From: Datnioides undecimradiatus
Lineage: Eukaryota > Chordata > Actinopteri > Lobotiformes > Datnioididae
Assembly (NCBI GenBank): GCA_008933995.1
Contig: WARS01000069.1
Location: 124,001 to 188,000, forward strand
Direction of reading: 5' to 3'
DNA: 64,000 nt
A model generated the notes under the pieces. That model searched no databases, was not told the DNA's origin, and saw nothing but the letters and a program-made list of their open reading frames with translations. The translations under genes and the position numbers were made by a program. This document shows, piece by piece, positions 1-64,000 of the stretch. Each line of letters begins with the position of its first letter. The first letter of the stretch is position 1.

Positions 1-1815
1 GCGCGCATCAGTGCCAGCCAGGTGGGAAAGTGTGTTCAGGGAATACGAGCCCCTGTTTGAGTCCTGAAGCCAACTGTCATCATCTTAACTGGTCTGGACA
101 GGACAGGTCTGTCGGGCAGCGGCTGGTTGCACTATCTAAAGCACTTAAGGGCTCAATTCACCCTTAAATTTGATCAAAATTGTCATATTCAGAAATAATG
201 ATTTGCAAAAAATCCCCATAATCACTTCTTTTGCATGTTATACAGGAAATCTCTGTTGTGTTTCCCCTTAAATATCCCCTTATTCTTTGTGAAAAGGCCC
301 TTTCACTGTAATTATCACGTGAAACTGTCCATATTTACGTTCACTATGAGCTGCTGTGTTACTGCTTTCATCTGACAGAGAGAATTTAGTAATTTAACAT
401 TTATTTTATGGTGAATTAAAAGGAAACATCGTTTGAATCAGTTTATATATCATAGATTTGCTGTTATTGACTCTCAGGATGAACAAACACGATGCGGGCT
501 GTTGTGTCGTCTGGATGCTGTCACGCACCTGCAGGCAGCCGCCATGTAAAACGCCCTCTCTCGCCCTGACACATGCAGAATAACCAGCCGGTCAGCTCGG
601 CCCCTCGCCGCACTGATGAAAAGGTGTTTTTTCGCAGTAAATTCAGAGGAGCCGCGGTCCGAGCAGCAGCTCCGGGCCGCTTCGGGGGCAGGAAAAGGTT
701 GGACTCATCCACCTTCTCTGGCCAGATTTTCCCCGGCGCTGCCTGGGGATTCACTTCGGTGACCTTCCAATCAAAATCCTGTTCCTGTGACTTTGAGGCA
801 TCGCTCGCCGCTTCTCTTCTCCGTCCCTCTTAAATGCACCAAACCTATGCTCCCGTTTGACTTGCTCTGAAACTGCACGTGTTTCATAATCTTTCACGAA
901 TTGCGACCTTTGGTTCGGACTCAAAGCTGGAAACATCCCATGAAAAATGGTTGAATTAGATCCCAGAAGCAGACGCAGGATGGGCCGTGTCACGTCCTGA
1001 CGTCAGTGAGCTGTCAGCAGAACGAATGAATTCATGACATTTCCCTTCCCCTGATCATCAGCTGAGCAGTTTAATTACTGATAACTTTGTGCCTTAAGCG
1101 CAGACCGCAGAGCAGAATGAACACCGGTTTGAGTCGTCCGGTGTTTTTCTTGATTTAAAGCTTAATTCTGCACCTTTTCTGGGGTTCAGTTGATCTTCAT
1201 TATGAGTATTTATTCATAATTACATTTTCTAATTAATATCTAGTCTATAAAATCATAAAATAAGTATAAATAACCATTTTATGTCACCAGTACCCAATGT
1301 TTCTGCTCTCCAGTGCCTCTTTATGCTGAGGAGGATCATTTGGTGTTGACTCTGGCGACCCCTGTGGTCAGGAGCGGTAGTGTTTCCTCTGATCTTGATC
1401 TTGGCTAGCACTTTGTATTATTGAATGTTTGCTGATTGTATCTCATATTTAGTAAACAGGGATTTCCCATGCTGCCCTTCTTTAACGCCCACACTAATTA
1501 AATGCAATCTTGCCACGCGATCTGGGTCTCGGGCCAGGCTGACCTCGGCGTGCAGAGGCCGTGAAGCCAAAACATCTTCGTTTCTCATGAGAAGCTCTAA
1601 TCTTTCGTCTAACTCTTGTCTGTTAATCCTAAAACGGTTGTATCTGCTGCAACGGTTTATCTGTAGCTATGTAATATTAACATGTCATATGTTTTAGCAC
1701 CATTCACACACCCAACTCGCTACACGTCAGCTGATAACTAGGGATCGTGTTCAGTTCATTCCTGCCGCAGTGTCTGCTTTGACCTTTAACCGTCTTAGTC
1801 TTAAGGCTTCCACTG
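1..1815. other. gene-free stretch at left edge
   Basis: I see no exon with convincing splice sites and coding bias here. The open frames around 521-993 overlap one another on both strands and have no recognisable protein features. The sequence alternates between AT-rich parts (180-480, 1180-1290) and a short GC-richer block (540-800). It could be intron or intergenic DNA to the left of the exon at 3850. Confidence 0.6.
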
Positions 1816-2172
1816 CTTGGTGGTGTCGCTTTGCTCTCTGCGCTCAGCCAATGAGAGACGTCTAGTCCCAACATCACAGCAGGGCCCAAAACCAGGAGCT
1901 GGACTCTTCTCCTCTGTCGTCCCTCAGTGGTGGAACATGTTCCCCAACTCCATTGGATCTGCAGAGTCCCTCACAACCTTCAAGAAGCTGCTTATTGTCT
2001 CGTGACATCAGCTCTACCTGTCCACACCTTGGTCCGGCTGCACTCAAAACATTTCTCAGAACTCGTCCGTGTTGCATTTCTTTCCTAGATCTTTGCTTGT
2101 GTTGTTCTTATTCTACACGTACGGCGCTTTGGACAGAAGCTTCTGCCAAATGACGTTGAAGAAATGTAGAAC
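1816..2172 (+). mobile_element. LINE (non-LTR retrotransposon) 3'-end remnant
   Basis: A plus-strand frame from about 1817 to 2005 contains the pattern VPQWWNMFPNSI followed by LTTFKKLL. This resembles the 'P-WNSLP...S-L-TFKK-L' C-terminal signature of fish LINE reverse-transcriptase polyproteins. The frame then stops. At 2122-2150 comes GCGCTTTGGACAGAAGCTTC and a CTGCCAAATGAC segment, similar to the 3' tail of abundant fish L2/SINE-type elements. A related tail lies on the minus strand near 41045-41092, and the upstream motif CCAATGAGAGACGTCTAGTC also recurs there. The copy is 5'-truncated and too short to be active. The exact clade is an inference. Confidence 0.6.
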
Positions 2173-3298
2173 TTTGCCTGGAGGAGTGGAAACACAGGCT
2201 CTTCTGGTTTGTGCGCCCTGAATCATTTTGTCTAATTGGATCCAGAGACTGACGATAAGAATGACTGCTGTGTATGGAAGCAGCCAAACCTCTGATTGAT
2301 GGTCTTGTTTACCTACGCAGATCATTTGGAGAGGTCTGGATTAATTAGAGGCTGTTCCTTAATCAGTTAAAGCCAGTGTAGTACATTTAAAAAACAGGAA
2401 ATCATCCAGTTTGATATTTGACTGGTGTCAGATTTAAGTGTTTCTGTAATCGATTAACCAGCCTGTCACATCAGCGCCGCTCCCCGAACACTTTTAAGGC
2501 CGCTCGTCGTTGTTGCTCGGCCCCCGGTTCCACAGCTGCAACGTGTGTGAGATGCAGTGTCTCCACAGACGCCGTCCTGCTGTACATACAGTGTGCACAG
2601 CACGTGGAAGCCACCTCTCCTCCCGTTCCTGTCACTCCCTCCCCAGGGCGGGTGGCGAGAAGGAGCGGGGGACACGATGAGTGAAAGCGAGGGAGGGTTT
2701 TGCTTCATCTGCACGGCTCCGCTCCGTCTTTCTCCCTCAGCAATTAGTCCTTCCTCGTCTCATCTGTCACGACCCCTAATCTCTCCCGCTCTTCGCCTCT
2801 CATCCTGCTGACTTTCGCGCTCTCGCTGTCGCACCATTGTGCCTTTGGGGTAAATGCTCGTTGCATCTTTGACCCCTCCCTCACTTCCACACTCCCTCCT
2901 CTTAATCTATCCATCAACCCCTCTGCCTCCCCTCCTCCCCCCTCTCTATGTCCATGTTAGTTCTGCAGTCTGCCCTTGCTCTGTGTTACATGCACAGAGC
3001 CTCAGTTTGTGCGCCATCGCTAACACAACCAGACCTGTGTTATTCAAGCCCTGCAGCGCACACACACACACACACACACACACACCCTCAATCACCCGGC
3101 AAAGTCCTGACCATAGCAGTACGTCCCATCATTGTACGTGCGGCGTGCGCGCGTGAATCTGCGTGCCTGCGCGTGTGTGCGCCTGTCTCTGTGAATTAGT
3201 TTTTCGCTTTACACCGTGTCAGGGAGAAATAATGTGCAATGCACTCTCAGCAGATAACCGGCGAGGAAAAATGCTGTTTCCAATACGTTTAGCATGCT

Positions 3299-3346
<48 letters not shown>

Positions 3347-3849
3347 TACTCAGGTACAAAAAACCTGAAATGCCAGCTTCGTGTCATTAGTCTTTGCAGG
3401 CGTTTAATTAAGAGTGTTTCGCCTTCATCTGACCGTCCACCTTCTCTCTTCTCTCGTTGTTGTTTGCCCTCTGTGCTTTTATTGAATGTCTGCTTTATTA
3501 ATGCCCCCCACAAAAAACATTATTTACCCCCTTTTTCCCAGACTGAACCCTTTGGCTTTTACTTCTTCCTAATGTACAAAGTTAAAGAATGAATCTTCAG
3601 AGCTGCTCGAGGAAAGTCGACCTGTACTTTTGATCTGCAGGCTGATATTGATCTGATTTATCACGTCCACCCGTACATTCTGTATAATATTGATGCTGCT
3701 GTGTATTTTCCCAGCGTGCTGCAATATAAAAACAGTTATTTTTCACTGTACAATGCAGAATAAATGCTCGGGATGAGAAAATTGTTTAATTCATTATGAT
3801 ATAAAATGATGAAAAGTTGCAGTAAAACCTCTCTCTGCTCCTCCTCCAG
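2173..3849. other. gene-free stretch with CA microsatellites
   Basis: No supported exon. It holds (CA)n tracts at about 3059-3087 and 3303-3344 and pyrimidine-rich DNA at 2860-2950. The last 20 or so bases (3830-3849) form the polypyrimidine tract and AG of the acceptor for the exon that follows. Confidence 0.55.
3303..3344. repeat. (CA)21 microsatellite
   Basis: Uninterrupted CA dinucleotides over 42 bases, likely length-polymorphic. Confidence 0.95.
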
Positions 3850-4242
3850 CTCCATGCTGTCCCCCCTCTATCAGGACCATGGCGGCTCGGCGGTGTGGCC
3901 CCAGACCTCGTCCTGCTCCTCTTCCTCTCAGGGCCTCCACCGGCCTCTACGCTGCCACCCTCCCCCAATCAGCGGGAGCAGCGTGGGCCCCAACCCCACC
4001 TACTATCACGCTGTGTATGACGTCCGGGTGGAGCAGTACAGAGAAGTGCCCTTTATCGGCGGAGGTGGCGGCTACGGGGTTCGCTCCGGCCGGGGCTCCA
4101 TGTCCCTGGTTACCAGCAGCAACGACCCCACGGTCCCGCTGATCCGCAGGAGGGGAGGGCTGGTGGACCACCGCGATGTCATCAAGGCCCACCAGGCGCA
4201 CAAGCTGCACAACACACCACAGGCCAGGAGGAAACAATGGGA
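3850..4242 (+). CDS. 393-nt coding exon of an unidentified gene
   Basis: I do not recognise this protein. Seen directly: a strong acceptor (CT-rich tract ending CTCCTCCAG at 3849), an open frame of about 131 codons with G/C-rich third positions, and a consensus donor GTGAGT at 4243. The first base completes a codon and the exon ends with two bases of a codon, so it is phase 2-2. The protein starts serine/proline-rich, has tyrosine-rich stretches (YYHAVYDVRVEQYREVPFIG), a Gly5 run, then a basic segment with IRRR and ends ARRKQWE. It has no hydrophobic span, so it looks like a cytoplasmic tail or linker. Alternatively the in-frame TGA at 4244-4246, overlapping the donor, is the true stop and this is a terminal exon. 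I see no AATAAA in the several hundred bases after it. It lies about 26 kb upstream of cacna1a on the same strand. Confidence 0.7.
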
Positions 4243-7200
4243 GTGAGTAGAGTTTGTCCGTGACTGTTTGGATGAAGCCAGTGTCTCTGAATCACCCATC
4301 AGCCACTGGTCGCCATTTGTAACGTGGCACGACTCCACGGTTCATCGTAATTTGTCGTGATTGCGCGGAAAACTCCACATCAGTGTTGCTGAACCGAACA
4401 CAGAATCAAACGCTGCACTGTTTGTGCTCATCTGGGCGTTTAATGCCCATTCAAGCCTTAAACTGCCTGTTAACTAACTTTGCTTATGCAGAAAAGGTGT
4501 GAAAAGGTTTTAAATGGGTTTACGTCTCCTGCCCGGGACACTCAGAGTAGGTGTTTTCAGATGGGAGCCTAGTTGGTGAGGTGTGTAGGAGGTGGCATAT
4601 AGCAGGTAAATCCACATATATGAAGCTGAGACACAGTTTGCAAACAGTAAATGCGCTGAAATCCAAAACTATCAGCCGAAAGAGGCTAAAGTGCTCAGTA
4701 GAGCTGCAGGACTTGGTGATAACTAAATATTGATAAGTGGAGATTTAAACTGCAGTTAAGTCAGAGCTACAGTGACGTGCGACTAACCCTGATGGCAGTT
4801 TGCTCATTAGGCTATAGCCGAACATCAGCCTCCATATCCTATATGTCCTTCGCTCTATCCACCCCTACACCCTCCCACCTCCTCCGCCTGTTTCCCACAG
4901 AGACATCATTCATTACGCTGCGCGCTTCGTATCTCGCCTGTGCATAAACTCCTCCAGCTTATCAGTCGCCCACCTAACAGCGCAGGTTACCAAGAGACGG
5001 CGCCAGAGCCATAAAACATAATTACCATTGTTCAGCGCTAATTGCGGGAATCAACACGGTCCCGGTTTATCCGAGGCAACATCATCATCAAATACAGGGT
5101 GTAGACGAAGCGCTCATGCAAGGAGACATCGACTCGGTACGTGCGTGCTGCAAAGGAGAGTCGTATCAGGTCAGATAGAGGTGTTTGACGGCTTTACTAT
5201 CAAAGCTGCACTTTGATTTGTGGGTTTTCGGCACCAGAAAGGCAAATATGCGGGTGCATGGATCAAATTTTGTAAAATGTTAAGGGAAATATTCTCAAAA
5301 GCATCTGGTAATGTATGTGAAATGAAGATAAAATGGTCACAGTTTGATAATAACCAACAAAGACACAATGGGTCAGGTTTGATCTGTACTGTTGAGGGTG
5401 TTGGAGGGGTAAAGGATCGAATTCACAGCCAGAGATGAGTCAGTTCCACACATTTTGAGTTAGAAAAACTCAAACTTTGAGTGATTTTACCCAACAGAAG
5501 CTTTTTCAGTGCAAACCTTTAGTTTCTCATGTCTATTTCAATCCTACGAAGGATCGAGGAGCCAAACCATCCAAGCAGGTGTCCGTCAGAAAGTGGTTTG
5601 GCCCCAACGACTGGAAGCTTTATAAGATTTATTACAAGATCAATACGTCGAGTCTAAATAGTGCTAGAGCTTTTAGTACAAAAGCGATCCAAACAACTCA
5701 GAGAATCAATAGTTTTGTGTCTTCACTGATCGTACGTCTCTATTCGTGGGTTTGATCATCTCTCGCTGCAGACTGTTGACAGCTAGGCAAGGAAACAGCA
5801 TTCAGGAATTCGATTTGGTTTGACTTATCGAGCTTTCCTCAGCCGTTTGATGCACTTTCATCCACTGAAACATCTAAATGTTTAAATGTGGAGGTGAAAT
5901 CCATGACGCGTCAGTGTTTGAACAGTTTGTTGGTGCATGGTTCTCATAGTTTGGGGCTTTTCCCGCCACAAGTCCTTGAGCCCGCCGAGTGGCGAGCTGG
6001 GCCGCGGAGGCAGCGGGCGGCGACGAGCAGAGAGAGGTTTTATATTGCCTTGTTTTTTATGACAGGCAAACAAGCAGAGAGACGGACAGGCGGACAGCTG
6101 CTGACCCAGTTGCAGATCAGACCAGGTGTGTCAGCGAAGCCTGAGGGTGGTGGTGGTGGTGCTGGGTAAAAGCTGATTTTTATTAGACATGACAGGTTAA
6201 AACCCCACTTACCCTGTCATGCAGTCGATCCACGGATGGAAAGATTGCCGTTGGGTTAGATGGATGTTATTACCCTCTGGTCCTGTGTGACTGCCTGTCA
6301 CTCCCTCTCTTCTCTAATGCCCTCTCCAGTCTCTAAGGTAGTCCAGCTGATCACACCCAAATGGCTTATACCCTGCAACGGCACTAACAGGCTGCAGCAG
6401 CTCGTCCGTCCGCCGCCGTTCTTCCCGTCTAATTCTGATTTAGAGCATGTTTACGGCTTCGGCTGGATCACCTGTCTCTGCGGTCCCTGGCACCAGTTCA
6501 GTGAGTTCATCGTTGGCAGACCTGATCTTGCACGTGGTGCCCAAAAAAAAAAAGAGATGAAATCAATCAAATAACAAAGGAACATATTAGTTAATTAAGA
6601 TGAGATGAAATGCGATAAGACGGAACACGCAGAAGGAAATTAGTATTGCAGCAGCGCAAGGAACAGACACAATAAACATATCAAGTGCGATAAACTATAC
6701 ACATATTATAAATGAAGCAATTTACCAAGTTTGCTAAGTCTGTGTTATGATGTCCAGCCTTCTCAGATGACACTTATCGTGTTGAATGGTGATCATTTCA
6801 GTGGTATTTGGATAGCACTGTTGGCGCTGATGTGAATTTTTATAATTCTGGGTTCGTAGTTTAGTGCAGAGGCTGCAGAAGTGCAGCGCAGCGTGTGCAC
6901 CATCAGTGAATAGACATCTGAAACAGGCAGGACATAAAAAGCAGGCCCCGGTGCTCTGCTCGCAGTTCGTGTTGTTCTGTGGTTGCACCCGGGGGGACAG
7001 TTACAGTTTTGGAGAAGTTGTGCGTTAGCATCATAAACCAGTGGAGGCCAGTTATAAACCCTAAGACTGAGGATGTGTTTGGAGCAGGTCATCCTCCCCA
7101 GGATAACACAACCCAGACTCTAGTGGCTGAGCTGGTGTGGTAATTATGACGGGAGCGAACGAGGAAGTCATGTGACGTAGTATAACGAGCAGCTGGTGGA

Positions 7201-10054
7201 TGGATGGGTCAAATAAAAACAGGACTCAGGTTGTTGTACCAGTGTCTTAACACAATGCATTGAACTGACACTGCAAAACTAACACAACTTATGTGCAAAA
7301 CCTAAGTTACATAACTAACATACGTATTTTAAACCAAACCTTCATCTTCTTCTGATGTCATTGCAATCTATCAATCCACCCGAGAGCAGGAACATTTTGC
7401 ACGAGCAAAGACACAAATCCGCTGGGGTACATCATCTGGGAACCACGAGTATCTGTACAAAATGATGCGCAAGGTAACTTGGACGTATATAAAACATCAG
7501 TTAGGATGTGTGGGAACACTGACCTGATGGTTGCAATGGAGAAGAACTTGGGGAATCACCAAAAGCATCAGGATTCATCCATTGGGGACCATGAATGTTG
7601 CTGCAATACTGGACCAAAGTGGAGGATTCAATACAATCTGACGTTGCCACCCACAGAGCCATGCACAATAATGCCAAAATAAGCTTTTTAATACTTTTAC
7701 CAACTGATTGAAGATATAACGCTTCATATTTAACGTTTTTTGATGTTCTCGTGTATATTTTTTTGATATCTTTTCGTGTGTTTTATTCGTTTTGGGGCTC
7801 CATTTAAAAACAAATCAAGAAGGAGAGCATAAAAGATGATTCTCACTATTTAACGAGACACATCTTGTGCTAATTGCAGGTTTTTGTAGATGTGACAATC
7901 AGCCTCACCGAGCCTTTCAGGTCAAAGCAGACGCTGCCCTCCCCGGTCACGCTCGTGTTTCTTCAACCTCTCTCCAGCGTTCAGTTACTGTAGATGTGTT
8001 TTTTAGGCCGTGACATTCCTAAAGGTCACAGTAAGCTGAGAAAGCCTGTGGTTTGGAAAACACGAGGCAAAAAGAGGCAGAGGAGGGGTCAGAGGGAAGA
8101 GTTGACCGCCTTGTGTATTCACCTGGAAGCACGTTGAAGCACGAAATGCTGTTTTTTTGTCTTTCTCCTGACGACAAAGGGTCGAAAAAGCAAGCAGCAG
8201 CTGCACCTTTCAGTTCGACAACCTTATTTCTGCTTGACATTGTGATATAGAAGTGAAAGTGTGCACAGGAGTGTGTTCTCTGGATTATTTGGTGTCGTCA
8301 GAGTGAGACAGACCTCGTTAAAACAGTGGGATTTGGAGAAATAGCTTTAACCACTGGGTTCTTCTCATCTCAAAACTCAGTTGTTCTGATGTTTACGCCC
8401 CCTGATATGTCAGACCTTGACTGTACTGACTGATACTTCTGCAAAGTTGGTCCACAGAAAGGAGTTTTCCTGCTCTGAAAGGCGAGATGTCTGTGCACTT
8501 CAGTTGGTAGCAAGTTAAAAAGCCCGTCGCCGCCTAATTTGCCAAGTTTAAATGGGAATGAAGACGCGCTGTGTCATGTTTCACAACAGCTAACGTCCGC
8601 CACGGGCTAACACGCTATCAAACAACATAAACAGAATAAAAGATGCTAACTGCGCTTAACATTCTGGTACGTCGCCTAGCAACAGGCTCCGCACCAGGAT
8701 CAGTTCTGTCTGTATGGAGTGGAAAAGCGTTGTTTGTGTTTTAATGGTTGACCCCACAGCCAGGTGTCTTTATCTATGTCACGTTCACCGCGGTGGCACA
8801 CCTGGACAAGAGAACCTGATTTTTAGTCATTTCATAAGCGAAGACACCTGCGGCGCTAAACGCACCGCTGTTGACATCAGTCATGGCTAATCAAATCAGC
8901 CGTCCGCTGCCCTGTACAAACAGCACACCCGCTATCACGCTGACGGTTCAGTGATGGAGGATAGAGGCTTGTCCCCAGCAGAAAGCGGTCCAACAGGACA
9001 CCTTGGTGGACATTTTGTGTCATTATGTCTCACGTAAAGTGGCGAGCAGCTCCACTCCACGACGTTCACGATCACCGGGTGCCGGTTTGTGGAGATGAAC
9101 AGCCGGCGGCGCTGATGCTCCAGCCGGGCGCCGTTTCAACCGCTGCAGAGGAGAAGGACGCAACGAGATGAGCGCCGGGTTACAATTAACCACTGTGTCC
9201 GTCGCATTTTTGCAATAATCTGACATCTTTTTTGGGATTCTCTGCTGTTTCCGCTTGGTATTTTTATGCAGAACGTTGATTACAGGCATAGGAACCAACC
9301 CATAGAGACTTTGCAACCTCAGAAATGCCACGTATCACCACAAAAACACTGGTCCAGCCCCGGTTTACAGGAAAACTGATGGACATATAGAAACAAAACC
9401 GTCTCTCTCCTCTTCTGTCTGGGGAGCCATTTGCAGTGCCCTCACGCTAAACTTACAAGTTCTTGCCAAAAGCTATCACCTCAGCCACTCTCTCACCGTG
9501 TGTGTGCGCTTTTGCATTTTGAAAGATATGAAAGACGATGATTCAACGAGGCTGCACAGTTTATCAAAGCGCGGGCGTTGTTTTCTTTATTATCTTTGAT
9601 GTTATTTACATCAGCGGGATGAAAATGTGCTCAGACTTAATCGTCGACATCGATCTGGGAGCGAGGTGACACCTGCAGCCGCGACGGCGTCTGACAGGGT
9701 AAGAAACCCGAGCCGTCAGACGATCAGACAGGTTGTAAAGTCTGAAGGCTCAGCTCCGCCTCGCGCTGCAGGCGGGTGCGTAGCAGACCCACCGATCCAC
9801 CGGAGGGGAACCACGACTGAGGAAGGTTCTCTCTTCGCCGCCACGCCGGCCCTCAGCATCCACCCTGTGCACGTTACCATGTGACCTTAAACCTTTCAGA
9901 CTGGGTTGAGTGAGTGGCAGCTGTATAGACCCCCCCCCCCCAGTGACTGTCTCTCTGTTATGTTGTATTAGTGCCAGCATCAGTCAGTTTGTTTTGCTGG
10001 CTTGGCGACGCCACTCTGCTGCCAGCGGCACTTCTGACCGGAGAGTGCACATCA
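4243..10054. other. long stretch without a supported gene
   Basis: Read on both strands, this region gives only short overlapping frames without family resemblance or paired splice signals. Simple repeats are few. It may be intron of the gene carrying the 3850-4242 exon, or intergenic DNA. Confidence 0.55.
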
Positions 10055-10069
10055 TTCATTTTCATATTC

Positions 10070-10245
10070 GTCCTTCCTCTCTCTCTCTCTCTCCTTCCCT
10101 CCTATTCCCTTCCCTCCTTCCCTCCTTCCTCTAACCTCCTGTTCAGTATCCTTCGCCTCCCTCGCCTCCTTTGTTTCCCGCTTTACCCTTCCTCCATCCT
10201 TACTTTTATCCTCTGCCTCCTCCCCTCTCTCCTTCTTATCAGTTT
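10070..10245 (+). repeat. pyrimidine-rich (CT/CCTT) tract
   Basis: About 175 bases almost entirely C and T on the plus strand, beginning with a CT run and passing into CCCTCCTT-type repeats. The translations through it are low-complexity Ser/Leu/Pro and are not taken as genes. Confidence 0.8.
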
Positions 10246-11687
10246 GGGGATTAGCGTTCAGATTAGCGGTGGCCATTCGCCGCCGTTTTCCGCAGTGTAT
10301 CGATCAGACGCTGCGCCTATGAAGCGCAGTGACGACGTTTGTTTGGTTTCATTAGGGTGATTAAACGACTCCTGCAAATCATCACGTCAAGTCCTTTTGG
10401 CACATAAGTCACCCCGCCTGTTTCAACAGCCAATCAGCTCGCAGCAGTTTCAGCTGTTCAGCGAGTTAAACAGCTGGTTGAAAAGACGCCAACCCCTCTG
10501 AACAACGAAGGCGCTCTGTGGATGACGAGACAAACCCCCGTGTTTATTGGTTTTTCAAGTTTTCAGCAACACTAGAATCGATTTTAGCCAATCACTCGCG
10601 ATCACCGCCCACGTTTGAACACCCTGCAAATCGCCACCAGCCCATAAAACCAGCAGCCGGAGCAGGAGCACAGAGAGCGGTTGCTACGGAAACGATACCC
10701 CGCCTCATCCTGTTGCGTTGCCTGGTTTTCAGGGCTTTGCAGACCAGCCCATCGCAAGTTGCTGCAAGCTTCAACTTCGGTCGGGCTTTGCGGCACGACG
10801 TCTGCTCATGGCAACTAAAGCAACGCCTGGATCGGGTCCAGGTCTTGGGTTTTGGAGAGATTGTGGTCTTGGGTTGGCGTGGAAAGGCTCGTATCTAACT
10901 GTGGCGCCTAAACCTAAGCAAACTGAGCTATAGTTTGCAGAGAAGCGTAATCCAAGCTGCAGTTAAGTTTCCTGCTGATTGATGAAGATGAATCCAGATT
11001 TGACCTTTTGCTTCAGTTAAAGTGAGGAGCTGTAACCCAGAGCGGGCACAGGTCTGGAGATCTAACCTCAAACTCGTTAGCTCACGTGTCATTCATCACC
11101 GACCTCCGGTGTTCATGTCATGTGCCGTTTGTCCGCCCGCCCTCGGCGACCTCGTCCCGCACAGTTTTCACCCTCGTTCAGCAACGCTGCGCCGCTCTGC
11201 TCGCAAGACGGGACATGAACACGCTCGATAGCTGAGCGGCTGCTTTTCAGGAAAAGGTAAACAAAGGTTGTTTGTTAAATGCTGTTGTTTGGTTCGGTGA
11301 GGTCACGTCTTCTCTGTCATTTATCCCTTTCATCCAAATCCTCAGTACTCGACCTACTTCCTTTCCTTTATTTCACCTTAAACTGACCACACACACACAC
11401 ACACACACACAGTTTGATCAAAGCTCTGAGGACCAAAGCAGAGCGCCGGGACCGGGTGTCGAAGCCCCTCGTGGTGGGAAGCTGCTGCCCCCTTGTGTCG
11501 ATGCTGATGAGTGATCTCGTCCGCCGTGTGCGTTTGATTTCATGTGTCCGGGAGAATAAATCAGAGTTCCCTCTGTGTGTGTGTGTGTGTGTGTGTGTGT
11601 TCCTCTGTGCGTGTACTCGAACAGCAAAGGTGATACAAGACTAAATGCGTCACACAGACACAGAGTGTGACGCAGGTGGGCTCTGTG

Positions 11688-11690
<3 letters not shown>

Positions 11691-11724
<34 letters not shown>
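11691..11724. repeat. (AC)17 microsatellite
   Basis: Perfect AC tract. Two shorter CA/GT tracts at 11389-11411 and 11575-11600 make a local cluster of complementary dinucleotide repeats. Confidence 0.9.
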
Positions 11725-11726
<2 letters not shown>

Positions 11727-14700
11727 TCATTTAAGGATTGGAAAAGCAGTTTTAGTGGTTCGGAGCTTCAGTGCAGTGCAGCAGCCACGATCATGCAATG
11801 CTCACCCGAAGGTGCGTCGACGTGAAGCAGGAGTCAGGATGTGTGGTTCCCCCTGCTGCAGATGACACGTGCTGTCGCCCCCCCTGCCGTGCGCCGTGCA
11901 TTACTGTGGAACCTGCTCTCATGTGACCTTCCAGTGCGGCTCCTGTGATGAAGTGAATGCTTTGTTCAAAAACACAATAAGCCGGCCTCTGCGTGCCACT
12001 GCATGGTTGAAGGTGCAATGCAAGACCAAATCTCTTTTTATTACAACAATACGGTTCTTCTAAATGTGTTTCTGGAAGAGGAAACGCGGCTGCTGCATCC
12101 TGATCAGCGATGCCCGGTTTGATGAGACACTTCCTGTGTGTGCGCGCTCGTGATCCTCCTGCAGGTCGGCTCTCTCCTCGCGGTGCGTTTTAGGACAATC
12201 CAACAGTTGAAGGCGCAAAACAGAGAAATGAGAAGAACCTTAGCTGCTGGTTTTCACGGCAAAGTTAATGCGTTTTATACGTTTCCTCCCATCACTGTTG
12301 TCGGCAGCATTTTATTTCACCCGTGAGCATCGTTTGGTTTGTTGCATCCTGGAAGCCGTGCATTCTGCAGGAGGTCGATCCCCCGTTTGATACGACCTGT
12401 GACATACTGAAACCTGCAGAAGTGCCTTTAGAGTTGATGACAGTGAGTCAGTGCAGTAGCCTGTGTGACCACCAGGTGTCAGCAGATGGCAGCGTTGAGC
12501 ACCGCGGAGGCAGGAGCACTCGGTTACAGCAGCTCTGCAGGTACAAACAGTGTAGGGGCTGTGTATGTGGTTTTATTTAAATATATATTTTAATGCAGAG
12601 CAATGCACAAACACAAAGTTGTATAATGAATATTTCCATGAAAGTTGTTTGTTTAATATCTTTCGTGGTCATATTGGTGCAACACACACAGACACACTCA
12701 CTGCAGCTCAAAAACAAACCATACTGGTAAAGTATTGGCACTAAGACTGATGCTCTGTATCACCACTGGGATCAGCAAAGTCTGGTAAATCCAAACCTTT
12801 AATAACACATTTTATTATATTTGTTGTTTATTTTGCTGATTGTATGTTTATTATTAAATAAATCTGCTAAGTAGCGGGCGGCATCTGGTTTGTGCTGACT
12901 TCAGGAAGAGCAGGTCCTCATTTTGAAGACATGCAGTGGCTGTAGTTAGCTGCAGTACCTCCTGTGACCACAGGGTGTCGGTAGAGCACCGTCCAGACTA
13001 ATCAGCCGTGCTGCATAAACATCACTGCCTCACCGCCGCCGTCAAAGGCCAGTGCCATCACGTTGAACTGGGACAAATACAGAAACTGCAACAGCCTCTG
13101 AGCCTCGCACTGGACCTGGTTTGAAGTTGAATTGCGACATGACTCAAGTTTCCTGCAGACTTCCTGCAGCTGTTCTCAGAAGACTGTTTCTACTGAACTT
13201 AAATGTTGCAAAGTTGACCCCAAGGCTAACCTGCTGTTATCATCAGCCCACTGTAAACCGGTTACATGCACTAGATGTGCAAAACATATTTAAAGTTGAG
13301 ATTCAAAGGAGAGATTTCAGTGAATATGTGTGAGTGTGAGAACTGTAAAGCTTCTCCTCAGGAGTAAAAAGGCTGACTGCTCAGCAAATCCCCCCTCACC
13401 GGATAAACGGAAGGTTTAGAAATCATTGATTCGTCCTTTATTTTAATGAGGAGGAGTCCGCTGGGGACGCATGTGCGCTCTCTGAGGAGCGGGCTGCGCG
13501 CAAAGACGGCAGTTTAAACAAACACCCTTTCTCCAGAGCCGCACGTTGGTGGGGGGGGCGCTTCACGCATTAATGCACGCCGTCCCACGCTTAACAAACG
13601 TCGTTCCACGGCATCCTGCGCGCACGTGTGACTAGGTGCTACGGAACGAGAGATTGCTGTTTCCACTTTATGCCGTTAGAGTGGAGGGGCTGTAAATCAC
13701 AGCGTGAGCTCAGAGGTGGAGGCTTTTGGGCTGCAGCCCAGCAGGAGCAGGTATCTGGCCTCATGGACATTATTTCTAATAGACCCCCATTCACATTTTG
13801 AAGATGCGAGCAGGTCTGCATCTTCAGCAATTTCTTTTTTTTTTCTTTCCTCCAGTTCTTTAAAGACTTTTAATGTACTTTCAAAATTAAATGCAACGCA
13901 TAAATGTTAGAAATTGATATTAATTCAGTTTTATCCAGCGGTGGAAACGAAGCCTCGGTCAGAAACTTGAGAGGATCCGTTCAAAAGGGGGGGAGAAGGA
14001 TTCTGTGGGCGTGTCCTGGAGTCTGAAATGATGATTGCAGGAGCTGGGTGTGTTCGTTTTGTTGTGTCAGCCGCAGCAGCAGCGGCGGCGGCGGCCAACA
14101 CAGTCAGCCTATCAATTAGCTAATAGTCTTAGTCACAGCTATCTTCCTGTAATGACACAGCCGTTTCTCTGCTCGGGCAGAAGGCTCTGTTGGATGGCGG
14201 TGCGTTCAGGGTCGGGCTGCACAGCACGGCCTTAATGGCGGCGGTGGAGATTTGCAAAGCTTTTTATTTATTTATTTATTCTTTTACTCGCAAAGCAAAT
14301 AAAAAGCAATTAGCGGAGTGCAATTGTCCATGTAAGACGGCAAAGTTTCATCCGTCGTAGGGGTTCGCCGTACGTCTCTTCTTTGCCCCTCTGGGTTTAA
14401 TTATCTTGCAGAACAACATGTGAACGCGTTGCTGCTTCGCTGGCGAGTTTGAAATTCAAGATGTTGGACTCTTCCTCCTGCATTTAAAGCAGCACAACAG
14501 ATGCTGTGTGCTACCATCATAACTCACTCACGCCTTTTTCGGTGTTGAAATCCGATTGGCCGACGGCCGATCAGAACATCCAAAGCACCCAAGAACTAAC
14601 AAAACGCAAGTTTGAGTGGGCGGACGTTTAAAATAAGACTTAACGCCACGCACAGCAGCAAAATCTCAGAGTAAAGCAGGATAAATACAACCTGAATACT

Positions 14701-16177
14701 GTTTGGCTGCTGCAGTGTCAGGGTCCTGCGTGTTGCCTGTGCTGGTTCACCATGGAAACGTCCTGGAACGCACACTGAGGAGCTGTTAACGTTAGAAACA
14801 CCTAAACCTTTTCTCACTGACTCCAGAAACGCAGAAATGATCAGTCAAAATTGAAAAGTCTCAGTATTTGATCAGTTCTGGGCTGCAGCCGGCCTATTAG
14901 TGAGCTCCGGACGGCAGGAGGTTAACAAAGGGGGTGATTTTGGTCAAATAACCCTTCATTCCACCTTAAATTGCCTATTGTTTGTCACAGAGGCCCCACA
15001 ATCCTTTTCACAGGAGGTCCCTGAGGAGGCTCCTGAGACCCAACGACCACAATCAAACCACTTTTGCCTTCGCGTCTCCAGGAAACGCCCCTCGTTGTGT
15101 AGCGTAAAAACACAGTATTTCTGGAAACAATCCCACAATGCAACGCTCGGCCGAGCGTATATGACCGCACCACTTCCCTACAATAATGCAAAGTTATGAT
15201 GAGTCATAAAAGTTGGAAACATGACTTCACCGCTCCCCGCGGAGTAAAACTAAAGAATGAATGAGTGAACGACGGTGTGCTCTCTCCTGATTGGTTCAGG
15301 GGTGACTGCATCATTTGCGGTAAGATGTCACTCTCTCTCTCTCACTCCAGCTGTCACTCAGAGTCGCCCGCTCTCTCTGATTGGCCGGCTGCCAGCCACT
15401 CCCGTTTAGCGAGGGCACCGCCTTACCCTTCATGCCTCAGCTTTTTCTCAATGAAACCTTTACTCTGGGGACATTTATGGCACTCACACACACTCACACA
15501 CACACACACTCGCATTATGCTTTTGTGATATATTGACTTAGTAAATGAGTTTAAACTTTAAATGGCTTTTAAGCCCATTAAAGCTGCACTCAGCAGATTT
15601 TTATGTAAAAACCCACCTGTCTTCTCACTTGCCCTGAGTTATGGCTGCAGCACAATGTTTCCCATACTGAGACGGCACCAATCGAAACTGCCCCCCCAAA
15701 TACCTGGACCTCGCCGGCGACACAACCAGCAGGAACACATTTGCCAGAGCTGCCTTGGTGGCATTGTTTCCCTGTTTAAGCTGCTTGATGTGTGATGAGC
15801 ACGTTGAGTCACACGGTTTGCTTTAGATCTTCATATTCTGGTATTTTCTTTGGGATATTCTTTGTTTTTCATATGACAAAGTTAAAAATGTACTGCCTTC
15901 GTCCCAAAAGTTCACAGAAAACATTTCATATGTTTTCTAGTTAAAGGTTTTAAAGACGCGACACATCGATACTTGGACCTCTGGATCGATGTGAACGTGC
16001 TGTGAACCGCTTGATGGCCCGATCTTAAAGTGATCAATCTGTGGAGTGAAGCTGCGACGCTGCTGCTTCTGCAAAGCTGCTTCAAACTAAAAGTTCAAAG
16101 GTCGCCGCGAGACTCCGGCGAGACTCGTCACGGTGACGTCGGCGTCGCATCGCCAAACACAAAAGCAACATGTCCGA

Positions 16178-16204
16178 CAGCAGCAGCAGCAGCAGCAGCA
16201 GCAG
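16178..16204. repeat. (CAG)9 trinucleotide repeat
   Basis: Nine perfect CAG units. I find no supported coding exon around it, so this is treated as a non-coding triplet microsatellite. Confidence 0.9.
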
Positions 16205-17534
16205 CAAACCTCAGATCAAACGTCTGGAAGGGATCTGGATTCTACAGGAAGGACGGAGAGTTGGACAGACGTCTGTCCTGACTGTCTGTGACTGCCCCAG
16301 GTATCTGGATATGTATCGGAGCGTCTTATAAGGAAGGGACGCACACCCCGACAGTCTTGCGGTACACTATCCACTCGTGGTGACGGCGGCACTATTTCAG
16401 TTTTCCGTGGTTGCGTTAAAGCTCGGGCAGCAGCCGCTGAAGGTCCAGGAAACATCGTGGTCCGTTACGAGGGTGAGGGATGAGAGCAGCAGGAGGAAGA
16501 AGATTTATGCAGTCGCTTCATCACTGTCTGGTTTACCTCTGTGTCCTGGTCTACTTACAGTACACACACACACTCTCGCTCACACACACACACACACACC
16601 AAGTTAAAGCAGAACTACACTGGTTTAACTCGTCAAAGTCAACTGATGAATGCACGAAATCTGATGAATTGCCTCAAATGATGTCACATGAGGCGGCGTC
16701 AGTCGAGGTTGAGGACTACACGTTTGAAAGTGTGGAGAGTGAAAGCTCACCAGACCCCTTCAGGCTAGCAGCTAAATGCTACATAAGCCACTACTAGCAT
16801 AACACACCTGTATCCAGTTGCATTGTGGGCAAAATCAGAAAGCTTTGGCTATCGACGAATGACAAGTTAGCCTCCAGGGATAAAGGCCCGCGGATGTAGC
16901 CGGCAGCGTGATTAACAGCTAGCTGTGCAACAGTTTTAGGTCCAGATGACATTTTAGCTAAGCGCTATGAACACACATTTGCATATACATGATTATAAAT
17001 TGATGAGCTGTGTGCAAAGTCACTCAAACTTGATTGTTCAATACCATATGGACTCCGCTCTCGCCCCCTCCCTGCAGATTGTGCGTTCACATGTAGCCTA
17101 ACGTGTCAGTGTGCGATGCTAAAACGGTGTTAGCCGTATTTTCATAGGCGCAGCTTCCAAAGTCTTAACCCAGGCTGACTTTTTAACCCAGCTCACGGAT
17201 CAACTCCGCTCCTGCTTCAACCCGCCACACTGCGCCGTGCTGTAGCTGCGCCGCACTCGCCGTTCACACGTGAAAACGAGCGACTGTTGCCGACGTTTCA
17301 GCTGCGCTCGCCTTCGGTTTCACCTCTAAGTCCATCGGTTCATATGATCTGGGTGAACCGTCGTCACAAAGGCCGAAAAACGGATAAACCAGAATTTCTT
17401 TTTGATGCAAAAGACTCACAAACACGCAAAAACACACTTAACTGATACACGAACACACACAGCACAGTACGCACATGCACGTACTGCATATACACTGAGG
17501 ACGTTTGTGTTCAGAGGAACAGAGAAAACAGGCT

Positions 17535-17990
17535 GTTCTGTTCCCTCCCTCCCTCCCTCCTTCATATCTCTCCTCCTCCTCTTCCTCGCCCTCTCACTAT
17601 CTACCTCTCTGTCCCTGTTCTCCTTTTCACCTTCCTCCGCCTCCTTATCGCCCCCTTTCAATCGCTCCTCTCCTCTCCTCGCGTCTCCTCTCTGTCATTT
17701 CGCTATCTCCCTTCCCTCGCTCCCTATCTGACCTTATTTCCTGCCTCCTCTGCGTCTCTCCTCCTCCACCGTGCCCCCTCTTTGCTGCTTTTCACCACAT
17801 TTTTAGCTCCTCGCCTTTTTTCGCCGCTTGTCTCCTACTTTTCTTCTTCCCCCTTCCTCTGTTCTGTCCTTCAGTGCTTTCTTCTGCTCCTTTCCTACTT
17901 TCCACCTCTCTCCTGGAGTTTTAGACTCCTTCCTAGCTCCTCGTTTCTCCCGTCCTCTCGTCTTCCCTCTTCACTCCAACTCCAGATTCA
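17535..17990 (+). repeat. about 450-bp pyrimidine-rich tract
   Basis: Nearly 450 bases are overwhelmingly C/T on the plus strand: CCCTCCCT units first, then degenerate CTTCCTC sequence. Several overlapping frames are open only because the pyrimidine bias removes stop codons. Such tracts can form triplex structures. Confidence 0.8.
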
Positions 17991-20900
17991 GAGAAAGTAT
18001 TAAAACTGTGCATGTGTGCTTTCTGGCAGCGATGAGACTTTTATTTATTTTTAGTTTTCCTCTCCTCCAGGCTTTGCTGACAATGCCTGTAACAAACAAT
18101 AATTTATTTTTCTACCCTTTTTTTTTTTTTTTATCTGTTACCGGTCCCCTCGTGCATTTGGTGGAAGGCAGGGAAACCACCTGGAGAGGCGAAGGTTCAG
18201 TCCAACACGTGCTGCCGAAAATAGGCAAACCCTCCACATTAATCTCCAGCCCACCTGGTCTGGCTTTATTTGAGCAGACCCGGGCTGGAGACTGAACCTC
18301 GGTCCTTGTTCTCCATGCCTCTCGCCAAATTGGTTACACGTTGCAAACCAGTGCTGCTCTTGAACCCACCACCCACTGAGGCAATGATGACTGGTTTGCA
18401 GGGGACAAATAAGTGGACCCTGCCAGGGGGAGGGGATCTGTGCATCCAGGCTTGTTTCTCTGGCACCAGCCTGATATCGTTTGTGCTGTTCTGATGATTT
18501 TAAAAGAGCAAGTTTTCTCTAAACTGGTTCGACTAAACCCTGAAATACCCTGGTAATGATCACAAACCGGAATGGGTGTTGAATTTTAGGTTTTAATATC
18601 GACATCCTGGAAAAGAAGACACACTAAACTATTTACTTTCTGATTTCTCCAATAATGTAAATGGTTTGTCAAGTGATTTCAAGACAAAAAGGAAAAAACA
18701 AGACTTTGATTGTGGATTATTTAAAAACAGTATGTGCAGGGCTGTGGTTCCGGCTTACAGGAATTTATGTTGTCTCTCGTAGGCTTCACATAGCTTCTTG
18801 CATGACACAATATTAAAAATTCAGTGCGGTCATTCATTAATATCCATAGGAAGGCCATTCATTTTGGATGAATCTACAATACACAATTAACGTCCAGTGC
18901 AGGAGGTTCATGTACCATGTGTTCATGGTCTGGGTGGTAGATGGGTAATGCATCTGAAAGAAGCAGCAAAAGAAGTGATGGTGCAGCCTCTGAGGACCAT
19001 GAAAAGCCTTATTCGTTGTTTCCCAACTGCAGGAAACGTCAAAGGTGTTAGCGCTGAAGCCTCGGTAACGACCCCATCTACGTTTAGGAGCCCTGTCTGC
19101 AGTGGAGACATAAAACAGATCGAGGGCTCTGTGTGTTATTGTTGTTTGCACAGACGGAAGTTGATTCACAGCCTGAAGAAGCCAAGCTGCACCTGCAAAG
19201 CCCCCATGTTCCTGTGGTATCAGATAGGATTGGACCTGGGTTTTAAAGAGAACGAAAGACAAGAGTAATTAAAAGGTTCGGTACAACCAGTTTGCACCTT
19301 GCACCTGACTCTGTGCCCAGGTTGTGCGCTACTTAACCAAAGAAGGTGGAGTTGGACACGCCCTAAATGCACCACGCACTTCAGACCACACAGTATAGAT
19401 TGGGAGCGAACCAGACCTGATCAGGTTCCCCCTTTTGGTTCAGAGCTCAGCAGACCCTGTTCTGACAGCGGCTTCTTAAATGTGCACAGGCGACACTTCT
19501 GTTTCAGGGTAAACTGGGACTCCGGCAGAGCTACGGGCACGCGTTAATGTCAAGACAAGACGAATTGCCCACAACACTGCCGGGGATCATCACGGCTCTG
19601 TCCTACTTTACCGCAGGTGGAAGGCTGCATCTGTGGCGGCGAACGTGCTGTTAATTGTTTAATTGGTGTAACATATTCATTGCACGGGGGCTGCTGATTG
19701 ATACAGTATCAGGGGGAGCATGGAAATGGACGAATTACATGTACGAACCGGGATGCGGGGAGAAGCGGACTGACGCTGGCTGCTGGTTTCAGGCTCTACA
19801 TGTGTTTTTCCTTCGAAGTTGCTTTGAATCAAATCTACCAAGCGTTTGTCACAACTCTGTGTAGTTTTTTGGGATATTTCCATTCTGACATCACGCTATA
19901 TTTAGCCGTGAGTCACATGGCGTTGCTCATTTCTCACAAAAACCACCTGCGAAAGGTTCAGATGATCCCTTGTGACTAAACGACTAAATAAAGGAGGTTT
20001 TCTTTTAATAAAAGCCGTCGGCCTGAGCTGAGTGAGCGCTTTAAGCGCTGTGGGGAAAGTGGACACTCCATCAACGTGTGTGATTAGTCTGTGTTAAGAT
20101 GCTTAATTCAGGCTGGACGCTTGAGCTGACCTACTTCGGTTATCCAGCGTCATCCATCTACTTCTTCTTCCTTCACTCTCCTGCCAGGCGTCATCACCTC
20201 CTCTGTTAGAGAATACCCACAGCGTGTCGTAGTATGTCTTTCTTCCTCTTTCTCTCCTCTTAATTCATAAATTAGCTTATTAAACTCTCATCCAAACGAC
20301 GGCTTTCTTTAAACAAGAAAATGATGCATCGAGGGATAAATGAGCAGTGGCTCTTCACATCGTGGATCTCCTGACTGCTCTTTAATAAGTCAAGAGTGCT
20401 GGGAGTCATAACTCACTCACTCACAGTGAGGAGCAGCAGTTCCCACACTACAGCCTCTTTGAAATGACTAATCATGCAGTTACACATCATCCAAAATAAC
20501 CGGCGAGTAACAGCGAAAACAGAGCGAGGAGCTGTAGGAAGACTGACGACAGACTGCAGGTCTGTCAGGAATGGGTTTCATTATGTTAAAAGCTTGATTC
20601 TCTGTTTGGTTTCTGACTGCGGGCGACTGAAAAATGCCCTCACCCTCAGATCTAAACCACTTTGTGTCAGGGTAAATGTGTTTTTCGAAGCTAACTTTCT
20701 CAGACTCACTCTTTTTCTGATGTTTATGCACGCAGGTAGCTCTATTTTTAGCCTGGTTGCTGTTTCCCCAATTAGCCGATTCTCCAGCAGACCCTCTTTA
20801 TCGGCTCCGGCTTTAACATTTTTTAACTCTAACCAAAAATGACAACTTCAAAATTGCCTCTGTGGAGTAAAAACAAGCTTAGAGTGAAAGAGTTAACCGA

Positions 20901-21824
20901 ACAGAGCGTATTTACCGTCCTTATTTGGGTTGATTCTCCCGTAAATTTAACATTTATCCAACTGGATGGCTATTACAGCCCCTCGGTGGGTATTAGACAT
21001 CCTGAGACATATGGGCTTGACGTGCTTGACTTGCCTTTCCGTTTGCTGTCCCTCAGACTCTGGCAGGTTGCCACATATTGTTGCTGCACTGAAACGAGCG
21101 TTCTGGGGTTTTATCCTGGAAGATTTCAGATCCTGGATTCGCCCGTAAGGGATTTTATTATATTTATGGGTGATTCTGGGCTTGTCAGAAGACAAAGTAA
21201 TGGTCATCGGTTTGCCTTGTCTCTCTCTGAGCCTCTTCCAATCACTAATATACAAGCAGATTTATGCAAATTACTAAAAATTAGCAATCTTTGACAGTCA
21301 TTACTTACCTCTCCCAGAAGAAATGGAGTTACTTAACCGTTTAATGCACATAAAAGCTAATCATTTACTATGGAAAGTGGCTTTTGCATTGCTTTTTAAC
21401 GTCTGCTTCAGGTCTCTAATTAGTGCTCACATTGCTATTTAGCTTTCCTGCAAATGTTTCACAATAAAAGCCTTTTTATAAAAAGTAAAAGGTTAAGTCC
21501 AGTTTAATTTGAAACACACACAGGAAGTGTTGAGCTAGTGTTTGTGCTCAGATCATGCTGAGGGAATTAGAAACAAAGGCCTGTCTCTAATACAAGCCCG
21601 CCTCTAATAAAGGCCTGGTGCCCTCTGCAGCTGAGGGAAATAAAGTCTGTGGTCACTATCTGGGGAAATACACTGAATAGACTAAAGTGCATTTAAATAC
21701 TCTTATAAAACACCTTACCCCACGTTCATGTTGCCTTCAAGTGCAGCCATTGTCCCGTGCGTTGGACAGCGCAGGGTCAATGCTGCAGAGCTGCTCCTTG
21801 CTTCATGCTGCATTGTAAGTCGCA

Positions 21825-21838
21825 GCGCCCTCTGCTGC
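21825..21838 (-). promoter_or_regulatory. CTCF-like motif
   Basis: The minus strand reads GCAGCAGAGGGCGC, one mismatch from the CTCF core CCASYAGRKGGCRS. This is a motif match only; occupancy is unknown. Confidence 0.35.
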
Positions 21839-24800
21839 ATGGACTTTGTAGTGACACCAATATATTATTATATACCAAAAAACAACCAGTATGCTGACAT
21901 ATTAGCACAGATCTAGTGCATATATGCCAATACAGCTATGTTACTATGCTGTAGGCGAATATCAGACGATAAATCAGCTCTGATCAGTTTAAATTGTCAT
22001 TCTTTACCTTGAAAAGAGCAGTCGACTGAAAATACCCCAAAACTTACGCCTCCATCGGTGGTGCTGGAGGTTCAAGATGGTCTCCTGCCTCATTTGTGAA
22101 TGTCCTTGCTCGTCTAGGTCAGCGACCTTTGACCCCCATCCCAGCTGATGTTTCCTTTGTCTCTGATTCAGTTTGCCTTTGCCACCTCACTAATAAAGTG
22201 AGTGTTGAACCGCTCCAGAGACACAGACTTCACACACAGCCAATAATCCTATTTATATATGTATGAGTTTACTTTAATAATAGCTGTAGAAGGGTCAGTA
22301 CACTGGTGTGTGTGAGTGTGTGTGTGTGTGTGTATAGTCTTTTGTGTCACGATGCACCAGAAACATAAAATATCTCCTTCTTTCAGAGTCAGTTTCTTTT
22401 ATGTCAGTCTTTGTTTTCCTCTGCTGTTCTTCCTTCACTCCATCCTTCCTTCCTTCCTTCCTTGCTTCCTTTCCTCCCTCCCTCCCTGTCCATCCTATAG
22501 TGCTGATTCTTTGACTAGAATGCTTACTCCACACACCAGAGCCGGGCCCATTAGCTGAGACCAGCACACTCCTCCTCCCTCCTCCTCCTCCCCCGTCCTC
22601 CCCTTCTCCTCCCCCCCTCCTGCGTTCCTCCTCTCCACGCTTCATTAACCAACCAATCAATTAGCCAGGTGAGTCGGGGCGTGAGCGAGAACCAGAGCAA
22701 TCCTCCCTAGTAAGCGGGCCCAGCTACATCAGCTCATATATCTCTCAGCCTGTCTGCCAACCCCTCCCACCACACACACACACACACACCACGCCACACA
22801 CCACGCATGCAACACCACTGCTATTCTTCCTCTTAGAGACGCACACACATGTGCACGCAGGCTCTTAAGTTCAAAGAAGAGTCATGTGACCAAATGTTAC
22901 ATAAATGCTGATAGTTCTCGTCCACCACATGGGTGTGTGTGGCATATGTCCATCAATGTGTGTGTGTGTGTGTGTGTGGTGGGATCTGTGTCCAAAACGA
23001 AGGCCTGTGTGAAATGCTCGTTTATTGGTGTTAACCTTGGTTTTTAGGTAAAGCAGGTCAGATTTGTTTGGGTCTGGGGTCGTGTTAGGCGACAGGTGTA
23101 GTTACAAACACCACCACATTTGAAAATATTCAGAACATCATCTTTACAATAAAAAAAAGGAAAATGCCAAGGCACAGATCAAAGAGTTTAATGAATAACA
23201 GCAAGTGTTATTGTCTATAATTCATAATGTCTGATTCACCCATTTAATCTGTTTTCTGTATTTTTGGTTAAATTAAGGTTATTGGGTTTAGAAAAAGGAG
23301 CTTTATGAGTCTTTTGCGTTGGCTAGCTCCTAAAGCAGAAAGAGCCTATTTTTCACTGTTTGGTCTGTAAAATATCAGAAACCCCAAAAGTCTACAACTC
23401 AAGATTTTCAGTTTAGTGTCACAGAAAATGAAAGTGCAAGGAAAATATTCACATCTGAAGGCCTTCTTGATTAGAGGATTTACAAAGTGTTTTTCTCAAA
23501 AATCAGATTAACAAACTAATTGAATTGCTGAATCAAATCAAACTTCTTTAACGCACAGCTGAAAGAAGAGTGCAGTCGCGATGTGGGAAACACAAAAGAG
23601 AAATATAAATATGCGAGTAAGTAGAAAGCGGGACTGGGAGGAAAGGTTTTTAAATTTAGTCTAAAAATATGAAGAAGCTGAAATAAAATATCTGGAAAAT
23701 AAAAAAAAAAGCTGATTAAAAGCACACGCCAGGGCGTAAAATAAGTAAACAAAGTTAGTTTACGACCCAACGGTTCATCAGGAAAACAGACGTGAGTGTG
23801 CGCCGTGGAGGGGTTTCAGCTCCTCCGTGTTTGCAGATCGCACTTTAGCAATGAAGGCGATGCGCATGATGAAGGGAAGAGTCTCTGGTCCATCACACGA
23901 ACTGCGACTGCATCAAAGTCTGTTATTAAACTGTGGGTTTTGTGGTGCAGGCAGCTCTCCTGCAGCAGATCAGGTCCTGCTGAAGCAGGCGTGATACCGT
24001 TTTCGCGTTTCTCTGCACCTTCAGGTCGTTTGTCTTCCGCCCCTCCACAGCTGCTCCTTCAAGTCCGCCTCCTCCAGAGACAGTCCAGTTCAGCCCGCGC
24101 CACCTTTATGTCATTTACTCGACAGAAATGCTTACTTCATTTTCAACTTTCCTGGATCCGGGGCAGAGTTCTGCTGATTGCGCAGGCTCCTCCTCAGGTT
24201 CCCACAGTGATGCACCTGGAAGCCTCCAGCACAGACACAGTGCTCCCAGAGTGTGATCATAACAGAGGGCGTCGTCTCTTGATCAACAGACTCATTCTGT
24301 CAAACTTAAAGGGACGGTTTGGGGTTTCTCAAGAAAGGTTTGTTTGACAGTGTGTTGCCTACGGTGGTGGCGATTAAGCATGGTCCCGTTTTGGAGAAAG
24401 AGTCACGAATTGGCAAGGCTCAGAGGGAGAAATCAGCAGCAAACTATATTTTTACAATAATATTGGTTTAAGTTTATTCTATATTTTTAACAGTTTCGGT
24501 CTTGCCATAAAATGTCCACATGCCTACATATGAGCAGGTCAGCTGTTTGGGTCGGACTTTGCAAGAAGACAAACCTGTGAGCCCGCCTGGCTTATTTGGT
24601 CGTGGTTTTAGTAATTTTCTGCAATGAATCACTGCAAACATGGAGCTGTCTCCGTGGAGATTAAACTGGTTCAAAACAAGCGGGAAAAAACCGAGCATAC
24701 ACAAGATCTCCAGTCGGATCCCAAACAGCGGTCTGCGACGTGTTACAGGTGTAGTTGAGCCTGCGTGCTGAAATGAGGAGGTTCTGCAAAGTTAAAAGGC

Positions 24801-25987
24801 GTCTTTCACTGAGAAACTTCTACAAAAAAAACCCCGAACTGTCCCTTTAAAAGCGCCTGGACACAAACACAGTTACGCAGATGATTCCTCCTTGAACTTC
24901 ATTGAGTCACGCCTCTGGTCTGAAACACCTGCTTTGACTGCGATGTGGGTTATATTCTCGAATCACGCTGATCTTGAAGCGCGATGATGGACACGTGTGC
25001 TATTGCATTTTTCCCACTTGTACCTGAAAACCACTTCCTGCAGTCTGAAAGTCTTAATAACCCGCTGAGAACCAACACGACCTGCAGCTGCCGCAGCACC
25101 CTCAGTCTGATTACTGTGCTTTCGGCTCATTTGTTTGTATGTTCGAGCTTTAAATGTTCTTTATTCCACGTGCATTTTACTCCAGCTACACTGACAAACT
25201 GCAGCAGTCAGCAGGCACCAATGAGAGACGCCTGGTCCCAGCTCGCCTCGGGAGGAAGATGGAGAGATCTTCTTCTCCTGTGGTCCATCACCCGATCGGG
25301 CCGCTGCATTAAAACAGGTTCCTGGTTTGGCGGTTCTTGGGTGATTGGTGCGCTGCTAAATCTGAAAACTGCAGTTGACATTAAAACCGGTTTTAATGCT
25401 GCAGCGCTCTATCTTCAGGTTAAACTCAGTGAAATCAAGAATAATGTTGGTAAACACTTTAAGCTACAGATGTCTTTTGCAGAAAACACAATACGCTTTC
25501 CTGAAGCACTTTGCGCCGAGTAGCTGCCACCATTTGCTGCTCGTAAGTAAATCTAATTTCAGAGTAGAACTCTTTGAGCCGACGTCGCGGGTCCTCGGTG
25601 AATCATGATGTCTGTTTTTCATTTTCGGAGTTGAACGTGAATTGGCCCTAATCCTGCTGGGTTGACTCGCTCAGTCTGCGCCTCTCAGACGAGCTCTGAG
25701 GCTCCGGCCTGCTGAGGGAGATCAGAGCGCAGAGGAGGTGTAGGCAGGGGGGTGAGGAGGGAGGGGGGAGTAAGAGGGGTGGGTGGGAGTTGTGGGGGAC
25801 GTCGTTTCGAGGGGGAGGTGCAGGGCTTCCTGCAGGGGGTTGCCTGTGTGAACGCTCCCTGAATGACAATGCTGCGCATCAGGGCCTCAGCACGACTCCC
25901 TCAGCAGCACACACCTGCAGCACACACACCACACACACACACACACACACACTCAGGGAGAGAGCCTGGGAAAGCTGCATGGGCATG

Positions 25988-26011
25988 CAGCAGCAGCAGC
26001 AGCAGCAGCAG
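25988..26011. repeat. (CAG)8 trinucleotide repeat
   Basis: Eight perfect CAG units followed directly by TGATAA, close after a (CA)n tract at about 25921-25952. The surrounding frame is not otherwise protein-like. Confidence 0.9.
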
Positions 26012-28479
26012 TGATAACAGAGGCATGCCAGTGTGCAGCAATGCACTAAAAGGATGGAGGGAGGCTGCCCCGCTCCACCCATCCTCATTATCAATAAGTG
26101 CTGGGGGGGGGGGCAGCTTGTGATCTCTGGCGTCCGACCCCCGTGTGGTTTTCCCGTGAACGCACAAAAAATAATCCCAGGCAGGCCTGTCCACGCCAGC
26201 AACAGCGCCACCCCCACCCCACCGCCTCCCCGCCGGCAGCACCACCCACCTCTTCCCAGCACTCACTCTCTCCCGCGCCGTCAGCGGGGAGCGGGCTCTT
26301 ACCGTGCCTGTTAGCAGCCGCCCGTCTACGGCAATCAGATGACGAGCCGCTCCGGTGATGCGCGCGCGCTGTGACGCGTGAGAGAGGCAGCTCTGAGGCC
26401 GCTGCAGCGCGCGGGTTCGACACCGCGCGTGACCTCCAGGGTGACGGCAGAGTGCAAACACAGCTCAGAGAACCTGTCGAGATGCGTTTGAGGCCAACAA
26501 AAAAAAAAGGGACAAACAATGAATCTGACGGTTTAAATGTGATTTATTTGGAAACCATTTTGTTTTTTGTGTTTGAAAGCGTCCATATCATATTTATTGT
26601 CAACAGAAAAACAAAAGAACATGTACGAGCACCAGCGCTAAGCAGGCGGTGGACTGCAGAGCTCGTGAGAAGCAAGTGCTGTTGGAAAAAGGTGCTAAAG
26701 AACTTAAATGTGGCGTGCAGCAAACCCATTCGTGTTTGACGAATGCATGAAAATGTTGTGTCCGACTGGCGCACAGTCACTTCTGCGGACACCTAGGTGA
26801 TATTCACGTTATATGTTCTGCAGGAAAACACTGGGACAGTAAATAGGAGCATAAACCCGCGTCTTTGCCGCCAAGCTGCACGCCGCACACCATCAGGATA
26901 TCCCCTTTCGTGAAGTTTTGCGGGACTTTGTTGACTCCTCCGTCGTCTGCCACAGTTTGCCTCCGGATCCGTCCCAAAGCCCGCCATATGGCCCGCTTTG
27001 AATCTTCCCCCGACTGATGCTCAGAACAGAATCAGACCTCCAAGTGACGGGCGCTTACCTGCCAAAGTAGTTGGTGGTGGGGACAAACGGCGGCGCAGAA
27101 CTCGCGAACGCTTCTCAGCGTTTAACAGATGGCCGGAGGTACAGCAGCTAACCCACCCCGACGCGCAACCAAGGTGACGTCTTCCAAAGGCGTGCAGGTG
27201 GCGCGCGGGGCTTTAAACTCTTGTTTCAGCGCTTTGGACGGCGCCAAAAGGCCTTGGAAACAAGTCCGGAGCCGTTTCAGGACCAAAATCAGCATCAAAG
27301 TGCTTAAAGTGACCAGAGCTGGTGTTATTTTAATGTCCTTTAGCTCAACCGATGCTTTTATTACAGTCATAGAACTCAAAAAGTAAAAATATCTCAAAGA
27401 ATCAGTTTAACGGCTCCTCTGGCCGCCGCGTTTTTATGGGTTTCACTTCCTCCAGCCCCGTCCCCTCCCTCCACCACCACCACCTTCATCTTCCTGTTCT
27501 GGAGAGGTGACAGCTTGGTCGGTTTAGCCCAAGCAAACAGCTTGCCGAATTGCATCAAAGAGGACTCAGATGCCAGAGCCAGAATGACAGACGGCTTGGA
27601 GGAGACGGGAGGAACGGAGGGAGATGAAAACCCCTCTTTCAAACCGTCCTCAAAAATAACTAAAGAAGGGAAAAAAACCACCAAAACGACAACCCACAAA
27701 CAAACAAACAAACAAACACGACACTCCGAACTCTCCCGGCTCTCCTCCTGGCTGCACAGATGAGACGTCGGTCCAACTTAGTTTTATTGGGAACATCTTT
27801 TTTGGTCGCTTTGCGGGAGCGCGCGGGAAGCTCGGAGTCACGCGGACAGGCGCAGGGTTCCTGACGCCCTCCCGAGGAATCCCACTCGAGTGGGACTTTG
27901 TTCGGGGATTACGTAACTCTCCAAACTGTGGGCGCCCAAACTTTTTCATTGGAGAGCCGAGACTGACGCTGAAAGCCCCCAAAAACACACCGGCTGTGGT
28001 GTAAAAGATTCAAAGTGATCCAGGTTCCTGTGACTGACTCACTTCCTTCCTCTTCCCCACGGCGCCCTGATCATTTATCCCATTTTAACCCCACAGACAT
28101 TAAAACAGCACCGTATCACAGCCGTGCTGTATTAAACCTAACTCACTGAAACAAGTCTTCTGGAGACTCACGTCCACGCTGTAACCCACCCTCCACCCCG
28201 CTCATTGCAGGTGCCTTCTGCTTGGCCTGATGGATGAGTAAACAGTGAACGGGGCTGTTTTGACACTTTGACTCTGAGCGGCTTCTCCTGTACCTGTCCC
28301 ACCTGACATCACCTGTATTTACAGATTCATGAGGGAGGAAATTAAAAATGATTAAAGGTGAATCACCAAACCAACACTGGTCTGTGAGCATGGTGGTGTT
28401 ACTCTTTATACGTATGATAAGGCTGATTTGGGAGTCGCCGGGGTTATAGGTGAGGCTGCCGCACCTTGCCGTACCCAAC

Positions 28480-29760
28480 TGACGCCCATACATCTCCGTC
28501 GTGCGCTATGGGGAGTGGGTTGGAGTGGGGGAGGCTCCGGGGAGGCGCCGTGCGTCGTGCGCTGCTAGGTTTGGCCACGGATCTGCGCGCGGCGCTCGGT
28601 TCCCGTTTAGACTGATCAGATGCTCAGCGCGCGGCTCAACCCCGACGGCTGACTGAACGCAGGAGAGCCCGAGAGGCGCTCCGCTCGCCGGGTTTCATCG
28701 TTTCCAAGGCTGCTCTCCACGGGAATATACAGCCTCAGGACCGACTGCGTGTTGGTTCGCGTCCCCCTGGGGGGTCGAGGGAGGAAAGAGAAAAAAACAG
28801 AGAGAGGGAGGGAGAGAGAGAGAGAGCTACAGAGAGAGAGAAGAGACGCTGGACTTGCTGTAGCTCTGCGGGGCTGGCCGCCTCTCTCTGGTTCGGGGAG
28901 CCTCGGGGGCGATGCTGCTGGGCGGGGATGGTGCACGGTTTCTGCCCGGTGGCGGAGGAGAAGATGCGAGCCGCTGCTACAACACACCCGCACCGCCGCC
29001 GTCGTATTTTCCGAACAAGCGCTGGTGATGGTGATGATGCTGCCTCCCCCAGTGGTCTTTTTCTGCTCCTCCGGATCCTACTCGTCCGGGATTCACGTTC
29101 TCCAAACCTTGGATTATAGATGATTGTTGTGGACACTCATTTTTCTTTTTAACTTCACCGACACATGTCTTTTTTCCTTCCCGGAGGGGGAAGAAGCGGG
29201 GGAAGAGATAAATCAGTAGATTTTTGAGGACCGGTGTATTTTCGTCTCCAAGTGCGCGCAATCACGCCCAAAATCAGTGACCGACGCCTTGGTGAGGAGG
29301 AGGGGGAGGAGGAAGAGGAGGAGGGGGGGGATGCCGCACCGTCCATCACCAAATATCAACAAATGTCACCAGGCTCGGATTTCGGGGAAGCCCCCCTCGG
29401 TTGGCGTTTGCGTGTAACCCGAGTGGCGCGGCGGCAGTGAGAGGTGGCAGCGGGGATATCTGCCGTGCCACATCAAACACTGCGGATATATGGCACAAGA
29501 ATAAATGAATTATTAAAGATTTTTACTCTTATCTATCTCTATTTTTATCTCCCACAGAGGGGAGAAACAGGGGGGGGGGACCTGGGGAGGGTGGGGGGGA
29601 AAGACAACTGCAGATCCTGTCAAGATGCACTAGGCTGCTGAGAGCGGAGGAGCGGGGGGGGGGAGAGAAAGACGCAGTCTCCAGCAAAGGGTAGCCTCCT
29701 TCAGTGGAGATGATTGCAATATTCATTTAAACGCACAGCTATGCATCCGTGCCGCGCGCA
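28480..29760 (+). promoter_or_regulatory. cacna1a: CpG-rich putative promoter region of cacna1a
   Basis: CpG dinucleotides are clearly denser here (for example 28490-28700, 28860-29010 and 29260-29460) than in flanking DNA. The block lies 0.7-2 kb upstream of the start codon and contains a GA-repeat at about 28787-28842, a GAGG run at 29296-29330 and long G runs at 29570-29599. I see no convincing TATA box, which fits a broad CpG-island promoter. An acceptor-like sequence (pyrimidine tract ending CCCACAG at 29557) means a non-coding first exon is possible. The transcription start site cannot be placed by reading alone. Confidence 0.5.
29570..29599 (+). other. G-quadruplex-capable G-run cluster
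   Basis: Thirty bases hold a G10 run, GGGG, GGG and a G7 run separated by short loops, satisfying the G3+N1-7 quadruplex pattern on the sense strand. More G runs follow at 29655-29665. Confidence 0.6.
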
Positions 29761-29851
29761 GCTACGGTGATCGATCTGTTTGTCTGTTGAGATGCAGGAG
29801 CCGGCTCACTCCCGGAGAGGGTGTTCTGTTCCCCCCCGACCAAAAAAATAA

Positions 29852-29914
29852 GAAATAAATAAATAATGAGATAGATGGATAGGTAGATAGATAAATAAAT
29901 AAATAAATAAATAA
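29852..29914. repeat. compound (AAAT)n/(GATA)n microsatellite
   Basis: AAAT units, then GATAGATG/GGTAGATA units, then AAAT again. It lies about 550 bases upstream of the channel start codon. Confidence 0.9.
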
Positions 29915-30139
29915 GAACAGGATGCCTTGCCTTTCGACGGAGAGCAAACCGCTGACGCTCTGACAAGATCAAACCTCTTTTTTTTGGGGGGGGGGTTTGA
30001 CAGTTTTTCGCAGCCGCCAATGAGAAGCGGGCGTGTTTTTGCGCCGCCGGAGAACTGATTTGCCAGAAATTACATAAACACATCGCTCTATTTCCCATTC
30101 ACATTCCAAACACACGGTCAGAGACACCGTGCGCTTTCC

Positions 30140-30214
30140 CTCTCCCCCTCCTCTCCCTCCCCTCGCTTCTTCTCCACCTCCTCCTCCTCCTCCTCCTCCC
30201 CTCCCTCCCTCCTT
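30140..30214 (+). repeat. CT/CTC pyrimidine tract in putative 5' leader
   Basis: About 75 bases of CCTCTCCCTC and (CTC)n sequence followed by CCCTCCCT. Such tracts are common near vertebrate TATA-less start sites. It lies about 240-310 bases upstream of the channel ATG. Confidence 0.65.
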
Positions 30215-30345
30215 CTCCACACACAAATGGAGGTATCTTCTCGGCGCTGAAGATCTGGGAAGGAGACACAGATAGACAGCAGGAGACAGAGACAGACAGA
30301 CAGACAGAGAAGCCAGAGAAGGAACCGAACCCAACTCCATTCTGC

Positions 30346-30449
30346 ATGTGTGTTTGGAGCCGAGGCTGATGGGGTGGTGGCATGTGGAGGTGTCACTCTG
30401 AGGTTCCCCCCCGGCTCCTTCCTAACCTCTGGCGTTTGGTGTCTGCAGA
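30346..30449 (+). promoter_or_regulatory. cacna1a: 5' leader with three upstream ATGs
   Basis: Upstream frame 1 (30346-30369, 7 codons) ends in a TGA whose last base starts the ATG of frame 2 (30369-30401, 10 codons), a TGATG overlap. A third ATG at 30382 opens a frame that runs past the main start to 30669 in another reading frame. If these bases are in the mature mRNA they would be expected to limit initiation at the main ATG. A possible acceptor, GTCTGCAG, ends at 30448, two bases before the main ATG; use of it would remove all three. Confidence 0.45.
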
Positions 30450-30745
30450 ATGGCGCGTTTTGGAGACGAGCTACCCAACAGGTATGGAGGAGGAGGAGGT
30501 GGTGGTGGCGGTGGTGGCGGGGGTGCCGGCGGACAAGGGGGGCCCGGCCGCGGCGGCAGCAGGCAAGGGGGGCCCCCCGGAGCGCAGCGGATGTACAAGC
30601 AGTCGATGGCCCAGAGAGCCCGGACCATGGCCCTGTACAACCCCATACCCGTCCGGCAGAGCTGCCTAACGGTCAACCGCTCCCTCTTCCTCTTCAGCGA
30701 AGACAACGTGGTGAGGAAGTACGCCAAAAAGATCACCGAATGGCC
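30450..30745 (+). CDS. cacna1a: cacna1a exon 1: Cav2.1 alpha-1 N-terminus
   Basis: This encodes the cytoplasmic N-terminus of a P/Q-type calcium channel pore subunit, a plasma-membrane protein that admits calcium at presynaptic terminals. The protein begins [12 protein letters not shown], then about 13 glycines, a Gly/Arg-rich linker, and from residue 47 the segment [20 protein letters not shown], followed by [20 protein letters not shown] and ITEWP. The last part is near-invariant in Cav2 channels. [20 protein letters not shown] and KKITEW fit Cav2.1 better than Cav2.2 or Cav2.3. The chosen ATG has A at -3 and G at +4. The exon is 98 codons plus two bases and stops at GAATGGCC, directly before ATATCCTTT, a perfect U12-type donor. 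Teleosts often carry two cacna1a copies; I cannot tell which this is. Confidence 0.92.
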
Positions 30746-31023
30746 ATATCCTTTGACAAGCGCTGCCGAGCAGAGAGCACGCCGCCAAGGTACCGGGGGA
30801 GGGGGGCGGGTGGGTGGAGGTTGTGGTGTGTTTGCTGGAGTGGTTGGCGAGGTGTGGCCTAGTGTGGTGTGGAGTGGTTTGGCCCACACCTGCAGCATGA
30901 AAGTTGTGGTTGTTGTGGTGATTTGTGTGGCGTGTGTGTGTGTGTGTGTGTGTGTGTGAGTGTGTTTTAATTTTGGTCTTTCCCGTTGTGCAGCGTTGTG
31001 AGATGTTACACCAGTTATTTGTG

Positions 31024-31055
<32 letters not shown>

Positions 31056-33555
31056 GCCTTTTGCAGCGTGCTGTTGATTGATCCACGACAGACTGACACG
31101 ATTTCGCTCTCGCACGCTGCGTCCGAGCGCCGCCGCACGCCTCGGGCCCATCTGATAACGCCGCCATTGATGGAATGAGAGATGATGTTGACGATGACGG
31201 CGGTTGTCATGACACCAGCAGTCACAATCACTGTTGATGCTGCTGGTGATTAAGATGCATCTTGAGCGCAGCGTTCAGCTCGAACCTGTTAGTGACCTGC
31301 GTGTGTGCGTGCATATGTGTGTGTGCGTTGGCTATAGTTGTAGTCAGAGCTGAGTGCTGATGTCAGCATTATGAAGGCTTAAGCACCATGCAACCAGAAG
31401 GGAGAGGAAATGACTCTCTCCCGCTCTAATTACTACTGACCATATATGGGCGGCCTGTGGCTCGTCCTGTAGGAAAGCAGTGGAAAAAGCAGTAATTGTG
31501 CCGACAGGTCGCTCCGCTGCCGCTAGAACCTGGAATATTCTTATCTGGCCCGGCCTCGGGTCAGTTTCTCCTCCGTCAGAAGGCGAAAACACCTTAAAAT
31601 CCACTGTGCCCTGAGTTTTTGGGCTCATTTTGACGCTTTCTGATGCAGTTCTTAGTACTTTCTGGAGCCGGAGAGGAGGGAGCTGGAGCAATCGCAGCGT
31701 TAGCATCTTAGACTTGCACACCACCAGGACACCAGATGGCATGGTCTTTAGATTCAGCTGCATAGAGAGCAATATGTTGATGGTGCGAGGTCACAGTGAA
31801 GCGTTTTCAGCGGCTTTGATAGAGTTTGATGGCAGAATATTCACCTCGCTCCTCCCGTACAGCACACCCAGCAGAGCACACACACGCACACACACGAGCG
31901 CTGTAACACAGCATTTATTTACTATTTCTTCAATAAATCGACCAGGAAACACATTCTTACTACGACTTGTCCCGTACTGATGCTTGTTCACAGGCATTGC
32001 AGGATGTTCAGGACGGTCCGATGCACTTTAACGCAACTCCTGCAGCATCGGACCACGTTAAACCGTAGCCAGAAACGATTGTGGTTTCGGTTCGATGTCA
32101 AAGCTACTCTGGAAAAAGATGTTACATACGTGATGTAAGTAAATTTACATATGCAAGGTAGAATAAAGAAGTGTTGACTCGTGGTTTTGGGCCACAAAGA
32201 GCTGCGTCCTGCTCAAAACTCCCGTTTCTTTGACCCGTCCATCCACCCCGACCTCCTCCCTGTGCGCTTTCACCCTCTATACACAAGAAACCTGACTTGT
32301 TCGTTTGAAAAATAAACCCGAAACGCTTCCCGGCGGGTTGGAAACTGATGACAAAGGCGCCTACGTGTGACGAGTTGGAAGTGAAAACTGTGTTTCATTA
32401 CACGTTCTTCCCTGAAATGTCAGCAAATGGTGAAAAGTGCCCGTTGGACGTTTCCAGAACCCGCAGCGACATTTGCAGATATCCCGTTTAGTCCAAACAA
32501 TGCATATTCAGTTCACCATCACAGCAGAAGGACAGACAGTTGAGACAAACGGGGATAATTAAGAGGTCCGACGTGAACCAGGGGTCTTGTGATGTCTTGG
32601 GTTTGACCACTTGTCCACCATGATGTTCAGGTTTCTTTAGATTTAGAGGAGGAACTCTGGTTTCCAGGTTTTTCCATGAGGCACTGTGTTCGTGGTCTTT
32701 TGATTAGACCGTTTCGTGATCACCGAAAGCTCTTTAAGCTACAGTCTGATGCACACCGGGCGTCTCTGCAGGACGAGGCTCCAAGATTATATCATCAGTT
32801 TTGTGTTTCCAGTTGAATTTGTGTCTTTAATGGTGTCGTTTCCCAAACAAATGTGCAATTAATCAAATTGCCACAAGCCAGTTTGGGGATTTTGGAGCCC
32901 CCAGAGGTCTGAGGCACGGAGACGGTTGCTCACTTTGATGGCAGTCCAGCTTTGGGTAGCGATCACGTTTTGGCGCCTGCTTGCATCACGCTCGGCTTAT
33001 TCTACCACCAATGTCTGTTAATCACAATGGGACGAATGTTTGGAGAGTTTCCTCCACCGATCGCAGCTTCGCGAATCCAGAATTGGGAACTTTTGATTGG
33101 GCATTGAACTGTTGCCGGGCATTCTGGGAGACGAAAATGTTGAAAATCCCAGAATCAGGATGCATTCACGGTCGACGCAGGGTTTCGTCCTGCAGCTGGC
33201 TTGTGCATGCTGATTGAGGCGACCTCGCTGTTTACCGAAGCTCCAGACAGTTCTTAACTCAGGGTGATCAGTCAGCTCAGACACTTTGACTGTATATTAG
33301 GCTTTAATACGCAGATTGTGACCAGAGATTGACCCAAAACCACAGGAATACAAGAGGCGATGCAGATAATGGCACCAGGCTGTAGTCTGTTTGCATCTCC
33401 CACCCTTTTGGCACTGGTCGGACCCCCGTCACCATTTGGGAAACCCCCTAGTGTCCAATGATTTCACCCATTTAGTGCAGTTTTCTCCTTATTCTTCACC
33501 TTCGCTTCTTTGTTTACAGTCTGTGTTTCCTTTATAAGGGGACGGCTTCAGACTG

Positions 33556-33569
33556 TCGCCACCTGCTGG
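33556..33569 (-). promoter_or_regulatory. CTCF-like motif in intron 1
   Basis: The minus strand reads CCAGCAGGTGGCGA, matching the CTCF core CCASYAGRKGGC at every core position. Motif only. Confidence 0.4.
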
Positions 33570-36445
33570 TGCAGCATGGACGCGCTAGTTCTCTGTTAGC
33601 CTTAGTGTTTGCAATGTGCTCAAGCGCAGCTGTTTGGTGGTGGCGCGCTCGTCACCACCTGTTGTTTGACATCGGTTGGGTGTGTCTGAGGTTTTAAACA
33701 CCTACAAATAAGAAAAACATTTTTAAAACGCATGTGGTTGAAGCTGCTTCCCAAAACTGTGACTGAACTGATGGAGAAGGTTGTTTGAAATGGACTATTT
33801 GCGTCTTTGTCGTATTTATTGAGCTGGCAGGGCGTCTGATTCTGCTCCTCAGCAGGTGTTGAACCATGAAACGCCGTAATGACATCAGGTTGGTCGAATG
33901 ATTAACAGACTAGTTTTCTTTTTTTATTTTATTTAATTGCTTTTGTACCTTTTCCTGTTTATTATCATATAGTCTGAGGTTTGCGCAGCACAGTGCAGGT
34001 GTGCTCTGCAGGGTTTGGCCCTCAGTTTACTGTGGAGCAGTGAAAACAGGTTTAGATTCATTTATACCGGCAATAAAGTTGATTTCAGTCGATAAAGAGC
34101 GGGAATTCAGACATTTTGTTCTGAAAGCTTGCAGCAGTTTCGCCCAAGACTCTTCGTCTTTCGGCCAATGTAAATGAATGTCCGTTGGGAGTTGAAAATG
34201 GTTTGTTTGGGTTTCTTCGACCTCAGAATCAGTTGCATTTAGCCATTTTGTCCGACTGCGACTCTGAATCAGGACGTCGTCTCATTTCGTTGCTTGATTT
34301 GAGATTTAAATCAAACTTGTCACATCACACCGCCCGCACAGTGAACTCATAAAGGATATGTACTGTACAGGCTTTGTATTTGCACACAGAGCATGCACGC
34401 ACATTATGAGATGCAAAGAGAAATCACTGAATACATTAATTCCCTTCACTTAATATCCAACGTTTGTGCTTTCTTCCTTTTTACTCATCACACAACAGAA
34501 AACAGGAACCTTGTAATGAAGCAACACTAGAAAAGTGAATTGCAGACAAACGTTGGTCAAAAACACAGATTGTAATTTATTTTAACCTGAAGCAAATTGA
34601 GATGTTCTGAAACGTCGTCAGGGAGGAGGTTGTGGTTGATGCACAGGACCAGGTGTAGACCAGGCCTGGAGTCCTGCAGCTCAGGTCGTGGTTTTGGTTA
34701 AATGTTGGAAATACCTACTCATGCGCTCTCAGCTTTGACTTTTCAATGCAAACCCAACTTAACCTGAGTCATGGGCTTCTTCTAACTGGTTGCTTCATGT
34801 TGCCACGAGCATTTGTCCTTTGCTTCTCCGTGTTTACAGCAGTTTTGTGGTCCTACTGGTCAAAGCTTGAAACGTGTGAACTTGTAGCACGCTCCCGGTC
34901 TGACCCAGCACCGTACGCCTGCTGGATCAGGCAGTCTGGGTGCAGGATATCAGCCAATATCTAGTTTAAATCATATGATCTGGCGATACCCTTGTCGCCG
35001 ATTGGTAAGACTTGAAGTCGCAGCAGTGAGCGGGACAGGCTCTGCCACCTTTGATGCTGTCGAAACCACCTGATTGGTAATCCATGGATGAAAGCTAAAT
35101 CAGGGCATCTTGAATCCGTGTCCGACCTTGTTTGACCATGGCGGCGTCTCCACCTGCTGCAACAACACAAGCGGCAAACATGTTACTTGAGTTTCCTGTC
35201 CAGACATCCTGGATAGGGAAGCGGCCTCGGGCACATCGGCTTGAAACCGAATCCGTGCTGGGCGCGGGGTGTTGTTGTTTTTTTTTATCCAATACGAGAC
35301 GAGTTTCACTTGCAAAACATTTTCAAATTTAAAGAACATCCACTTCCTGCTTTGAAAGCGAGCCGTGCATATCCCAGCATGCCGCCATCTGCACAGAGCC
35401 AGGCTGTGCTGGCTGGCAGGCGCTGTGGCTTCTTCCACCAGAGGCCCAGAGGACTTCATTATCCCTCCCTCCCCTCCCTCCGCCTGCACTTCCCCGTTCC
35501 CTCTCTCGCTCTCTCCACGCTCCTTTCATCTCCTCTCCTCCGCTGCTCTTCTTCCCCTGCAACTCCGCTCTAAATGTCCTGTCCTCCATCTTCTCTCCAT
35601 CTCTCCTCCACCCCCCCCCCAGTTTTTGCCTTTACTCTTCTGTCACTCTCCACTTAATCCAATTTAAATACCACGGCGGCAGCACTGTTTATAATAGGGA
35701 GATGTGCAAAATGGGAACGAAATACAAGTTTTTATCAAAATATAATGCAAATCTGAATTAATAATAACCTGCGTCCATCCGCGACTGTTATTCAGATGTT
35801 AGGAGCTGTGTGCGTGGAGGTAAACGCTGGGGGGCGCTGATTCTCCCATTAGGCGCCATTAAACCAGAGTAGAAGAAGACAAACGCAGCAGGCTGATGAT
35901 TTAATGAGCTAACAGTGGAAAACGATGAGGGAGATGTGACTTACACCGACATTTCCACCTTTTTTCTGTCTCTCGGTGTTTATTCTTAATTATGTCTCAA
36001 CCTTTTTCTGAATACTCACCATCCGCTCGTAGGTTCATTAATAGCAGATACTCACATGCACGATTTGGTGCAAACAGGGTTTTTGCTTCAGTTTGACTCT
36101 GAAAGCATCTCTTCATCTGTCAAACCTGCACATTATCAAACAAGGTGGTAGAATCAGTCTCTCCCTCCCTCTCTCTCCCTCCCTCTCTCTCTCTCTTTGA
36201 CCATCTGTCCTGAGCGTTCGTTGTCTGTGTGGGTTTCACACTTCCCCAGCTGGGTTCTGGCCGCGCTGCCCGGCGTCATGTGAGGCAGAGACAAGTGGAG
36301 ACAGACAGACAGACAGTACTGGGCATCGAGAGAGAAGTGAGAGATTAAAGGCTGACCCCACCTCCACCGAAAAAACCACCCCCCAAAAACCCCTGTGGGG
36401 CAATCAGAGGGAGGAATGTCACCTTGTCTTGCCTGTAGCTGTGTA

Positions 36446-36459
36446 GCGCCCCCTGTGGG
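36446..36459 (-). promoter_or_regulatory. CTCF-like motif in intron 1
   Basis: The minus strand reads CCCACAGGGGGCGC, two mismatches from the CTCF core. It lies about 2.9 kb from the similarly oriented site at 33556. Confidence 0.3.
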
Positions 36460-36832
36460 ACGGTCACTCCTGGCGGGATCCTGAGATCATCGGGACGATC
36501 AGAGTGAAGAAACTAAATTAAAACAAAGGAAAAGATCAGAATATTAATTAAACGTTTAAAAGATGCAGGATTGGTTAGCAAATAGTAACTTTATCTAATG
36601 ATTTTTATGTTTTTAAATGTGTAAAATAGAGAAAACTACTAATATGAAGCTTCCAGACCCCAAAATGACGTCTTCATATAGTTAAACACGTCTCCATATG
36701 GTCCGAAAACCATGATGCATCAGAGTAAAGACTGTTTTTAATCAGTTATTAACAAATTATAACTTTATTATTTCATGTTGATCAATTAATTGATCAGTTA
36801 GACGGTCAGACTAATCATTTTCAGTCATGTAA

Positions 36833-36834
<2 letters not shown>

Positions 36835-36870
<36 letters not shown>

Positions 36871-36995
36871 AACGTTTACAGTAAATGCTGTTGTGTTACA
36901 ATTAAAGAATGATGAACGTGAGTTCCAGATAAACAGATGAGATGTGAGGAAGCAAACACACACACACACACATGCACACAAAGACACACACATGC

Positions 36996-37036
<41 letters not shown>

Positions 37037-37309
37037 CATTGACACATCCAGATCCACAGAGGTGGACTGGTAGTCATGGAAACGTGTACTGTATGTGGCT
37101 GTTGAATTCATTTGAAATCACCATTCAACGGTTATGCATGTGTAAACAAACACATAAATGATGCATGGACACACACACACACACACATAAACACACGCGC
37201 ATAAACACACACGCGTTGACGGATCAGCTGGTGGCTTGGCTTCATCCACCTGGCGTGGAGCAAGTAGATCCGTTCAGATCAGTCATGGCTGACAGAGGCT
37301 CTGATAGCT

Positions 37310-37360
<51 letters not shown>
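36835..37360. repeat. GT/CA microsatellite cluster next to gap
   Basis: A (GT)17 tract (36835-36869), an interrupted CA block (36956-37033), a shorter CA tract near 37170-37187 and a (GT)24 tract (37312-37360) that runs directly into the assembly gap. The complementary tracts could pair in RNA. Confidence 0.9.
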
Positions 37361-37817
37361 NNNNNNNNNNNNNNNNNNNNNNNNNNNNNNNNNNNNNNNN
37401 NNNNNNNNNNNNNNNNNNNNNNNNNNNNNNNNNNNNNNNNNNNNNNNNNNNNNNNNNNNNNNNNNNNNNNNNNNNNNNNNNNNNNNNNNNNNNNNNNNNN
37501 NNNNNNNNNNNNNNNNNNNNNNNNNNNNNNNNNNNNNNNNNNNNNNNNNNNNNNNNNNNNNNNNNNNNNNNNNNNNNNNNNNNNNNNNNNNNNNNNNNNN
37601 NNNNNNNNNNNNNNNNNNNNNNNNNNNNNNNNNNNNNNNNNNNNNNNNNNNNNNNNNNNNNNNNNNNNNNNNNNNNNNNNNNNNNNNNNNNNNNNNNNNN
37701 NNNNNNNNNNNNNNNNNNNNNNNNNNNNNNNNNNNNNNNNNNNNNNNNNNNNNNNNNNNNNNNNNNNNNNNNNNNNNNNNNNNNNNNNNNNNNNNNNNNN
37801 NNNNNNNNNNNNNNNNN
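37361..37817. other. assembly gap (457 N)
   Basis: Unknown bases. The gap begins inside a (GT)n tract and is followed by AT-rich AATTAATAAT sequence, so the break probably comes from the microsatellite. Frames reported across it are meaningless. Confidence 0.99.
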
Positions 37818-39465
37818 AATTAATAATAATTAATATAAATTAAACGTTTTTTTTAATTAACAGCACTAATTTGCCCAAACTGGAGGCTGCAGGCGGCGGG
37901 TGTCCTGCCCTAAGGTTGACTTCAGCCTGTTTCTGTAAGTGAAAACGCTTGTGTTATTATTTTTCATGCTCTGAGCTCAGATGTCCGTCGGTTTGGGGGA
38001 GCTCCAGGTTCCTCGGTGTCAGTTTTGGAGTCTGGACGATCTCGGCCTTTACAAACCGACCAAATCTTAGAAAAGTCCAGGTTCAACCAAACAGCTGTTA
38101 GAGAGTCATCGAGGTGAAAAGAACCCGGTTTCCTCAGGAGAAGGAAACGCTGTTGGAGCTTTTTCGTTGTTACCTAGCAACCAGCACCTTTAACCCGTTT
38201 AGCGCAGGAGGAGACGTCGCTCTGAGGCTCATCGTGTTTTTAGCTTTTGACACGTTTGACCACGGCCGGACAACGATGTTGCTCCTCCCCTTGAGGACGG
38301 AGCGACTTAGACGATGCGTCGGTTCGTGCGGTCGCTGTGGTGCAGAGCTGTCGAGCGAATGGAGGGAGACGGCGGCCGCGGGGAGAGGCAGAGCAGCTGA
38401 TTGGACGCAGAGCATGTCTTAAAATTCAAAGATTCATCAGCTTCTCAGACGAGCTCCACCAGCTGGTCACATGATGGTAGCGTGCGCGTCCCTGCGTCCG
38501 TCCAACCCGTTCATCCACATACGGAGAGACGGACGTATAGTCGTGTCGCTCTTGGATACGACGTCCTGACAGACGGACGAGCGCCATAGTAACTTGTGTT
38601 TTGACAGAGCTTCACTCCAGATACGCGATCCTCACAGTCAGTTCCCTCAGTGTGCAACTGTGTGTGTGTGTGTGTGGTGAAATGTGATACCCCTGCTGTC
38701 CTCTGCTCAACTCTGTGTGTGGGCTGCCACCACTCTGTGTGTGTGTGTGTGATGTCTGTTGCATATTATGTGTCTTTCAAGAGGCCACGACGGGGCGAAT
38801 GATCCTCGGACACCAAGTTCAGCTTGGGGATGCAACTGGGCGAAATGTGTGTGAGGAGTTTAAGGAGAGAGACAGGAGGATGAAGGGAGAGGAGGCAGGA
38901 GGAGGTTTCAGCCTCAAATCCAAGAATTAGTCAGTGTCTGTTTGACGTCAGACGGATCCTGACCACCTGAAGCTGAGGTGACGCCGGCTGTGTCGCTCTG
39001 TCCGCCCCGTTCGGCTGCGACAACACACACTTCACTCCTGATTTTAGATTTTAGAGATGCCTGTTTCTGTCACAGACAACAAACTTCACGTGAAGAACAC
39101 TCGAGCTCGGCCACCGACGTGTTTCACTTCAGTCTTTTGAAGAGTTCGGACGTTTTTAAACCGGCGAGGTCGAGTGCGGAGAGCAGGCGGGGTGAGAAGG
39201 AAAACCGTAATGAGGTGTGGAGCGAAAGAGGAATGGACGGAGGTTGAGAAAAATACGAGAAGGAGGTGGGGAGAGAAGGACGGAGGTTAGGAAAGACGAA
39301 AAACAAGTCGGGAAGAGAAAGAAAGAGAAGAGAGGGAGGGAGGTGGAGAAGGGAGGAGGACGAGGGAGCGATGGAGGTGGAGAGCCATAGTGTTTTCCCC
39401 CCATGTTGAGTCACTGATCTACATTCAATCTGCACTATGTGAATTATTGATTGGCCTTTAGCCAG

Positions 39466-39469
<4 letters not shown>

Positions 39470-39496
<27 letters not shown>

Positions 39497-39615
39497 CGGT
39501 GCTGAGATGCTTTTGCTGAAAAGCACAGTGGTGGCGTTTTTCCTTTTTTCCTCATTCTATTGATGGAGAGGGAGCGAGAGGCAGAATAGGGAGAATGGGA
39601 CGGATTGATGCAGAT

Positions 39616-39656
<41 letters not shown>

Positions 39657-39798
39657 CGTGCACGCACACATGCACAAGCTTGCAGCTGTCCACACACACA
39701 CACACAAACAGATGCACACAAACATGCGTGCACTGTGTTCACTCTGCCACATTTACATTTTTCCACTCACAGCACTGAAGCACATGAAAATGCACTTG

Positions 39799-39840
<42 letters not shown>

Positions 39841-39913
39841 GACACAGAACAAACCAACCTTTGAGGCAGGATTGATATCTAAAGATATCTAAATACCAAC
39901 CGGGGGAGGGGTT

Positions 39914-39964
<51 letters not shown>
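39470..39964. repeat. cluster of GT/CA microsatellites
   Basis: (GT)n at about 39470-39497, (CA)n at 39617-39652, 39801-39836 and 39916-39964, plus short CA runs between them. All translations through this block are repeat artefacts. Confidence 0.9.
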
Positions 39965-39966
<2 letters not shown>

Positions 39967-40507
39967 AGTCTGTCTCAGCCAACACCCCCGTTGCACCAGC
40001 CTTAATGGTTTCTTCTCAGTCCATACGAACTAGTTATCTCCTCCATCCTGGACTCACCCATTCCCTGAACACGGGGTAGTTTTACATTTTCTGCATGTTC
40101 GTTCTTTCTGTTTGGATCCAGCATCTCGTCGGCGCACCTGCGCCGCGTCTGAACACGTCGCACATCAGAAAATAGACGTTATTAGGAGGCATTGTTTCCG
40201 TACGTGGGCGGGTTTCTATATTTGTAGACCGTCTCATCTCCTGCTCGCCTGTCTGCATCTCAGGTGTCCAAAAGACGTCTTAGTCATCTCCTCCTCAGTC
40301 AGGAGGCATTATTCATTTTTATTTATTCAAATCTGTGCGAGGCACTCGGTCAGAAGTGATGGGTTAGTTATTGGTTTGGGTAAACCAGCACCTTGCTGCA
40401 TTCTGGGTGGTCTGTAGTCGGCAGAGACCAGGAGAAGGGAAAGAACAGAGGTGTTATGAAATGAAGTGGTGAAGCACACGACGTCCTACGTCCTAAAGTG
40501 TTTATTT

Positions 40508-40629
40508 GCGCGCTGCATGCACAACAGTCTGCAGACCGCTGCGGTTCTGCGTGCAGCCGGTACGTTGCAGCCGTGTGGGAGGGCCCGCGCAGCCGCAGCA
40601 TTGGAGGCATTAACGCCGAGCAGTTCGAA
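40508..40629 (+). mobile_element. retroelement-derived arm, left copy of inverted pair
   Basis: This roughly 120-base GC-rich segment is repeated in inverted orientation at about 41101-41234. Bases 40527-40573 match the reverse complement of 41166-41212 perfectly over 47 bases, and similarity continues to the GGCATTAACGCCGAGCAGTT segment. The right copy is joined to LINE-like sequence, so this is likely a partial copy of the same element. Confidence 0.65.
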
Positions 40630-41034
40630 TCATTTCCGCCGTTCAGCCAAAGATAACTGATGTCCGACAGCCTATTACTGTTAATTCGAGTGGTTATTTA
40701 GAAGCCATAAAGGGCTCTTCACCTTCCCTCTCAGCTTACAGCTCATTGCAATCTGTGTTGTGCAGTTCACTGAAAAATGATAATTAGTTACAATTACTCG
40801 TTACTTCTCTGCAACGTCGTCCGGTCGCTTTAAAAGCAGTTAGTCACCTTTGTGTTACTTTTAAATGTCGCCTCCAATTCTCTGCTAACACACATCATAT
40901 CAATGTTGCTGTGGCACAGTGTGGGACGAGACAACTGTCAGATTGTAGCCATTGCCACTGCTGCGACTCGTGGTGGGCAGCAGCGACTAGCGTGCCTGGC
41001 TGTGAGCTACACCTGTATTGTCTTGGTTAGGATT

Positions 41035-41290
41035 CTACATTTCTGCATTTCTACAGTGTCATCTGGCAGAAGCGTTCATCCAAAGCGACGCATTGTTAGA
41101 ACTGCTTGGCGTTAGTGCCTCGAATGCTGCAGCTGCACGACCGGCTGTGCACGGGCCCTCCCACGCGGCTGCAACGTACCGGCTGCACGCAGAACCGCAG
41201 CGGTCTGCAGACGTTTGTGCATGCTGCGCTTGTGATGTTGGGACTTGACGCCTCTCATAGGCTGAACGTAGAGGGGTAGTTAGAGTTATG
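41035..41290 (-). mobile_element. LINE-like 3' fragment, right copy of inverted pair
   Basis: Read on the minus strand, it has CTATGAGAGGCGTCAAGTCC (encoding YERRQVPTSQ), then the GC-rich arm shared with 40508-40629, then a tail GCGTCGCTTTGGATGAACGC, TTCTGCCAGATGAC and GTAGAAATGC. Both ends resemble the LINE remnant at 1816-2172, which has the NERRLVPTSQ-like segment and the GCGCTTTGGACAGAAGC tail but lacks the GC-rich arm. The element is truncated and non-autonomous. Confidence 0.6.
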
Positions 41291-42606
41291 TAAGCAAGCG
41301 TCAAGGTTTGCAGGATGCAGTGCTGGATGTGTGTATTTAATGCTGCAGAAGCTGATTTTGACTCTGAGGCTGCGTCCTTACACAAACAACGACGACAGTA
41401 AATAGAAATAATTAAAAACAGACTTCATTTCAATATTTTTATACAACTTTACAGTGACACCGGTGCTTTTTAGCACTAATGCACACCGATATTAAACCGA
41501 CGACCACCAACTCCGATGCTGAACAAAACGATTTTCTAACATTTTCTTTAATCAGTAGCTTAATTGTTAATTGAGGTCATGACGTTAAAGAGCAAAGGAA
41601 GTCTGTTTGTGACTCTTTTATCATGTAAATGTAATGAAATACAGTTCCTTGTTTTCCCCTGAGTCGTAATTCATGTCCAGCCTCTATGGCTCACGCATTT
41701 TGATAAGTGGAAACATCAAACTACATCTTCAAACTGCCTGATGTTGTTGGGATTTAAATATATTTCAGGTTTTTAATGTGAAATGTTCGTCCTGCATCTT
41801 CTACAAACACGCGCGATCAATCGACGGATAGGGAAGCTCGTTGGCGGATTAAATGAACATCGTGCTCGTCAGACTGCACATACCTGGGATTTGAACCGGC
41901 AACCCCACAGATCCAACCCTGAAGATGCTGAGGAGTGTGTGTGTGTGTGTGTGTGTGCGAGGGCCGTCCTCCCCTCCATCCCCGCCAGTCTGCTTCTAAT
42001 AGTTATTTTGCCAAAGTAATGAATGGTGGTGTCGGGGAAATGATCACCTTAATGATCGTAATTATTGTAATTGAGCTGCAATAGGACGTTATTGGAGGTT
42101 CGGGACCGTCAGGGAGACGAGCGGCGTGCGTTTGCGGTGCAAGGCGTGTGTGGGGTTGAGTGAGGACAGGCGGAGAGGACGGAGAGAGCGAGGACGTTTT
42201 CAGGAAGCAGCCGTGGACGCTCTCAGCTGCTCGTCTTCCTTTCCTTTACCTCCTCTGCTCCTCTCCAGCTCTTCCTGGCTGAGCCGCCCTCCCCCTCCCC
42301 TCCCTCGCTTCCTCTCCTTACACCCCTCTCAGCTCTCTTCTGCTTCACCCTCCTCACCCCCACCCCCACCCACCCTCTCCATTTTACTCTGGCTGCTGTC
42401 GACAGTGTGGAGAGCAGGTCGGAGCAGGGAGAGGGAGGAATATGCAGCGGAGGGTGATGGAGGAGGCAAAAAGAGAGAGGGGGTGAGTGGCGGGGGGTGG
42501 GGGGTGAGGGAGTAGTGACAGGCTCAGTGTGTGTTTGATCTGAGCTGGCCCCCCCCCCCGCAGCCCAGGGCGCCTCTCCCCAGAAACAGGGCCAAGTGCT
42601 GGCATC

Positions 42607-42644
<38 letters not shown>

Positions 42645-44150
42645 CAACTGTGTGTAGGTGTGATTGCTGCTCTTGTGTGTGTGCACGCTCATGCTTGTGT
42701 GTGTGTGTGTGTGTGTGAGAGAGAGCTTGGCGAGCGAGTGTATATCAAAAGCTAATTTGAAGCTTGGTTTTGTTTTGCAGTAGAGTCCCCTGCTGCTAGA
42801 GGCTGATCTTCCCATTACCCAGCATGCCTTGCTCTATCTATCCATCTATCTATCTGTCGTTGCATCTGCACAGAGTTTGCACAGGTGAATCCACCTCATA
42901 AAAAGACGAAACCAGAAAAAAAAACAATAAAATGAATAAAAATCAACTGCACCTTCGTCCTCGGGGCCAACACATGAACTCGTCATCGCAGAAACACGTT
43001 AAAGCAAGCTTTAGATGCTCGGTGAAGCGTCTGGTCGAGCACTGAGCAGCCTGCAGGGGTTCGGTGTGTTGCTCAAGGGCAGGAGGAGCAGTAAGAGGAG
43101 TTAGCAACTAGCAATTAGCATCATTTCATACTTTACTGATGCTAAATTAAAACCTGCACACGTAAAAAAGTGGTTTTGCCGTTTTAACAAATCAAACAAA
43201 CAAAGACTTCGGCGCAGACAGGAACTGAAACAATGAGCTGACACCGACTTGAGGAAACTTGCGTGATGGTTTCCTGCTTCTTTTCGAACTTAAAACCAGT
43301 TTTTGTTTCAATAGCCTGTGGATCTGCACGTTGTGAAGCCGCATCTTATTTTAATTTAGAGATGTTATCCTGATTGAACTCCCCAAACGTGAACTAATCA
43401 AAGAAGTTTGCTGAAACTGTGCGAAAACATGACTGAAAACCTGTTTTTCTTCCTGAGATCCGGGGGTGAAATCCCTGGATCACGTGGCTGGGGTTTGGCG
43501 TTCAAAGTCCCATTTTGGTGTTGGAATATCACGCAACACACTGGGATTAAGACCCGAAACACATGGTCGACCACATTTTGCAAACTCCATGATGTGAGAG
43601 CTTAAGAACCAACAGAAAAGCAGTTTTGGAGTCACTCCTGATTCCTCATTAACACGTTTGGGTCCTCCGCGTGGTCAGCGTCGTGCAGACTAAAACCGGA
43701 GCGCCGGCCGAGCGTCCAGCCGAGCTGACTGGGACACTGCAGCATCAGCAGCCTGCCCATCAGCCTGACAATCAGTCTGCCGCGTTAGTGTGTCACTTGG
43801 CCAAGCCAGGGGATTGGTCCTGTCACTCTGAGAGGGTGGGCCCTGGGGTCACTCACGGCTGTCAATCAACGGCTGCCCCGAGGCAAAGATGCTGAGGAGG
43901 ATGAGTGGATAACTGAGAGGAGGAGAGTCGTGCTGTGACAGAGGAGCAGCGCCGGGGAGGGGGGGGGCGGACAGATAAGTGACATGACACTTTAATTAGG
44001 TGAAGGGTGGCGAGGGCTTCGTGTGCGACGGGGTTAGACCAATTTAGTGGTTCACCAATGTAGTGGGCTGGTGTTTTAGTTAAATGCTGTGCAGACCAGA
44101 TATGACTGTGTTACAGGCCATGTGTCGGTACGCCTTCAGGAGCTGAAACA

Positions 44151-44210
44151 AGATTCAAGATTCAAGAAGCTTTATTTATCCCGAGGGAAACTGCTGTGCA
44201 GCAATACAAA
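44151..44210 (+). mobile_element. common teleost dispersed repeat fragment
   Basis: AGATTCAAGATTCAAGAAGC followed by TTTATTTATCCCGAGGGAAA and CAGCAATACAAA resembles a dispersed fragment I associate with many teleost genomes. The family name is not certain from reading alone. Confidence 0.5.
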
Positions 44211-44810
44211 GGTGGAAAAGTAACCTGTGAGAGAGAGTGGAATAACGCTATTAATCATCAAGTCAACCAGTTTTCACCGAAGTTAATGCCGCTAACTCAC
44301 CTCCCTGATGAGCGCAGTGAAATGTGACTGAAACTGAAACGAAAATTGTAAAATTTTGCAGTAAAAGCTCAAAAATTTGGTGCTTTTTTTGCTTTTGATT
44401 CATTGTAAATCGGATGAAATGAGCAGTCTGAAGACTTTGCCTCACACTCAGGAATGTTTTTGTTTAAATTCAGTGTTTTAAGTGATTGATTGATCAATCA
44501 AAGGAGTAATTAATAGATACTGAATGGTATTTTTTTGGTTCTAGCCTTTAATCTTGATAAATGAAGCTAAGTTTGGTGCAAATTTGGTGAGATTAAGAGA
44601 CGGCATCCTTGGAAAATGAGTTAAACTGGGTTTTCTGGTGACGTGTGATAGTGTTAAGGCCATTTTTATATTAATGAACCTAAAATAGCAGCAATCAGCT
44701 AAAATCTGTTATCTGACATGTCGCACCCGCCCACAGTGATGAAATACGTGCGACCTGAGGGCAGGTTTCTAATTTATCTCTATCTGTGAGGTCAAAGCCT
44801 GAAATGGGAA

Positions 44811-44843
44811 GAGGAGGAGGAGGAGGAGGAGGAGGAGGAGGAG
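44811..44843. repeat. (GAG)11 trinucleotide repeat
   Basis: Eleven perfect GAG units within intron 1. The minus-strand reading gives poly-proline, which is not taken as coding. Confidence 0.92.
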
Positions 44844-46570
44844 TAGTGTCCAGCATCAGCAGCTGTTTGTCAGCTCCTCCCTCTCTCTGACCCCGGCCGG
44901 TGACCCCTGCACTTGTCCCGGAGGAGAAGGAGCGCTCCGACAAATGTCCGTTTGACCTCGCCCCCACCCGCCGCGGCACAGAGCGAGAGCGCAGTAACAG
45001 AAACGCTGTTTGTCAGTTTGTGCATCCGAGCAGCTGACCGCTGTAGGAAATGCTGAATGTGATCTCTGTGTTGATGGGTTTTTGTCAGATTACTGACTTT
45101 TTACAGTAGAGTCTCTTCTGTCCACCTCAGATCTGCAAACGGCGTTCGTTTCTTTGAAGCACCAGAGTCCAAAGTGAAGGTTAATATCAGACAAGCACCT
45201 GTTGTGATGGATTTTACTGTAAAGATGCAAAATGTCACAAAGGTTGTGTAAAATAAGCATAAATCATGATTTATATTATCATTTTTTTTTACAAAATGTT
45301 GCATATTTTTGATATTTTTCTTTGATATTTTTTGCTTTTTGGACAAATCTTGCCCCTGGGTGCCACTTTGGACAGCCGGAACAACTGTGACAATACATTT
45401 AAATCAAAGAAAATATTAAATTATGAAGGCAGAAGAACCAGGAAACATCTGGTTAGAACCAGAATCAATCACAAAGATCAATGTTTGAGGTAAAATCAGT
45501 TTATTAGTTGTCTGATTTAAGATATCTTAGCTGTGTGTTACAAATTCAGCAACGACTAATGGCCGGCTGCACCTAATGTGGGATAATTACCATTATCTGA
45601 TGACGTCTACCCCGGGCTCGGTTTGACTCTGCAGCTCAAACTCATCAATGATCTGCAGAGGAAGTGTTCTGTCTAATCCACGTTAAGGAGTCACGTGTGA
45701 GGGTTTCGTTAGCGCCTGATTGAGCTTCGCAGCGCCGTCTCGCCCGCGTCCGCTCACAGACTCTTATCTCAGTCCATCAGCAGACCTGCTACATTAGCCG
45801 GGGTCGCGGCGTCAATACAGCCTCAGATCTCGGGGTCAAAGGTCGCCCGTTTGAGCCGGAGAGGACGAGACGTCGATGTCATTAAGTCTCCCAGGGCTCG
45901 TCCAATCGCAGAGCAGCCGTGTGCTACAGTGGAGGGGGCTGATGGGCGTTTTATATGAAGGTTCATGAGTCTGCATCATTCAGCCTTAAAACAGCTGAAA
46001 TGATGATTTCCCTTAAGAAGTCCCTTAAACATTCCCTCAGACGACGAATCAAAAACAGATTTTAACCGATAACTGCTGCAGACTTCAGGATTGAGATCGA
46101 ACCTGCTCTCACTTGTCTTTGCGTTTCATTCGAGCGACAAAACCAAATACTCGCACCTCTTTTGCAAACCAGTGCGATGCATAGTGTAAAGGAGCGGCAC
46201 CTGAGCAGGTTAAGACGGGAAGCCTGGGGAGAAAAGGTCTCACACGGCTGCAGAAACAGTCAACATCTGGGGGATTTCAAGGATTTAAGGTGGTTTAATC
46301 TCCCATTTCTGAATTATTAGCTGAAAAACACAGTTTACGGTACTTTGTATGTGTTTTTGTCTTTAATTCTACATTAATAAGTGTTTAGTTTTCGGTGTTT
46401 GAGCCGCTCGCAGCTCGCCGGCTCAGAACATGAGCAGCGACGGGCCGCAGACAGAAAACCTGACTCACTGCAGCGACGGGGGAGACCTCGCCTTCTGTTA
46501 ATGTGACTACTCAGAATCTGGCGTGAAGAATTGGAAGAAAACCACGGCTGATTTCGACCACGGTGGTCCA

Positions 46571-46572
<2 letters not shown>

Positions 46573-46620
<48 letters not shown>
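46573..46620. repeat. (GT)24 microsatellite
   Basis: Uninterrupted GT tract in intron 1, followed after about 45 bases by a short GA run. Confidence 0.93.
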
Positions 46621-46622
<2 letters not shown>

Positions 46623-48019
46623 AGATCACCAGGAGAGTGTGTGTGTTAGGAGAAGGTGGAATAAGAGAGAGAGAGACAGAGAGGAGAGGACATAATTATA
46701 ATTACAGTCTTTAATCCTCTGGACACACACTCACACACACTCACACACACACTGGGCGAGCTTTTAATTAACTATTTGGCGACAGGGGATTCTGGTATTG
46801 GGCTAATTATTTGAACCGCACATCCCTGCACATGTCTCCTCCTCTGAAACGCCTCCGCGGAGGCAGACCAGGTGCTGCTCGCCCTCAGCTCACCTGGTAA
46901 TTGAAAGGGTTTTTTTCGGCGCCGAGATCGTTTCGCAGCGAAATCCCTCGAAGTCGGAACTCATCGGGGGACGGCGAGCGAGCGAACGCGCGAGCTAAAG
47001 CTAAAGCTAGGCTTCCTCTCTGCTGCAGCCTTATCCCGCGGTGTAATACGGATTTAGCGCTAAAGGAGGACGAGTAACCGGCTGTCGTCTCCTTATTAAA
47101 GGTTTTTAAGGCTCCCCGACTTTATCTGCCGCCGCACTTCAGCTCAGGTTTAACACGCTCAAATCCCAAGGGGGATTCTGTTTGCAGAAAGGGTTTTACC
47201 ATAGAAATACAATACAAGAACGCGCTGGAACGCCTTGGACTAGCAGATAACATTAATCATAAGCCAACCGTGCACTGGATTTACCATGAAAACCACACGG
47301 AGAGAGGAGCAGCAGCTTAGTTTGATGTTGAAGTGGCAAATTTTAAGGCGAAGGGTGAAATTCATCGGAACATATCGCTGAGTTAGCCCCCACGGTTAGG
47401 TTAGCTGATGGGTTCGCCTCAGTATCGACTTGGTTTTGTTTCCACAGTCCAAATATTTGACCACATTTCTGACTTTTAACCGTTTGCCGTTTACCTTCAC
47501 TGCGGAGCGCCGGCTAAGATGCTAACGGATTGAAGTTGCACACGCTAAGTCGTCGCCACGCCGGGCTAGCATGTTAGCAAACTGCACTATTACTTCCAGC
47601 GGCGTCTTCAGCTGCTCTGCATTTGTCCTTTGTCAGCCATCCAGCGATTTATATGATAAAATAATAGAATGTCTTTGCACAAGAGGACTTTAAAGTGTGT
47701 GTTCTGCATCATTTTGCATGACACAGAGTTTGAATTGAGACCTAGCAAAGAGTCTGTGGAGTGGGAGACGGCGGACATTAGCTACTTCCTGCTTGTCTCG
47801 TTGCGTTTACAGTCTCACTTGCTCGATTATGTTTCACACGAGCTCCCGTCTTTAGTGTCTGACCGCTGCCATTGGCTCCCCCCTCGCCTTTAAACGGCTG
47901 CGGCGATCTTAAAGGGCCGCTAACGTAGGAGGGCGCCATTAGTTTTGTTTTCACGGGGGTGCTGTGGCGTCCTGTAACTGTGACCGTATAAAAGACTGAA
48001 ATGAAATCCAGTTTTAATA

Positions 48020-48020
48020 T

Positions 48021-48051
<31 letters not shown>

Positions 48052-48055
48052 TTTT
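48020..48055. repeat. (TTTA)9 microsatellite
   Basis: About nine tandem TTTA units in intron 1. Confidence 0.92.
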
Positions 48056-49604
48056 AAACTGTGTGAACATTAGTGTGAAGATGCCGAATGTGAGACGTAG
48101 AGCGAAGACGATTCCAGTCTAGTAAACATCGAATATCTCCATCAGTGTGCGCGCGCGAGTGTCTGCGGGTGTGTTCTCTCGTCTGATTGTCAGTGTGCAT
48201 AAAATGTGTGTATGCATATCTTTGTGTGTGTGTGTGTGTGTGTGTGTGTGGAAGCAGCAGTCAGGTGGATGCAGTCTGTTTCTAAATCAGATCTCTGTGT
48301 GATTCACCAGGTTGATGAGTCACCACAGCAGCACGGGCACAACCAGCCTTGTCTTACAATACACCCCCCCAACACACGCACACACACACACACACACTTT
48401 TACATATGGCTCACTCCTAACTGTACACGTATGTGGCGTTCCAGTGTGTTTCCATACATGACCCAGCCCCTGCGCGTACTGTACGCGTGCAGGTGCGCCG
48501 CGTGAGCGTGGCGCCGGCGTATTGTCAGCGTATTGCGCCGCGGCTCCGCTCTGCAGATGTGATTTGGTGACTAATGTAGAAGCTGCTGATGTCATGTGTT
48601 TGCTTCTCCTCGCTGCTGAACTCCTCATTTCCTGGACATTCATCATTTATCAGCCAATCACCTTGCACACACACACAACCACTGGTGTACACACACTTAT
48701 CTATATACGAGCTTAGAGACGCAGGCAGCACAATATACAGGATATAAGCTGACATATCACGGCCAGCTGCCGTGAGGAGTGAGGAGGGACGGGGAGACGC
48801 ACAAAGGAGAGGAAGCAGAGACGAGGGAGGAGGGATCATGCGATGGATGTGTGATTCAACGAGGCAGCATTACAAGAAAGTGACTGCGAACGTGTGAAAT
48901 CAAACTAGTAGCAGCAGCAGGAGTAGTACTACTAGTAACATGCATCCGCGTTGTGTAACCGCCGCCTGTGTGACCGCCTCAGACGGCCGAGCGTAACTGG
49001 ACCCTATCGATCGCAGCATCAGACACACGCGGATCCTCCAATGAGCTGATGTGTAGCCGGATTGAATTTGGATCCAGTGAGGGCGCTCACAGGCAGGGCT
49101 GCTGCAGGGGAACACGCGTTACCATGCAAAGCTGCAGCGCAAAGAGCGACACATCTCCACAGCACAGTCGGGAGTTACGGCTCGCAGCCTGATAAATGTC
49201 TAAATGTGACAATTACAAGTTATTCTGCAGCAGAAGCGTCTCAGTCGTCACTTTGCATGTTGTTGGAAACAGTCAAACGCAGGTTGCAGTCACATGCACC
49301 GGCCCCCAACTGCACATCTGCACCTTTTGCACCGAAATCGGTACTTGGCTGCACCCTCGTGTCCGATCGGACACTAGAAACTGGAAACGCAGACCAGGAA
49401 GTGCCGACACCCAGCACTTGGGTGCAATCTGGCGTCTTCGATTTACAGTGTTTGTCGTAAACACGCACAGTCCTCGCTGTGTTCGTCGTCGTCTCCTGCA
49501 GAGTTCACGTGAACCGTGTGCAAGTGCACGTTTACGCGTGCGTACGTGTGTCCAGCAAGTGACAGGGGAGGAGGGGATGCTCAGAGATTTGTGGCGAAGG
49601 TGAA

Positions 49605-49608
<4 letters not shown>

Positions 49609-49659
<51 letters not shown>

Positions 49660-49806
49660 TGAGAGAGAAGACAGAATACTCGGTCATCAGTCCTCCTGAC
49701 AGTTTTACGGCTGCTGAGCTTGCAGGACGCTGTGGGATGTTAGTTAGCCCACCTCTTCACACATCAGACCTGTGCAGGCAGGCGTGTGCGTGTGTGTGTG
49801 CGTGTG

Positions 49807-49863
<57 letters not shown>
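49609..49863. repeat. two long GT microsatellites
   Basis: (GT)24 at about 49609-49657 and a longer interrupted GT/GC block at 49784-49863, both on the sense strand of intron 1. Confidence 0.92.
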
Positions 49864-50857
49864 ATGCACTTCACGGTGTTGGATGCTGATTTCCTGCAGC
49901 TCCATCGCACCTCGCTGGCTTCGACTCTGCCTGGTTGACCCGTGGGCCTGAACAGACACTGCATGTGTGTTGGATCTGAGGGTCTAATGTGGACCAGGAG
50001 TTTTATTTCAGCCTGAAACCAAAAGCTGCACCTGAGCAGGTGAATATGGAACTGAAACGTCAGCTTCTCAGTGCCGTCCACCAAAGTTAGCAGAGCTGGG
50101 TGCAGACCAGGCTCCAAGACCGACCGCTCTGCAGTGACACTTTACACACGTTCACGCAGGAGTTCCATTACATTCGAAGCCTGATACGCACAGGATGGGC
50201 CTGTGACGACTGTCGTGCAGAGGTAGATGCATTATGTCTGCAGACCGGGGACGGCGTCACTGGTTCGTATTGAATGAATCTCAAACAGGTGAAAGCAGCT
50301 TTTATAATGTGGAAAATGGAAAATCATATCATCTTGGTACTTAAAGGTTGCAAGGCATTATAGAGATATGAGATATAATCTGCTCTTCTAAGCAAAAGCG
50401 AGGCAAGATTGTTTGAGCGGCCTAGTGCACCTCGGCGTTTCACTGGCCGACCGACGGCAGGGATGGAACCAGTGAACGCGTCTTCGCCAGTCCGTCTGCT
50501 CAAATCGTGAAAGCGCTAGTTACGAAATCAGACGTGATGCAAAATGTATGGCAAAATGAGGAAGGCGGCGTGGAGCAGCGGCGTAAAGACGATTTTGCAA
50601 AACAGTGACATCCACAGCGCACCCGTTCCTTTTCAGCAACCTCTTGACTTGTGACGTGCAAACAGTTTGTGGTGCGCAGCGGTTGGCGCCCTGACTCCGG
50701 CGTGTTTGACGGGCGCATCAGCAGCAGGAGCAGACGCGTCCCTTCTTTGTGTTTCTGGTCTCAGCCCGCTGCCATTTGGAATGAAACCCTTGGGCTTATT
50801 TTGGCGTTGGGAAGCGACAGCGTAACCGGTAGCTCACTGGTATCTTTCGAGCTCTCG

Positions 50858-50892
<35 letters not shown>

Positions 50893-51059
50893 GCAAACAC
50901 ACACACACGCACTCTGCAGCTGCTTCAGCAGAACTAAAATGGAGATGGTACATGTAGCTGTGTGGCCAGCGTGGCAATGTGTGTGTGTGTGTGTCTCTCC
51001 TTGTCTGTAACCTACTTTTATGGAGCCCCTCACTCCAGAATGATAAAAATACTGTGTTT

Positions 51060-51330
51060 CCTCCTCCTCACCCCCCATCTCACCCCCCACTTCTTTCCTT
51101 TTTCTCTCCACCTTTACCTTCTCTTCCATCCTTCAGCCTTTCCTTCCTTCTGCTCCTCATCTTCTTTTTTCCATTTTCTCTCCTTCCCTCACCTCTTCCT
51201 CTGTTTTGCACTCCTCTCCTCCTTTTCTGTTCCTTCCTCCTTCTCCCCATCCCCGTCCTTTTAATCCGTTTCCTCCTTTTTATCTTTCTCTGTTTCATCC
51301 TCGCTCCTCCTCTCATCTCCCATCCTGGCG
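51060..51330 (+). repeat. pyrimidine-rich tract in intron 1
   Basis: About 270 bases dominated by C and T, with CCTTCC and TTCTCC units, like the tracts at 10070 and 17535. The open frames through it are composition artefacts. Confidence 0.75.
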
Positions 51331-51807
51331 GCGGGGATGCTGATGCTGCAACGTCGGCCTGGCTGAGTTGGGCCGTATAGCCGAAGGAGTGAGGAAGGAG
51401 AAAGAAAAGAAGAAAGAAGAATAGAGAGTATCTCTTGGCTTTGATTGGTCCCAGATTAAGAGAACAGAGAAGATGCTATAAGCGTGAGAACGAGGCGAGG
51501 AGAGATGGTGGAGATGTGATGCCTGACGGATAGAGAGGAGTTTAAAATGGTGAAAGGGCTGAAAACTGAGAGATTCTGTGATTCTGCATCAAGATGTTTC
51601 ATGTTTTTTAATCATTAAATGAGCGAAGTCGACCTGTTTTGGTTTTTGATGATTTCTGAAGCGGAAACACCTTCTCCCAAATTTATTACTGGCTGTCGGT
51701 TTGTCATTTAATGGCTCTTTGCTGCCCTCTTGCAGCCGTTTCAAGTTTTCAGCTGCTGTCGAGTGAGTTTTTGTGCTTTTGCGTCACGTTTTTTGTTTTT
51801 TTTGCAG

Positions 51808-51925
51808 GGATGATCAAACGCCGCCAGTTTCTTGCGACGGAAATGGCCTTAGCGATTCAAGATGGGGAGAATTTATACGAAGGCTTTTAAAAAGTCCAAG
51901 AAGAAACTTTTGGCCTCTGCAGGCA
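51808..51925 (+). other. candidate cryptic or nested exon within intron 1
   Basis: A T-rich tract ending TTTTTTTTGCAG (51807) is followed by 118 bases and then a consensus donor, GCA followed by GTAAGT, at 51926. One frame is open throughout (starting DDQTPPVSCDGNG and ending RRNFWPLQA). Another starts MIKRRQFLATEMALAIQDGE and reaches a stop after about 28 codons. I recognise neither product. Its U2-type ends do not match the U12 ends of the host intron, so simple cassette inclusion is unlikely and a separate promoter or a chance match is possible. At 118 bases it would also shift the frame. Confidence 0.3.
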
Positions 51926-52255
51926 GTAAGTTACCAGCCCGTCCGCGTTTAATAATTCCGGACGGCTGGATTGTTAAAATAGCGCAGGGCTCCAGATGAC
52001 TGACCTACAAAAAAGCTGCTCAGGCAGTTGGAGGTGCCTGCCAGAGTCAGGCCAGAGGCAGGAGAGAGATTACAGCTTTTATCTTTGGCATTTGTTGTTT
52101 CTTTGCATCGTTTGTGATGCTCTCCGTGTTTAGATTCTTATTTTTCAATAATATTTTAATTAAAATTCTAGTTTTAATTAGTCAGACAATAAACAATGCT
52201 CTTATTTTACCTTCATGCTTTATTTGAGACCCAGTTCCCACAGTGATACATGCAA

Positions 52256-52486
52256 TCTAATCTAATCTAATCTCATCTAATCTAATCTGATCTGGTCTAA
52301 TCTGATCTGGTCTGGTCACCAGTCTGGTCTGGGAGTCTGCAATCTGATCCTGATCTGATCTGGCTGATCTGGTCTGGTCTGATCCCTAATCTGGTCTGGT
52401 CTGGTCTGGTCTGGTCTGATCTGAACTGGTCTGGTCTGGTCTGATCTGGACTGATCTGATCTAGTCTCTGATCTGGTCCTGGATCT
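52256..52486. repeat. TCTRR pentamer satellite
   Basis: About 230 bases of degenerate five-base units: TCTAA at the left end, then TCTGA and TCTGG, with runs of pure TCTGG near 52390-52420. The graded change in unit type suggests spread by slippage and unequal exchange. Confidence 0.88.
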
Positions 52487-53021
52487 TCAGTGTTTTAACC
52501 TGAATCCCACCTGCAGCCACAGTCTCAGCTGCTTTCACTTCAGGAGTGTGTGTGTGTGTCTGTGTGTGTGTGTGTGTGTGCAGCTGTCACACCCTAGAGA
52601 TGAGACTCTTTCCTTGAGTTGCATCATGGAAGATGCTCTTGAGAGTGTTACTTTCTCGCGTGTGTCTTGTGAATAATTTGTTTGTAGCCTTATGCATGTG
52701 TCTGTGTGGTGTGTGTGCACGCGTGTGTGTGCACGTGTGTGTGTGTGTGTGTGTGTGGCACATATTTGGGCTGCATGTGTTTGTTGTTACCATTCAGTTT
52801 TGAAAATGGTGGCTACAATGGCTCAGCTTAGCGGAGCCAGGCAGTGATGGGCGGTTGGTTGTGCATGCATGTGTGTGTGTGTGTGTGTTTGCGTGTGTGT
52901 GTTTGCTTGTGTATGTGTGTGTTCAGTGTTCAGGGGTGTGTGTGTGCATGCTGTTGACTGGGGAAAGAATCTGCTCTGTAGTTCTCATTAGCAGCCTGCC
53001 AAGTGGCACAGCAGATATTAA

Positions 53022-53090
53022 AAAGAGAGAGAGAGGGAGAGAGAGAGAGAGGGAGGGAGGGAGGGAGAGAGAGAGGGAGAGAGAGGGAGG
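53022..53090. repeat. GA/GGGA purine tract
   Basis: About 70 bases purely purine on the plus strand: (GA)n interrupted by GGGA units, with GGGAGGGAGGGAGGGA at about 53051-53066. Confidence 0.9.
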
Positions 53091-54272
53091 CGCACCCTTT
53101 TATCTTTCACATGTCTATATATAGCAGTTCATGGAGGAGAAGAGTGGAGCAGGATGGGAGGGAGGAGGGGAGGTGGAGGTAGAGAGAGGATGGAGAGAAG
53201 GCAAGATGGCCGAATCAGAGCGAAGGAGCGAGAACGATCCGGAGCCACTCTGAGCGGTTCTCAGGTTCAGAGGAGGAGCGTTCGACCTGGGAGGGAGGAG
53301 GCAGATGGAGGGATGGAACCTCCAGCGTGAGGGATGTTCCTCCTGCAGCGCGGACGTTCACATGTTCCTATATTGATACCAGCAGCTAACAGCTAACGTT
53401 GATTTTAAAGGTGAAAACCACAGACGTGGCGCCCGGCGTGTCGGGTTTTGAGCTGAAATGACAATAAAAATCCTTTCCTGCGTTGATTTTGCGCCGGGGA
53501 CGCTGCGCTCTTCAGCAAACGCCTTTGTCAACAACACGTTTCAGTTAAACATCCTTCAAAGAACAGATCAACGCAGAGCCAGGTGTTACTGATATGTCAG
53601 ACTCAGCCGGGTCCAGCTCTGAAACAGACTCACAGAGAACCCAAACTCTGAACCTGACACCCGTAATTTACTTCCAGCAGGAGACCTGATCCAAACGGGA
53701 CCTGCGGAGATCTTATTAGACCACGATTAGACTATAGAGTAGGATTTGGGTTGGGTTTCACGTTCGAGGAGCCGAGCGAACCCCGTGAAGACGTCTGCTG
53801 CAGCCGGATGTGCATCATGAGCGAACATCCGGTGTAGTCCAGCATAGCATCTCCACGCTGACCTCCGTGGTTCTGCTGTGGAACCCAAATCGTGGGCGGG
53901 ACCACACCCAGCGACCGGGCGGCGGGTGCGAAACCCGCTCGGCTGCGTCTTCGTCCTCATCTCGCACTTTTCATATCATCCAGGGAGCTCGCGATGCATT
54001 TGGAAAATCAGAATTAGAAATGAAATTCGAGTGCGTATGAAGCTGTTTCCTGCATGTTGGCGAGGGAGGATGGAGGGCGAGAGAGAGGGAGGGAGAGAGA
54101 GCGAGCGGGTGCTTGCGTCACTCCCATAAAGGAGCCGACTCTTGCTGAGTCGAGCGCTACACGGTTTCATTTATTTGATAAAGCTTCATTTGGTGTGATT
54201 TAAAATCTCCCCCTCATCAGGCTCGGCTCCCGTAAAGCACAGCCTCAGCGCCACGCCAAAATGCCTCATCAG

Positions 54273-54314
<42 letters not shown>

Positions 54315-55177
54315 CAGGCTTGACGGGCAAACTGGTACACAAGGACGTTTCTCACAGGATGGCTTAGACTGAGGGGCATTTAAACTGGTGTGGGTCGGTC
54401 GGTGGAGCAGGGGCGGGTAGTTGTAGCAGGGGATGCTGGGACGTGTAGTTTTGTGGTGCAGAAGCGTCTTTGCCCGGTGCATCACCTGCACCGGGTGGTT
54501 CAATGAACCCGGGAAATGAAAACATGTCGTCAAATCAGAATGAAGACAATCCGCCGCGTCATGTCCTGCGCTGGCTGCAGGCCTGTGGATGTTAAAATGG
54601 AGTTTCTGAGCTGCAGATGACCAGGTTTTCAGATTATACACGGATGTGGTAGATGTCAGCTCCTCTGCAGGTGTAGGTGTGTTTTCATTGTGTTGCATGA
54701 GTTACACACACTTGTGCCGCTGCCCATGAACGCAGGCGGGCACAGGTGTGACGTGCACCGTGCAGGTTGATCGCAAAGGGCTTAAAGAGTGTTCGACCAT
54801 CACATCGGTCCACACTGACGTCATCAAAGGACACGCTTTTGCTCCGTCGCGCAACCAAAATACAACAGAGCTCAGGCACACGGGACATGTCCAAATACTG
54901 GACCCCCGGGGCCAAACTGGACCCCTGGGGCCCGGAGCGAAGGCGTTTCAGCTGATCCCAAATCCCCCCGGAGCGCAGATTGTGCTTTTACTTTGGCAAG
55001 GACGCGCTCTTAATGCTCGAAGGGTCACTTCGTCGTTAGCGCTCAGCTACTGCGTCCGCTCGCACGCTCCTCGTGGTATGCGGCCATTTTGAAATGTTGC
55101 CTGAAAAATGGAGCGTGTGCATAAAAACCAGCCATCTCTCTCTGTAATAAGTTAATACACTTGCTGGCAGAATGATG

Positions 55178-55263
55178 AGTGTGTGTGTGTGTGTGTGTGA
55201 GTGTGTGTATGCAATAATAGGCAGTGGAGTAACAAAATATTGCTGATGTGGGTATTTCCTTTC

Positions 55264-55320
<57 letters not shown>

Positions 55321-55513
55321 CAAAGCCTATTAGTGCATTAGCTAGTGTAATAATGCGTGTTTGCATGTGTGTGTGTGTGTGTGTGCATTTTTTCTGTTTG
55401 CATACATGCCTTTGTGTGTGTGTGCATGCGTGTGTGTGTGTGTGTGTGTTTAATGGTTTGCTTTGAGTAGCCGCCTGCAGTGGAAAGAAGAGATAAAGAG
55501 TGAAAGGAGGAGG

Positions 55514-55551
<38 letters not shown>

Positions 55552-55570
55552 TGTGTGTGCGCGTGTGTGT
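55178..55570. repeat. cluster of long GT microsatellites
   Basis: GT tracts at about 55178-55208, 55267-55319, 55368-55385, 55413-55449 and 55518-55570, all on the sense strand of intron 1. Confidence 0.9.
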
Positions 55571-56103
55571 GCGATGTGAGGTCAGTGTGTTTGGCAGGGC
55601 AGGGCTTGTTTGTGGCCATCAGAAAGCCATTTTAATTAACGAGAAAGCAACACACACACACATTTTTTTGCAGCGCTCACCAATAACACTGGTGCCAAAA
55701 ACTTCTGCTCTCTAATTGCTTCCGATTCACATAATCTCTGCCCGTCCCCAACGAAACGAAGGACCGGAGGGAAGTGGGAGACAGAGAGCGAGGAGAAAGG
55801 ATCAAATCTGGAGGGGATCAGCGCTTCTGTTCATCGGGAGGAAAGGAAGAAGGAAGTTGTGACTTCCTGTTTGCAGGCAGCTAGAGGAGGAAATTGAGAA
55901 GGCAAAGAGTAAAAGAAAGAGGGATAAGAATAAAAAATAAAGAGCTGCAAGTGAAAAAGAGCGAGAAGAAGAAAGGAAAGTCAATAAAGACGAGGGACAG
56001 TGGGGAAGATGGAACGGAGAAGGCAAAACAGATGAAAAACAGGGAGGAAGACAGAGAGATCTGGACCGTTATCGAGAGAGACTGCAGGGAGGTGAAGAGA
56101 CGG

Positions 56104-56148
<45 letters not shown>

Positions 56149-56456
56149 GCAGTGTTACCTCCTGCTTTCAGCAGGTTGTTAGGCCAGCAGAGTGTGTGTC
56201 TGCTGAATAATAGATGGCGTAGCAGGCTAGCATGTAGTCTGAAGGCGCACACACACACGCACACACACACACTGCATCTGCAGGCTGCGTAAGGTTACTG
56301 TAAATTGATTTGCAACAAAATCCTGTGAGTTGTTCGTATCGTGATCGGTGCAAATAAAAAAAAACAAGTAGGAGGGAGAGAACATCGTTTCCACTCCTGC
56401 AGGTTCAGTACCGTCCTGCAGGAAGAGCCGCGGACTGGCCCACAGGACGGCAGCAC

Positions 56457-56638
56457 GTTAGCAGTGTGCTAACGTCTGTTAACTTCTGTTAGCACACTGC
56501 TAACATGCTGCCACCCAGAAGCGCTTGCTTATGTTAGCACACTGCTAACATGCTGCCATCCAGAAGTGCTAACTTCTATACATATTAGCAGTGTGCTAAC
56601 TTCTGTTAGCAGTAAAGAGCTGAAAGCAGTGTGCTAAC
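56457..56638. repeat. tandem perfect inverted repeats (TTAGCAGTGTGCTAA)
   Basis: GTTAGCAGTGTGCTAAC at 56457-56473 is the exact reverse complement of GTTAGCACACTGCTAAC at 56488-56504. The latter recurs at 56533-56549, and the first form returns at about 56585-56600 with a partial copy at 56626-56638. With flanks, the first pair reaches 25-bp arms with one mismatch and a 14-base loop. The family is unknown. Confidence 0.85.
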
Positions 56639-56729
56639 ACTAACACTGCTAACTGCATGTTAGCGTCCGTGGCTCAGGCTCGGGCATACATGCTGTGTGT
56701 GTGTGTATTCTCCACCAGATATTACAACA

Positions 56730-56762
56730 GAGAAGAAGAAGAAGAAGAAGAAGTAGAAGAAG
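56730..56762. repeat. (GAA)n trinucleotide repeat
   Basis: About ten GAA/AGA units with one interruption (GTAGAAGAAG) in intron 1. Confidence 0.85.
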
Positions 56763-57079
56763 ACTTCCTGAAATGGGGCTAATTTGCTAAATATCTCTTC
56801 CAGCTTCCTGAATCTGAATATTCAGCTTCTCTTGTTGAGTCTGATCTTCAAGCGTGTTCTTCCTGGTCCGTCAAGTTTCATGAAAATGGTCCGAGTACTT
56901 CCTGTGCAGCACGTTCATAGACGAGGTCTTTTTTGTTTCCCGCTGCTGCATCTTCCACAAGAAGATGTGTGTGTTGAGCGTTCGCCAGCCGAGCATGTGC
57001 AGCGTAGCTCAGCGGCGTCTTGTTAGCGTGCAGCTACTCCTCAGACCGACCTGTCTGATCCGCTCACATCCACCCGCAG

Positions 57080-57121
<42 letters not shown>

Positions 57122-57322
57122 GCCGTCCTCCGGCCATAGTGTCAATGTCAACGTTGCATCTGGTAAACACGACAATAGACACGTACCCCACACACACACA
57201 CTAACTCAGACGGACACACACACGAAGGCTAACAGGATAATGACTGGCCAATTAGGCACAGGCTTGATCTGTCTGGATGTATCCAGTCATCTTAGCCCCT
57301 CCAGCGGCCATTACTCAGGCAT

Positions 57323-57356
<34 letters not shown>

Positions 57357-57932
57357 CACAGCACAACACATACAAACGCACTTGACTGGATGGAGCGCTG
57401 TGAAAAGCTGGCTGCTCCACCAGGCGACCTCTGTGAGTCAGGCTGCCCTGTGTGTGTGTGTGTGTGTGTGTGTGTATACTGCTTTGTTTCCACGTCCAGC
57501 TTTGATGAACTTCCTGTTTCCTTCTCCTCAAACCCCGCTGCTGTGTATTTTGGGGAAACCGGGAAAAAAAACGGGAATATGGAGGAACCTCGAGCGGATT
57601 AACAGCCGCACGCCGCAGCGCCACGCGTGTGATGAAAGGGCGACAGTTGTTTACGTTCAGTGTAAAAGGTTCAAGCGGAGTTAAGCGTATTAACAGAGAC
57701 GTTAAAACAAACAGATGAGTCACCGCGTTCTTTGCAGGAAAAACCCAAAACACATAAAATCAAAAAGGATGAGAGCAACAAAGAGTCCATGTGCATCCTT
57801 ATTTCCTTTCCTTATATCCTTCAGTGCGTGCAGAGTGTATCTGTGTTTGCATGTGACGTCTCAAATGGCACCATCAAGACATCTGAGTTCATGGCTGCTG
57901 CTTCATCTCTCTGGTGTGAGTGCTTATGTTTC

Positions 57933-57934
<2 letters not shown>

Positions 57935-57970
<36 letters not shown>
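57935..57970 (+). repeat. (GT)18 tract directly upstream of exon 2
   Basis: Eighteen perfect GT units ending 16 bases before the U12 branch-like element and 36 bases before exon 2. It is complementary to the (AC)21 tract at 58115-58156. Confidence 0.95.
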
Positions 57971-57972
<2 letters not shown>

Positions 57973-57985
57973 ACTCCGTGTCATT

Positions 57986-58005
57986 GGCCTTAACTCCAGC
58001 CGCAC
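57986..58005 (+). other. cacna1a: U12-type branch site and AC acceptor
   Basis: GGCCTTAAC (57986-57994) matches the U12 branch consensus TTCCTTAAC except at its first two bases. The intron ends CGCAC, with the AC terminus at 58004-58005. Distance from the likely branch adenosine to the end is about 12 bases, in the normal U12 range. There is no long polypyrimidine tract, as expected for this intron class. Confidence 0.8.
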
Positions 58006-58111
58006 TCCGTTTGAATGGATGATCCTCACCACCATCATCGCAAACTGCATCGTCCTGGCTCTGGAACAGCACCTTCCTGACGGAGACAAGACGCCTCTGT
58101 CTGAACGACTG
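58006..58111 (+). CDS. cacna1a: cacna1a exon 2: segment IS1
   Basis: This 106-nt exon completes the split proline codon and reads [20 protein letters not shown], then [15 protein letters not shown]. It forms transmembrane segment IS1 of domain I and the short IS1-IS2 extracellular loop. The match to Cav2 channels is nearly residue for residue. Trp replaces the usual Tyr after PFE, and DGDKTP is closer to Cav2.2 wording although exon 1 favours Cav2.1. The exon ends in phase 0. Its donor, CTG followed by GTAACA, is weak because C occupies +5, and the (AC)21 tract starts at intron position +4. A (GT)18 tract lies 36 bases upstream. Flanking introns are about 27.3 kb and 427 bases. Confidence 0.95.
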
Positions 58112-58159
<48 letters not shown>

Positions 58160-58538
58160 TAAATAATATATAAAACTTGTTTATGTTGTTTTATTGTTAT
58201 TGTTTGTATGTTACATAGACTTTCATTCATTTCCTGGATCCAAACAGCAGCTTTTCCCCCATCGTGGCTGTTTCCTTAGTGCCCGGTTGGACAGAGCGTC
58301 ATCATTTAAACTGGCCATTAGTCTGAGACGTGTCCCTGAATGCAGCACACAAACACAGAGTACACAGGCATACACTGGCAGAGCAAACACGGCCGCGAAC
58401 GAACACAAACACGGCAGCCAATGACAAACTGACGTACAAGAAGGTAAACTCTGCCTCCCACTGACCGCTCCCCTCTTCCTCTCCTCTTTCCTCACCCGAT
58501 CGCCCCCCCTCCTGCCGTCCCCCCTCCCTCCCCTGCAG
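58112..58538 (+). other. cacna1a: cacna1a intron 2, 427 bases, GT-AG
   Basis: Begins GTAACACAC and ends in a C-rich tract CCCTCCCTCCCCTGCAG. The first 45 bases are almost all (AC)n, a sequence type bound by hnRNP L in vertebrates. No other structure is evident. Confidence 0.9.
58115..58156 (+). repeat. (AC)21 tract starting at intron 2 position +4
   Basis: Twenty-one perfect AC units forming part of the exon 2 donor region. It is complementary to the (GT)18 tract at 57935-57970. Confidence 0.95.
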
Positions 58539-58678
58539 GAGGAGACAGAGCCCTACTTCATAGCCATCTTCTGTTTTGAGTCCGGAATCAAGATCCTGGC
58601 TCTGGGCTTTGCGTTGCATAAGGGCTCCTACCTGAGGAACGGCTGGAACGTCATGGACTTCGTGGTCGTGCTCACCGG
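58539..58678 (+). CDS. cacna1a: cacna1a exon 3: segment IS2 and start of IS3
   Basis: This 140-nt exon begins [20 protein letters not shown], continues [20 protein letters not shown] and ends FVVVLTG, split after two bases. It covers transmembrane segment IS2, the IS2-IS3 linker and the first half of IS3 in the voltage sensor of domain [16 protein letters not shown] is an invariant Cav2 stretch. The acceptor is CCCTGCAG and the donor is GTGAGT, both strong. Small changes from mammalian Cav2.1 (Ala in YFIAIF, Ser in FESG, Leu in KILALGF) are conservative. With exons 1 and 2 it gives 542 coding bases. Exon 4, which should continue IS3 and add the IS4 arginines, is not found before the window end. 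Confidence 0.95.
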
Positions 58679-59372
58679 GTGAGTCCGCCGCGACGCCTCT
58701 TACAGTTTTTCATTTTTAGCTTTACATCAAATTAAAATGTTTTTTTTACATATTTAATTTTTTTAAAGTCAAAACTATTTATTAACATTAGTTTTACTCA
58801 GGTTTTATTTGTATTTCTGTATTTGCATGTGTTGTTGTGCACGTGGTGCCCGACGTGCACCTCCCTCTGGATGCTGAAAGGTGTAGGATGCGTTTCCATG
58901 GTTACCTGCTCCACTCTGGGCCCTGGGTTATTTGGGCCAATCAGGCTGAGGCTTTATTTATTTTTTATTTTAATTCCTCTCAGACTCTCGAGTCTGCGTA
59001 GTGAGCTACGGCGCTACGTGACGTGACGCAGCAGAGGTGTTCAGACGGGTTTCTCCTTCAGTGTTGATGGTTCAGGAGGTTTTTACTGGGAGCTGAATTC
59101 TCCACAGAGGTCTCCTCCTCTCCAAAACAAACAGAGCCGCTGATTCAAACCCAGAGAAACACTGAATAAAGCAGTTCCACCTTAAAAACCACTGTTTCTC
59201 CCACGCCGTCGGCCGCACACGGGACGTCCTGGAGGGGCGGCGAGCCGAGCTGCTGCTAACATTTGCTCAGCTTGTTTCTCTGATAACTTCAGATCCAGAC
59301 GTCCGACGACTGAAATCCTTCATCTGCTTCAGATACAGAGTTAAAAACAAGCAGCGGCTGAAAAGAGGAGCA

Positions 59373-59505
59373 CAGAAATGTGTCTTACAGCTGATCCAGA
59401 GTCAGTTTATCAAGCTGCTGACACACAGAAATGTGTCTTACAGCTGATCCAGAGTCAGTTTATGAAGCTGTTGACACACAGAAATGTGTCTTACACCAGC
59501 TCAGA
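59373..59505. repeat. 53-bp tandem repeat, 2.5 copies
   Basis: Units start at 59373, 59426 and 59479, each beginning CAGAAATGTGTCTTACA. The first two are nearly identical over 53 bases; the third diverges after CTTACA. The period is not a multiple of three and no coding role is suggested. Confidence 0.9.
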
Positions 59506-61399
59506 TTATAGCAGAACTCAGCACCATGATCTAGTTGTTTTTAGCCATTTTAATGGAGACATGTCTCATATTATAAGCTTATAAAAGTTTAAAGTTGCTT
59601 TATCATGTATTTTTTCTCTTTTTCTTACAAAATTAATAACATTAAACATCGTCTAGCCCTGATGTGTGCAGGCAGGTGTTAAGAGTAACTATTGTGTGTG
59701 CATGTTGTGTGATCTAAATATGGCTGCCTGTGCAAGCTGGGGGAGGGGGGGTGATGGGTGGAGATGGTAACAAGATACAGTGTTTGTCAAGAGGGAGAGA
59801 CTGAGACACACACACACACACACACACAGACACACACACACACACACAGACACACACTTCAGTGCATCCAGTTAAATCTAAAAAGTGTGTTTTATTAGCG
59901 GCGCTGCTGATAACAATGTTATAATAGCATAAAGATAGCATATCTGCGTGCGTGTGTGTGTGTGTTTGCACGTGTGTGTGTGTGTGTGTCTGTGTTACAG
60001 CGGGATGACTTCCTCTCTCGTCTGATCTCAAACACACTCGCCCAGTCGCAGCAGAGGTCTGGTTGTTCAAGGTGCGCGCGTGTGATGATCAGGGCCACTC
60101 CCCCTCAGTCGCTATCCTCCTTTAATGAGGACAAACACACACATGCACACGCGCACTAACACACACGCGCGCGCACACACACGCGGACTGGATCAGAGCA
60201 GCACTGCAGGGAGCAGCAACCAGGGCAAAGTGAAATGTCACTTCTCGGAGAGATGGGGGAGCAGGTTTGTTGTTATGGCGATGGCTGAGAGAGTGGTAGC
60301 ACATGTCCTCTGTGTGTGTGTGTGTGTGTGTTCAATTGTGCATTATCAGAATAAGATGCACAGGCGTGCACAGGTAAAACAGCAAAGCTTCAAATCTGTG
60401 ACAGGCAGGAAACGCGTCGTTAGCCCCGCCCCCGACCTGCTTCAGCCCAGTCATCTCAATCCGAACCGCTGCAACGGTAACGCACGGGGACGCCCGTCTT
60501 ACACACGTCTTCCTTACATACGTGATGTCACTTAAATGCTGGTCCTCTGGGTGCAAACCGTGTGTTTGTTTGACTCGTTCGTCCACCCTCACACCGACCT
60601 TGTGCGGGAAGGAGGTCACCTGACTTGCTCTGGTGGCTAATACTGCTGTGGATTGGTTTGTAATTGGAGTGAGCTGGAAGCCGGGTACGTCTCCCACAGA
60701 CGCTGAGGGCTACCTTGTGCAGGGGCTGTTCTCTCACGGGATGCTCAGATAGTGCAGAGGTTTGAGGGCGGGGGTCCCAGGCAGGTGTCCATGAAGTCAA
60801 GTTCATATCATTCGATGAGGTAATGTTGGTTAAAATATGCAGTTTTAATGCCGCAGAGTTGTGCATTTTGCATTGCACAGCTGCATTATTGCACAGAATG
60901 CCTGTATTGTTTAGTCAGTGCTGTTGTTGCCTATGCAACATGTGCATATTTACACATATATTATATATAAATTGCGAGCAAACGATGGGGTTAAAGCTGC
61001 TGACGTGGGTGAAATACGTCCAAGGGCCGGGCAGATAGATGGAAAGATAGTCAGGAGGTGTGGATACACAGATAAATAGGCTGAGAGATGGAGGGAGCCC
61101 TGTGAGAGATGAAACCTCCCCCTCTGCCAGAGCAGCAGTGGAGTAGAGCTGTACTACTGCAGCTAGATAACAGAGGGAGGAGAAAGGAGGAGGAGGTGGA
61201 AGAAGAAGAGGCCACGTGACGATGTCTCTGCGTTCCCCTGGGCTCCGGATAACAGGACAGAGAGAGGGAATACAAGATGGGTTTGGCTGTTAAAGAAGGC
61301 ATGAGAGGGACGGAGAGCAGAGGGGAGGGAGAGCTGGGGAGGAGGAAGCCCACAGGAACGAGGGAAGAGTGATGGGTGCAGGGACGGGGGAGGTGAGAG

Positions 61400-61525
61400 T
61401 GATGTATGGAGAGAGAGGGAGAGAGAGAGAGAGAGAGGTTTGGAGAAAGGATGGGAGGAGGAGGGAAGGCAAAGATGGAGATGGAAGAAGGGGGGAGGGA
61501 GGGAGGGAGGGAGGGGGAGGGAAAT
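61400..61525 (+). repeat. purine tract with G-quadruplex-capable GGGA repeat
   Basis: (GA)n at about 61408-61437, mixed purines, then G6 followed by AGGGAGGGAGGGAGGGAG and GGGGAGGG at about 61490-61520. The G runs lie on the sense strand of intron 3, so they would also be in the RNA. Confidence 0.8.
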
Positions 61526-61569
61526 GAGAAAGAGCAAACGCCGAAAGGAGCACGCTCAGAGAGGGATGG

Positions 61570-61570
61570 A

Positions 61571-61602
<32 letters not shown>

Positions 61603-61676
61603 GTGTGTGTGTGTGTGAGTGCTGCAGTAACCTGCTTTTCCCTGCTCCCTATGATCAATCACTCAGCACAGCCTAT

Positions 61677-61718
<42 letters not shown>
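61570..61718. repeat. GT tract and CA tract in opposite orientation
   Basis: A (GT)24-like tract with one interruption (61570-61617) is followed by (CA)19 (61681-61718). The 63-base spacer would form the loop if they pair. Confidence 0.92.
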
Positions 61719-61720
<2 letters not shown>

Positions 61721-62789
61721 TGTTAGCTCGGGGTGCACGCACACACACACACACACATGCACTGTAACTCTCTGCACTCAGGTGTGTGTGTACGTACACA
61801 CCATTACCATGCATGGCTCACATCACTGTGCATAGCCATATTTCAAGTGTTCATGTATATTCATACTGAACATATTAAATTGAACGCAAGGTCTCGGTAT
61901 GAGCGCATGCTGCATGAGGGCAGCATATGTTTGCCATGTTTCCTTGCTGTGTGTGTTTGTGTTTGTGTGTGTGTGTGTGTGTTGTACTTCCTATCTATGT
62001 GAGGACCACTTCCAAACTAACACTCATTCATTTCAATGAAAGTTGCTCAACGTGGAACCAGTTTTGTGTCTGGTTCGCTTTCGCACCGCGCTCACTGAGA
62101 CTAAGACGCTGTAAGACACTTACAACGAGCTCTTTCAGGCCAGAGGGAGTGTTTCAAATGACAAATACTTATGTTTTATTAAAAATCCATAAAACAATAA
62201 TGCAGTTGTTGGAGAAACGAGCTGTGTAACCTTTAATCAGGAGGTGCAGATCACTTATGCAGGAGCATTTGGGGCCTATGAGGGTTAACGTGCACCGCTC
62301 TGTGCAGCAGTTTTATCCCGTGCAGTACCTCGGTCGGCCACTGGGGCAGACTCTGCTGCAGCATAGCCAAATCTATTAATGCATCCAGGTGCGCCACAGC
62401 AGTTTTCCAGTGGATGCTCATGTTCCCAAGATGCCAAACCCTCCAGCTGGGCACCAGTTTTACATTTTGCACAGATGCCTCCAGATCAAAAACAGATTCC
62501 CAGTCTCGTAATCTGTTTCTGGGGCCCAGGACCTGTCCTGTAGCGCCACCTGCCTGGAGAATAGCTTCCAGAAGTAGCTCAACTTTCATTGTTTGGTGCA
62601 ACACTTAACACTGCGGCATGTGAAACCTGCCACAGACTTTTAGTTTAGTTGGAGTTTTAGCTTTAACGGTGCCAGGCTCCCTCTCTCTGTCTCGCTTCCT
62701 CCCTCCCCTCTCGGTTTCTGGGAGCAAGTGTGTGCTTGTGCTGTGCGAGTCGTGACTGAGGAGTCTTCTGCCGCGGCGTTGTGAGGCGC

Positions 62790-62840
62790 GCCCGTGTGCT
62801 TGCTTGCGTGCGCGCGCGCGCGCTCGTGCGTGTGCATGCA
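62790..62840. repeat. alternating purine-pyrimidine GC/GT tract
   Basis: CTTGCTTGCGTGCGCGCGCGCGC followed by GTGCGTGTGCATGCATGTGCGC, given here as two adjoining blocks. Alternating GC/GT DNA of this kind can adopt Z-DNA. Confidence 0.6.
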
Positions 62841-64000
62841 TGTGCGCCGACTTCATTTTTGGCGAACACACTGAAGAGATAGATACTTGATGAGGACAAG
62901 AATTAATGAGAGGGGGAGAAAGAGCAGAGGACACACACACACACACACGCACACAGTGACTAGTGTATTTAGTATTCTGGGATGACAGTCCATTGATTTT
63001 CAGTGCCTTGCTGTGACGTCACACAGTAATCTAATCATTTACGGTAGACTCTGGGCCAGCCAGTCAATGAGAGGACACCGTAGACGTCCCCACGACTCTT
63101 CTAATGGATGCTCACAGAGACAGTGCTGCAAATGCAAAGTGTATATTTTAAAACAGCATAATGTCTGCTAGCTTAAAAAGGCAGAAAAACGTGAGGCCAT
63201 GCAGAGGCTCTTACAGGAGTGTAAATACGGTCTTGGTATGGAGTTCTCATTTCTTGCAGGCATGAACGTTGCCTGGAGGCAGTTTGCAGTGTGATCTTCC
63301 TGTAAAGGTCGTAGCCAGCAGACAAACTGCATCTGAACTGCTCTGCTTACGTCAACATGGCCCCGCAACACTGCTACATGCTACATGTGCACTCTTTGCT
63401 GTATTTTGTGGGGAAGAAATCGAATATTGGGGCAAAATTATGGTCAGGAAGTCTGAATGAGTGTAAAGAAACAATGGACTTAATGGAGTTAAAGATATAT
63501 TTTTCATTTTTTGATACAGAACTGCTGTTTTGAAGGTATTTCCATAATACTCAAAGACATAATTTGGTTCACCAATTGGCTGCCACTCCAGATAAATGTA
63601 CTTTCACTCACTAACTATATTTTCTTTAGGTTTATTGTGTTAAAATGCAATTACACACTGTCAGTGTCCCATTTCCTGTGACGTGGATTGGGAATGAGAG
63701 TTTGTAAAACATGGGTCTTTGATATTTTGTGGGTCGGTGGATGGTGGCTTGGGCTCATGAAGTACCTTCAGAAATTCATCTTTTATAAAAAAAGGGCCTA
63801 ACATAGTGACTTAAGTGTGCTAATGCTAGCTAATGCTAATTATTATCATTAAATGAGCAGGTTACCTAGCATATGATCAAACCAATGCAAAGTCCGACCT
63901 GGGGCAATGAGATGGACAAAAACAGGCCTGCTGACATCAGAGTGGTCACCAGCAGTTCATGTAGTCCATGTTTCGTTCTAGTTCACATTTTAAAGGAGAA

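Follow-up and report, generated by a model that had tools for sequence, protein, structure and literature searches.

A candidate U12-type AT-AC intron of about 27 kb between the first two coding exons of a fish cacna1a gene

Introduction

In Datnioides undecimradiatus, coding exons 1 and 2 of cacna1a lie some 27 kb apart. How are they joined to one another, and do the class and length of the intron between them bear on how much channel mRNA is made? The original prediction was that a single minor-spliceosome (AT-AC) intron separates the two exons and that its length, together with slow splicing, could determine how fast the channel mRNA is produced. Both parts are considered here in the window, by which we mean the whole 64,000-nt stretch of DNA analysed. 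The work reportedly cited on the U12-type AT-AC intron in domain I S1 (D1S1) of Cav and Nav genes is that of Wu and Krainer, from 1999. In nearly every Cav and Nav gene the intron at D1S1 has been classed as U12-type AT-AC (PMC6259924). All ten alpha1 genes carry at least one minor intron (PMC8767276), as is also stated for calcium-channel alpha1 genes elsewhere (PMC6865273), and Cacna1a is listed among the channel genes with minor introns (PMC6558932).

Results

The coding part of exon 1, supported by protein match to Cav2.1, spans 30450..30745 (+) and comprises 296 nt, i.e., 98 codons plus 2 nt, so that it ends in phase 2. Exon 2 (58006..58111 (+), 106 nt), recognised by protein match and by the Pfam Ion_trans family, holds the start of domain I S1; it is followed by intron 2 (58112..58538 (+)), a GT-AG intron with a pyrimidine tract, and by exon 3 (58539..58678 (+), 140 nt), after which comes the donor GTGAGT. 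We find that exons 1-3, when joined, form an open frame; among solved chains its top match is Cav2.1 (chain 8x90; 392.9 bits, E 2.5e-117), contiguous across the exon 1/exon 2 junction. Cav2.2 (380.7 bits) and Cav2.3 (327.4 bits) score lower, which places Cav2.1 at the top of the Cav2 paralogues, and Cav1, Cav3 and Nav chains are weaker matches, with 49 distinct sequences in total matched at E up to 0.001. The three Cav2 chains, which we take to be human, all align without gaps across the junction. From YKQ onward, six of the seven positions that differ between Cav2.1 and Cav2.2 are 2.1-like and one is 2.2-like, in an alignment read by eye.

Pfam places Ion_trans (PF00520, E 1.6e-17) at residues 99-179 of the joined protein, beginning at the very codon that the intron divides, and in the Cav2.1 alignment the junction reads WP/PFEWMIL, with the split falling after the N-terminus and before domain I S1. 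The proposal that the intron is flanked by coding exons 1 and 2 of cacna1a is supported by the sequence, with Cav2.1 as top match and boundaries of exactly 30745/58006. The interval between them, 30746..58005 (+), fits the D1S1 intron of Cav and Nav genes, and its computed length of 27,260 nt agrees with the predicted 27 kb; this length is approximate because 457 N of assembly gap (37361..37817) fall within it.

The ends of this interval carry the signals of a U12-type intron. The putative U12 5' splice site, 30746..30754 (+), matches ATATCCTTT at nine of nine positions and is the single such match on the + strand of the window, where ten donor-like sites reach at least 8/9, this one included. 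One further exact ATATCCTTT lies on the - strand at 34359, and we suspect no role for it. At the far end, CCTTAAC occupies 57988..57994 (+), placing the branch A at 57993, and is the only + strand copy in the window (three are found on the - strand). The surrounding sequence, GGCCTTAACTCC, agrees with the longer published consensus TTCCTTRACYCY (Figure 6 legend, PMC6259924) at 10 of 12 positions, with the core exact and the opening TT of the consensus replaced by GG. On its own this branch site is unpersuasive, given 22 + strand sites that match at 10/12 or better, two of them at 11/12; an AC ends 10-14 nt past the branch A in six of the 22, the 57988 site among them, and in neither of the 11/12 sites. 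The intron closes with AC at 58004..58005 (+), preceded by C, so that the 3' splice site (CAC, 58003-58005) fits YAC and lies 12 nt beyond the branch A, within the optimum of 11-13 nt quoted in PMC6717393. The perfect donor, and the CCTTAAC with a terminal AC 12 bases past the branch adenosine, are therefore found exactly where they had been predicted.

What makes these signals convincing is their coincidence: an exact donor, a branch site and an AC fall together at the join that homology requires, and the chance of the combination is negligible (~1.7e-11 for one fixed junction, by a first-order Markov model). U12-type introns lack a strong polypyrimidine tract. The last 40 nt of the AT-AC intron are 62.5% pyrimidine vs 82.5% for intron 2, a mild difference from a single comparison.

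We then consider other ways of joining the exons, with the last exon base scanned over 30700-31599 and the first exon base over 57500-58039. The peptide KKITEWPPFEWMIL had been thought to be restored by one junction only, which does not hold in that form, since three joins restore it: 30744/58005 with CA-CA ends, 30745/58006 with AT-AC and 30746/58007 with TA-CT. What stands is that 30745/58006 alone among the three has recognised ends. In all, 75 joins with GT/GC-AG or AT-AC/AG ends are in frame and free of stops, and among them the homologous peptide is restored by 30745/58006 alone. One of the competing joins is an AT-AG intron that would use the same donor at 30746 with the AG at 57998-57999; it is in frame and without a stop, but that AG lies just 6 nt past the branch A, vs 12 for the AC, and the Arg-Thr that it would insert between WP and PFEW is missing from the Cav2.1, Cav2.2 and Cav2.3 chains, so that we regard this form as highly improbable.

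Even further from what we would expect, to the point of being nearly negligible, is a main form that uses an ordinary U2 GT-AG intron or includes an additional exon between exons 1 and 2. An AAG followed by GT is present at 30790, and a number of GT-AG joins keep the frame, but none in the scanned range restores the peptide, and the contiguity of the Cav2.1, Cav2.2 and Cav2.3 proteins at the junction argues against an extra exon. The intron is overlapped by 372 stop-free stretches of at least 40 aa (both strands, composition-filtered), among which a minor cassette exon could still lie. Out of 77 ORFs of at least 100 aa, nine stop-free ones (five of them upstream, the other four within the intron) were searched with Pfam and give no match at E up to 0.1, a sample that leaves room for undetected exons or transposon fragments. 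Taken with the homology and the splice signals, these comparisons point very strongly to 30746-58005 as the conserved domain-I-S1 U12-type AT-AC intron of vertebrate cacna1a (Cav2.1).

Acting on this AT-AC intron, the minor spliceosome would remove 30746-58005 and link exons 1 and 2 in phase 2, which would restore ITEWP/PFEWM at the start of S1. In such introns, U11 and then U6atac act at ATATCCTTT, and U12 acts at CCTTAAC. We infer from knowledge of the family that the intron is spliced in this way and depends on these snRNAs. If the intron were retained, the frame would run into a stop codon at 30957, having encoded 169 aa; unspliced RNA would thus be unable to make a channel. Skipping of exon 2 would shift the frame. 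The 3' splice site of exon 2 is U12-type and its 5' splice site U2-type, and plain skipping would mean splicing a U12 donor to a U2 acceptor, a combination not expected of the two machineries.

Exon 2 is also flanked by complementary dinucleotide repeats. A (GT)18.5 tract at 57935..57971 (+) ends 16 nt before CCTTAAC, and an (AC)21 tract at 58115..58156 (+), complementary to it, starts with the fourth base of intron 2. The predicted RNA fold pairs 57935-57971 with 58120-58156 in an unbroken 37-bp helix of -110.1 kcal/mol, whose loop would contain exon 2 with its two splice sites as well as the U12 branch site. The fold has a z of -6.87, with none of 200 shuffles as good, a value that mainly restates the presence of complementary repeats because shuffling breaks up the tracts. 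A GT tract upstream and an AC tract downstream at such distances are found from 175 of 63,500 starts (0.28%), or 356 (0.56%) in either orientation, where the distance limits were set after the tracts had been seen and the window is repeat-rich. With 33 GT and 26 AC tracts of at least 8 units in the window, chance suffices to explain the flanking pair, and the GU/AC pairing around exon 2 is likely due to chance. A splice-site class mismatch discourages plain exon skipping or exon circularisation. A model in which a length-variable helix tunes recognition of exon 2, while the class mismatch discourages its skipping or circularisation, can be drawn from these features; we consider it very unlikely. 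Lin et al. reportedly dealt with fish intron repeats in connection with RNA structure and U2AF2.

Several other features of the window were recorded. Within the intron, an inverted repeat has 82-nt arms (40510-40591 / 41148-41229) that are 94% complementary and separated by 556 nt; it could represent a non-autonomous DNA transposon bounded by terminal inverted repeats. Inspection by eye reveals no clear target-site duplication. Far upstream, an ORF of 146 aa at 3806-4246 (+) ends in HKLHNTPQARRKQWE, with its stop codon inside GTGAGT, and close to where it starts lies CTCCTCCAG, which resembles an acceptor; Pfam gives no match to this ORF, which is perhaps an exon of a neighbouring gene. Just before the coding part of exon 1, in 30419-30449, TTCCTAAC at 30419 and TGTCTGCAG, which ends one base 5' of the start codon, resemble a branch site and a 3' splice site, suggesting a possible 5'-UTR intron immediately upstream of the ATG. 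A search of the window with Rfam at gathering thresholds returns no structured-RNA match.

Discussion

Whether the AT-AC intron governs the output of the gene is a separate matter from its identity. That its length, combined with slow U12 splicing, sets the rate of channel mRNA production draws some support from a report that minor splicing is ~2-fold slower, a possible rate limitation or bottleneck (PMC8199999), and from the reduction of Cav1.2 and Nav1.5 upon U6atac knockdown (PMC8767276). Against it, in mouse tissues minor introns that are retained (150) are significantly shorter than those that never are (467), with a further 105 retained in just 1 or 2 replicates (PMC6717393), which is the opposite of what rate-setting by length needs. 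Length would also be expected to postpone the appearance of mRNA upon induction and not to set its steady-state output. On whether U12 introns are slow, the sources disagree: the ~2-fold figure is set against a statement that U12 excision is too little slower to affect expression meaningfully (PMC7367187), and the difference seen for seven U12 introns in Drosophila (median half-life 4.9 vs 1.9 min) is not significant (PMC5762160). Length plus U12 class as the setter of the production rate is therefore left unsupported, and we consider it very unlikely. It is plausible, by analogy with the related channels, that output from cacna1a would depend on the minor spliceosome, and that it would do so through the class of the intron and not its length. 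The length itself is consistent with a general trend: from species to species, the median length of minor introns correlates with that of major introns (Spearman 0.903, PMC10639083), so that a genome with long introns is expected to have long minor ones too.

These findings indicate that an ancient minor-spliceosome intron common to calcium and sodium channel genes persists at this locus and can be very long. They offer no new mechanism; their practical value lies in annotation, where gene finders restricted to GT-AG introns would misplace exon 1 or exon 2. Our literature search for the size of human CACNA1A intron 1 listed one paper, on PTCHD1, and a search on the introns of fugu Cav2.1 returned none.

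The closest known systems are the D1S1 introns of Cav1, Cav2, Cav3, Nav1 and Nav2 genes (PMC6259924), which occupy the same domain I S1 position as the cacna1a intron; from this position we infer that the two are the same intron. They are alike in their AT-AC ends, ATATCCTTT donor and U12 branch site, and for the ~27-kb cacna1a intron there is no tested difference in kind from the D1S1 introns as the text of these papers presents them. Scn5a intron 3 and Cacna1c introns 2 and 13 are likewise minor introns of related channel genes (PMC8767276). When U6atac is knocked down, Scn5a intron 3 and Cacna1c intron 13 are retained more and both channel proteins fall, a demonstrated dependence on U6atac (PMC8767276), whereas the cacna1a intron is known here by its sequence. 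What we describe is thus an already known kind of intron, in a known place, in another genome, and ordinary save for its length.
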